Assembly (NCBI GenBank): GCA_037951105.1
Contig: JBAMJV010008090.1
Span: forward strand, 81,716 to 145,715
Direction: 5' to 3'
DNA: 64,000 nucleotides
DNA from: Echinarachnius parma
Taxonomy: Eukaryota; Echinodermata; Echinoidea; Clypeasteroida; Echinarachniidae
Translations under genes and position numbers: made by a program
The notes under the pieces: model-generated
What the model was told of the DNA's origin: nothing
Database searches by the model: none
Seen by the model: only the letters and a program-made list of their open reading frames with translations
Shown here: positions 1-64,000 of the stretch, piece by piece
Position numbering within the stretch: position 1 is the stretch's first letter
How the letters are laid out: each line of letters begins with the position of its first letter

Positions 1-546
1 CCATGATGTACATCTATGGAGTGTTGCTCGTATACAAGTAAAACAATTGATAATTTCTAATGATATGACTGTTACTGCTTGCTAACAAATTAGTGCATTT
101 TACCACAAAAGCCATATTCTGTACACTTTTGCAACAATATTGATCAATTTGTGTGGTCAAGATAGCTGTTTTCGGTAACTTTCCCAATGTTTATAATTGG
201 CTTTAAGGGGCACGAGCTCCCCCCCCCCCCCACCCCCACCCTCCTCCTTAAAAAGTTACACCACTAGTAAGTTTACGGTACGATAGAAATATGTTCATTA
301 CATGATATTGAACGAAATGTACGTAATGTGGACGTGGTAATAGTTCGGAAAGCCATTATTCAAGTATCATGTACAATAAATTATTTCTTAACAATTCAAC
401 TGTATTCATTTCGCGTACAACACATTGAGGAAGTAAGGTTATTTTTTAACTGTGAACGCAAAACATTGATGCGGAATGAGCTCACCATTACAAACAGATC
501 AGCCAGCATAGACATGATAGACTGACAAACTTAAATCAAGATCATC
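1..546. other. Upstream region of the SRCR gene
   Basis: This is AT-rich non-coding sequence upstream of the signal-peptide exon. It contains a dispersed repeat copy (88-348, listed separately) with a poly-C run near 221-240. No convincing TATA box or initiator was found, so the transcription start is not placed. The last 20-30 bases before 547 are presumably 5' untranslated sequence. Confidence 0.5.
88..348 (+). repeat. Dispersed repeat with poly-C core, copy 1
   Basis: This stretch matches 4722-4942 in the same orientation. Shared blocks include TACCACAAAAGCC, the segment around TTTGCARCAATATTGATC, GGTAACTTTCC, a C-run, CCTTAAAAAG followed by TACACCACTA, and GAACGTGGTAATAG-like ends. The two copies differ by many substitutions and small indels, so the duplication or insertion is old. 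No terminal repeats or coding capacity were seen, and the family is not recognised. Confidence 0.7.
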
Positions 547-628
547 ATGATCATGTCGATCATTACTCCGATATTCGTCATTTTGGTACTGTCCATCAGA
601 CATGTTACATGTCAAACTAATGGCCAAG
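547..628 (+). CDS. Signal-peptide exon of an SRCR-domain protein
   Basis: The exon encodes about 27 residues starting MIMSIITPIFVILVLS, a hydrophobic stretch typical of a secretory signal peptide. It continues RHVTCQTNGQ, with likely cleavage near the Cys-Gln. It ends CAA G followed by GTAAGC, a strong splice donor, leaving a phase 1 junction. That junction matches the phase 1 acceptors of all SRCR exons downstream: joining G to TT gives Val and the usual SRCR opening (VRLADG...). The first ATG at 547 has A at -3; a second in-frame ATG at 553 would remove only two residues. Its link to the exons about 6-8 kb downstream is inferred from phase, strand and the absence of any other recipient exon. 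Only transcripts would prove it. Confidence 0.7.
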
Positions 629-1254
629 GTAAGCATTTTGTGTTTCTATTTAATGTTCATGATCCTTACATTATTAACCATGTGTAATAAAATAATGACA
701 AACGGTAACGAATAGTAAGATTACAGAATGATTATATTATTATTATAATCATCGTTAGCTATCATGATCACTCAGACATTCGAAGCCAAATAATATAGCA
801 TGAAACTAAAATTACAGCCCAAAAGTTATTTGTTGGGTGCGGATTAAACTGTAGGTCGAGTTCTTGATTCTAATCATTCCAGTTATGTCATGAAAAAAAG
901 AATGTCATGAAAAGACACAGTTTGCAATGTTGTTTTATTGGATAATGATTGATATTAAAAATCGTTCACAGCCATATTGTAACAAGCCCAAAATATGAAC
1001 TATATTTAAAACAACAAATAATTTAAATGTGTATATAGTATACCAAAACAAACGGTGGCGGATAAAGTAGAACGTCAAATTTAAACTTTCTTTTACATTG
1101 AGTATAATGATCTTTCTTTCCAAGTATACATTTTTATCCCGGGAAAAAAAACATTTGAAGGGGTACTTTAAGTGATGTCTGAACAATATTAATAATTAGA
1201 CAATGAAGTAGCCATTGTACTATAATAGGATTGAATATTGTGTATTAAGTTTCC

Positions 1255-2200
1255 TGATGTCATTCCAATTTCTAAGGATACCTTTGAGGTCTTGTTGAAC
1301 GTTTTGTTGCCAGTTCATTTAGGGTCGACCCCTTTGTCTTCTACCTGGGGGACTCCACCATCATGACCATGGAGTTTGGTTTGCTATATAGGTGGTCCGG
1401 GGGAAGACCTGCTACATGGCCCAACCAATTCAGGCGCCTTTTACAAATTGTTGTGGATACTGGAGGCTGCTTTATACTACTTTGTTTGTGATGAAGTCAT
1501 TCCACTTCGTGTGTAGGATCTTTTGTAGGCAGTTTGAGTCAAAAACATCCAGTTTATTTTCATAAGTATTTTTTAAATTCCATGGTTCACAGCCATACAA
1601 AAGGGTCGACAGTACATTTGTAATGTAGAAACGAAGCTTGCTCTTAAAGGAAAACATCTTGCTGGACCAGATTGTGTTGAGTTTGATTAAGGCTGCTGAT
1701 GCTTTTCCCATTCTGCATTCAAGGTCTGAGAGTTTCTAATTTCTCAGCCTTCAATACCCTTGTCTTTTATTTGCCTGCGTTAAGACCCAGTCAGTTGCGA
1801 TGGCAATAGAAATGGAGACAGTATGTATCGTTGTCGTACACTTGTGAGTAATTTTAACTAGTCACTCAAGCCATCTTCAATTATTATGCAGCAACGTGTA
1901 TTGATATAAACCTGTTCAATAGCGTTGACGCCTTTTTAAGGGATACCATATATATAAGATGAGTACTTTTTACAATGAGGGTCTGTGAATACTGTCGAAA
2001 GCTTTGCTGAAATCGATAAAGCTGGCAGTAAGGGGGACCTGATACTCTTGGCATTTTTCAATGATTCGTCGGAGGGTAAAGATCTGCTCAGCGCATGAAC
2101 ATTCGGGCCTGAAGCCTGCCTGTTCTTCCCTAAGCTGGGTGTTAACTGCACTTCTCATTCGGTTCAATGTGGTATAACATGGGATGAATGTAAACATTAT
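1255..2200 (-). pseudogene. LINE (non-LTR retrotransposon) reverse transcriptase remnant
   Basis: Read on the minus strand this is the C-terminal half of a LINE reverse transcriptase in broken frames. Around 2160-2000 it shows EEQAGFRPECSCAEQIFTLR and then FIDFSKAFDSIHR, the RT finger and palm motifs. After a frameshift comes KYSSYIYGIP. Near 1870-1780 SDWLKLLTSVRQRYILSPFL is recognisable through a stop, the GVRQGC-LSP motif region. From 1740 to 1472 it shows the thumb and connection segment (RMGKASAALIKLNTIWSS, then STLLYGCEPW). Around 1440-1260 is the C-terminal WIGHV / PPGRRQRGRP-type region, again split across frames. The stretch with the catalytic Y/F-A-D-D is missing, apparently by internal deletion. 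The element is dead. Its clade (RTE, CR1 or similar) cannot be decided by eye. Confidence 0.8.
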
Positions 2201-2379
2201 ACATGTATAAAAAAGGGAAAATATGTTTACATATTTGATATATGATTCATGTTATTTCAGTAAATTTTTAAACATGTTAATGAAGCATTTTTTTAGCATG
2301 TTTAATTAATTATTTTAATACGATCATGTAATTCCGGCCAAAATTTAATTAAAAAGAAGAATCCAATTTTGAAAATCGC

Positions 2380-2773
2380 TTAAAGGGAGCTAGTAACTTT
2401 GTTGACATGTGCAAAAAGTGATGTATGGTTGATGCAATGTATATTGTTGTTATCTCATAATATGTCCACAGGGTATTGTGTGAAAATGCCAAGTAATGAG
2501 CGAAAATGCAAAGTGATATTTATTAACTCACTGCACTCACTTTGTACACGATACACGTTACACGAGCGAAGTATTCAGATAAGAAAAACTCCGGTGGAGT
2601 TTTTCTTATCTGAATACTTCGATCGTACATATCTTTGCAACGAAAGGGAAATTTGAAAAACCGAAACCTGTCCCATGATTTTATTGTTAATACGAATACA
2701 ACAAGGTATGAGGGAACCGCTAGAATTAAAATTGTATTTTGAGGATTTGGACAATGTTACTAAGTCCCTTTAA
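2380..2773. mobile_element. MITE-like element with TTAA ends, copy 1
   Basis: The element is bounded by TTAA on both sides. It has imperfect 14-bp terminal inverted repeats: AGGGAGCTAGTAAC on the left and, on the right, the complement of AGGGACTTAGTAAC (12 of 14 agree). A second copy in reverse orientation lies at 9966-10266. It has no coding capacity. TTAA target duplications suggest a piggyBac-like mobiliser, but the termini are not the classic CCC type, so the superfamily is open. It contains a perfect 26-bp-stem hairpin at 2567-2621. Confidence 0.7.
2567..2621. repeat. Perfect 26-bp inverted repeat with 3-nt loop
   Basis: Two 26-base arms starting CGAAGTATTCAGATAAG and ending in the reverse complement CTTATCTGAATACTTCG flank a GGT loop with no mismatch. 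It lies inside the MITE-like element. The related copy near 10094-10140 keeps only one arm, so the hairpin is specific to this copy. Confidence 0.9.
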
Positions 2774-3516
2774 AGAGCATCCAAATTAGAGCAGGAAAGT
2801 TTGTTTTGGGCATTCGGGCATTCAAATTCGTCAATTTGCGAGCGATTGTAAAAAGTGTGCATTGTAATTCGTCATAGTGTACACTGATCATGTAAATGAA
2901 ACGAACTTGTAGAGGGCGGGATGTTTGAACTGAGTTAATAAAACAAAACATAGCATTTTCAACATGATGAATAATGATGAAATTGTACATAAGTTAAATG
3001 AATATTACACAAAAAAACACGTAAGAATGACATTGCATTCCTTATTAAAATTATTGTAATTCCCATACAAAATGTGTACTTATTTCACGCATATGGGGAA
3101 ATATGTCTTTGAATTAGGACAGTAGTATGTGACACTTTATTATGGATATTTACAATTGGAGAATAAATGCAACAATTCGTTTTTTAAGGGACATAATATT
3201 ATATAAACCGAACCAATTTTAATGCTTAATGTGCGGAATCGGGTGCCTATAAACGATTTTGAATGTTGATCGAGGTACAAATGTTTTGATCTACATGCCG
3301 TGCGCTAAATGAATGACGATTGTGCAGTATTAATTTGAACGATAAAAAAACTCATTTGTATAAACTGGAGTACAAAATCAAATGCATATCATCGAATTTG
3401 AATGAACTTAAATTGAAAATGAAGATAGTGAACATCACGTGAAGACAAATCGCTAAAATGTGAATGATCGAATCGTCAGTTTGGCTCTTGTTTTTTCAAA
3501 TTTGACTGGGAAAACC

Positions 3517-3875
3517 AGTTGTTGATAATATCTCTATTTAATCATCATTTTAACAAAACATCACATGCACAATTTTTAAATAGAAATGCGTGAAACCAAT
3601 GATTGTTCAGAAAGCGCCTTTTTTATTATTTTGAATTGCTCTTTTTGAATGATAACGGGCTTTTTACTGAGTCGTTTGTAAGTTGTAATACCTTTCGAGC
3701 ATGGTGGAGTTATAACGATTTTGTAATGTAATGGTGCAGGTTTTGGTTACTAAAATTCAGTTTAACCAAAACAGTTTTGGTTGAGTTTTGGTATAAAGAG
3801 TACAGTTTAATAAAAAGAAATGTGCATGTGATGTTTGGTTAAAATAATTATTAAATAGAGAGATCATCAACAACT
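3517..3875. mobile_element. Foldback / MITE-like element, copy 1
   Basis: The ends form long inverted repeats. The left end (AGTTGTTGATAATATCTCTA, continuing through the ACAAAACATCACATGCAC region) is matched at the right by GTGCATGTGATGT and then AGAGAGATCATCAACAACT. The centre carries GGTGCAGGTTTTGGTTAC. An inverted, diverged copy lies at 5350-5641 and a weaker relative near 7230-7560. It is non-coding, probably a non-autonomous DNA transposon. Target duplications are not clear. Confidence 0.7.
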
Positions 3876-4070
3876 ATTTAAAAACATATTTTGTACATTT
3901 GTTTTTCAACGGCCGGTTCAAAATTATTGAATTATTGTGGGATACCAAAATAATTACAAATGATTATAAGAGAACTACTACATCTGTTTATACATTTTTT
4001 CCTTTAATACCAAATTATAGTTCAATGCACCTGAACTGTATTTTGTCAGAGTAGTTTTTGTCAAAATATA

Positions 4071-4305
4071 CAGTGGCGTAGCGGCGTAAGAATGAATTAA
4101 AATGAGGGGGGCGTGCAAATAATTTGTTTGTCACACTGCATTCTGAACTGACATTGTAACGTATTCGTTATTCTTCCTTTTATGAACAATTTGATTTTTA
4201 AAAACCAAATGAATACGAAATTGTGCAATTGTGCACCTGTGTTTTAATGGTATCCCAGTAGTGCAGCGTGGCCGGAATGAATAGGAGTAGGGGGGGGGAG
4301 GGGTG
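4071..4305. mobile_element. Decayed repeat with AGTGGCGTAGC end
   Basis: The segment starts CAGTGGCGTAGC, the same terminus as the short element at 6622-6756. It runs to a degraded, G-rich end near 4290 (a run of nine G). The opposite terminal repeat is not intact. Probably an old, disrupted member of that MITE-like family. Confidence 0.4.
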
Positions 4306-4721
4306 TGATCACTACACAACGATTGTCATGATATGATACAATTTCACAAAAGGTGTTCAATTTCGTAAATTCGCAGGAACAGCTATTATAGAATATAATT
4401 ATATTCTACGACTCGGAGATGACAAAAAGGGTTTAAATGTTTTCAGGAAATATATGGCGTACCGTGCCGTGAAGGGCCGAATTATGTAATTTGGGTTATG
4501 TACATTTAGTCTTTAAATAGAGGTGTTCTTGTTAGTGTGTACTCGAAATGTCTACATTAGGGTCGTTGTGGTACGCCAATGAGTAACCATTGTTATATAA
4601 TGGGGGGTATAATAATTAAAACGCCGCAATTGGGGGAAATGTATGAGGTACATTGTTATATCAAATCATGCATGATTACAAAACGGTATTGTTGAACGAC
4701 ATTTAAAATTCTGAGTGAACA

Positions 4722-4942
4722 AAGTAGTGCGTGTTACCACAAAAGCCCTTTTCTGTATACTTTTGCAGCAATATTGATCTTTTTTTGGTAACTTTCCTAA
4801 TGTTTATATTGGCGTTTAGGGAGCACGAGCCCCCCCCCCCCCCCCCCTCCTCCATCCTTAAAAAGCTACACCACTATAAATCTGTTCATTAGATTACAAT
4901 ATACACTCCTAAATGTACGTATTGCGAACGTGGTAATAGCGG
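4722..4942 (+). repeat. Dispersed repeat with poly-C core, copy 2
   Basis: This is the second copy of the repeat at 88-348, in the same orientation, with its C-run near 4831-4848. It is shorter than copy 1 because of internal deletions, including the part between the ATTGATC and GGTAACTTTCC blocks. Confidence 0.7.
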
Positions 4943-5349
4943 CTTGAAATGGCGATATTACAATATAATGAATAAGGTATAATAATTTCAAATTACAATA
5001 CTTTGCAATCACAATAAATGCATCTAACCACATGTGTTACATGTATTACAAATTCAGACTGGATGGATTTACTCATGTATGTGGTTCTCAATAGTACAAA
5101 AGCAATTTATTGTGACTTTTGAAACTGGGTAATTTTGTTTTCAATAATGCTCATTCAGCCATGAAGTGATAGATGCATTATCTGATCTCACACAAATTGC
5201 AATAATAAATGTGGAAATCCTCTTTACAAAGCAAAATTGTTAAAAGCAGGTTTAAAAATGTATGATAGGGGGGACTTTCTGCTTTGTTATGTGCAGGTAC
5301 ATCTATATTCAAACATAAAGCCTTTCAACATTTATCACAAACATTTTTC

Positions 5350-5641
5350 GTTGTTGTTGTGAAAGCTGAGTTTTGGAAACGAGAGTACAGTTTGGAATGA
5401 ACTGAATTTTAGTAACCAAAACCTGCACCATTACATTACAAACTAACCTTTATAACTACACCGTGCTTGTAAGGAATACATAATCACAAATTAATAAGTG
5501 AAAAGCCTGTTTTCAAAAAAGAGCCGTTAAAACTCGCAGGGGCGCTCTCCAAAAACTCATTGGTTCCAACCATTTTAAATAAAATATTGCGCATGATATA
5601 TTTTGTTGAAATGTGATTATATATAAAGATGATCAACAACT
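5350..5641. mobile_element. Foldback / MITE-like element, inverted copy 2
   Basis: The reverse complement of the 3517-3875 element aligns along most of this segment. Shared blocks include AACTGAATTTTAGTAACC, CCTGCACCATTACATTACAA, CTCATTGGTTCCA and the terminal GATCAACAACT. The left terminus is too diverged to place exactly. Together with copy 1 it could form a long intramolecular hairpin in the intron transcript. Confidence 0.6.
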
Positions 5642-6137
5642 ATTTAAAAAAAAACCTCTAATTTGTACATTTTTGGAAAGAGGAAGCATTTAAACAAAAT
5701 TGTAACCGCTAGTTCAGAATTATTGAATAATTGTCATGATTGTGGGGCTCTACAATTATTACAAATGGTTATATTTATGGATGTTTCAGCCATTTCTGAA
5801 TCTATTTTGATCAAATAAAGTTTATTCTGTCATTAAAATTGTATGCTATTTCAAATTTGACACTCAGTTATGCATTATGTCACAAACAATTATTTTTTGT
5901 ACCGCCCGCTATACCAAAACCTTACTTTCTTTTTAGATAAATGTAAGAAATGTCTTTTTCATGAAGACTGTTTTGTACACTGACGTGATCTTGTTTAATC
6001 ACCAATTCTGATTTTAAAAAAAATAATTATCCTATCAGACAGCCATGTCAGCAGGTGCGTGGTGATGTGGTTGCATTGCAGATCTCACATTGGAAGCGTT
6101 TTGTTTTTAACAATGTGTTATTTGCACCATTTTACAG

Positions 6138-6400
6138 TTCTTCTTCAAGATGGGAATAGTGGCGGTTAGGGTCGAGTAGAGGTATACAGTATTACAACGA
6201 AGCCTGGGGAGCTGGCTGTGGTGATGAATGGGATATCAGAGTTGCGAACGTTGTATGCAGAAGTATTGGTTTCCTAGCTGTCGATGCCGCACTGAGAAGT
6301 GCAGCATTTGGCCAGGCACAGGAGACATTCTCCTAGATGATTGTTTTCACAATGATCTAGGAATCAATAACTGCCGAAAATCATGTGAAAATTCTGTAAT
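6138..6400 (+). pseudogene. Broken SRCR exon
   Basis: A good acceptor (TTTTACAG) is followed in the expected phase 1 by VLLQDGNSGG, the SRCR start. The next codon is a TAG stop (6167-6169) where the paralogous exon has Glu. GRVEVY follows, then a frame change near 6188. In the new frame comes YYNEAWGAGCGDEWDIRVAN and then VVCRSIGF, clear SRCR homology. One base is missing near 6316 in the FGQG segment. The CTGxES...LDC block is deleted after ILLDD-C. The tail (LGINNC) is recognisable but the last Cys-containing stretch and a donor are lost. It cannot encode a working domain. Phase 1 flanks mean splicing can skip it without frame damage. It is closer to the 9529 exon than to a generic SRCR (DDWDI/EYY-type wording), so it probably arose by exon duplication. 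Confidence 0.75.
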
Positions 6401-6621
6401 TTCCTCACTTTGCCCAATTTCTTGAGTAGGTTTGAATTTTGTACCACTGCATTGTGATCGCTGTATGTGGCGTGCATAAAAGCCGGTCATGCAGAGCCAG
6501 CAAATTCAATGACCACGTTTACAAACAATCGGTGTCTATTAGAATACCGATGAAAGCCAAACGTGTTACAATATCGGGTGTTTTCAAACGGTTTAACAGT
6601 GCAGTAATGCTCAATTCAGGT

Positions 6622-6756
6622 CAGTGGCGTAGCATGGAGTAAACATATTTTAGGGGGCGTTTAACATGTATTTGGAGATATTTTTTAAATACTTATTATT
6701 TGTTATCCCTTTAGCGTGACACTGCTATTGAAGCACTGGCACTGGGCTACGCCACT
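6622..6756. mobile_element. Short MITE-like element, AGTGGCGTAGC termini
   Basis: This is a 135-bp element. It starts CAGTGGCGTAGC and ends GGCTACGCCACT, giving 11-bp perfect terminal inverted repeats (AGTGGCGTAGC and its complement). A G-run (AGGGGGCG) follows the left end. Non-coding. No unambiguous target-site duplication was seen. Confidence 0.7.
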
Positions 6757-7229
6757 TGGCATGTTTTTGGATATATTATTACGACAGGAGGGGTACAGGT
6801 AGATATACCAAACTATCAGTCAAGAAGTATCCACTGCATACAACCAACACTATACATAATCGAGCATTATTCGCTTCAGTGAACATACATTGATATTATC
6901 ATAGTGAGTCCCTCATGTCACAAAATTGTGCATTGTGGGAGGGAACAAGATTGCTCGCGAATTTGTGTCATTATAATTTCAAAATAAATTATAAGAACGC
7001 ACAATCATACTTTTGTCTTGCCAAATTGTGTTTAGTGACCTAGAATATCTGTCTTGCAATCATTAGAAGCTTGAGGTGGTATGGACATCCCCTTTAAAGG
7101 GGTAGTTCAGTGATGGTTTAGAGGGAGCTTCAACAATATATTTGTTGTGAGGTTATGACAAAATATCCGATTTGAAAAAAATGTTGGGGGCCAACATTTA
7201 ATTGGTAATTTAAGAAAATGTTTAAAAAT

Positions 7230-7560
7230 ACTACTCAATATTTGCTTCAAATTGCTTTTAGTGATCATTTCATCAAAACGTCACATTTACAAACTGTTAT
7301 TAACATGGTTAAAACTTGAGGCGTCAAGATGACGCCCTCTAGTGTTAACGACTGTAACTTATCCTTTATATGTTTACTACCATTCAAGCGTAATTATTCG
7401 TAACTGTCTATTTTAAATGATAATTGCAAGTTTTAGATACCAAGGGATAGTATAGTTTTGGTACAGTTTTGGTCAAACTGAATTTTCATAACCAAAACAA
7501 GCACTATCACATCACAAACTGATAGTATACAACTAACGATTGGGCTTCTTGTGATCAATG
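7230..7560. mobile_element. Possible third, decayed foldback element
   Basis: It shares AACTGAATTTTCATAACC and ACATCACAAACTGATAG-like wording with the 5350-5641 copy, plus a CATCAAAACGTCACATTTAC segment like the left arm of 3517-3875. Terminal repeats are not clear. This is a tentative call from short matches. Confidence 0.35.
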
Positions 7561-8454
7561 TATTACCGAGGAGGTATCGTTTTTAATAGGAAAAGACAGC
7601 CTATCCGATGGACATACTAATGTTGTTACTATAAATTGGGAAGAGCACCGTTCCGGGTTTTTTGGGGCACCCTGTATAATATTATATTACCTCGTATCGT
7701 GGTTACGTCACGTGTTTTGGTTATCTGTGTATAATTCTTCTCATCAATTTTGTTCTCACGTTTTAATTAAAAAAAAGATTATGAGTTTACATTGCTTTAC
7801 ATTATTTTAAAGTTAGCATAATAGTAAGTGATCATTTTATAATAATTGTATAGCAGTTAAATAGTTTAGTGTTTTTTTCTTTTCAAAATGACTTCCAAAA
7901 GCATACCCCCCCCCCCCCCCCTCCCCAATATCTCCACATCTAGGTCATTTTGTAACAAATAGTGTCTTTCCCTACAAACAATTTGAACCACGAACTACTC
8001 CATATCAACAGTGACCTGATATTTACCATGTATAGATTGTATTGTATTCGTAGGATGAAAAGTGGATTGTCAGTAATGGAGAACCTGACTTCATTTCAAA
8101 CCGTGCTTTAATTAACATGTATCATAACAATTACTGTTTTCACTAAACAAGTAACTTTGTCTAACTACATCAGTTTGTTTCCTTTGCTGCGGGCAACGCT
8201 TCCTTTGCTGAAGACACTCCTGATTGAAAATAAACTTCACATAAATGATGCAAACCACTGCTTATTATATCAAAGCTTGGAGGAGGTCGGAATTTCAAGA
8301 TCAACGAGCAAGTTGGAATATGAATATGAAGTGACATCGCCAGGCTTCCCGTATGGTAGTTATGATATAATAATTAAGCAGGTTTCGTTCTTCGCATTTT
8401 GTGACCCCATGGTCAAGTTTTACAATTGATGTATTACGTATTATGTGTATGCAG

Positions 8455-8763
8455 TTCGTCTTGCGGATGGTGCAAGAAGCTATGAAGGCCGAGTAGAGAT
8501 GTTCTACAACGGAGCATGGGGGACTGTCTGTGATGACGGCTGGCATATGGATGATGCAAACGTTGTCTGCAGAAGCCTAGGTTTCCCATCTGCCGAGGTC
8601 ACATGGTATAGAGCACCATTTGGACAAGGCGCCGGAGACATTCTGCTGTCGGATGTTAAATGTACTGGGTCTGAGTCGAACATCTTAGACTGCAACCATC
8701 CAGGTCTTTATGTCCATCATTGCTCTCACGCTGAAGATGTTGGTGTCAGATGTAATTATACAG
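8455..8763 (+). CDS. SRCR domain exon 1 (intact)
   Basis: This 309-bp exon (103 codons) lies between acceptor TGTATGCAG and donor GTGAAC, phase 1 on both sides. It encodes one complete scavenger receptor cysteine-rich domain. The opening is VRLADGARSYEGRVEMF, then the YNGAWGTVCDDGWHMDDAN core, VVCRSLGFPSAE, FGQGAGDILLSDVKC, the TGSESNILDC motif and a tail SHAEDVGVRC. It has six cysteines and lacks the C1 and C4 positions of eight-cysteine (group B) domains, so it is of the six-cysteine type despite being encoded by one exon. An NYT N-glycosylation site follows the last Cys. SRCR domains are extracellular, disulphide-bonded ligand-binding modules, in invertebrates often expanded in immune receptors. 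Ligand and full protein architecture are unknown. Confidence 0.92.
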
Positions 8764-9528
8764 GTGAACATTACCGACAATACATTGACAATTAATCACG
8801 TGTATTTATGCCTTTTAGTGTGGGAAGATTAATAGTTATTTCAATAATGGGATCACGAGTACGTCACATTTGTCCTTGTTAAGCAAGACATTTGTCTACT
8901 TTCATTATTCTCAAACCAGACGTATTTTTGATTTGGGACCCAGTAGGAGGTGAACGGCATTGTAAGAAGGAATCTTCCCAATGTCCCCCAATGTCCAAGG
9001 CCATGAGTAGACTAGAAGGAAAGCTCGCACATGAGAATTAGTGGGGAAGGTGCACACAATCTTTACGTGCTGGCAATTACATTAATACGTTTTATGACTG
9101 GGTGATAATAGTGTGAAGCGTTTACATAGTATACTTATTGAATGTTTTGATGGCTTTGCAAATTAGTAAAGTACATTAATATTACACTGAAATATCCTTT
9201 CAGTCAATATTCCAGAAATTTAGAGGACAATTTTATTCAAGGAATTGTTTAAAACAAAGTCATTATTGTAATTGCCACTAAACATTACAAGTGACAGTCA
9301 TATTAATTTGATGTCGGGAACAATTTTAATAACGTACTCAATGCTATTAGAATATCAATATAAATTAAGCAAAAGTTCAGAAATGCATTTAAAATATATT
9401 GTGATAGAGATGTGTTCTTTCTTCGTAGAAAGATTTCTTATTTCTTTATTGTACTTCCATAATAATGTAAAACACTTTATACTGCTCCATTTCAATACTG
9501 TATTTATATTTATATAATCACATTGCAG
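8764..9528 (+). other. Intron between the two intact SRCR exons
   Basis: A 765-bp intron with GT at 8764-8765 and acceptor CACATTGCAG ending at 9528. AT-rich. No RNA, repeat or extra exon was recognised inside it. Confidence 0.85.
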
Positions 9529-9837
9529 CTCGCCTTCTCGATGGGGATACTATCAATGAGGGTCGTGTGGAAGTATATTACAACGGAACCTGGGGAACTG
9601 TCTGTGATGATGATTGGGATATCAATGATGCGAATGTTGTCTGTATAAGTCTTGGTTTTCCAGCTGCCGAAGCCGCTCTGGGAGGCGCAACATTTGGCCA
9701 AGGTACAGGAGACATTATACTGGATGATGTTGATTGTACCGGGACAGAGTCAACCATCTTTGACTGTGCACATGCCGGATTTGGCGCCCATAACTGCATG
9801 CACAGCCAGCACGTTGGTGTCAGATGTTTACATTCAG
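9529..9837 (+). CDS. SRCR domain exon 2 (intact)
   Basis: This is also 309 bp, phase 1 to phase 1, with donor GTAAAA. The leading base from the previous exon gives Ala: ARLLDGDTINEGRVEVYYN, then GTWGTVCDDDWDINDAN, VVCISLGFPAAEAALGG, FGQGTGDIILDDVDC, the TGTESTIFDC motif and the end HNCMHSQHVGVRC. It has six cysteines at the same positions as the 8455 exon. Two oddities are visible. The nearly universal Arg of VVCR-LGF is Ile (ATA, one base from AGA). The usual His-Ser-Glu-Asp before the last Gly-Val-Cys is HSQH, losing two acidic residues often used in cation binding. NGT is a glycosylation sequon. The exon must splice on to a further phase 1 acceptor, but none is visible before the repeat array. 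Confidence 0.92.
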
Positions 9838-10266
9838 GTAAAATGAGAACAAGGAAACAAACGAAAAACGAAACTATCAGTAATGTTATGAGTCTCCGTT
9901 GTTTTAAAGATAAAACCAAAGCAGTTTGTCAATTTTTTTTATTTCATATTATTTTGTTATTATTGTTAAAGGGATCTAGTATTATTGTCCAAATCCAATT
10001 TTTTTTTTTTGAAATTTAATGGTTTTCTCATACCGTGTTTTATCCGTATTTATACCAATATAAGCATGGAACAGGTTTTGTTTTTTCTCAAATTTCCCTT
10101 CCGTTGAAAAGATATTTACGATTGAAGTATTCAAATATTTAACTATCCACTGTATAGTCTTAACCGTGTACAAAGTCAGTGCAATGAGTTAGGAATACCA
10201 CTTTGCATTTATGCTTATTATAACATCGATTCACGTACATTTTCACACAATATATTGTTTATCTAA
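9838..10266 (+). other. Start of the following intron, up to the repeat array
   Basis: It begins at the GTAAAATG donor. 9838-9965 is featureless. From 9966 it is a truncated MITE copy interrupted by the tandem array. No acceptor or exon follows in the window. Confidence 0.6.
9966..10266. mobile_element. MITE-like element with TTAA end, copy 2 (truncated)
   Basis: The reverse complement matches the 2380-2773 element from its right end inwards: TTAA + AGGGATCTAGTA, TTGTCCAAATCCAAT, CCCTT(C)CGTTG, GATTGAAGTATTC, GTGTACAAAGT, CACTTTGCATTT and CATTTTCACACAATA. The copy stops abruptly at 10266, where the array starts, leaving roughly 75 bp of the element unaccounted for. The array therefore landed inside it. 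Confidence 0.75.
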
Positions 10267-10268
10267 TT

Positions 10269-10446
10269 AGGTGGGCTGTACATCATACAGACCACCTCAT
10301 AATTTCGTTAGAATTGCCTTTATTAGGTGGGCTGTACATCATACAGACCACCTCATAATTTCGTTAGAATTGCCTTTATTATTATTAGGTGGGCTGTACA
10401 TCATACAGACCACCTCATAATTTCGTTAGAATTGCCTTTATTATTA
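10269..10446 (+). repeat. Three tandem 5' modules of unit 1
   Basis: Each module is 56 bp plus a variable TTA tail. AGGTGG-G-CTGT and ACAG-A-CCACCT can pair as a hairpin over an ACATCAT loop. CATAATTTCGTTAGAATTGC and a TTTATT run follow. The same AGGTGGGCT is also the exact complement of AGCCCACCT near the unit's 3' end. Confidence 0.9.
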
Positions 10447-10590
10447 TTCTTTATTTTTCTTATTTCCAATCACTTTTTTGTTAGCAAGATAACTTGAAAA
10501 TGGCTCAATCAAGTGCCTTGAAATTTGGCACACATATAGATAGGCATATGGACAAAGCAAAATAAGGTTTTGAACCCTGACCTTGACTGA

Positions 10591-10614
10591 TGACGTCATC
10601 TAGGCGCCATTTTG
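10591..10614 (+). promoter_or_regulatory. CRE-like TGACGTCA plus YY1-like GCCATTTTG (unit 1 exemplar)
   Basis: TGACGTCA at 10591-10598 is the full CREB/ATF palindrome. GCCATTTTG at 10606-10614 is the complement of CAAAATGGC, a YY1-type core. The pair recurs in the standard units. A second TGACGTCA lies at 11236-11243. Binding is not shown; this is motif matching only. Confidence 0.4.
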
Positions 10615-10728
10615 TAAAATTTTCTGAATATCTTCTCATGATCATATCTTCATAACGAAAAGTTGTTTCTCATTCATATTTATCATGATCAAGGTCAATA
10701 TCCGTCCGGTCAATTTCAGGTCAAAAAA

Positions 10729-10880
10729 CGCGCGCGCATGCGTACGTGCGCGCGTCAGCGCGCGCGCAAAATTTTAAAATGTTCAAAATCGTCGCAAATT
10801 CATTTTGGATACGTTTTAGGCCATTTTAAGCATTTTACGAAAAAACGCGCACACGCGCATGCGCGCGCGTTTTCGCGCGT
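10729..10880. other. Alternating CG blocks (unit 1 exemplar)
   Basis: Two purine-pyrimidine alternating tracts (10729-10767 and 10846-10880, mostly CG with CA/TG steps) sit about 80 bp apart in otherwise AT-rich DNA. Such tracts favour Z-DNA and hairpins. They occur in every unit and also cause the Arg/Ala/His-rich spurious reading frame. Confidence 0.6.
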
Positions 10881-11599
10881 ACTGGCATTTTGCAACATAG
10901 AATCGCCGATTTTTCTCTGTTATCATATTTAGCCCATCTTTCCAAGCATTTTGATACCTTGTTCACCTTTTTCTGACTAGTAAAAACGCAATGAGCTTCC
11001 GTTCAAGAAACATGTCCGTGCGCGCGAGCTCTTGTAATACATAGCATATATGGGCAAAAACATGCCTATACAAAATTCATTGTAACTCTTCAGAATGGAT
11101 GGGAACTCCCAAGTTTTTTTTCATATTTGGATAGATTATGAGTCGGAGATATGATTTCATGTCTCATTTGACCCTCAATTAACTCATGGCGTCATCATAA
11201 TGGCCTCCGAACTCAAAATTTCAATTTGCATATTATGACGTCAGCATATTTTTGGAAAATTTATTGTATCTCTGTAAATATTGATCGATTTTCTTCCAAA
11301 TTTTGATATGTTCTATCTGAGACAATTCTCTACAAATGTGATGATCACGATTTTTCATTTTGACAAAGGCATCATGGCGTATTTTTGCGATTTAAGGAGG
11401 CATGTCATTTTTTAACATTTTGCGTGTATTCTCTATGGGACATGACTTTTTTTCAAAACTGGATTCTACATTCCCGTCTTTCGCGACCAATATCTTCTTC
11501 GTTTTAGCTTCGTTTACGCTGAACTTCGAGTATGTTGTAGCTGAGACAATAAGCTATCTCAAATGAGCCCTTGATTATGTCTTTAATTTTAGTTCGACC

Positions 11600-11640
11600 A
11601 GCCCACCTATACTTGTTCTAAACAAGTATTACAATTCTAG
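11600..11640 (+). repeat. Helitron-type 3' end (unit 1 exemplar)
   Basis: The subterminal repeat AGCCCACCT is at 11600-11608. The 8-bp stem hairpin TACTTGTT/AACAAGTA with CTA loop is at 11610-11628. A 12-base tail ends in CTAG at 11637-11640, and T follows. This block is repeated almost unchanged at the end of every non-composite unit. Confidence 0.9.
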
Positions 11641-13013
11641 TTAGGTGGGCTGTACATCATACAGACCACCTCATAATTTCGTTAGAATTGCCTTTATTAG
11701 GTGGGCTGTACATCATACAGACCACCTCATAATTTCGTTAGAATTGCCTTTATTTATTTATTAGGTGGGCTGTACATCATACAGACCACCTCATAATTTC
11801 GTTAGAATTGCCTTTATTATTCTTTATTTTTCTTATTTCCAATCACTTTTTTGTTACCACGATAACTTGAAAATGGCTCAATCAAGTGCCTTGAAATTTG
11901 GCACACATATATATAGGCATATGGACAAAGCAAAATAAGGTTTTGAACCCTGACCTTGACTGATGACGTCATCTAGGCGCCATTTTGTAAAATTTTCTGA
12001 ATATCTTCTCATGATCATATCTTCATAACGAAAAGTTGTTTCTCATTCATATTTATCATGATAAGGGTCAATATCCGTCCGGTCAATTTCAGGTCAAAAA
12101 ACGCGCGCGCATGCGTACGTGCGCGCGTCAGCGCGCGCGCAAAATTTTAAAATGTTCAAAATCGTCGCAAATTCATTTTGGATACGTTTTAGGCCATTTT
12201 AAGCATTTTACGAAAAAACGCGCACACGCGCATGCGCGCGCGTTTTCGCGCGTACTGGCATTTTGCAACATAGAATCGCCGAATTTTCTCTGTTATCATA
12301 TTTAGCCCATCTTTCCAAGCATTTTGATACCTTGTTCACCTTTTTCTGACTAGTAAAAACGCAATGAGCTTCCGTTCAAGAAACATGTCCGTGCGCGCGA
12401 GCTCTTGTAATACATAGCATATATGGGCAAAAACATGCCTATACAAAATTCATTGTAACTCTTCAGAATGGATGGGAACTCCCAAGTTTTTTTTCATATT
12501 TGGATAGATTATGAGTCGGAGATATGATTTCATGTCTCATTTGACCCTCAATTAACTCATGGCGTCATCATAATGGCCTCCGAACTCAAAATTTCAATTT
12601 GCATATTATGACGTCAGCATATTTTTGGAAAATTTATTGTATCTCTGTAAATGTTGATCGATTTTCTTCCAAATTTTGATATGTTCTAGCTGAGACAATT
12701 CTCTACAAATGTGATAATCACGATTTTTCATTTTGACAAAGGCATCATGGCGTATTTTTGCGATTTAAGGAGGCATGTCATTTTTTAACATTTTGCGTGT
12801 ATTCTCTATGGGACATGACTTTTTTTCAAAACTGGATTCTACATTCCCGTCTTTCGCGACCAATATCTTCTTCGTTTTAGCTTCGTTTACGCTGAACTTC
12901 GAGTATGTTGTAGCTGAGACAATAAGCTATCTCAAATGAGCCCTTGATTATGTCTTTAATTTTAGTTCGACCAGCCCACCTATACTTGTTCTAAACAAGT
13001 ATTACAATTCTAG
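11641..13013 (+). mobile_element. Array unit 2 (A/C mosaic)
   Basis: 1373 bp, three 5' modules (11643, 11699, 11763). The core starts with the TTACCACGATAAC variant. The 3' half switches from type A (AAATTTATTG) to type C wording (AAATGTTGATCG, TCTAGCTGAG), suggesting recombination. GATAAGGG replaces GATCAAGG near 12060. Confidence 0.85.
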
Positions 13014-14221
13014 TTTATTTATTATTATTCTTTATTTTTCTTATTTCCAATCACTTTTTTGTTACCACGATAACTTGAAAATGGCTCAATCAAGTGCCTT
13101 GAAATTTGGCACACATATATATAGGCATATGGACAAAGCAAAATAAGGTTTTGAACCCTGACCTTGACTGATGACGTCATCTAGGCGCCATTTTGTAAAA
13201 TTTTCTGAATATCTTCTCATGATCATATCTTCATAACGAAAAGTTGTTTCTCATTCATATTTATCATGATCAAGGTCAATATCCGTCCGGTCAATTTCAG
13301 GTCAAAAAACGCGCGCGCATGCGTACGTGCGCGCGTCAGCGCGCGCGCAAAATTTTAAAATGTTCAAAATCGTCGCAAATTCATTTTGGATACGTTTTAG
13401 GCCATTTTAAGCATTTTACGAAAAAACGCGCACACGCGCATGCGCGCGCGTTTTCGCGCGTACTGGCATTTTGCAACATAGAATCGCCGAATTTTCTCTG
13501 TTATCATATTTAGCCCATCTTTCCAAGCATTTTGATACCTTGTTCACCTTTTTCTGACTAGTAAAAACGCAATGAGCTTCCGTTCAAGAAACATGTCCGT
13601 GCGCGCGAGCTCTTGTAATACATAGCATATATGGGCAAAAACATGCCTATACAAAATTCATTGTAACTCTTCAGAATGGATGGGAACTCCCAAGTTTTTT
13701 TTCATATTTGGATAGATTATGAGTCGGAGATATGATTTCATGTCTCATTTGACCCTCAATTAACTCATGGCGTCATCATAATGGCCTCCGAACTCAAAAT
13801 TTCAATTTGCATATTATGACGTCAGCATATTTTTGGAAAATTGATTGTATCTCTGTAAATGTTGATCGATTTTCTTCCAAATTTTGATATGTTCTAGCTC
13901 AGACAATTTTCTACAAATGTAATAACCACGATTTTTCATTTTGACAAAGGCATCATGGCGTATTTTTGCGATTTAAGGAGGCATGTCATTTTTTAACATT
14001 TTGCGTGTATTCTCTATGGGACATGACTTTTTTTCAAAACTGGATTCTACATTCCCGTCTTTCGCGACCAATATCTTCTTCGTTTTAGCTTCGTTTACGC
14101 TGAACTTCGAGTATGTTGTAGCTGAGACAATAAGCTATCTCAAATGAGCCCTTGATTATGTCTTTAATTTTACTTCGACCAGCCCACCTATACTTGTTCT
14201 AAACAAGTATTACAATTCTAG
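13014..14221 (+). mobile_element. Array unit 3 (type B)
   Basis: 1208 bp, no 5' module: CTAG of unit 2 runs straight into TTTATTTATTATTATTCTTT. Type B 3' half (AAATTGATTG, TCTAGCTCAG, GTAATAACCACG). It has TTTTACTTCGACC rather than TTTTAGTTCGACC before the 3' end. Confidence 0.85.
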
Positions 14222-15630
14222 TTATTATTAGGTGGGCTGTACATCATACAGACCACCTCATAATTTCGTTAGAATTGCCTTTATTTATTTATTTATTTAT
14301 TTATTAGGTGGGCTGTACATCATACAGACCACCTCATAATTTCGTTAGAATTGCCTTTATTTATTTATTAGGTGGGCTGTACATCATACAGACCACCTCA
14401 TAATTTCGTTAGAATTGCCTTTCTTTATTATTATTATTATTTATTTTTCTTATTTCCAATCACTTTTTTGTTAGCAAGATTACTTGAAAATGGCTCAATC
14501 AAGTGCCTTGAAATTTGGCACACATATATATAGGCATATGGACAAAGCAAAATAAGGTTTTGAACCCTGACCTTGACTGATGACGTCATCTAGGCGCCAT
14601 TTTGTAAAATTTTCTGAATATCTTCTCATGATCATATCTTCATAACGAAAAGTTGTTTCTCATTCATATTTATCATGATCAAGGTCAATATCCGTCCGGT
14701 CAATTTCAGGTCAAAAAACGCGCGCGCATGCGTACGTGCGCGCGTCAGCGCGCGCGCAAAATTTTAAAATGTTCAAAATCGTCGCAAATTCATTTTGGAT
14801 ACGTTTTAGGCCATTTTAAGCATTTTACGAAAAAACGCGCACACGCGCATGCGCGCGCGTTTTCGCGCGTACTGGCATTTTGCAACATAGAATCGCCGAA
14901 TTTTCTCTGTTATCATATTTAGCCCATCTTTCCAAGCATTTTGATACCTTGTTCACCTTTTTCTGACTAGTAAAAACGCAATGAGCTTCCGTTCAAGAAA
15001 CATGTCCGTGCGCGCGAGCTCTTGTAATACATAGCATATATGGGCAAAAACATGCCTATACAAAATTCATTGTAACTCTTCAGAATGGATGGGAACTCCA
15101 AAGTTTTTTTTCATATTTGGATAGATTATGAGTCGGAGATATGATTTCATGTCTCATTTGACCCTCAATTAACTCATGGCGTCATCATAATGGCCTCCGA
15201 ACTCAAAATTTCAATTTGCATATTATGACGTCAGCATATTTTTGGAAAATTTATTGTATCTCTGTAAATATTGATCGATTTTCTTCCAAATTTTGATATG
15301 TTCTATCTGAGACAATTCTCTACAAATGTGATGATCACGATTTTTCATTTTGACAAAGGCATCATGGCGTATTTTTGCGATTTAAGGAGGCATGTCATTT
15401 TTTAACATTTTGCGTGTATTCTCTATGGGACATGACTTTTTTTCAAAACTGGATTCTACATTCCCGTCTTTCGCGACCAATATCTTCTTCGTTTTAGCTT
15501 CGTTTACGCTGAACTTCGAGTATGTTGTAGCTGAGACAATAAGCTATCTCAAATGAGCCCTTGATTATGTCTTTAATTTTAGTTCGACCAGCCCACCTAT
15601 ACTTGTTCTAAACAAGTATTACAATTCTAG
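14222..15630 (+). mobile_element. Array unit 4 (type A)
   Basis: 1409 bp, three 5' modules (14230, 14306, 14370) separated by long TTTA runs. Private changes include AAGATTACTTG and GGGAACTCCAAAG. Type A 3' half. Confidence 0.85.
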
Positions 15631-16834
15631 TTTATTATTATTCTTTATTTTTCTTATTTCCAATCACTTTTTTGTTAGCAAGATAACTTGAAAATGGCTC
15701 AATCAAGTGCCTTGAAATTTGGCACACATATATATAGGCATATGGACAAAGCAAAATAAGGTTTTGAACCCTGACCTTGACTGATGACGTCATCTAGGCG
15801 CCATTTTGTAAAATTTTCTGAATATCTTCTCATGATCATATCTTCATAACGAAAAGTTGTTTCTCATTCATATTTATCATGATCAAGGTCAATATCCGTC
15901 CGGTCAATTTCAGGTCAAAAAACGCGCGCGCATGCGTACGTGCGCGCGTCAGCGCGCGCGCAAAATTTTAAAATGTTCAAAATCGTCGCAAATTCATTTT
16001 GGATACGTTTTAGGCCATTTTAAGCATTTTATGAAAAAACGCGCACACGCGCATGCGCGCGCGTTTTCGCGCGTACTGGCATTTTGCAACATAGAATCGC
16101 CGAATTTTCTCTGTTATCATATTTAGCCCATCTTTCCAAGCATTTTGATACCTTGTTCACCTTTTTCTGACTAGTAAAAACGCAATGAGCTTCCGTTCAA
16201 GAAACATGTCCGTGCGCGCGAGCTCTTGTAATACATAGCATATATGGGCAAAAACATGCCTATACAAAATTCATTGTAACTCTTCAGAATGGATGGGAAC
16301 TCCCAAGTTTTTTTTCATATTTGGATAGATTATGAGTCGGAGATATGATTTCATGTCTCATTTGACCCTCAATTAACTCATGGCGTCATCATAATGGCCT
16401 CCGAACTCAAAATTTCAATTTGCATATTATGACGTCAGCATATTTTTGGAAAATTGATTGTATCTCTGTAAATGTTGATCGATTTTCTTCCAAATTTTGA
16501 TATGTTCTAGCTGAGACAATTCTCTACAAATGTGATAATCACGATTTTTCATTTTCACAAAGGCATCATGGCGTATTTTTGCGATTTAAGGAGGCATGTC
16601 ATTTTTTAACATTTTGCGTGTATTCTCTATGGGACATGACTTTTTTTCAAAACTGGATTCTACATTCCCGTCTTTCGCGACCAATATCTTCTTCGTTTTA
16701 GCTTCGTTTACGCTGAACTTCGAGTATGTTGTAGCTGAGACAATAAGCTATCTCAAATGAGCCCTTGATTATGTCTTTAATTTTAGTTCGACCAGCCCAC
16801 CTATACTTGTTCTAAACAAGTATTACAATTCTAG
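15631..16834 (+). mobile_element. Array unit 5 (type C)
   Basis: 1204 bp, no 5' module. Type C 3' half with GTGATAATCACG and CATTTTCACAAAGG. It carries TTTTATGAAAAA instead of TTTTACGAAAAA before the second CG block. Confidence 0.85.
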
Positions 16835-18044
16835 TTATTATTATTATTCTTTATTTTTCTTATTTCCAATCACTTTTTTGTTAGCAAGATAACTTGAAAA
16901 TGGCTCAATCAAGTGCCTTGAAATTTGGCACACATATATATAGGCATATGGACAAAGCAAAATAAGGTTTTGAACCCTGACCTTGACTGATGACGTCATC
17001 TAGGCGCCATTTTGTAAAATTTTCTGAATATCTTCTCATGATCATATCTTCATAACGAAAAGTTGTTTCTCATTCATATTTATCATGATCAAGGTCAATA
17101 TCCGTCCGGTCAATTTCAGGTCAAAAAACGCGCGCGCATGCGTACGTGCGCGCGTCAGCGCGCGCGCAAAATTTTAAAATGTTCAAAATCGTCGCAAATT
17201 CATTTTGGATACGTTTTAGGCCATTTTAAGCATTTTACGAAAAAACGCGCACACGCGCATGCGCGCGCGTTTTCGCGCGTACTGGCATTTTGCAACATAG
17301 AATCGCCGAATTTTCTCTGTTATCATATTTAGCCCATCTTTCCAAGCATTTTGATACCTTGTTCACCTTTTTCTGACTAGTAAAAACGCAATGAGCTTCC
17401 GTTCAAGAAACATGTCCGTGCGCGCGAGCTCTTGTAATACATAGCATATATGGGCAAAAACATGCCTATACAAAATTCATTGTAACTCTTCAGAATGGAT
17501 GGGAACTCCCAAGTTTTTTTTCATATTTGGATAGATTATGAGTCGGAGATATGATTTCATGTCTCATTTGACCCTCAATTAACTCATGGCGTCATCATAA
17601 TGGCCTCCGAACTCAAAATTTCAATTTGCATATTATGACGTCAGCATATTTTTGGAAAATTTATTGTATCTCTGTAAATATTGATCGATTTTCTTCCAAA
17701 TTTTGATATGTTCTATCTGAGACAATTCTCTACAAATGTGATGATCACGATTTTTCATTTTGACAAAGGCATCATGGCGTATTTTTGCGATTTAAGGAGG
17801 TATGTCATTTTTTCACATTTTGCGTGTATTCTCTATGGGACATGACTTTTTTTTTTTCAAAACTGGATTCTACATTCCCGTCTTTCGCGAGCAATATCTC
17901 CGTCGTTTTAGTTTTGTTTTCGCTGAGCTTCGAGTATGTTGTAGCTGAGACAATAAGCTATCTCAAATGAGCCCTTGATTATGTCTTTAATTTTAGTTCG
18001 ACCAGCCCACCTATACTTGTTCTAAACAAGTATTACAATTCTAG
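16835..18044 (+). mobile_element. Array unit 6 (type A)
   Basis: 1210 bp, no 5' module. The 3' part has a lengthened T-run near 17847 and the rare wording GAGCAATATCTCCGTCG and TTAGTTTTGTTTTCG, shared only with unit 11. Confidence 0.85.
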
Positions 18045-19453
18045 TTTATTATTAGGTGGGCTGTACATCATACAGACCACCTCATAATTTCGTTAGAATT
18101 GCCTTTATTATTATTAGGTGGGCTGTACATCATACAGACCACCTCATAATTTCGTTAGAATTGCCTTTATTTATTAGGTGGGCTGTACATCATACAGACC
18201 ACCTCATAATTTCGTTAGAATTGCCTTTATTTATTTATTTATTTATTTATTTATTATTATTCTTTATTTTTCTTATTTCCAATCACTTTTTTGTTAGCAA
18301 GATAACTTGAAAATGGCTCAATCAAGTGCCTTGAAATTTGGCACACATATATATAGGCATATGGACAAAGCAAAATAAGGTTTTGAACCCTGACCTTGAC
18401 TGATGACGTCATCTAGGCGCCATTTTGTAAAATTTTCTGAATATCTTCTCATGATCATATCTTCATAACGAAAAGTTGTTTCTCATTCATATTTATCATG
18501 ATCAAGGTCAATATCCGTCCGGTCAATTTCAGGTCAAAAAACGCGCGCGCATGCGTACGTGCGCGCGTCAGCGCGCGCGCAAAATTTTAAAATGTTCAAA
18601 ATCGTCGCAAATTCATTTTGGATACGTTTTAGGCCATTTTAAGCATTTTACGAAAAAACGCGCACACGCGCATGCGCGCGCGTTTTCGCGCGTACTGGCA
18701 TTTTGCAACATAGAATCGCCGAATTTTCTCTGTTATCATATTTAGCCCATCTTTCCAAGCATTTTGATACCTTGTTCACCTTTTTCTGACTAGTAAAAAC
18801 GCAATGAGCTTCCGTTCAAGAAACATGTCCGTGCGCGCGAGCTCTTGTAATACATAGCATATATGGGCAAAAACATGCCTATACAAAATTCATTGTAACT
18901 CTTCAGAATGGATGGGAACTCCCAAGTTTTTTTTCATATTTGGATAGATTATGAGTCGGAGATATGATTTCATGTCTCATTTGACCCTCAATTAACTCAT
19001 GGCGTCATCATAACGGCCTTCCAACTCAAAATTTCAATTAGCATATTATGACGTCAGCATATTTTTGGAAAATTGATTGTATCTCTGTAAATGTTGATCG
19101 ATTTTCTTCCAAATTTTGATATGTTCTAGCTCAGACAATTTTCTACAAATGTAATAACCACGATTTTTCATTTTGACAAAGGCATCATGGCGTATTTTTG
19201 CGATTTAAGGAGGCATGTCATTTTTTAACATTTTGCGTGTATTCTCTATGGGACATGACTTTTTTTCAAAACTGGATTCTACATTCCCGTCTTTCGCGAC
19301 CAATATCTTCTTCGTTTTAGCTTCGTTTACGCTGAACTTCGAGTATGTTGTAGCTGAGACAATAAGCTATCTCAAATGAGCCCTTGATTATGTCTTTAAT
19401 TTTAGTTCGACCAGCCCACCTATACTTGTTCTAAACAAGTATTACAATTCTAG
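18045..19453 (+). mobile_element. Array unit 7 (type B)
   Basis: 1409 bp, three 5' modules followed by a long TTTA run. It has the AACGGCCTTCCAACTC variant, otherwise seen in units 17 and 25. Confidence 0.85.
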
Positions 19454-20807
19454 TTTATTATTATTATTATTAGGTGGGCTGTACATCATACAGACCACCT
19501 CATAATTTCGTTAGAATTGCCTTTATTTATTTATTATTATTAGGTGGGCTGTACATCATACAGACCACCTCATAATTTCGTTAGAATTGCCTTTATTTAT
19601 TTATTTATTATTATTCTTTATTTTTCTTATTTCCAATCACTTTTTTGTTACCACGATAACTTGAAAATGGCTCAATCAAGTGCCTTGAAATTTGGCACAC
19701 ATATATATAGGCATATGGACAAAGCAAAATAAGGTTTTGAACCCTGACCTTGACTGATGACGTCATCTAGGCGCCATTTTGTAAAATTTTCTGAATATCT
19801 TCTCATGATCATATCTTCATAACGAAAAGTTGTTTCTCATTCATATTTATCATGATCAAGGTTAATATCCGTCCGGTCAATTTCAGGTCAAAAAACGCGC
19901 GCGCATGCGTACGTGCGCGCGTCAGCGCGCGCGTAAAATTTTAAAATGTTCAAAATCGTCGCATATTCATTTTGGATACGTTTTAGGCCATTTTAAGCAT
20001 TTTACGAAAAAACGCGCACACGCGCATGCGCGCGCGTTTTCGCGCGTACTGGCATTTTGCAACATAGAATCGCCGAATTTTCTCTGTTATCATATTTAGC
20101 CCATCTTTCCAAGCATTTTGATACCTTGTTCACCTTTTTCTGACTAGTAAAAACGCAATGAGCTTCCGTTCAAGAAACATGTCCGTGCGCGCGAGCTCTT
20201 GTAATACATAGCATATATGGGCAAAAACATGCCTATACAAAATTCATTGTAACTCTTCAGAATGGATGGGAACTCCCAAGTTTTTTTTCATATTTGGATA
20301 GATTATGAGTCGGAGATATGATTTCATGTCTCATTTGACCCTCAATTAACTCATGGCGTCATCATAATGGCCTCCGAACTCAAAATTTCAATTTGCATAT
20401 TATGACGTCAGCATATTTTTGGAAAATTTATTATATCTCTGTAAATATTGATCGATTTTCTTCCAAATTTTGATATGTTCTATCTGAGACAATTCTCTAC
20501 AAATGTTATGATCACGATTTTTCATTTTGACAAAGGCATCATGGCGTATTTTTGCGATTTAAGGAGGTATGTCATTTTTTCACATTTTGCGTGTATTCTC
20601 TATGGGACATGACTTTTTTTCAAAACTGGATTCTACATTCCCGTCTTTCGCGACCAATATCTTCTTCGTTTTAGCTTCGTTTACGCTGAACTTCGAGTAT
20701 GTTGTAGCTGAGACAATAAGCTATCTCAAATGAGCCCTTGATTATGTCTTTAATTTTAGTTCGACCAGCCCACCTATACTTGTTCTAAACAAGTATTACA
20801 ATTCTAG
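19454..20807 (+). mobile_element. Array unit 8 (type A)
   Basis: 1354 bp, two 5' modules. Private changes: AAGGTTAATATCC, GCGCGTAAAATT and CGCATATTCA, which shorten the spurious reading frame here. Core start is TTACCACG. Confidence 0.85.
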
Positions 20808-22010
20808 TTATTATTATTCTTTATTTTTCTTATTTCCAATCACTTTTTTGTTACCACGATAACTTGAAAATGGCTCAATCAAGTGCCTTGAAATTTGGCA
20901 CACATATATATAGGCATATGGACAAAGCAAAATAAGGCTTTGAACCCTGACCTTGACTGATGACGTCATCTAGGCGCCATTTTGTAAAATTTTCTGAATA
21001 TCTTCTCATGATCATATCTTCATAACGAAAAGTTGTTTCTCATTCATATTTATCATGATCAAGGTCAATATCCGTCCGGTCAATTTCAGGTCAAAAAACG
21101 CGCGCGCATGCGTACGTGCGCGCGTCAGCGCGCGCGCAAAATTTTAAAATGTTCAAAATCGTCGCAAATTCATTTTGGATACGTTTTAGGCCATTTTAAG
21201 CATTTTACGAAAAAACGCGCACACGCGCATGCGCGCGCGTTTTCGCGCGTACTGGCATTTTGCAACATAGAATCGCCGAATTTTCTCTGTTATCATATTT
21301 AGCCCATCTTTCCAAGCATTTTGATACCTTGTTCACCTTTTTCTGACTAGTAAAAACGCAATGAGCTTCCGTTCAAGAAACATGTCCGTGCGCGCGAGCT
21401 CTTGTAATACATAGCATATATGGGCAAAAACATGCCTATACAAAATTCATTGTAACTCTTCAGAATGGATGGGAACTCCCAAGTTTTTTTTCATATTTGG
21501 ATAGATTATGAGTCGGAGATATGATTTCATGTCTCATTTGACCCTCAATTAACTCATGGCGTCATCATAATGGCCTCCGAACTCAAAATTTCAATTTGCA
21601 TATTATGACGTCAGCATATTTTTGGAAAATTGATTGTATCTCTGTAAATGTTGATCGATTTTCTTCCAAATTTTGATATGTTCTAGCTGAGACAATTCTC
21701 TACAAATGTGATGATCACGATTTTTCATTTTGACAAAGGCATCATGGCGTATTTTTGCGATTTAAGGAGGCATGTCATTTTTTAACATTTTGCGTGTATT
21801 CTCTATGGGACATGACTTTTTTTCAAAACTGGATTCTACATTCCCGTCTTTCGCGACCAATATCTTCTTCGTTTTAGCTTCGTTTACGCTGAACTTCGAG
21901 TATGTTGTAGCTGAGACAATAAGCTATCTCAAATGAGCCCTTCATTATGTCTTTAATTTTAGTTCGACCAGCCCACCTATACTTGTTCTAAACAAGTATT
22001 ACAATTCTAG
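20808..22010 (+). mobile_element. Array unit 9 (type C)
   Basis: 1203 bp, no 5' module. AATAAGGCTTTG and CCCTTCATTATG are private changes. Confidence 0.85.
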
Positions 22011-23207
22011 TTATTCTTTATTTTTCTTATTTCCAATCACTTTTTTGTTACCAAGATAACTTGAAAATGGCTCAATCAAGTGCCTTGAAATTTGGCACAC
22101 ATATATATAGGCATATGGACAAAGCAAAATAAGGTTTTGAACCCTGACCTTGACTGATGACGTCATCTAGGCGCCATTTTGTAAAAATTTCTGAATATCT
22201 TCTCATGATCATATCTTCATAACGAAAAGTTGTTTCTCATTCATATTTATCATGATCAAGGTCAATATCCGTCCGGTCAATTTCAGGTCAAAAAACGCGC
22301 GCGCATGCGTACGTGCGCGCGTCAGCGCGCGCGCAAAATTTTAAAATGTTCAAAATCGTCGCAAATTCATTTTAGATACGTTTTAGGCCATTTTAAGCAT
22401 TTTACGAAAAAACGCGCACACGCGCATGCGCGCGCGTTTTCGCGCGTACTGGCATTTTGCAACATAGAATCGCCGAATTTTCTCTGTTATCATATTTAGC
22501 CCATCTTTCCAAGCATTTTGATACCTTGTTCACCTTTTTCTGACTAGTAAAAACGCAATGAGCTTCCGTTCAAGAAACATGTCCGTGCGCGCGAGCTCTT
22601 GTAATACATAGCATATATGGGCAGAAACATGCCTATACAAAATTCATTGTAACTCTTCAGAATGGATGGGAACTCCCAAGTTTTTTTTCATATTTGGATA
22701 GATTATGAGTCGGAGATATGATTTCATGTCTCATTTGACCCTCAATTAACTCATGGCGTCATCATAATGGCCTCCGAACTCAAAATTTCAATTTGCATAT
22801 TATGACGTCAGCATATTTTTGGAAAATTTATTGTATCTCTGTAAATATTGATCGATTTTCTTCCAAATTTTGATATGTTCTATCTGAGACAATTCCCTAC
22901 AAATGTGATGATCACGATTTTTCATTTTGACAAAGGCATCATGGCGTATTTTTGCGATTTAAGGAGGCATGTCATTTTTTCACATTTTGCGTGTATTCTC
23001 TATGGGACATGACTTTTTTTCAAAACTGGATTCTACATTCCCGTCTTTCGCGACCAATATCTTCTTCGTTTTAGCTTCGTTTACGCTGAACTTCGAGTAT
23101 GTTGTAGCTGAGACAATAAGCTATCTCAAATGAGCCCTTGATTATGTCTTTAATTTTAGTTCGACCAGCCCACCTATACTTGTTCTAAACAAGTATTACA
23201 ATTCTAG
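22011..23207 (+). mobile_element. Array unit 10 (type A)
   Basis: 1197 bp, no 5' module. Mixed core start TTACCAAG. Private changes: ATTTTAGATACG, GGGCAGAAAC and CAATTCCCTAC. Confidence 0.85.
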
Positions 23208-24470
23208 TTTATTATTAGGTGGGCTGTACATCATACAGACCACCTCATAATTTCGTTAGAATTGCCTTTATTATTATTCTTTATTTTTCTTATTTCCAAT
23301 CACTTTTTTGTTAGCAAGATAACTTGAAAATGGCTCAATCAAGTGCCTTGAAATTTGGCACACATATATATAGGCATATGGACAAACCAAAATAAGGTTT
23401 TGAACCCTGACCTTGACTGATGACGTCATCTAGGCGCCATTTTGTAAAATTTTCTGAATATCTTCTCATGATCATATCTTCATAACGAAAAGTTGTTTCT
23501 CATTCATATTTATCATGATCAAGGTCAATATCCGTCCGGTCAATTTCAGGTCAAAAAACGCGCGCGCATGCGTACGTGCGCGCGTCAGCGCGCGCGCAAA
23601 ATTTTAAAATGTTCAAAATCGTCGCAAATTCATTTTGGATACGTTTTAGGCCATTTTAAGCATTTTACGAAAAAACGCGCACACGCGCATGCGCGCGCGT
23701 TTTCGCGCGTACTGGCATTTTGCAACATAGAATCGCCGAATTTTCTCTGTTATCATATTTAGCCCATCTTTCCAAGCATTTTGATACCTTGTTCACCTTT
23801 TTCTGACTAGTAAAAACGCAATGAGCTTCCGTTCAAGAAACATGTCCGTGCGCGCGAGCTCTTGTAATACATAGCATATATGGGCAAAAACATGCCTATA
23901 CAAAATTCATTGTAACTCTTCAGAATGGATGGGAACTCCCAAGTTTTTTTTCATATTTGGATAGATTATGAGTCGGAGATATGATTTCATGTCTCATTTG
24001 ACCCTCAATTAACTCATGGCGTCATCATAATGGCCTCCGAACTCAAAATTTCAATTTGCATATTATGACGTCAGCATATTTTTGGAAAATTTATTGTATC
24101 TCTGTAAATATTGATCGATTTTCTTCCAAATTTTGATATGTTCTATCTGAGACAATTCTCTACAAATGTGATGATCACGATTTTTCATTTTGACAAAGGC
24201 ATCATGGCGTATTTTTGCGATTTAAGGAGGTATGTCATTTTTTCACATTTTGCGTGTATTCTCTATGGGACATGACTTTTTTTCAAAACTGGATTCTACA
24301 TTCCCGTCTTTCGCGAGCAATATCTCCGTCGTTTTAGTTTTGTTTTCGCTGAGCTTCGAGTATGTTGTAGCTGAGACAATAAGCTATCTCAAATGAGCCC
24401 TTGATTATGTCTTTAATTTTAGTTCGACCAGCCCACCTATACTTGTTCTAAACAAGTATTACAATTCTAG
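23208..24470 (+). mobile_element. Array unit 11 (type A)
   Basis: 1263 bp and the only unit with a single 5' module (from 23217). Shares the GAGCAATATCTCCGTCG 3' wording with unit 6. Confidence 0.85.
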
Positions 24471-25673
24471 TTATTATTATTCTTTATTTTTCTTATTTCC
24501 AATCACTTTTTTGTGAGCAAGATAACTTGAAAATGGCTCAATCAAGTGCCTTGAAATTTGGCACACATATATATAGGCATATGGACAAAGCAAAATAAGG
24601 TTTTGAACCCTGACCTTGACTGATGACGTCATCTAGGCGCCATTTTGTAAAATTTTCTGAATATCTTCTCATGATCATATCTTCATAACGAAAAGTTGTT
24701 TCTCATTCATATTTATCATGATCAAGGTCAATATCCGTCCGGTCAATTTCAGGTCAAAAAACGCGCGCGCATGCGTACGTGCGCGCGTCAGCGCGCGCGC
24801 AAAATTTTAAAATGTTCAAAATCGTCGCAAATTCATTTTGGATACGTTTTAGGCCATTTTAAGCATTTTACGAAAAAACGCGCACACGCGCATGCGAGCG
24901 CGTTTTCGCGCGTACTGGCATTTTGCAACATAGAATCGCCGAATTTTCTCTGTTATCATATTTAGCCCATCTTTCCAAGCATTTTGATACCTTGTTCACC
25001 TTTTTCTGACTAGTAAAAACGCAATGAGCTTCCGTTCAAGAAACATGTCCGTGCGCGCGAGCTCTTGTAATACATAGCATATATGGGCAAAAACATGCCT
25101 ATACAAAATTCATTGTAACTCTTCAGAATGGATGGGAACTCCCAAGTTTTTTTTCATATTTGGATAGATTATGAGTCGGAGATATGATTTCATGTCTCAT
25201 TTGACCCTCAATTAACTCATGGCGTCATCATAATGGCCTCCGAACTCAAAATTTCAATTTGCATATTATGACGTCAGCATATTTTTGGAAAATTGATTGT
25301 ATCTCTGTAAATGTTGATCGATTTTCTTCCAAATTTTGATATGTTCTAGCTCAGACAATTTTCTACAAATGTAATAACCACGATTTTTCATTTTGACAAA
25401 GGCATCATGGCGTATTTTTGCGATTTAAGGAGGCATGTCATTTTTTAACATTTTGCGTGTATTCTCTATGGGACATGACTTTTTTTCAAAACTGGATTCT
25501 ACATTCCCGTCTTTCGCGACCAATATCTTCTTCGTTTTAGCTTCGTTTACGCTGAACTTCGAGTATGTTGTAGCTGAGACAATAAGCTATCTCAAATGAG
25601 CCCTTGATTATGTCTTTAATTTTAGTTCGACCAGCCCACCTATACTTGTTCTAAACAAGTATTACAATTCTAG
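24471..25673 (+). mobile_element. Array unit 12 (type B)
   Basis: 1203 bp, no 5' module. Core start TGTGAGCAAG, shared with unit 26. The second CG block has GCGAGCGCG. Confidence 0.85.
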
Positions 25674-26862
25674 TTTATTTTTCTTATTTCCAATCACTTT
25701 TTTGTTAGCAAGATAACTTGAAAATGGCTCAATCAAGTGCCTTGAAATTTGGCACACATATATATAGGCATATGGACAAAGCAAAATAAGGTTTTGAACC
25801 CTGACCTTGACTGATGACGTCATCTAGGCGCCATTTTGTAAAATTTTCTGAATATCTTCTCATGATCATATCTTCATAACGAAAAGTTGTTTCTCATTCA
25901 TATTTATCATGATCAAGGTCAATATCCGTCCGGTCAATTTCAGGTCAAAAAACGCGCGCGCATGCGTACGTGCGCGCGTCAGCGCGCGCGCAAAATTTTA
26001 AAATGTTCAAAATCGTCGCAAATTAATTTTGGATACGTTTTAGGCCATTTTAAGCATTTTACGAAAAAACGCGCACACGCGCATGCGCGCGCGTTTTCGC
26101 GCGTACTGGCATTTTGCAACATAGAATCGCCGAATTTTCTCTGTTATCATATTTAGCCCATCTTTCCAAGCATTTTGATACCTTGTTCACCTTTTTCTGA
26201 CTAGTAAAAACGCAATGAGCTTCCGTTCAAGAAACATGTCCGTGCGCGCGAGCTCTTGTAATACATAGCATATATGGGCAAAAACATGCCTATACAAAAT
26301 TCATTGTAACTCTTCAGAATGGATGGGAACTCCCAAGTTTTTTTTCATATTTGGATAGATTATGAGTCGGAGATATGATTTCATGTCTCATTTGACCCTC
26401 AATTAACTCATGGCGTCATCATAATGGCCTCCGAACTCAAAATTTCAATTTGCATATTATGACGTCAGCATATTTTTGGAAAATTGATTGTATCTCTGTA
26501 AATGTTGATCGATTTTCTTCCAAATTTTGATATGTTCTAGCTGAGACAATTCTCTACAAATGTGATGATCACGATTTTTCATTTTGACAAAGGCATCATG
26601 GCGTATTTTTGCGATTTAAGGAGGCATGTCATTTTTTAACATTTTGCGTGTATTCTCTATGGGACATGACTTTTTTTCAAAACTGGATTCTACATTCCCG
26701 TCTTTCGCGACCAATATCTTCTTCGTTTTAGCTTCGTTTACGCTGAACTTCGAGTATGTTGTAGCTGAGACAATAAGCTATCTCAAATGAGCCCTTGATT
26801 GTCTTTAATTTTAGTTCGACCAGCCCACCTATACTTGTTCTAAACAAGTATTACAATTCTAG
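25674..26862 (+). mobile_element. Array unit 13 (type C)
   Basis: 1189 bp, the shortest unit. The microsatellite is reduced to TTTATTTTTCTT. AAATTAATTTTGG and a missing AT in CTTGATTGTC are private. Confidence 0.85.
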
Positions 26863-28067
26863 TTTATTTATTATTCTTTATTTTTCTTATTTCCAATCAC
26901 TTTTTTGTTAGCAAGATAACTTGAAAATGGCTCAATCAAGTGCCTTGAAATTTGGCACACATATATATAGGCATATGGACAAAGCAAAATAAGGTTTTGA
27001 ACCCTGACCTTGACTGATGACGTCATCTAGGCGCCATTTTGTAAAATTTTCTGAATATCTTCTCATGATCATATCTTCATAACGAAAAGTTGTTTCTCAT
27101 TCATATTTATCATGATCAAGGTCAATATCCGTCCGGTCAATTTCAGGTCAAAAAACGCGCGCGCATGCGTACGTGCGCGCGTCAGCGCGCGCGCAAAATT
27201 TTAAAATGTTCAAAATCGTCGCAAATTCATTTTGGATACGTTTTAGGCCATTTTAAGCATTTTACGAAAAAACGCGCACACGCGCATGCGCGCGCGTTTT
27301 CGCGCGTACTGGCATTTTGCAACATAGAATCGCCGAATTTTCTCTGTTATCATATTTAGCCCATCTTTCCAAGCATTTTGATACCTTGTTCACCTTTTTC
27401 TGACTAGTAAAAACGCAATGAGCTTCCGTTCAAGAAACATGTCCGTGCGCGCGAGCTCTTGTAATACATAGCATATATGGGCAAAAACATGCCTATACAA
27501 AATTCATTGTAACTCTTTAGAATGGATGGGAACTCCCAAGTTTTTTTTCATATTTGGATAGATTATGAGTCGGAGATATGATTTCATGTCTCATTTGACC
27601 CTCAATTAACTCATGGCGTCATCATAATGGCCTCCGAACTCAAAATTTCAATTTGCATATTATGACGTCAGCATATTTTTGGAAAATTTATTGTATCTCT
27701 GTAAATATTGATCGATTTTCTTCCAAATTTTGATATGTTCTATCTGAGACAATTCTCTACAAATGTGATGATCACGATTTTTCATTTTGACAAAGGCATC
27801 ATGGCGTATTTTTGCGATTTAAGGAGGTATGTCATTTTTTCACATTTTGCGTGTATTCTCTATGGGACATGACTTTTTTTCAAAACTGGATTCTACATTC
27901 CCGTCTTTCGCGACCAATATCTTCTTCGTTTTAGCTTCGTTTACGCTGAACTTCGAGTATGTTGTAGCTGAGACAATAAGCTATCTCAAATGAGCCCTTG
28001 ATTATGTCTTTAATTTTAGTTCGACCAGCCCACCTATACTTGTTCTAAACAAGTATTACAATTCTAG
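26863..28067 (+). mobile_element. Array unit 14 (type A)
   Basis: 1205 bp, no 5' module. ACTCTTTAGAATGG is a private change. Confidence 0.85.
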
Positions 28068-29405
28068 TTTATTTATTAGGTGGGCTGTACATCATACAGA
28101 CCACCTCATAATTTCGTTAGAATTGCCTTTATTTATTTATTAGGTGGGCTGTACATCATACAGACCACCTCATAATTTCGTTAGAATTGCCTTTATTTAT
28201 TATTCTTTATTTTTCTTATTTCCAATCACTTTTTTGTTAGCAAGATAACTTGAAAATGGCTCAATCAAGTGCCTTGAAATTTGGCACACATATATATAGG
28301 CATATGGACAAAGCAAAATAAGGTTTTGAACCCTGACCTTGACTGATGACGTCATCTAGGCGCCATTTTGTAAAATTTTCTGAATATCTTCTCATGATCA
28401 TATCTTCATAACGAAAAGTTGTTTCTCATTCATATTTATCATGATCAAGGTCAATATCCGTCCGGTCAATTTCAGGTCAAAAAACGCGCGCGCATGCGTA
28501 CGTGCGCGCGTCAGCGCGCGCGCAAAATTTTAAAATGTTCAAAATCGTCGCAAATTCATTTTGGATACGTTTTAGGCCATTTTAAGCATTTTACGAAAAA
28601 ACGCGCACACGCGCATGCGCGCGCGTTTTCGCGCGTACTGGCATTTTGCAACATAGAATCGCCGAATTTTCTCTGTTATCATATTTAGCCCATCTTTCCA
28701 AGTATTTTGATACCTTGTTCACCTTTTTCTGACTAGTAAAAACGCAATGAGCTTCCGTTCAAGAAACATGTCCGTGCGCGCGAGCTCTTGTAATACATAG
28801 CATATATGGGCAAAAACATGCCTATACAAAATTCATTGTAACTCTTCAGAATGGATGGGAACTCCCAAGTTTTTTTTCATATTTGGATAGATTATGAGTC
28901 GGAGATATGATTTCATGTCTCATTTGATCCTCAATTAACTCATGGCGTCATCATAATGGCCTCCGAACTCAAAATTTCAATTTGCATATTATGACGTCAG
29001 CATATTTTTGGAAAATTGATTGTATCTCTGTAAATGATGATCGATTTTCTTCCAAATTTTGATATGTTCTAGCTCAGACAATTTTCTACAAATGTAATAA
29101 CCACGATTTTTCATTTTGACAAAGGCATCATGGCGTATTTTTGCGATTTAAGGAGGCATGTCATTTTTTAACATTTTGCGTGTATTCTCTATGGTCTCTA
29201 TGGGACATGACTTTTTTTCAAAACTGGATTCTACATTCCCGTCTTTCGCGACCAATATCTTCTTCGTTTTAGCTTCGTTTACGCTGAACTTCGAGTATGT
29301 TGTAGCTGAGACAATAAGCTATCTCAAATGAGCCCTTGATTATGTCTTTAATTTTAGTTCGACCAGCCCACCTATACTTGTTCTAAACAAGTATTACAAT
29401 TCTAG
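28068..29405 (+). mobile_element. Array unit 15 (type B)
   Basis: 1338 bp, two 5' modules. It contains a private 10-bp tandem duplication (TCTCTATGG twice) near 29187 and AAATGATGATCG. Last unit before the higher-order repeat. Confidence 0.85.
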
Positions 29406-30602
29406 TTATTCTTTATTTTTCTTATTTCCAATCACTTTTTTGTTAGCAAGATAACTTGAAAATGGCTCAATCAAGTGCCTTGAAATTTGGCACACATATA
29501 TATAGGCATATGGACAAAGCAAAATAAGGTTTTGAACCCTGACCTTTACTGATGACGTCATCTAGGCGCCATTTTGTAAAATTTTCTGAATATCTTCTCA
29601 TGATCATATCTTCATAACGAAAAGTTGTTTCTCATTCATATTTATCATGATCAAGGTCAATATCCGTCCGGTCAATTTCAGGTCAAAAAACGCGCGCGCA
29701 TGCGTACGTGCGCGCGTCAGCGCGCGCGCAAAATTTTAAAATGTTCAAAATCGTCGCAAATTCATTTTGGATACGTTTTAGGCCATTTTAAGCATTTTAC
29801 GAAAAAACGCGCACACGCGCATGCGCGCGCGTTTTCGCGCGTACTGGCATTTTGCAACATAGAATCGCCGAATTTTCTCTGTTATCATATTTAGCCCATC
29901 TTTCCAAGCATTTTGATACCTTGTTCACCTTTTTCTGACTAGTAAAAACGCAATGAGCTTCCGTTCAAGAAACATGTCCGTGCGCGCGAGCTCTTGTAAT
30001 ACATAGCATATATGGGCAAAAACATGCCTATACAAAATTCATTGTAACTCTTCAGAATGGATGGGAACTCCCAAGTTTTTTTTCATATTTGGATAGATTA
30101 TGAGTCGGAGATATGATTTCATGTCTCATTTGACCCTCAATTAACTCATGGCGTCATCATAATGGCCTCCGAACTCAAAATTTCAATTTGCATATTATGA
30201 CGTCAGCATATTTTTGGAAAATTGATTGTATCTCTGTAAATGTTGATCGATTTTCTTCCAAATTTTGATATGTTCTAGCTGAGACAATTCTCTACAAATG
30301 TAATGATCACGATTTTTCATTTTGACAAAGGAATCATGGCGTATTTTTGCGATTTAAGGAGGCATGTCATTTTTTAACATTTTGCGTGTATTCTCTATTG
30401 GACATGACTTTTTTTCAAAACTGGATTCTACATTCCCGTCTTTCGCGACCAATATCTTCATCGTTTTAGCTTCGTTTACGCTGAACTTCGAGTATGTTGT
30501 AGCTGAGACAATAAGCTATCTCAAATGAGCCCTTGATTATGTCTTTAATTTTAGTTCGACCAGCCCACCTATACTTGTTCTAAACAAGTATTACAATTCT
30601 AG
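29406..30602 (+). mobile_element. Array unit 16 (type C)
   Basis: 1197 bp, no module. Markers: CTGACCTTTACTG, GTAATGATCACG, GGAATCATGG, TCTATTGGACATG and TCTTCATCG. The same set recurs in units 24, 31 and 36. Confidence 0.88.
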
Positions 30603-31793
30603 TTTATTTTTCTTATTTCCAATCACTTTTTTGTTAGCAAGATAACTTGAAAATGGCTCAATCAAGTGCCTTGAAATTTGGCACACATATATATAGGCAT
30701 ATGGACAAAGCAAAATAAGGTTTTGAACCCTGACCTTGACTGATGACGTCATCTAGGCGCCATTTTGTAAAATTTTCTGAATATCTTCTCATGATCATAT
30801 CTTCATAACGAAAAGTTGTTTCTCATTCATATTTATCATGATCAAGGTCAATATCCGTCCGGTCAATTTCAGGTCAAAAAACGCGCGCGCATGCGTACGT
30901 GCGCGCGTCAGCGCGCGCGCAAAATTTTAAAATGTTCAAAATCGTCGCAAATTCATTTTGGATACGTTTTAGGCCATTTTAAGCATTTTACGAAAAAACG
31001 CGCACACGCGCATGCGCGCGCGTTTTCGCGCGTACTGGCATTTTGCAACATAGAATCGCCGAATTTTCTCTGTTATCATATTTAGCCCATCTTTCCAAGC
31101 ATTTTGATACCTTGTTCACCTTTTTCTGACTAGTAAAAACGCAATGAGCTTCCGTTCAAGAAACATGTCCGTGCGCGCGAGCTCTTGTAATACATAGCAT
31201 ATATGGGCAAAAACATGCCTATACAAAATTCATTGTAACTCTTCAGAATGGATGGGAACTCCCAAGTTTTTTTTCATATTTGGATAGATTATGAGTCGGA
31301 GATATGATTTCATGTCTCATTTGACCCTCAATTAACTCATGGCGTCATCATAACGGCCTTCCAACTCAAAATTTCAATTAACATATTATGACGTCAGCAT
31401 ATTTTTGGAAAATTGATTGTATCTCTGTAAATGTTGATCGATTTTCTTCCAAATTTTGATATGTTCTAGCTCAGACAATTTTCTACAAATGTATTAACCA
31501 CGTTTTTTCATTTTGACAAAGGCATCATGGCGTATTTTTGCGATTTAAGGAGGCATGTCATTTTTTAACATTTTGCGTGTATTCTCTATGGGACATGACT
31601 TTTTTTCAAAACTGGATTCTACATTCCCGTCTTTCGCGACCAATATCTTCTTCGTTTTAGCTTCGTTTACGCTGAACTTCGAGTATGTTGTAGCTGAGAC
31701 AATAAGCTATCTCAAATGATCCCTTGATTATGTCTTTAATTTTACTTCGACCAGCCCACCTATACTTGTTCTAAACAAGTATTACAATTCTAG
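30603..31793 (+). mobile_element. Array unit 17 (type B)
   Basis: 1191 bp, no module. Markers: AACGGCCTTCCAACTC, AATTAACATATT, CACGTTTTTTC, ATGATCCCTTG and TTTTACTTCG. Partner of unit 25. Confidence 0.88.
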
Positions 31794-33168
31794 TTATTAT
31801 TAGGTGGGCTGTACATCATACAGACCACCTCATAATTTCGTTAGAATTGCCTTTATTTATTAGGTGGGCTGTACATCATACAGACCACCTCATAATTTCG
31901 TTAGAATTGCCTTTATTATTAGGTGGGCTGTACATCATACAGACCACCTCATAATTTCGTTAGAATTGCCTTTATTCTTTATTTTTCTTATTTCCAATCA
32001 CTTTTTTGTTACCACGATAACTTGAAAATGGCTCAATCAAGTGCCTTGAAATTTGGCACACATATATATAGGCATATGGACAAAGCAAAATAAGGTTTTG
32101 AACCCTGACCTTGACTGATGACGTCATCTAGGCGCCATTTTGTAAAATTTTCTGAATATCTTCTCATGATCATATCTTCATAACGAAAAGTTGTTTCTCA
32201 TTCATATTTATCATGATCAAGGTCAATATCCGTCCGGTCAATTTCAGGTCAAAAAACGCGCGCGCATGCGTACGTGCGCGCGTCAGCGCGCGCGCAAAAT
32301 TTTAAAATGTTCAAAATCGTCGCAAATTCATTTTGGATACGTTTTAGGCCATTTTAAGCATTTTACGAAAAAACGCGCACACGCGCATGCGCGCGCGTTT
32401 TCGCGCGTACTGGCATTTTGCAACATAGAATCGCCGAATTTTCTCTGTTATCATATTTAGCCCATCTTTCCAAGCATTTTGATACCTTGTTCACCTTTTT
32501 CTGACTAGTAAAAACGCAATGAGCTTCCGTTCAAGAAACATGTCCGTGCGCGCGAGCTCTTGTAATACATAGCATATATGGGCAAAAACATGCCTATACA
32601 AAATTCATTGCAACTCTTCAGAATGGATGGGAACTCCCAAGTTTTTTTTCATATTTGGATAGATTATGAGTCGGAGATATGATTTCATGTCTCATTTGAC
32701 CCTCAATTAACTCATGGCGTCATCATAATGGCCTCCGAACTCAAAATTTCAATTTGCATATTATGACGTCAGCATATTTTTGGAAAATTGATTGTATCTC
32801 TGTAAATGTTGATCGATTTTCTTCCAAATTTTGATATGTTCTAGCTGAGACAATTCTTCACAAATGTGATGATCACGATTTTTCATTTTGACAAAGGCAT
32901 CATGGCGTATTTTTGCGATTTAAGGAGGCATGTCATTTTTTAACATTTTGCGTGTATTCTCTATGGGACATGACTTTTTTTCAAAACTGGATTCTACATT
33001 CCCGTCTTTCGCGACCAATATCTTCTTCGTTTTAGCTTCGTTTACGCTGAACTTCGAGTATGTTGTAGCTGAGACAATAAGCTATCTCAAATGAGCCCTT
33101 GATTATGTCTTTAATTTTAGTTCGACCAGCCCACCTATACTTGTTCTAAACAAGTATTACAATTCTAG
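31794..33168 (+). mobile_element. Array unit 18 (type C)
   Basis: 1375 bp, three modules. Markers: ATTGCAACTC and AATTCTTCACAAATG. It differs from partner unit 26 at the core start (TTACCACG here, TGAGCAAG there). Confidence 0.88.
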
Positions 33169-34374
33169 TTATTATTATTATTCTTTATTTTTCTTATTTC
33201 CAATCACTTTTTTGTTACCAAGATAACTTGAAAATGGCTCAATCAAGTGCCTTGAAATTTGGCACACATATATATAGGCATATGGACAAAGCAAAATAAG
33301 GTTTTGAACCCTGACCTTGACTGATGACGTCATCTAGGCGCCATTTTGTAAAATTTTCTGAATATCTTCTCATGATCATATCTTCATAACGAAAAGTTGT
33401 TTCTCATTCATATTTATCATGATCAAGGTCAATATCCGTCCGGTCAATTTCAGGTCAAAAAACGCGCGCGCATGCGTACGTGCGCGCGTCAACGCGCGCG
33501 CAAAATTTTAAAATGTTCAAAATCGTCGCAAATTCATTTTGGATACGTTTTAGGCCATTTTAAGCATTTTACGAAAAAACGCGCACACGCGCATGCGCGC
33601 GCGTTTTCGCGCGTACTGGCATTTTGCAACATAGAATCGCCGAATTTTCTCTGTTATCATATTTAGCCCATCTTTCCAAGCATTTTGATACCTTGTTCAC
33701 CTTTTTCTGACTAGTAAAAACGCAATGAGCTTCCGTTCAAGAAACATGTCCGTGCGCGCGAGCTCTTGTAATACATAGCATATATGGGCAAAAACATGCC
33801 TATACAAAATTCATTGTAACTCTTCAGAATGGATGGGAACTCCCAAGTTTTTTTTCATATTTGGATAGATTATGAGTCGGAGATATGATTTCATGTCTCA
33901 TTTGACCCTCAATTAACTCATGGCGTCATCATAATGGCCTCCGAACTCAAAATTTCAATTTGCATATTATGACATCAGCATATTTTTGGAAAATTTATTG
34001 TATCTCTGTAAATATTGATCGATTTTCTTCCAAATTTTGATATGTTCTATCTGAGACAATTCTCTACAAATGTGATGATCACGATTTTTCATTTTGACAA
34101 AGGTATCATGGCGTATTTTTGCGATTTAAGGAGGTATGTCATTTTTTCACATTTTGCGTGTATTCTCTATGGGACATGACTTTTTTTCAAAACTGGATTC
34201 TACATTCCCGTCTTTCGCGACCAATATCTTCTTCGTTTTAGCTTCGTTTACGCTGAACTTCGAGTATGTTGTAGCTGAGACAATAAGCTATCTCAAATGA
34301 GCCCTTGATTATGTCTTTAATTTTAGTTCGACCAGCCCACCTATACTTGTTCTAAACAAGTATTACAATTCTAG
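33169..34374 (+). mobile_element. Array unit 19 (type A)
   Basis: 1206 bp, no module. The first CG block has GTCAACGCGC. The second CRE-like palindrome is mutated to TGACATCA (33971-33978). Partner of unit 27. Confidence 0.88.
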
Positions 34375-35528
34375 TTATTATTATTATTCTTTATTTTTCT
34401 TATTTCCAATCACTTTTTTGTTAGCAAGATAACTTGAAAATGGCTCAATCAAGTGCCTTGAAATTTGGCACACATATATATAGGCATATGGACAAAGCAA
34501 AATAAGGTTTTGAACCCTGACCTTGACTGATGACGTCATCTAGGCGCCATTTTGTAAAATTTTCTGAATATCTTCTCATGATCATATCTTCATAACGAAA
34601 AGTTGTTTCTCATTCATATTTATCATGATCAAGGTCAATATCCGTCCGGTCAATTTCAGGTCAAAAAACGCGCGCGCATGCGTACGTGCGCGCGTCAGCG
34701 CGCGCGCAAAATTTTAAAATGTTCAAAATCGTCGCAAATTCATTTTGGATACGTTTTAGGCCATTTTAAGCATTTTACGAAAAAACGCGCACACGCGCAT
34801 GCGCGCGCGTTTTCGCGCGTACTGGCATTTTGCAACATAGAATCGCCGAATTTTCTCTCTTATCATATTTAGCCCATCTTTCCAAGCATTTTGATACCTT
34901 GTTCACCTTTTTCTGACTAGTAAAAACGCAATGAGCTTCCGTTCAAGAAACATGGCCGTGCGCGCGAGCTCTTGTAATACATAGCATATATGGGCAAAAA
35001 CATGCCTATACAAAATTCATTGTAACTCTTCAGAATGGATGGGAACTCCCAAGTTTTTTTTCATATTTGGATAGATTATGAGTCGGAGATATGATTTCAT
35101 GTCTCATTTGACCCTCAATTAACTCATGGCGTCATCATAATGGCCTCCGAACTCAAAATTTCAATTTGCATATTATGACGTCAGCATATTTTTGGAAAAT
35201 TGATTGTATCTCTGTAAATATTGATCGATTTTCTTCCAAATTTTGATATGTTCTATCTGAGACAATTCTCTACAAATGTGATGATCACGATTTTTCATTT
35301 TGACAAAGGCATCATGGCGTATTTTTGCGATTTAAGGAGGCATGTCATTTTTTAACATTTTGCGTGTATTCTCTATGGGACATGACTTTTTTTCAAAACT
35401 GGATTCTACATTCCCGTCTTTCGCGACCAATATCTTCTTCGTTTTAGCTTCGTTTACGCTGAACTTCGAGTATGTTGTAGCTGAGACAATAAGCTATCTC
35501 AAATGAGCCCTTGATTATGTCTTTAATT

Positions 35529-35556
35529 AGGTTATACATATATATATGTATAACCT
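35529..35556. repeat. Perfect 28-bp palindrome at the second-family 5' end
   Basis: AGGTTATACATATA followed directly by its complement TATATGTATAACCT. It occupies the position of the AGGTGG...CCACCT hairpin in the standard units. The outer GTATAACCT reappears at 37982-37990 near the 3' end. Confidence 0.92.
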
Positions 35557-37779
35557 TATTGATTTCGTCAAGATTTTTATTATTTATTCTTCTTCTTCTT
35601 CTTCCTAATTTTGTGCGTCGCATATCTCAAGATCACATAAATCAATTGTCATGAATCTTCACATGATGATAGATCATGATCTAACTTAGAACTGGTAACC
35701 TTTTCAGTGACGTCAGGACGCCATTTTGTCAAATTTTAATAATCATTTTATCTCAGTTATGAAATATCAATTTCAATTCAAATTTCGTATCAATATTAAT
35801 CAGGTCAATAGTCATCTTTTAAGCTCATGTGCGTGCAATTACACTCGGAGACGCGCGCGTACGCGTCCGTCAATTAATTTTTTTTTTTTTAAATGCTCAA
35901 AACCCCAACCCGAGTAATTTACTATATGTTTCAGACAATTTTAAGCGTTTCAAAAAATTCCGCGCGTGCGCGTCGGCGCGCGCGTATTTGCGCGCGTAAC
36001 GCGAATGAATAAGAAAATTATCGTTTTTTCACATGTTTTGGATTCCTTATGGATCCCTCAACACACCCTATCAATTTGAGTCATTGTTGACTCATAATAA
36101 CGGAGTACGCGCGCGTCAAAGTCAAAATTACGCGCGCACGCAAAATGGCAAAACATGGTAAAAACATCCTTTTTTTATTCGGCCATAACTTTTTAAAAAG
36201 TCCACAAACATCCAATTTTCTTTTAATATTCGGATAGATTATGAGTTGTAGATACGAATTCATACCTCATCTATGCCGAGTAAATGTTATAAAGTCATCG
36301 TATTGACGGTTAAAGTTGAAAATGCGAATTTTACTCAATTTCAATCAATGTTGAAATCGACCATAGTGTACTTTTGACCATATCTCACTTATTCTCCATC
36401 AATGTACTCCCAAATTTTGATATATCGTAGCTGATGTCCTGCTCTATTCGCAATCTTTTCACAACAATTCGTTATGTTATCTGGATCCTGATGAATTGTT
36501 TGATTGTAAATAAGAGTCCAAATCTGATAAAAATTGAGGTTTAGCCAAAACGTATGTTATCGACATATAACTGCTGAAGAAATTATGCTATCAATTTAAG
36601 ATTTCGCATGTAGATAGGGATTTGCAACCCCATCATTTCATAAGTTAACACCAAATCGCGAAAATGCATATTTCATTGTCATATTTACCCTCAAAGGTCA
36701 AATAAATCAAGCATGAATACTCAATAACCACGTACGCCATGGACGTGAAATTCAGCACACATGTAGGGTATAATGAAAGGAACATTTCATAAGATAAGAT
36801 CGGATTATGAAAATGGCGTTCAGGATATGTAAATTAGGTTCATATGTCAAAATAACTCACTGTTCCGTATTTAACTAACCATTAATTATTTGCACGTTCA
36901 AGAATCTGTGTAGACTTTTAGAACAATTTAGACTCGAGGTCCATTTAATAACATAACACTCACGCACGAAAACGCTCCGTTCATCATGTATGCGTGTGTC
37001 AAACGGCCATGAAAAGCCAACATTGGACATACAAAGTAGATAAAATAGTACCAAATGCTTTATTTATTTAAGGGTATTAACATGTCTCACTTACCATCAC
37101 TTCCATCAAGCATATATTAACTACTAGCTGACTCACAAGAGCGCTACTCCTAATACTGGTTACCAATGCATAGTCCTCAAGATCACAAATGCCAGGCTTG
37201 AAATATAACTTTTATATAGCAGTTATTGTGAGAAGTTACTAAGCAAATGTCATGTTGCCGTTCAGGAAAGAAGATGAGAATTATCACTTTAATGCTGGCC
37301 CAGATAAATCATTAGTCATTGAAAATCATATTATAATATCCGAAGAAGTCAGTCGAAACAATTTTCAGAGCTAAAACATTAAAATACATTAGTTGTTTTC
37401 AATTTACAATTATCCTGCAATGCTCCATGACTTTTCTTGCAATAGCGCCATCTATCGGCGAATAATTCGGTCAATTGTCTTGTCTCAAGGATTCCAGAAA
37501 TGCATGACTTGCACTTAATAATCAACAAAAGCTGTTATTCACCAGATTTATCCAGACTTTCGGCTAATTATGAAAGATAGCATTACCTTCATGCCAAATC
37601 CAGCATAAAACTACAGATTATAACAACTTAAGTAGTGTTTATGATTCATTTTATGAAAAAAGAATGACGTCATCATTCCTCCGCGTTTTGGAGAAAAAAG
37701 TCTAGACGGCTGAATATCGTACATTGACAAGTCCAATCACTGATATATATTCCCAGATTTTCCATTTCTCACAAGAGAT

Positions 37780-37858
37780 GTTATGTTGGTCTCGTGGAAC
37801 AAGTTGGGACGCAAGATCCAAGGGGCGTGGGTTCGAATCCAAGGCAATGGTTTTTTTT
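37780..37858 (+). promoter_or_regulatory. tRNA-like internal Pol III promoter, copy 1
   Basis: TGGAACAAGTTGG (37795-37807) resembles an A box with one extra base. GGTTCGAATCC (37830-37840) is a perfect B box at tRNA-like spacing. A T8 run starts at 37851 and could terminate Pol III. The T-arm would pair only partly and I found no convincing acceptor stem, so this is not a functional tRNA gene. It may be a tRNA-derived SINE fragment captured by the element. Confidence 0.4.
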
Positions 37859-37991
37859 ACTTTCTTTTTTCTTCTTTTTTTCTTTTTATTAAGGGGGGGG
37901 GGGGGGGTATCTGCTATTATTTCTATGATGATTGAGTAGTTATTTTTTGGAATCATCCTTTTTATCATAATAAATCGATATGTATAACCTT

Positions 37992-38023
37992 AATTCGTCA
38001 AACGTGACGAATTCAACATCTAG
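37992..38023 (+). repeat. Second-family 3' hairpin and CTAG end
   Basis: AATTCGTCA and TGACGAATT pair across an AACG loop, then CAACAT and CTAG. The stem sequence is unrelated to that of the standard units, but position and terminus are the same. Confidence 0.9.
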
Positions 38024-39547
38024 TTAGGTGGGCTGTACATCATACAGACCACCTCATAATTTCGTTAGAATTGCCTTTATTATTATTATTAGGTGGGCTG
38101 TACATCATACAGACCACCTCATAATTTCGTTAGAATTGCCTTTATTTATTTATTTATTAGGTGGGCTGTACATCATACAGACCACCTCATAATTTCGTTA
38201 GAATTGCCTTTATTATTATTAGGTGGGCTGTACATCATACAGACCACCTCATAATTTCGTTAGAATTGCCTTTATTAGGTGGGCTGTACATCATACAGAC
38301 CACCTCATAATTTCGTTAGAATTGCCTTTATTTATTTATTTATTTATTTATTATTCTTTATTTTTCTTATTTCCAATCACTTTTTTGTTAGCAAGATAAC
38401 TTGAAAATGGCTCAATCAAGTCTTGAAATTTGGCACACATATATATAGGCATATGGACAAAGCAAAATAAGGGTTTTGAACCCTGACCTTGACTGATGAC
38501 GTCATCTAGGCGCCATTTTGTAAAATTTTCTGAATATCTTCTCATGATCATATCTTCATAACGAAAAGTTGTTTCTCATTCATATTTATCATGATCAAGG
38601 TCAATATCCGTCCGGTCAATTTCAGGTCAAAAAACCGCGCGCGCATGCGTACGTGCGCGCGTCAGCGCGCGCGCAAAATTTAAAATGTTCAAAATCGTCG
38701 CAAATTCATTTTGGATACGTTTTAGGCCATTTTAAGCATTTTACGAAAAAACGCGCACACGCGCATGCGCGCGCGTTTTCGCGCGTACTGGCATTTTGCA
38801 ACATAGAATCGCCGAATTTTCTCTGTTATCATATTTAGCCCATCTTTCCAAGCATTTTGATACCTTGTTCACCTTTTTCTGACTAGTAAAAACGCAATGA
38901 GCTTCCGTTCAAGAAACATGTCCGTGCGCGCGAGCTCTTGTAATACATAGCATATATGGGCAAAAACATGCCTATACAAAATTCATTGTAACTCTTCAGA
39001 ATGGATGGGAACTCCCAAGTTTTTTTTCATATTTGGATAGATTATGAGTCGGAGATATGATTTCATGTCTCATTTGACCCTCAATTAACTCATGGCGTCA
39101 TCATAATGGCCTCCGAACTCAAAATTTCAATTTGCATATTATGACGTCAGCATATTTTTGGAAAATTGATTGTAATCTCTGTAAATGTTGATCGATTTTC
39201 TTCCAAATTTTGATATGTTCTAGCTCAGACAATTTTCTACAAATGTAATAACCACGATTTTTCATTTTGACAAAGGCATCATGGCGTATTTTTGCGATTT
39301 AAGGAGGCATGTCATTTTTTAACATTTTGCGTGTATTCTCTATGGGACATGACTTTTTTTCAAAACTGGATTCTACATTCCCGTCTTTCGCGACCAATAT
39401 CTTCTTCGTTTTAGCTTCGTTTACGCTGAACTTCGAGTATGTTGTAGCTGAGACAATAAGCTATCTCAAATGAGCCCTTGATTATGTCTTTAATTTTAGT
39501 TCGACCAGCCCACCTATACTTGTTCTAAACAAGTATTACAATTCTAG
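38024..39547 (+). mobile_element. Array unit 21 (type B, five modules)
   Basis: 1524 bp with five 5' modules (from 38026 to about 38335), the maximum seen. Private indels cluster at 38417 (loss of GCCT-type bases), 38470 (GGG), 38634 (ACCGCGCG), 38679 (shorter T-run) and 39173 (TAATCTC). One of them shifts the reading frame through the first CG block. Confidence 0.85.
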
Positions 39548-40755
39548 TTTATTTATTATTATTCTTTATTTTTCTTATTTCCAATCACTTTTTTGTTAGC
39601 AAGATAACTTGAAAATGGCTCAATCAAGTGCCTTGAAATTTGGCACACATATATATAGGCATATGGACAAAGCAAAATAAGGTTTTGAACCCTGACCTTG
39701 ACTGATGACGTCATCTAGGCGCCATTTTGTAAAATTTTCTGAATATCTTCTCATGATCATATCTTCATAACGAAAAGTTGTTTCTCATTCATATTTATCA
39801 TGATCAAGGTCAATATCCGTCCGGTCAATTTCAGGTCAAAAAACGCGCGCGCATGCGTACGTGCGCGCGTCAGCGCGCGCGCAAAATTTTAAAATGTTCA
39901 AAATCGTCGCAAATTCATTTTGGATACGTTTTAGGCCATTTTAAGCATTTTACGAAAAAACGCGCACACGCGCATGCGCGCGCGTTTTCGCGCGTACTGG
40001 CATTTTGCAACATAGAATCGCCGAATTTTCTCTGTTATCATATTTAGCCCATCTTTCCAAGCATTTTGATACCTTGTTCACCTTTTTCTGACTAGTAAAA
40101 ACGCAATGAGCTTCCGTTCAAGAAACATGTCCGTGCGCGCGAGCTCTTGTAATACATAGCATATATGGGCAAAAACATGCCTATACAAAATTCATTGTAA
40201 CTCTTCAGAATGGATGGGAACTCCCAAGTTTTTTTTCATATTTGGATAGATTATGAGTCGGAGATATGATTTCATGTCTCATTTGACCCTCAATTAACTC
40301 ATGGCGTCATCATAATGGCCTCCGAACTCAAAATTTCAATTTGCATATTATGACGTCAGCATATTTTTGGAAAATTTATTGTATCTCTGTAAATATTGAT
40401 CGATTTTCTTCCAAATTTTGATATGTTCTATCTGAGACAATTCTCTACAAATGTGATGATCACGATTTTTCATTTTGACAAAGGCATCATGGCGTATTTT
40501 TGCGATTTAAGGAGGCATGTCATTTTTTCACATTTTCCGTGTATTCTCTATGGGACATGACTTTTTTTCAAAACTGGATACTACATTCCCATCTTTCGCG
40601 ACCAATATCTTCTTCGTTTTAGCTTCGTTTACGCTGAACTTCGAGTATGTTGTAGCTGAGACAATAAGCTATCTCAAATGAGCCCTTGATTATGTCTTTA
40701 ATTTTAGTTCGACCAGCCCACCTATACTTGTTCTAAACAAGTATTACAATTCTAG
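39548..40755 (+). mobile_element. Array unit 22 (type A)
   Basis: 1208 bp, no module. Markers: CATTTTCCGTG, GGATACTACATTCCCATC. Missing from higher-order copies 2 and 3 as a separate unit; its 3' half is fused to the unit 21 type 5' half in units 29 and 34. Confidence 0.87.
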
Positions 40756-42180
40756 TTTATTATTATTATTATTTAGGTGGGCTGTACATCATACAGACCA
40801 CCTCATAATTTCGTTAGAATTGCCTTTATTATTAGGTGGGCTGTACATCATACAGACCACCTCATAATTTCGTTAGAATTGCCTTTATTTATTTATTATT
40901 ATTATTAGGTGGGCTGTACATCATACAGACCACCTCATAATTTCGTTAGAATTGCCTTTATTTATTTATTTATTTATTTATTATTATTCTTTATTTTTCT
41001 TATTTCCAATCACTTTTTTGTTACCACGATAACTTGAAAATGGCTCAATCAAGTGCCTTGAAATTTGGCACACATATATATAGGCATATGGACAAAGCAA
41101 AATAAGGTTTTGAACCCTGACCTTGACTGATGACGTCATCTAGGCGCCATTTTGTAAAATTTTCTGAATATCTTCTCATGATCATATCTTCATAACGAAA
41201 AGTTGTTTCTCATTCATATTTATCATGATCAAGGTCAATATCCGTCCGGTCAATTTCAGGTCTAAAAACGCGCGCGCATGCGTACGTGCGCGCGTCAGCG
41301 CGCGCGCAAAATTTTAAAATGTTCAAAATCGTCGCAAATTCATTTTGGATACGTTTTAGGCCATTTTAAGCATTTTACGAAAAAACGCGCACACGCGCAT
41401 GCGCGCGCGTTTTCGCGCGTACTGGCATTTTGCAACATAGAATCGCCGAATTTTCTCTGTTATCATATTTAGCCCATCTTTCCAAGCATTTTGATACCTT
41501 GTTCACCTTTTTCTGACTAGTAAAAACGCAATGAGCTTCCGTTCAAGAAACATGTCCGTGCGCGCGAGCTCTTGTAATACATAGCATATATGGGCAAAAA
41601 CATGCCTATACAAAATTCATTGTAACTCTTCAGAATGGATGGGAACTCCCAAGTTTTTTTTCATATTTGGATAGATTATGAGTCGGAGATATGATTTCAT
41701 GTCTCATTTGACCCTCAATTAACTCATGGCGTCATCATAATGGCCTCCGAACTCAAAATTTCAATTTGCATATTATGACGTCAGCATATTTTTGGAAAAT
41801 TTATTGTATCTCTGTAAATATTGATCGATTTTCTTCCAAATTTTGATATGTTCTATCTGAGACAATTCTCTACAAATGTGATGATCACGATTTTTCATTT
41901 TGACAAAGGCATCATGGCGTATTTTTGCGATTTAAGGAGGTATGTCATTTTTTCACATTTTGCGTGTATTCTCTATGGGACATGACTTTTTTTCAAAACT
42001 GGATTCTACATTCCCGTCTTTCGCGACCAATATCTTCTTCGTTTTAGCTTCGTTTACGCTGAACTTCGAGTATGTTGTAGCTGAGACAATAAGCTATCTC
42101 AAATGAGCCCTTGATTATGTCTTTAATTTTAGTTCGACCAGCCCACCTATACTTGTTCTAAACAAGTATTACAATTCTAG
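40756..42180 (+). mobile_element. Array unit 23 (type A)
   Basis: 1425 bp, three modules. Marker CAGGTCTAAAAACGCG (A to T) creates a stop in the spurious frame. Partners: units 30 and 35. Confidence 0.87.
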
Positions 42181-43377
42181 TTATTCTTTATTTTTCTTAT
42201 TTCCAATCACTTTTTTGTTAGCAAGATAACTTGAAAATGGCTCAATCAAGTGCCTTGAAATTTGGCACACATATATATAGGCATATGGACAAAGCAAAAT
42301 AAGGTTTTGAACCCTGACCTTTACTGATGACGTCATCTAGGCGCCATTTTGTAAAATTTTCTGAATATCTTCTCATGATCATATCTTCATAACGAAAAGT
42401 TGTTTCACATTCATATTTATCATGATCAAGGTCAATATCCGTCCGGTCAATTTCAGGTCAAAAAACGCGCGCGCATGCGTACGTGCGCGCGTCAGCGCGC
42501 GCGCAAAATTTTAAAATGTTCAAAATCGTCGCAAATTCATTTTGGATACGTTTTAGGCCATTTTAAGCATTTTACGAAAAAACGCGCACACGCGCATGCG
42601 CGCGCGTTTTCGCGCGTACTGGCATTTTGCAACATAGAATCGCCGAATTTTCTCTGTTATCATATTTAGCCCATCTTTCCAAGCATTTTGATACCTTGTT
42701 CACCTTTTTCTGACTAGTAAAAACGCAATGAGCTTCCGTTCAAGAAACATGTCCGTGCGCGCGAGCTCTTGTAATACATAGCATATATGGGCAAAAACAT
42801 GCCTATACAAAATTCATTGTAACTCTTCAGAATGGATGGGAACTCCCAAGTTTTTTTTCATATTTGGATAGATTATGAGTCGGAGATATGATTTCATGTC
42901 TCATTTGACCCTCAATTAACTCATGGCGTCATCATAATGGCCTCCGAACTCAAAATTTCAATTTGCATATTATGACGTCAGCATATTTTTGGAAAATTGA
43001 TTGTATCTCTGTAAATGTTGATCGATTTTCTTCCAAATTTTGATATGTTCTAGCTGAGACAATTCTCTACAAATGTAATGATCACGATTTTTCATTTTGA
43101 CAAAGGAATCATGGCGTATTTTTGCGATTTAAGGAGGCATGTCATTTTTTAACATTTTGCGTGTATTCTCTATTGGACATGACTTTTTTTCAAAACTGGA
43201 TTCTACATTCCCGTCTTTCGCGACCAATATCTTCATCGTTTTAGCTTCGTTTACGCTGAACTTCGAGTATGTTGTAGCTGAGACAATAAGCTATCTCAAA
43301 TGAGCCCTTGATTATGTCTTTAATTTTAGTTCGACCAGCCCACCTATACTTGTTCTAAACAAGTATTACAATTCTAG
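42181..43377 (+). mobile_element. Array unit 24 (type C)
   Basis: 1197 bp. Equivalent to unit 16 except TTTCACATTCA near 42405. Confidence 0.87.
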
Positions 43378-44568
43378 TTTATTTTTCTTATTTCCAATCA
43401 CTTTTTTGTTAGCAAGATAACTTGAAAATGGCTCAATCAAGTGCCTTGAAATTTGGCACACATATATATAGGCATATGGACAAAGCAAAATAAGGTTTTG
43501 AACCCTGACCTTGACTGATGACGTCATCTAGGCGCCATTTTGTAAAATTTTCTGAATATCTTCTCATGATCATATCTTCATAACGAAAAGTTGTTTCTCA
43601 TTCATATTTATCATGATCAAGGTCAATATCCGTCCGGTCAATTTCAGGTCAAAAAACGCGCGCGCATGCGTACGTGCGCGCGTCAGCGCGCGCGCAAAAT
43701 TTTAAAATGTTCAAAATCGTCGCAAATTCATTTTGGATACGTTTTAGGCCATTTTAAGCATTTTACGAAAAAACGCGCACACGCGCATGCGCGCGCGTTT
43801 TCGCGCGTACTGGCATTTTGCAACATAGAATCGCCGAATTTTCTCTGTTATCATATTTAGCCCATCTTTCCAAGCATTTTGATACCTTGTTCACCTTTTT
43901 CTGACTAGTAAAAACGCAATGAGCTTCCGTTCAAGAAACATGTCCGTGCGCGCGAGCTCTTGTAATACATAGCATATATGGGCAAAAACATGCCTATACA
44001 AAATTCATTGTAACTCTTCAGAATGGATGGGAACTCCCAAGTTTTTTTTCATATTTGGATAGATTATGAGTCGGAGATATGATTTCATGTCTCATTTGAC
44101 CCTCAATTAACTCATGGCGTCATCATAACGGCCTTCCAACTCAAAATTTCAATTAACATATTATGACGTCAGCATATTTTTGGAAAATTGATTGTATCTC
44201 TGTAAATGTTGATCGATTTTCTTCCAAATTTTGATATGTTCTAGCTCAGACAATTTTCTACAAATGTATTAACCACGTTTTTTCATTTTGACAAAGGCAT
44301 CATGGCGTATTTTTGCGATTTAAGGAGGCATGTCATTTTTTAACATTTTGCGTGTATTCTCTATGGGACATGACTTTTTTTCAAAACTGGATTCTACATT
44401 CCCGTCTTTCGCGACCAATATCTTCTTCGTTTTAGCTTCGTTTACGCTGAACTTCGAGTATGTTGTAGCTGAGACAATAAGCTATCTCAAATGATCCCTT
44501 GATTATGTCTTTAATTTTACTTCGACCAGCCCACCTATACTTGTTCTAAACAAGTATTACAATTCTAG
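43378..44568 (+). mobile_element. Array unit 25 (type B)
   Basis: 1191 bp. Same private markers as unit 17, including AATTAACATATT and ATGATCCCTTG. Confidence 0.87.
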
Positions 44569-45943
44569 TTATTATTAGGTGGGCTGTACATCATACAGAC
44601 CACCTCATAATTTCGTTAGAATTGCCTTTATTTATTAGGTGGGCTGTACATCATACAGACCACCTCATAATTTCGTTAGAATTGCCTTTATTATTAGGTG
44701 GGCTGTACATCATACAGACCACCTCATAATTTCGTTAGAATTGCCTTTATTCTTTATTTTTCTTATTTCCAATCACTTTTTTGTGAGCAAGATAACTTGA
44801 AAATGGCTCAATCAAGTGCCTTGAAATTTGGCACACATATATATAGGCATATGGACAAAGCAAAATAAGGTTTTGAACCCTGACCTTGACTGATGACGTC
44901 ATCTAGGCGCCATTTTGTAAAATTTTCTGAATATCTTCTCATGATCATATCTTCATAACGAAAAGTTGTTTCTCATTCATATTTATCATGATCAAGGTCA
45001 ATATCCGTCCGGTCAATTTCAGGTCAAAAAACGCGCGCGCATGCGTACGTGCGCGCGTCAGCGCGCGCGCAAAATTTTAAAATGTTCAAAATCGTCGCAA
45101 ATTCATTTTGGATACGTTTTAGGCCATTTTAAGCATTTTACGAAAAAACGCGCACACGCGCATGCGCGCGCGTTTTCGCGCGTACTGGCATTTTGCAACA
45201 TAGAATCGCCGAATTTTCTCTGTTATCATATTTAGCCCATCTTTCCAAGCATTTTGATACCTTGTTCACCTTTTTCTGACTAGTAAAAACGCAATGAGCT
45301 TCCGTTCAAGAAACATGTCCGTGCGCGCGAGCTCTTGTAATACATAGCATATATGGGCAAAAACATGCCTATACAAAATTCATTGCAACTCTTCAGAATG
45401 GATGGGAACTCCCAAGTTTTTTTTCATATTTGGATAGATTATGAGTCGGAGATATGATTTCATGTCTCATTTGACCCTCAATTAACTCATGGCGTCATCA
45501 TAATGGCCTCCGAACTCAAAATTTCAATTTGCATATTATGACGTCAGCATATTTTTGGAAAATTGATTGTATCTCTGTAAATGTTGATCGATTTTCTTCC
45601 AAATTTTGATATGTTCTAGCTGAGACAATTCTTCACAAATGTGATGATCACGATTTTTCATTTTGACAAAGGCATCATGGCGTATTTTTGCGATTTAAGG
45701 AGGCATGTCATTTTTTAACATTTTGCGTGTATTCTCTATGGGACATGACTTTTTTTCAAAACTGGATTCTACATTCCCGTCTTTCGCGACCAATATCTTC
45801 TTCGTTTTAGCTTCGTTTACGCTGAACTTCGAGTATGTTGTAGCTGAGACAATAAGCTATCTCAAATGAGCCCTTGATTATGTCTTTAATTTTAGTTCGA
45901 CCAGCCCACCTATACTTGTTCTAAACAAGTATTACAATTCTAG
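44569..45943 (+). mobile_element. Array unit 26 (type C)
   Basis: 1375 bp, three modules. As unit 18 but with core start TGTGAGCAAG, as in unit 12: a local conversion patch or a difference between duplicates. Confidence 0.87.
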
Positions 45944-47149
45944 TTATTATTATTATTCTTTATTTTTCTTATTTCCAATCACTTTTTTGTTACCAAGATA
46001 ACTTGAAAATGGCTCAATCAAGTGCCTTGAAATTTGGCACACATATATATAGGCATATGGACAAAGCAAAATAAGGTTTTGAACCCTGACCTTGACTGAT
46101 GACGTCATCTAGGCGCCATTTTGTAAAATTTTCTGAATATCTTCTCATGATCATATCTTCATAACGAAAAGTTGTTTCTCATTCATATTTATCATGATCA
46201 AGGTCAATATCCGTCCGGTCAATTTCAGGTCAAAAAACGCGCGCGCATGCGTACGTGCGCGCGTCAACGCGCGCGCAAAATTTTAAAATGTTCAAAATCG
46301 TCTCAAATTCATTTTGGATACGTTTTAGGCCATTTTAAGCATTTTACGAAAAAACGCGCACACGCGCATGCGCGCGCGTTTTCGCGCGTACTGGCATTTT
46401 GCAACATAGAATCGCCGAATTTTCTCTGTTATCATATTTAGCCCATCTTTCCAAGCATTTTGATACCTTGTTCACCTTTTTCTGACTAGTAAAAACGCAA
46501 TGAGCTTCCGTTCAAGAAACATGTCCGTGCGCGCGAGCTCTTGTAATACATAGCATATATGGGCAAAAACATGCCTATACAAAATTCATTGTAACTCTTC
46601 AGAATGGATGGGAACTCCCAAGTTTTTTTTCATATTTGGATAGATTATGAGTCGGAGATATGATTTCATGTCTCATTTGACCCTCAATTAACTCATGGCG
46701 TCATCATAATGGCCTCCGAACTCAAAATTTCAATTTGCATATTATGACGTCAGCATATTTTTGGAAAATTTATTGTATCTCTGTAAATATTGATCGATTT
46801 TCTTCCAAATTTTGATATGTTCTATCTGAGACAATTCTCTACAAATGTGATGATCACGATTTTTCATTTTGACAAAGGTATCATGGCGTATTTTTGCGAT
46901 TTAAGGAGGTATGTCATTTTTTCACATTTTGCGTGTATTCTCTATGGGACATGACTTTTTTTCAAAACTGGATTCTACATTCCCGTCTTTCGCGACCAAT
47001 ATCTTCTTCGTTTTAGCTTCGTTTACGCTGAACTTCGAGTATGTTGTAGCTGAGACAATAAGCTATCTCAAATGAGCCCTTGATTATGTCTTTAATTTTA
47101 GTTCGACCAGCCCACCTATACTTGTTCTAAACAAGTATTACAATTCTAG
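45944..47149 (+). mobile_element. Array unit 27 (type A)
   Basis: 1206 bp. As unit 19 (GTCAACGCGC), but with CGTCTCAAATTC and an intact TGACGTCA where unit 19 is mutated. Confidence 0.87.
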
Positions 47150-48301
47150 TTATTATTATTATTCTTTATTTTTCTTATTTCCAATCACTTTTTTGTTAGC
47201 AAGATAACTTGAAAATGGCTCAATCAAGTGCCTTGAAATTTGGCACACATATATATAGGCATATGGACAAAGCAAAATAAGGTTTTGAACCCTGACCTTG
47301 ACTGATGACGTCATCTAGGCGCCATTTTGTAAAATTTTCTGAATATCTTCTCATGATCATATCTTCATAACGAAAAGTTGTTTCTCATTCATATTTATCA
47401 TGATCAAGGTCAATATCCGTCCGGTCAATTTCAGGTCAAAAAACGCGCGCGCATGCGTACGTGCGCGCGTCAGCGCGCGCGCAAAATTTTAAAATGTTCA
47501 AAATCGTCGCAAATTCATTTTGGATACGTTTTAGGCCATTTTAAGCATTTTACGAAAAAACGCGCACACGCGCATGCGCGCGCGTTTTCGCGCGTACTGG
47601 CATTTTGCAACATAGAATCGCCGAATTTTCTCTCTTATCATATTTAGCCCATCTTTCCAAGCATTTTGATACCTTGTTCACCTTTTTCTGACTAGTAAAA
47701 ACGCAATGAGCTTCCGTTCAAGAAACATGGCCGTGCGCGCGAGCTCTTGTAATACATAGCATATATGGGCAAAAACATGCCTATACAAAATTCATTGTAA
47801 CTCTTCAGAATGGATGGGAACTCCCAAGTTTTTTTTCATATTTGGATAGATTATGAGTCGGAGATATGATTTCATGTCTCATTTGACCCTCAATTAACTC
47901 ATGGCGTCATCATAATGGCCTCCGAACTCAAAATTTCAATTTGCATATTATGACGTCAGCATATTTTTGGAAAATTGATTGTATCTCTGTAAATATTGAT
48001 CGATTTTCTTCCAAATTTTGATATGTTCTATCTGAGACAATTCTCTACAAATGTGATGATCACGATTTTTCATTTTGACAAAGGCATCATGGCGTATTTT
48101 TGCGATTTAAGGAGGCATGTCATTTTTTAACATTTTGCGTGTATTCTCTATGGGACATGACTTTTTTTCAAAACTGGATTCTACATTCCCGTCTTTCGCG
48201 ACCAATATCTTCTTCGTTTTAGCTTCGTTTACGCTGAACTTCGAGTATGTTGTAGCTGAGACAATAAGCTATCTCAAATGAGCCCTTGATTATGTCTTTA
48301 A

Positions 48302-50798
48302 TTAGGTTATACATATATATATGTATAACCTTATTGATTTCGTCAAGATTTTTATTATTTATTCTTCTTCTTCTTCTTCCTAATTTTGTGCGTCGCATAT
48401 CTCAAGATCACATAAATCAATTGTCATGAATCTTCACATGATGATAGATCATGATCTAACTTAGAACTGGTAACCTTTTCAGTGACGTCAGGACGCCATT
48501 TTGTCAAATTTTAATAATCATTTTATCTCAGTTATGAAATATCAATTTCAATTCAAATTTCGTATCAATATTAATCAGGTCAATAGTCATCTTTTAAGCT
48601 CATGTGCGTGCAATTACACTCGGAGACGCGCGCGTACGCGTCCGTCAATTAATTTTTTTTTTTTTAAATGCTCAAAACCCCAACCCGAGTAATTTACTAT
48701 ATGTTTCAGACAATTTTAAGCGTTTCAAAAAATTCCGCGCGTGCGCGTCGGCGCGCGCGTATTTGCGCGCGTAACGCGAATGAATAAGAAAATTATCGTT
48801 TTTTCACATGTTTTGGATTCCTTATGGATCCCTCAACACACCCTATCAATTTGAGTCATTGTTGACTCATAATAACGGAGTACGCGCGCGTCAAAGTCAA
48901 AATTACGCGCGCACGCAAAATGGCAAAACATGGTAAAAACATCCTTTTTTTATTCGGCCATAACTTTTTAAAAAGTCCACAAACATCCAATTTTCTTTTA
49001 ATATTCGGATAGATTATGAGTTGTAGATACGAATTCATACCTCATCTATGCCGAGTAAATGTTATAAAGTCATCGTATTGACGGTTAAAGTTGAAAATGC
49101 GAATTTTACTCAATTTCAATCAATGTTGAAATCGACCATAGTGTACTTTTGACCATATCTCACTTATTCTCCATCAATGTACTCCCAAATTTTGATATAT
49201 CGTAGCTGATGTCCTGCTCTATTCGCAATCTTTTCACAACAATTCGTTATGTTATCTGGATCCTGATGAATTGTTTGATTGTAAATAAGAGTCCAAATCT
49301 GATAAAAATTGAGGTTTAGCCAAAACGTATGTTATCGACATATAACTGCTGAAGAAATTATGCTATCAATTTAAGATTTCGCATGTAGATAGGGATTTGC
49401 AACCCCATCATTTCATAAGTTAACACCAAATCGCGAAAATGCATATTTCATTGTCATATTTACCCTCAAAGGTCAAATAAATCAAGCATGAATACTCAAT
49501 AACCACGTACGCCATGGACGTGAAATTCAGCACACATGTAGGGTATAATGAAAGGAACATTTCATAAGATAAGATCGGATTATGAAAATGGCGTTCAGGA
49601 TATGTAAATTAGGTTCATATGTCAAAATAACTCACTGTTCCGTATTTAACTAACCATTAATTATTTGCACGTTCAAGAATCTGTGTAGACTTTTAGAACA
49701 ATTTAGACTCGAGGTCCATTTAATAACATAACACTCACGCACGAAAACGCTCCGTTCATCATGTATGCGTGTGTCAAACGGCCATGAAAAGCCAACATTG
49801 GACATACAAAGTAGATAAAATAGTACCAAATGCTTTATTTATTTAAGGGTATTAACATGTCTCACTTACCATCACTTCCATCAAGCATATATTAACTACT
49901 AGCTGACTCACAAGAGCGCTACTCCTAATACTGGTTACCAATGCATAGTCCTCAAGATCACAAATGCCAGGCTTGAAATATAACTTTTATATAGCAGTTA
50001 TTGTGAGAAGTTACTAAGCAAATGTCATGTTGCCGTTCAGGAAAGAAGATGAGAATTATCACTTTAATGCTGGCCCAGATAAATCATTAGTCATTGAAAA
50101 TCATATTATAATATCCGAAGAAGTCAGTCGAAACAATTTTCAGAGCTAAAACATTAAAATACATTAGTTGTTTTCAATTTACAATTATCCTGCAATGCTC
50201 CATGACTTTTCTTGCAATAGCGCCATCTATCGGCGAATAATTCGGTCAATTGTCTTGTCTCAAGGATTCCAGAAATGCATGACTTGCACTTAATAATCAA
50301 CAAAAGCTGTTATTCACCAGATTTATCCAGACTTTCGGCTAATTATGAAAGATAGCATTACCTTCATGCCAAATCCAGCATAAAACTACAGATTATAACA
50401 ACTTAAGTAGTGTTTATGATTCATTTTATGAAAAAAGAATGACGTCATCATTCCTCCGCGTTTTGGAGAAAAAAGTCTAGACGGCTGAATATCGTACATT
50501 GACAAGTCCAATCACTGATATATATTCCCAGATTTTCCATTTCTCACAAGAGATGTTATGTTGGTCTCGTGGAACAAGTTGGGACGCAAGATCCAAGGGG
50601 CGTGGGTTCGAATCCAAGGCAATGGTTTTTTTTACTTTCTTTTTTCTTCTTTTTTTCTTTTTATTAAGGGGGGGGGGGGGGGTATCTGCTATTATTTCTA
50701 TGATGATTGAGTAGTTATTTTTTGGAATCATCCTTTTTATCATAATAAATCGATATGTATAACCTTAATTCGTCAAACGTGACGAATTCAACATCTAG
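48302..50798 (+). mobile_element. Second-family Helitron-like element, copy 2
   Basis: 2497 bp, 12,775 bp downstream of copy 1. The G15 run is the same length. A- and B-box-like motifs lie at 50570-50582 and 50605-50615. Confidence 0.8.
50555..50633 (+). promoter_or_regulatory. tRNA-like internal Pol III promoter, copy 2
   Basis: Identical motifs to copy 1, carried along by the higher-order duplication. Not an independent acquisition. Confidence 0.4.
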
Positions 50799-52322
50799 TT
50801 AGGTGGGCTGTACATCATACAGACCACCTCATAATTTCGTTAGAATTGCCTTTATTATTATTATTAGGTGGGCTGTACATCATACAGACCACCTCATAAT
50901 TTCGTTAGAATTGCCTTTATTTATTTATTTATTAGGTGGGCTGTACATCATACAGACCACCTCATAATTTCGTTAGAATTGCCTTTATTATTATTAGGTG
51001 GGCTGTACATCATACAGACCACCTCATAATTTCGTTAGAATTGCCTTTATTAGGTGGGCTGTACATCATACAGACCACCTCATAATTTCGTTAGAATTGC
51101 CTTTATTTATTTATTTATTTATTTATTATTCTTTATTTTTCTTATTTCCAATCACTTTTTTGTTAGCAAGATAACTTGAAAATGGCTCAATCAAGTGCCT
51201 TGAAATTTGGCACACATATATATAGGCATATGGACAAAGCAAAATAAGGTTTTGAACCCTGACCTTGACTGATGACGTCATCTAGGCGCCATTTTGTAAA
51301 ATTTTCTGAATATCTTCTCATGATCATATCTTCATAACGAAAAGTTGTTTCTCATTCATATTTATCATGATCAAGGTCAATATCCGTCCGGTCAATTTCA
51401 GGTCAAAAAACGCGCGCGCATGCGTACGTGCGCGCGTCAGCGCGCGCGCAAAATTTTAAAATGTTCAAAATCGTCGCAAATTCATTTTGGATACGTTTTA
51501 GGCCATTTTAAGCATTTTACGAAAAAACGCGCACACGCGCATGCGCGCGCGTTTTCGCGCGTACTGGCATTTTGCAACATAGAATCGCCGAATTTTCTCT
51601 GTTATCATATTTAGCCCATCTTTCCAAGCATTTTGATACCTTGTTCACCTTTTTCTGACTAGTAAAAACGCAATGAGCTTCCGTTCAAGAAACATGTCCG
51701 TGCGCGCGAGCTCTTGTAATACATAGCATATATGGGCAAAAACATGCCTATACAAAATTCATTGTAACTCTTCAGAATGGATGGGAACTCCCAAGTTTTT
51801 TTTCATATTTGGATAGATTATGAGTCGGAGATATGATTTCATGTCTCATTTGACCCTCAATTAACTCATGGCGTCATCATAATGGCCTCCGAACTCAAAA
51901 TTTCAATTTGCATATTATGACGTCAGCATATTTTTGGAAAATTTATTGTATCTCTGTAAATATTGATCGATTTTCTTCCAAATTTTGATATGTTCTATCT
52001 GAGACAATTCTCTACAAATGTGATGATCACGATTTTTCATTTTGACAAAGGCATCATGGCGTATTTTTGCGATTTAAGGAGGCATGTCATTTTTTCACAT
52101 TTTCCGTGTATTCTCTATGGGACATGACTTTTTTTCAAAACTGGATACTACATTCCCATCTTTCGCGACCAATATCTTCTTCGTTTTAGCTTCGTTTACG
52201 CTGAACTTCGAGTATGTTGTAGCTGAGACAATAAGCTATCTCAAATGAGCCCTTGATTATGTCTTTAATTTTAGTTCGACCAGCCCACCTATACTTGTTC
52301 TAAACAAGTATTACAATTCTAG
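50799..52322 (+). mobile_element. Array unit 29 (21/22 fusion, five modules)
   Basis: 1524 bp. The five-module 5' part matches unit 21 without its indels. The 3' part has the unit 22 markers CATTTTCCGTG and GGATACTAC. This is the product expected from unequal crossover deleting one unit. Confidence 0.87.
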
Positions 52323-53747
52323 TTTATTATTATTATTATTTAGGTGGGCTGTACATCATACAGACCACCTCATAATTTCGTTAGAATTGCCTTTATTATT
52401 AGGTGGGCTGTACATCATACAGACCACCTCATAATTTCGTTAGAATTGCCTTTATTTATTTATTATTATTATTAGGTGGGCTGTACATCATACAGACCAC
52501 CTCATAATTTCGTTAGAATTGCCTTTATTTATTTATTTATTTATTTATTATTATTCTTTATTTTTCTTATTTCCAATCACTTTTTTGTTACCACGATAAC
52601 TTGAAAATGGCTCAATCAAGTGCCTTGAAATTTGGCACACATATATATAGGCATATGGACAAAGCAAAATAAGGTTTTGAACCCTGACCTTGACTGATGA
52701 CGTCATCTAGGCGCCATTTTGTAAAATTTTCTGAATATCTTCTCATGATCATATCTTCATAACGAAAAGTTGTTTCTCATTCATATTTATCATGATCAAG
52801 GTCAATATCCGTCCGGTCAATTTCAGGTCTAAAAACGCGCGCGCATGCGTACGTGCGCGCGTCAGCGCGCGCGCAAAATTTTAAAATGTTCAAAATCGTC
52901 GCAAATTCATTTTGGATACGTTTTAGGCCATTTTAAGCATTTTACGAAAAAACGCGCACACGCGCATGCGCGCGCGTTTTCGCGCGTACTGGCATTTTGC
53001 AACATAGAATCGCCGAATTTTCTCTGTTATCATATTTAGCCCATCTTTCCAAGCATTTTGATACCTTGTTCACCTTTTTCTGACTAGTAAAAACGCAATG
53101 AGCTTCCGTTCAAGAAACATGTCCGTGCGCGCGAGCTCTTGTAATACATAGCATATATGGGCAAAAACATGCCTATACAAAATTCATTGTAACTCTTCAG
53201 AATGGATGGGAACTCCCAAGTTTTTTTTCATATTTGGATAGATTATGAGTCGGAGATATGATTTCATGTCTCATTTGACCCTCAATTAACTCATGGCGTC
53301 ATCATAATGGCCTCCGAACTCAAAATTTCAATTTGCATATTATGACGTCAGCATATTTTTGGAAAATTTATTGTATCTCTGTAAATATTGATCGATTTTC
53401 TTCCAAATTTTGATATGTTCTATCTGAGACAATTCTCTACAAATGTGATGATCACGATTTTTCATTTTGACAAAGGCATCATGGCGTATTTTTGCGATTT
53501 AAGGAGGTATGTCATTTTTTCACATTTTGCGTGTATTCTCTATGGGACATGACTTTTTTTCAAAACTGGATTCTACATTCCCGTCTTTCGCGACCAATAT
53601 CTTCTTCGTTTTAGCTTCGTTTACGCTGAACTTCGAGTATGTTGTAGCTGAGACAATAAGCTATCTCAAATGAGCCCTTGATTATGTCTTTAATTTTAGT
53701 TCGACCAGCCCACCTATACTTGTTCTAAACAAGTATTACAATTCTAG
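52323..53747 (+). mobile_element. Array unit 30 (type A)
   Basis: 1425 bp, three modules, CAGGTCTAAAAACG marker. Partner of unit 23. Confidence 0.87.
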
Positions 53748-54944
53748 TTATTCTTTATTTTTCTTATTTCCAATCACTTTTTTGTTAGCAAGATAACTTG
53801 AAAATGGCTCAATCAAGTGCCTTGAAATTTGGCACACATATATATAGGCATATGGACAAAGCAAAATAAGGTTTTGAACCCTGACCTTTACTGATGACGT
53901 CATCTAGGCGCCATTTTGTAAAATTTTCTGAATATCTTCTCATGATCATATCTTCATAACGAAAAGTTGTTTCTCATTCATATTTATCATGATCAAGGTC
54001 AATATCCGTCCGGTCAATTTCAGGTCAAAAAACGCGCGCGCATGCGTACGTGCGCGCGTCAGCGCGCGCGCAAAATTTTAAAATGTTCAAAATCGTCGCA
54101 AATTCATTTTGGATACGTTTTAGGCCATTTTAAGCATTTTACGAAAAAACGCGCACACGCGCATGCGCGCGCGTTTTCGCGCGTACTGGCATTTTGCAAC
54201 ATAGAATCGCCGAATTTTCTCTGTTATCATATTTAGCCCATCTTTCCAAGCATTTTGATACCTTGTTCACCTTTTTCTGACTAGTAAAAACGCAATGAGC
54301 TTCCGTTCAAGAAACATGTCCGTGCGCGCGAGCTCTTGTAATACATAGCATATATGGGCAAAAACATGCCTATACAAAATTCATTGTAACTCTTCAGAAT
54401 GGATGGGAACTCCCAAGTTTTTTTTCATATTTGGATAGATTATGAGTCGGAGATATGATTTCATGTCTCATTTGACCCTCAATTAACTCATGGCGTCATC
54501 ATAATGGCCTCCGAACTCAAAATTTCAATTTGCATATTATGACGTCAGCATATTTTTGGAAAATTGATTGTATCTCTGTAAATGTTGATCGATTTTCTTC
54601 CAAATTTTGATATGTTCTAGCTGAGACAATTCTCTACAAATGTAATGATCACGATTTTTCATTTTGACAAAGGAATCATGGCGTATTTTTGCGATTTAAG
54701 GAGGCATGTCATTTTTTAACATTTTGCGTGTATTCTCTATTGGACATGACTTTTTTTCAAAACTGGATTCTACATTCCCGTCTTTCGCGACCAATATCTT
54801 CATCGTTTTAGCTTCGTTTACGCTGAACTTCGAGTATGTTGTAGCTGAGACAATAAGCTATCTCAAATGAGCCCTTGATTATGTCTTTAATTTTAGTTCG
54901 ACCAGCCCACCTATACTTGTTCTAAACAAGTATTACAATTCTAG
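53748..54944 (+). mobile_element. Array unit 31 (type C)
   Basis: 1197 bp. Carries all unit 16 markers and TTTCTCATTCA, so it is closer to unit 16 than to unit 24 at that site. Confidence 0.87.
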
Positions 54945-56135
54945 TTTATTTTTCTTATTTCCAATCACTTTTTTGTTAGCAAGATAACTTGAAAATGGCT
55001 CAATCAAGTGCCTTGAAATTTGGCACACATATATATAGGCATATGGACAAAGCAAAATAAGGTTTTGAACCCTGACCTTGACTGATGACGTCATCTAGGC
55101 GCCATTTTGTAAAATTTTCTGAATATCTTCTCATGATCATATCTTCATAACGAAAAGTTGTTTCTCATTCATATTTATCATGATCAAGGTCAATATCCGT
55201 CCGGTCAATTTCAGGTCAAAAAACGCGCGCGCATGCGTACGTGCGCGCGTCAGCGCGCGCGCAAAATTTTAAAATGTTCAAAATCGTCGCAAATTCATTT
55301 TGGATACGTTTTAGGCCATTTTAAGCATTTTACGAAAAAACGCGCACACGCGCATGCGCGCGCGTTTTCGCGCGTACTGGCATTTTGCAACATAGAATCG
55401 CCGAATTTTCTCTGTTATCATATTTAGCCCATCTTTCCAAGCATTTTGATACCTTGTTCACCTTTTTCTGACTAGTAAAAACGCAATGAGCTTCCGTTCA
55501 AGAAACATGTCCGTGCGCGCGAGCTCTTGTAATACATAGCATATATGGGCAAAAACATGCCTATACAAAATTCATTGTAACTCTTCAGAATGGATGGGAA
55601 CTCCCAAGTTTTTTTTCATATTTGGATAGATTATGAGTCGGAGATATGATTTCATGTCTCATTTGACCCTCAATTAACTCATGGCGTCATCATAATGGCC
55701 TCCGAACTCAAAATTTCAATTTGCATATTATGACGTCAGCATATTTTTGGAAAATTTATTGTATCTCTGTAAATATTGATCGATTTTCTTCCAAATTTTG
55801 ATATGTTCTATCTGAGACAATTCTCTACAAATGTGATGATCACGATTTTTCATTTTGACAAAGGCATCATGGCGTATTTTTGCGATTTAAGGAGGTATGT
55901 CATTTTTTCACATTTTGCGTGTATTCTCTATGGGACATGACTTTTTTTCAAAACTGGATTCTACATTCCCGTCTTTCGCGACCAATATCTTCTTCGTTTT
56001 AGCTTCGTTTACGCTGAACTTCGAGTATGTTGTAGCTGAGACAATAAGCTATCTCAAATGATCCCTTGATTATGTCTTTAATTTTACTTCGACCAGCCCA
56101 CCTATACTTGTTCTAAACAAGTATTACAATTCTAG
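54945..56135 (+). mobile_element. Array unit 32 (B ends, A middle)
   Basis: 1191 bp. Its end keeps the unit 17/25 markers ATGATCCCTTG and TTTTACTTCG. The middle reads as type A (AATGGCCTCCG, AAATATTGATCG, TCTATCTGAG, GGAGGTATG). An internal conversion patch of a few hundred bp is the simplest explanation. Confidence 0.87.
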
Positions 56136-57412
56136 TTATTATTAGGTGGGCTGTACATCATACAGACCACCTCATAATTTCGTTAGAATTGCCTTTATTT
56201 ATTAGGTGGGCTGTACATCATACAGACCACCTCATAATTTCGTTAGAATTGCCTTTATTATTATTATTATTATTCTTTATTTTTCTTATTTCCAATCACT
56301 TTTTTGTTAGCAAGATAACTTGAAAATGGCTCAATCAAGTGCCTTGAAATTTGGCACACATATATATAGGCATATGGACAAAGCAAAATAAGGTTTTGAA
56401 CCCTGACCTTGACTGATGACGTCATCTAGGCGCCATTTTGTAAAATTTTCTGAATATCTTCTCATGATCATATCTTCATAACGAAAAGTTGTTTCTCATT
56501 CATATTTATCATGATCAAGGTCAATATCCGTCCGGTCAATTTCAGGTCAAAAAACGCGCGCGCATGCGTACGTGCGCGCGTCAGCGCGCGCGCAAAATTT
56601 TAAAATGTTCAAAATCGTCGCAAATTCATTTTGGATACGTTTTAGGCCATTTTAAGCATTTTACGAAAAAACGCGCACACGCGCATGCGCGCGCGTTTTC
56701 GCGCGTACTGGCATTTTGCAACATAGAATCGCCGAATTTTCTCTCTTATCATATTTAGCCCATCTTTCCAAGCATTTTGATACCTTGTTCACCTTTTTCT
56801 GACTAGTAAAAACGCAATGAGCTTCCGTTCAAGAAACATGGCCGTGCGCGCGAGCTCTTGTAATACATAGCATATATGGGCAAAAACATGCCTATACAAA
56901 ATTCATTGTAACTCTTCAGAATGGATGGGAACTCCCAAGTTTTTTTTCATATTTGGATAGATTATGAGTCGGAGATATGATTTCATGTCTCATTTGACCC
57001 TCAATTAACTCATGGCGTCATCATAATGGCCTCCGAACTCAAAATTTCAATTTGCATATTATGACGTCAGCATATTTTTGGAAAATTGATTGTATCTCTG
57101 TAAATATTGATCGATTTTCTTCCAAATTTTGATATGTTCTATCTGAGACAATTCTCTACAAATGTGATGATCACGATTTTTCATTTTGACAAAGGCATCA
57201 TGGCGTATTTTTGCGATTTAAGGAGGCATGTCATTTTTTAACATTTTGCGTGTATTCTCTATGGGACATGACTTTTTTTCAAAACTGGATTCTACATTCC
57301 CGTCTTTCGCGACCAATATCTTCTTCGTTTTAGCTTCGTTTACGCTGAACTTCGAGTATGTTGTAGCTGAGACAATAAGCTATCTCAAATGAGCCCTTGA
57401 TTATGTCTTTAA

Positions 57413-59910
57413 TTAGGTTATACATATATATATGTATAACCTTATTGATTTCGTCAAGATTTTTATTATTTATTCTTCTTCTTCTTCTTCCTAATTTTGT
57501 GCGTCGCATATCTCAAGATCACATAAATCAATTGTCATGAATCTTCACATGATGATAGATCATGATCTAACTTAGAACTGGTAACCTTTTCAGTGACGTC
57601 AGGACGCCATTTTGTCAAATTTTAATAATCATTTTATCTCAGTTATGAAATATCAATTTCAATTCAAATTTCGTATCAATATTAATCAGGTCAATAGTCA
57701 TCTTTTAAGCTCATGTGCGTGCAATTACACTCGGAGACGCGCGCGTACGCGTCCGTCAATTAATTTTTTTTTTTTTAAATGCTCAAAACCCCAACCCGAG
57801 TAATTTACTATATGTTTCAGACAATTTTAAGCGTTTCAAAAAATTCCGCGCGTGCGCGTCGGCGCGCGCGTATTTGCGCGCGTAACGCGAATGAATAAGA
57901 AAATTATCGTTTTTTCACATGTTTTGGATTCCTTATGGATCCCTCAACACACCCTATCAATTTGAGTCATTGTTGACTCATAATAACGGAGTACGCGCGC
58001 GTCAAAGTCAAAATTACGCGCGCACGCAAAATGGCAAAACATGGTAAAAACATCCTTTTTTTATTCGGCCATAACTTTTTAAAAAGTCCACAAACATCCA
58101 ATTTTCTTTTAATATTCGGATAGATTATGAGTTGTAGATACGAATTCATACCTCATCTATGCCGAGTAAATGTTATAAAGTCATCGTATTGACGGTTAAA
58201 GTTGAAAATGCGAATTTTACTCAATTTCAATCAATGTTGAAATCGACCATAGTGTACTTTTGACCATATCTCACTTATTCTCCATCAATGTACTCCCAAA
58301 TTTTGATATATCGTAGCTGATGTCCTGCTCTATTCGCAATCTTTTCACAACAATTCGTTATGTTATCTGGATCCTGATGAATTGTTTGATTGTAAATAAG
58401 AGTCCAAATCTGATAAAAATTGAGGTTTAGCCAAAACGTATGTTATCGACATATAACTGCTGAAGAAATTATGCTATCAATTTAAGATTTCGCATGTAGA
58501 TAGGGATTTGCAACCCCATCATTTCATAAGTTAACACCAAATCGCGAAAATGCATATTTCATTGTCATATTTACCCTCAAAGGTCAAATAAATCAAGCAT
58601 GAATACTCAATAACCACGTACGCCATGGACGTGAAATTCAGCACACATGTAGGGTATAATGAAAGGAACATTTCATAAGATAAGATCGGATTATGAAAAT
58701 GGCGTTCAGGATATGTAAATTAGGTTCATATGTCAAAATAACTCACTGTTCCGTATTTAACTAACCATTAATTATTTGCACGTTCAAGAATCTGTGTAGA
58801 CTTTTAGAACAATTTAGACTCGAGGTCCATTTAATAACATAACACTCACGCACGAAAACGCTCCGTTCATCATGTATGCGTGTGTCAAACGGCCATGAAA
58901 AGCCAACATTGGACATACAAAGTAGATAAAATAGTACCAAATGCTTTATTTATTTAAGGGTATTAACATGTCTCACTTACCATCACTTCCATCAAGCATA
59001 TATTAACTACTAGCTGACTCACAAGAGCGCTACTCCTAATACTGGTTACCAATGCATAGTCCTCAAGATCACAAATGCCAGGCTTGAAATATAACTTTTA
59101 TATAGCAGTTATTGTGAGAAGTTACTAAGCAAATGTCATGTTGCCGTTCAGGAAAGAAGATGAGAATTATCACTTTAATGCTGGCCCAGATAAATCATTA
59201 GTCATTGAAAATCATATTATAATATCCGAAGAAGTCAGTCGAAACAATTTTCAGAGCTAAAACATTAAAATACATTAGTTGTTTTCAATTTACAATTATC
59301 CTGCAATGCTCCATGACTTTTCTTGCAATAGCGCCATCTATCGGCGAATAATTCGGTCAATTGTCTTGTCTCAAGGATTCCAGAAATGCATGACTTGCAC
59401 TTAATAATCAACAAAAGCTGTTATTCACCAGATTTATCCAGACTTTCGGCTAATTATGAAAGATAGCATTACCTTCATGCCAAATCCAGCATAAAACTAC
59501 AGATTATAACAACTTAAGTAGTGTTTATGATTCATTTTATGAAAAAAGAATGACGTCATCATTCCTCCGCGTTTTGGAGAAAAAAGTCTAGACGGCTGAA
59601 TATCGTACATTGACAAGTCCAATCACTGATATATATTCCCAGATTTTCCATTTCTCACAAGAGATGTTATGTTGGTCTCGTGGAACAAGTTGGGACGCAA
59701 GATCCAAGGGGCGTGGGTTCGAATCCAAGGCAATGGTTTTTTTTACTTTCTTTTTTCTTCTTTTTTTCTTTTTATTAAGGGGGGGGGGGGGGGGTATCTG
59801 CTATTATTTCTATGATGATTGAGTAGTTATTTTTTGGAATCATCCTTTTTATCATAATAAATCGATATGTATAACCTTAATTCGTCAAACGTGACGAATT
59901 CAACATCTAG
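57413..59910 (+). mobile_element. Second-family Helitron-like element, copy 3
   Basis: 2498 bp. One extra G in the G-run (16 instead of 15) is the only difference noticed. A- and B-box-like motifs at 59681-59693 and 59716-59726. Confidence 0.8.
59666..59744 (+). promoter_or_regulatory. tRNA-like internal Pol III promoter, copy 3
   Basis: Same motifs and spacing as in the other two copies. Confidence 0.4.
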
Positions 59911-61451
59911 TTAGGTGGGCTGTACATCATACAGACCACCTCATAATTTCGTTAGAATTGCCTTTATTATTATTATTAGGTGGGCTGTACATCATACAGA
60001 CCACCTCATAATTTCGTTAGAATTGCCTTTATTTATTTATTTATTAGGTGGGCTGTACATCATACAGACCACCTCATAATTTCGTTAGAATTGCCTTTAT
60101 TATTATTAGGTGGGCTGTACATCATACAGACCACCTCATAATTTCGTTAGAATTGCCTTTATTAGGTGGGCTGTACATCATACAGACCACCTCATAATTT
60201 CGTTAGAATTGCCTTTATTTATTTATTTATTTATTTATTATTCTTTATTTTTCTTATTTCCAATCACTTTTTTGTTAGCAAGATAACTTGAAAATGGCTC
60301 AATCAAGTGCCTTGAAATTTGGCACACATATATATAGGCATATGGACAAAGCAAAATAAGGTTTTGAACCCTGACCTTGACTGATGACGTCATCTAGGCG
60401 CCATTTTGTAAAATTTTCTGAATATCTTCTCATGATCATATCTTCATAACGAAAAGTTGTTTCTCATTCATATTTATCATGATCAAGGTCAATATCCGTC
60501 CGGTCAATTTCAGGTCAAAAAACGCGCGCGCATGCGTACGTGCGCGCGTCAGCGCGCGCGCAAAATTTTAAAATGTTCAAAATCGTCGCAAATTCATTTT
60601 GGATACGTTTTAGGCCATTTTAAGCATTTTACGAAAAAACGCGCACACGCGCATGCGCGCGCGTTTTCGCGCGTACTGGCATTTTGCAACATAGAATCGC
60701 CGAATTTTCTCTGTTATCATATTTAGCCCATCTTTCCAAGCATTTTGATACCTTGTTCACCTTTTTCTGACTAGTAAAAACGCAATGAGCTTCCGTTCAA
60801 GAAACATGTCCGTGCGCGCGAGCTCTTGTAATACATAGCATATATGGGCAAAAACATGCCTATACAAAATTCATTGTAACTCTTCAGAATGGATGGGAAC
60901 TCCCAAGTTTTTTTTCATATTTGGATAGATTATGAGTCGGAGATATGATTTCATGTCTCATTTGACCCTCAATTAACTCATGGCGTCATCATAATGGCCT
61001 CCGAACTCAAAATTTCAATTTGCATATTATGACGTCAGCATATTTTTGGAAAATTTATTGTATCTCTGTAAATATTGATCGATTTTCTTCCAAATTTTGA
61101 TATGTTCTATCTGAGACAATTCTCTACAAATGTGATGATCACGATTTTTCATTTTGACAAAGGCATCATGGCGTATTTTTGCGATTTAAGGAGGCATGTC
61201 ATTTTTTTTTCACATTTTCCGTGTATTCTCTATGGGACCATGACTTTTTTTTCAAAACTGGATACTACATTTCCCCATCTTTCGCGACCAATAATCTTCT
61301 TCGTTTTAGCTTCGTTTTACGCTGGAAACTTCGAGTATGTTTGTAGCTGAGGACAATAAGCTATCTCAAATGAGCCCTTGATTATGTCTTTAATTTTAGT
61401 TTCGACCAGCCCACCTATACCTTGTTTCTAAACAAGTATTACAAATTCTAG
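59911..61451 (+). mobile_element. Array unit 34 (five modules)
   Basis: 1541 bp, equivalent to unit 29. Clean until about 61205, then 17 extra bases accumulate in the last ~250 bp. Confidence 0.83.
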
Positions 61452-62975
61452 TTTATTATTAATTATTATTTAGGTGGGCTGTACATCATACAGGACCACC
61501 TCATAATTTCGTTAGAAATTGCCTTTATTATTAGGTGGGCCTGTTACATCATAACAGACCACCTCATAATTTCGTTAGAATTGCCTTTTATTTATTTATT
61601 ATTATTTATTAGGTGGGCCTGTACATCATACAGACCCACCTCATAATTTCGTTTAGAATTGCCTTTATTTTATTTATTTTATTTATTTATTATTATTCCT
61701 TTATTTTTTCTTATTTCCAATCACTTTTTTTGTTACCACGATTAACTTGAAAATGGCTCAATCAAGTGCCTTGAAAATTTGGCACACATATATATAGGCA
61801 TATGGGACAAAGCAAAAATAAGGTTTTGAAACCCTGGACCTTGACTGATGACGTCAATCTAGGCGCCATTTTGTAAAAATTTTCTGAATATCTTCCTCAT
61901 GATTCATATCTTCATAACGAAAAGTTGTTTTCTCATTCATATTTATTCATGATCAAGGTCAATATCCGTCCGGTCAATTTTTCAGGTCTAAAAAAACGCG
62001 CGCGCATGCGTACGTTGGCGCGCGTCAGCGCGCGCGCAAAAATTTTAAAATGTTCAAAAATCGTCCGCAAATTTCCATTTTTGGATACGTTTTTAGGCCA
62101 TTTTTAAGCATTTTTACGAAAAAAAACGCGCACACGCGCATGCGCGCGCGTTTTTCGGCGCGTACTGGCATTTTTGCAACATAGAATCCGCCCGAATTTT
62201 CCTCTGTTTTATCATATTTAGGCCCATCTTTCCAAGCATTTTTGATACCTTGTTCACCTTTTTTCTGACTAGTAAAAAACGCAATGAGCTTTCCGTTCAA
62301 GAAACATGTCCGTGCGCGCGAGCTCTTGTAAATACATAGCATATATTGGGCAAAAAACAATGCCTATACAAAAATTCCATTGTAACTCTTCAGAATGGAT
62401 TGGGAAACTCCCAAGTTTTTTTTTTCATATTTGGATAGATTATGAGTCGGAGATATGATTTTCATGTCTCATTTTGACCCTCAATTAACTCATGGCGTTC
62501 CATCAATAATGGCCTCCGAAACTCAAAAATTTCAATTTGCATATTATGACGTCAGCATATTTTTTGGAAAATTTATTGTATCTCTGTAAAATATTGATCG
62601 ATTTTTCTTCCAAAATTTTTGATATGTTTCTATCTGAGGACAATTCTCTACAAATGTGATGATCACGATTTTTTCATTTTGGACAAAGGCATCATGGCGT
62701 ATTTTTGCGATTTTAAGGAGGTATGTCCATTTTTTTCACATTTTGCGTGTATTCTCTATGGGACATGACTTTTTTTTCAAAAACTGGGAATTCTACATTC
62801 CCGTCTTTCGCGACCAATATCTTCTTTCGTTTTAGCTTCGTTTTACGCTGAACTTCGAGTATGTTGTAGCTGAGACAATAAGCTATCTCAAATGAGGCCC
62901 TTGATTATGTCTTTAATTTTAGTTTCGACCAAGCCCAACCTATACTTGTTCTAAACCAAGTAATTACAATTCTAG
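61452..62975 (+). mobile_element. Array unit 35 (indel-rich)
   Basis: 1524 bp as given, equivalent to unit 30 (three modules, CAGGTCTAAAAA marker kept). Confidence 0.8.
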
Positions 62976-64000
62976 TTATTCTTTATTTTTCTTATTTCCA
63001 ATCACTTTTTTTGTTAGCAAGATAACTTGAAAAATGGCTCAATCAAGTGCCTTGAAAATTTGGCCCAACACATATATATAGGCATATGGACAAAGCAAAA
63101 TAAGGTTTTGAAACCCTGACCTTTACTGATGGACGTCAATCTAGGCGCCCATTTTTGTAAAATTTTTCTGAATATCTTTCTCATGATCATAATCTTCATA
63201 AACGAAAAGGTTGTTTTTCTCATTCATATTTATCATGATCAAGGTCAATATCCGTCCGGTCAATTTTCAGGTCAAAAAAAACGCGCGGCGCATGCGTACG
63301 TTGCGCGGCGTCAGCGCGCGCGCAAAAATTTTAAAATGTTCAAAAATCGTCGCAAATTCATTTTGGATACGTTTTTTAGGCCATTTTAAGCATTTTTACG
63401 AAAAAAAACGCGCACACGCGCATTGCGCGCGCGCGTTTTTTCGCGCGTACTGGCATTTTTGCAACCATAGAATCGCCGAATTTTTCTCTGTTTATCATAT
63501 TTAGCCCATCTTTCCAAGCATTTTGATACCTTGTTCACCTTTTTCTGACTAGTAAAAAAACGCAATGAGCTTCCGTTCAAGAAACATGTCCGTGCGCGCC
63601 GAGCTCTTGTAATACATAGCATAATATGGGCAAAAAAACATGCCTATACAAAAATTCATTGTAAACTCTTCAGAATGGGATGGGAACTCCCCAAGTTTTT
63701 TTTTCATATTTTGGATAGATTATGAGTCGGGAGATATGATTTTCATGGTCTTCATTTGACCCTCAATTAACTCATGGCGTCCATCATAATGGCCTTCCGA
63801 ACTCAAAATTTCAATTTGCATATTATGACGTCAGCATATTTTTTGGAAAATTGATTGTATCTCTGTAAATGTTGATCGATTTTTCTTCCAAATTTTTGAT
63901 ATGTTTCTAGCTGAGACAAATTCTCTACAAATGTAATGATCACGAATTTTTCATTTTTGACAAAGGAATCATGGGCGTATATTTTTGCGATTTTAAGGAA
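62976..64000 (+). mobile_element. Array unit 36 (partial, indel-rich)
   Basis: Start of a fourth higher-order copy: CTTTACTGATG, GTAATGATCACG and GGAATCATGG identify it as the unit 16/24/31 type. Cut by the window end. Confidence 0.8.

Follow-up and report, generated by a model that had tools for sequence, protein, structure and literature searches.

A tandem array of HINE-like rolling-circle elements next to SRCR exons in Echinarachnius parma

The window, that is, the whole stretch of DNA analysed here, comprises 64,000 nt of the Echinarachnius parma contig JBAMJV010008090.1 (assembly GCA_037951105.1, positions 81,716-145,715, forward strand). Its left part carries two SRCR exons of 309 nt on the + strand, at 8455-8763 and 9529-9837, both complete and of phase 1-1, the first encoding a complete domain (Pfam SRCR, E-values of 1.8e-31 and 1.7e-31, respectively; exon bounds were placed by eye from AG/GT). 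The second exon is followed by a GT at 9838-9839, in phase 1 when read by eye, which agrees with the phase 1 splice donor that an earlier note on this DNA had placed at 9838. A tandem array starts 429 bp after this donor, on the same strand as the SRCR exons. It is plausible that the array lies inside an intron of the SRCR gene; no further SRCR exon is visible because the array occupies all the rest of this DNA.

The left flank also contains a decayed SRCR exon at 6132-6341 (+), which is 77% identical at the DNA level to part of 9529-9837 and is interrupted by stops in each of the three forward frames. Remnants of a non-LTR retrotransposon are found at 1475-2251 (-), with matches to RVT_1 (E 1.6e-06) and DUF6451 (E 1.3e-05) that both fall just under the curated cut-offs. 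Two inverted copies of a repeat of about 280 bp (70% identity) occupy 2494-2773 and 9966-10220, the latter stopping 46 bp before the array, and the segment 2562-2626 is nearly palindromic. A further diverged repeat family has direct and inverted copies at 3517-3875, 5387-5672 and 7461-7535.

The array (10267-64000, +) begins with TTAGG at 10267 and runs on past the window end. It consists of 36 units (U01 to U36) of a non-coding element referred to here as HINE-A, or A, whose bodies of about 1190 bp (~1.19 kb) span 10451-64000 and are all on the + strand. This corresponds to the same-orientation array of more than 53 kb described in the earlier note. Thirty-four bodies are 98.1-100% identical to the reference unit, which is one of them, and the last two are 92-93% identical to it, the difference consisting mostly of small indels. 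The statement that every unit ends in a hairpin and CTAG|T and is joined directly to the next is correct for 32 of the 36 units, in which the A-type 3' end (subterminal repeat, hairpin and CTAG) is followed by TT each time. It does not hold for U20, U28 and U33, where the body is cut 52 bp early, at the same base, and continues into a second element, B, whose own hairpin and CTAG abut the next unit, nor for U36, which lacks a 3' end as the window stops inside it. At each of the 35 joins between consecutive units the letters are CTAG|TT, with an A end on the left in 32 cases and a B end in 3.

The ends were also recovered by a blind scan, in which the pattern was known only as a stem of at least 8, followed by 6-15 nt and CTAGT. 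It returned 33 ends on the + strand (30 A ends and 3 B ends), which are copies of two end types and not independent finds, and none on the - strand. Two A ends within the noisy final part were overlooked. In 20 shuffled controls (mononucleotides, 200-bp blocks), the mean was 0.05 ends for both strands and the maximum 1.

The segment 60245-64000 contains many small indels relative to the other units and resembles unpolished long-read sequence: U35 shows 78 gap openings or 85 gap columns (in two alignments), and U34 and U36 are indel-rich too. U21 (38358-39547) has a few small indels of the same appearance. The sequence polish thus appears to be poor over the last ~4 kb, which makes the true length of the array and the number of its blocks uncertain, and it is apparently lower in U21 as well.

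A complete example of HINE-A is U02 (11641-13013, +), which has three 5' modules, the body and the 3' end. Its 5' terminus (11641-11671) consists of TT and a palindromic subterminal inverted repeat (subTIR) that is predicted to fold as a hairpin (AGGTGG.CTGTA/TACAG.CCACCT; DNA fold of -11.3 kcal/mol, z -5.8). Its 3' terminus (12972-13013), of 42 bp, starts with the subTIR CAGCCCACCT, continues into a 9-bp hairpin whose loop is 3 nt long and closes with 11 nt, of which the last four are CTAG. The A subTIRs, AGGTGGGCTG and CAGCCCACCT, measure about 11 bp; the 5' copy, which is palindromic and folds, lies 2 nt from the 5' end, and the 3' copy lies 32 bp from the end by the inner distance (42 bp by the far side). 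The whole element is ~1.2-1.5 kb long and no coding capacity was seen in it. Long GC-rich tracts, largely of alternating purines and pyrimidines, are present at about 10729-10767 and 10846-10879 and recur in the other A units that were read; similar tracts occur in B at about 35850-36000. By rule of thumb, we take these tracts of A and B to be Z-DNA-prone.

Each CTAG is followed by a variable 5' zone, made of a TTA/TTTA microsatellite and 0-5 copies of a module of ~50 bp that opens with AGGTGGGCTG or AGGTGGGCTGTACATCATACAGACCACCT. The first 10 bases of the module are exactly complementary to the 3' subterminal repeat. There are 49 modules in total, distributed over 16 of the 36 units (1-5 in each unit that has them), and the 20 units without a module begin within the TTA/TTTA microsatellite. 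Among U01-U23, before most of the block duplication, the module is present in 10 of 23 units.

HINE-B is about 2.5 kb long and is present in three copies on the + strand, at 35527-38023, 48302-50798 (100% identical to the first over 2494 bp) and 57413-59910 (99.96% identical to the first). It has its own 5' hairpin, 3' subTIR, 9-bp hairpin and CTAG. The B subTIRs, AGGTTATACAT and ATGTATAACCT, are about 13 bp long and the 5' copy folds as a hairpin. The A bodies that are cut 52 bp ahead of their 3' end at the start of B are those of U20 (34391-35528), U28 (47166-48303) and U33 (56277-57414), all on the + strand, and the terminal CTAG of B directly adjoins the TTAGGTGGG of the following A unit. 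The 52-bp tail of A is absent after all three copies of B, and none of the 35 joins carries it by itself. Two TCTAGTT repeats, read from the letters, lie at the A-B site. The loss of the 52 bp fits the use of the B terminus as the end of a composite element; it also fits an insertion of B followed by a deletion or slippage between the TCTAGTT repeats, without a transposase.

The alignment of A with B is colinear over ~0.9 kb, with 59% identity and an E-value of 1e-30, which is probably too good, because an inverted A-B match reached E 4e-9 in the same search; the E-value is probably inflated by composition. Based on the colinearity and the common plan of the ends, A and B seem to belong to one wider family, B looking like a diverged homologue of A. 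Around 37779-37850, B resembles the A and B boxes of a tRNA promoter, with runs of T after them, which is perhaps, we presume, a captured tRNA-derived sequence. ARAGORN detected no tRNA in the window, including in this tRNA-like stretch of B.

The anatomy of the units gives good support to a rolling-circle transposon origin. The earlier note had called the unit a Helitron-like element; the rolling-circle part of this assignment stands, while the type looks like a HINE (a non-autonomous, Helentron-associated element) and not a canonical Helitron. Indeed, the array and B both start with TTAGG and not with the TC of canonical Helitrons, whereas the 3' end conforms to CTRR preceded by a hairpin at ~11 bp (here CTAG, with the hairpin 10-11 nt before it). 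The earlier note had already remarked that the 5' end (TTAGGT) is at odds with canonical Helitrons and the 3' end in accord with them. Assigning the element to the HINEs resolves this misfit, as a HINE-like element had been measured against a canonical Helitron.

In the parts of Thomas et al. (2014) that bear on this question, HINEs, or DINE-1-like elements, are described as lacking coding capacity and as carrying palindromic subTIRs at both sides, 2-4 nt in from the 5' terminus and 38-60 bp before the 3' one; a palindrome near the 3' end, tandem repeats or microsatellites and T-rich targets with a varying number of T complete the description (PMC4067079). Both A and B have a 5' hairpin 2 nt from the end, a complementary 3' subTIR, and a 3' palindrome whose 9-bp stems end 11 nt (A) or 10 nt (B) before the terminus, with a final CTAG. 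The subTIRs are thus near both ends in A and B, as in the HINEs described there, with a palindromic 5' copy 2 nt in, which 20 of the 36 A units lack. A also has a microsatellite and repeats, and no coding sequence was seen. The mite HINE families have subTIRs of 12-15 bp located 38-60 bp from the 3' end (PMC4067079, same parts); compared to them, the subTIRs are ~11 bp in A and ~13 bp in B, and the 3' copy of A, at 32 bp from the end, is slightly under this range.

In the left flank of the array, as in that of B, ...TAA precedes TTAGG, which can be read as TAAT|TAGG or TAA|TTAGG; the right flank of the array is outside the window, and behind B the last 52 bp of A, which would give a right flank, are missing. 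The two left flanks are compatible with a target T|T, with a target A|T if the element starts with TTAGG, or with TNAT|T. Canonical Helitrons were rejected on the basis of the 5' end, which is not TC, and of the plan with subTIRs and a 5' hairpin, the target not being decisive. A DDE transposon origin is not favoured by the anatomy, and it keeps some probability because the right flank of the array lies outside the window, so that a target duplication is not visible.

Ten of the 17 listed open reading frames of A and B were scanned, and they contain no Rep, PIF1-type helicase or endonuclease domain, and no Pfam family above cut-off that would reveal a captured gene. Three weak sub-threshold Pfam matches of one B frame (best E 0.008) were taken as chance. 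No Rfam family reached the gathering threshold in the 64-kb window. The best matches to A and B in the 10 kb to the left of the array (E 0.11 and 0.21) were also taken as chance. Exact patterns from A and B have no match in collections of viral contigs and prokaryote genomes, where an animal transposon is not expected. Within the DNA covered here, neither a solo copy nor a full empty site nor an autonomous partner was seen, which counts against the scenario preferred below.

The right half of the array is organized in higher-order blocks on the + strand: U16-U23 (29406-42180, 8 units and B), U24-U30 (42181-53747, 7 units and B) and U31-U35 (53748-62975, 5 units and B). Blocks 1 and 2 align without a gap over their first 8952 bp, with 6 mismatches (99.93% identity). 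The three blocks differ by whole units; a unit present in block 1 is lacking from block 2. The 5' zone of U33, in block 3, is a chimera that opens like that of U26 and closes like that of U28, the product of a crossover or a deletion inside the microsatellite that took out about two units. U01-U15 are not repeated as blocks. Growth of the array by unequal exchange is supported by the blocks and by this crossover within the 5' microsatellite.

In the four-gamete test on U01-U19, 25 of 231 site pairs fail, a sign of exchange or conversion between units; the separate events may be few, because 20 of these 25 pairs draw on the same two adjacent sites. Growth by one unit at a time is not supported, because adjacent units resemble each other no more than random pairs do (lag 1, 1.10% versus 1.00% for U01-U20, p_low 0.94), and none of the three unit sets gave support for local expansion by single units in the lag test. 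The lone low value, at lag 8 for U01-U34 (p 0.015, 11 lags, uncorrected), is probably due to the blocks. Tests of shared unit order gave p-values of 0.056 for U01-15, 0.18 for U01-19 and 0.08 for U01-33, the set that includes the blocks. Exchange in steps of several units is therefore supported for the right half, and the left half shows only some mosaicism.

Elements of the Helentron type are thought to copy by rolling-circle replication. Starting from the units, termini, joins, element B, blocks and single microsatellite crossover that are directly observed, we infer the action of a Rep protein and the following order of events, a scenario that we consider rather probable. HINE-A, which is non-autonomous and non-coding, would have landed in a T-rich site next to the SRCR exons, and a Helentron Rep/helicase from another locus would have acted in trans. 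Head-to-tail copies would have been made by joining the 3' CTAG to the 5' TT through a circle, followed by replication past the 3' hairpin, or else by repeated insertion beside an existing end. Out-of-register exchange between units would then have enlarged and shuffled the array, at least one of the breakpoints falling within the TTA/TTTA microsatellite of a 5' zone. The related HINE-B would have entered one unit 52 bp ahead of its 3' end, the B terminus replacing that of A, and the A-B composite would have been carried along in three higher-order blocks. Circle joining, read-through and repeated insertion at T|T all yield the same letters at the first junctions, and two or three routes can lead to them, read-through past the 3' terminator being one. 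The loss of the terminator from a circle does not look like the cause of this array, because the terminator is kept almost everywhere and it is the 5' repeat that is often missing; the missing 5' repeats may be later deletions in the microsatellite.

The array might instead have been built by repeated, independent insertions of HINEs beside an existing 3' end, without any multimeric rolling-circle product, and then by unequal exchange, an account that we regard as possible yet doubtful. An insertion at T|T gives CTAG-T-TAGG, which is the observed junction, neighbouring units are no more alike than distant ones, the presence of B beside A is natural if different elements use one site, and distantly related Helitrons that directly adjoin each other are reported in bat and maize in the relevant part of PMC4067079. 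However, the 20 of 36 units without the 5' subTIR would have to have lost it afterwards to count as intact insertions, and an A inserted behind B should leave the old 52-bp tail of A, which none of the 35 joins shows. An equally doubtful proposal is that a single chance dimer of HINEs, of whatever origin, was expanded as a plain satellite by unequal crossover only. Recombination alone is indeed all that the blocks, the chimeric 5' zone and the mosaic units require, but the first precise CTAG|TT dimer is left unexplained and, as an expansion step, this process is already part of the scenario given above.

An assembly artefact, in which the blocks and the total length would partly result from joined haplotypes or mis-joined repeats, is improbable. 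It would agree with the indel-bearing, probably unpolished sequence of U21 and U34-U36 and with the 99.93% identity of blocks 1 and 2 over 8952 bp. Against it, the blocks differ by whole units, the crossover in the microsatellite is clean, and U01-U15 do not belong to repeated blocks. Less probable still, and put forward as a speculation, is an in-place, 3'-anchored rolling-circle amplification, in which the Helentron Rep would cut and join repeatedly at CTAG, would accept every TT in the 5' microsatellite as a left end and could use a foreign 3' end such as that of B.

The comparison of the array and its elements with known systems draws on parts of the cited texts. In PMC12628747, which relays Xiong et al. 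(2016), the tandem Helitron arrays of plants are head-to-tail and contain several to several hundred units; in many of them several 5' ends go with just one 3' end, and a model is given in which the terminator was lost from the circle. Relative to many of these plant arrays the polarity is opposite here, as 32 of 36 units keep the 3' end and 20 of 36 are without the 5' repeat. Tandem Helitrons are also described in Myotis lucifugus, Bombyx mori, Drosophila, rice and maize, and those of the bat and the silkworm are ascribed to a bypass of termination (PMC4067079, PMC5148889); what these cases have in common with the present array is that the elements are in tandem. HINEs are known as interspersed elements, and a pattern like that of tandem Helitrons "might be seen" with Helentrons according to PMC4067079, whereas whole elements are in tandem here.

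The oyster Cg_HINE has a subTIR, an inverted repeat, a microsatellite and a 3' palindrome, and a link with satellite DNA (PMC7492417, PMC8268682, in part); in Cg_HINE a short central repeat is in tandem, whereas here the monomer is the whole element and the 3' ends are kept. The Helitron2-type FoHeli elements of Fusarium have asymmetric inverted repeats and provide joined ends as evidence for circles, and FoHeli1/2 have hairpins at both ends and the target TNAT|T (PMC5148889, in part). This target fits both left flanks seen here (TAAT|TAGG), two flanks being too few for a target claim, and A and B differ from FoHeli, which is coding and has other terminal sequences. Helraiser forms precise circles that join the 3' CTAG to the 5' TC (PMC5876387, in part). 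No whole-HINE array with kept 3' ends was found in the portions of the literature on Helitron and HINE arrays covered here, in which the plant, bat and silkworm arrays are represented by later accounts.

Pile-ups of elements are already known, and what sets this one apart is that nearly all the 3' ends are kept and that the tail of a second element is swapped in. Arrays of tandem Helitrons, which often include 3'-truncated copies, are taken in the literature as footprints of rolling-circle replication. An array of whole HINEs that retain their 3' ends, with a composite unit that closes with the terminus of another family, offers junctions at the sequence level to separate circle joining, repeated insertion and unequal exchange. 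The array also illustrates how a dispersed element can become a complex satellite. If the CTAG-anchored action of Rep were true, it would mean a satellite run by a transposon inside a gene.
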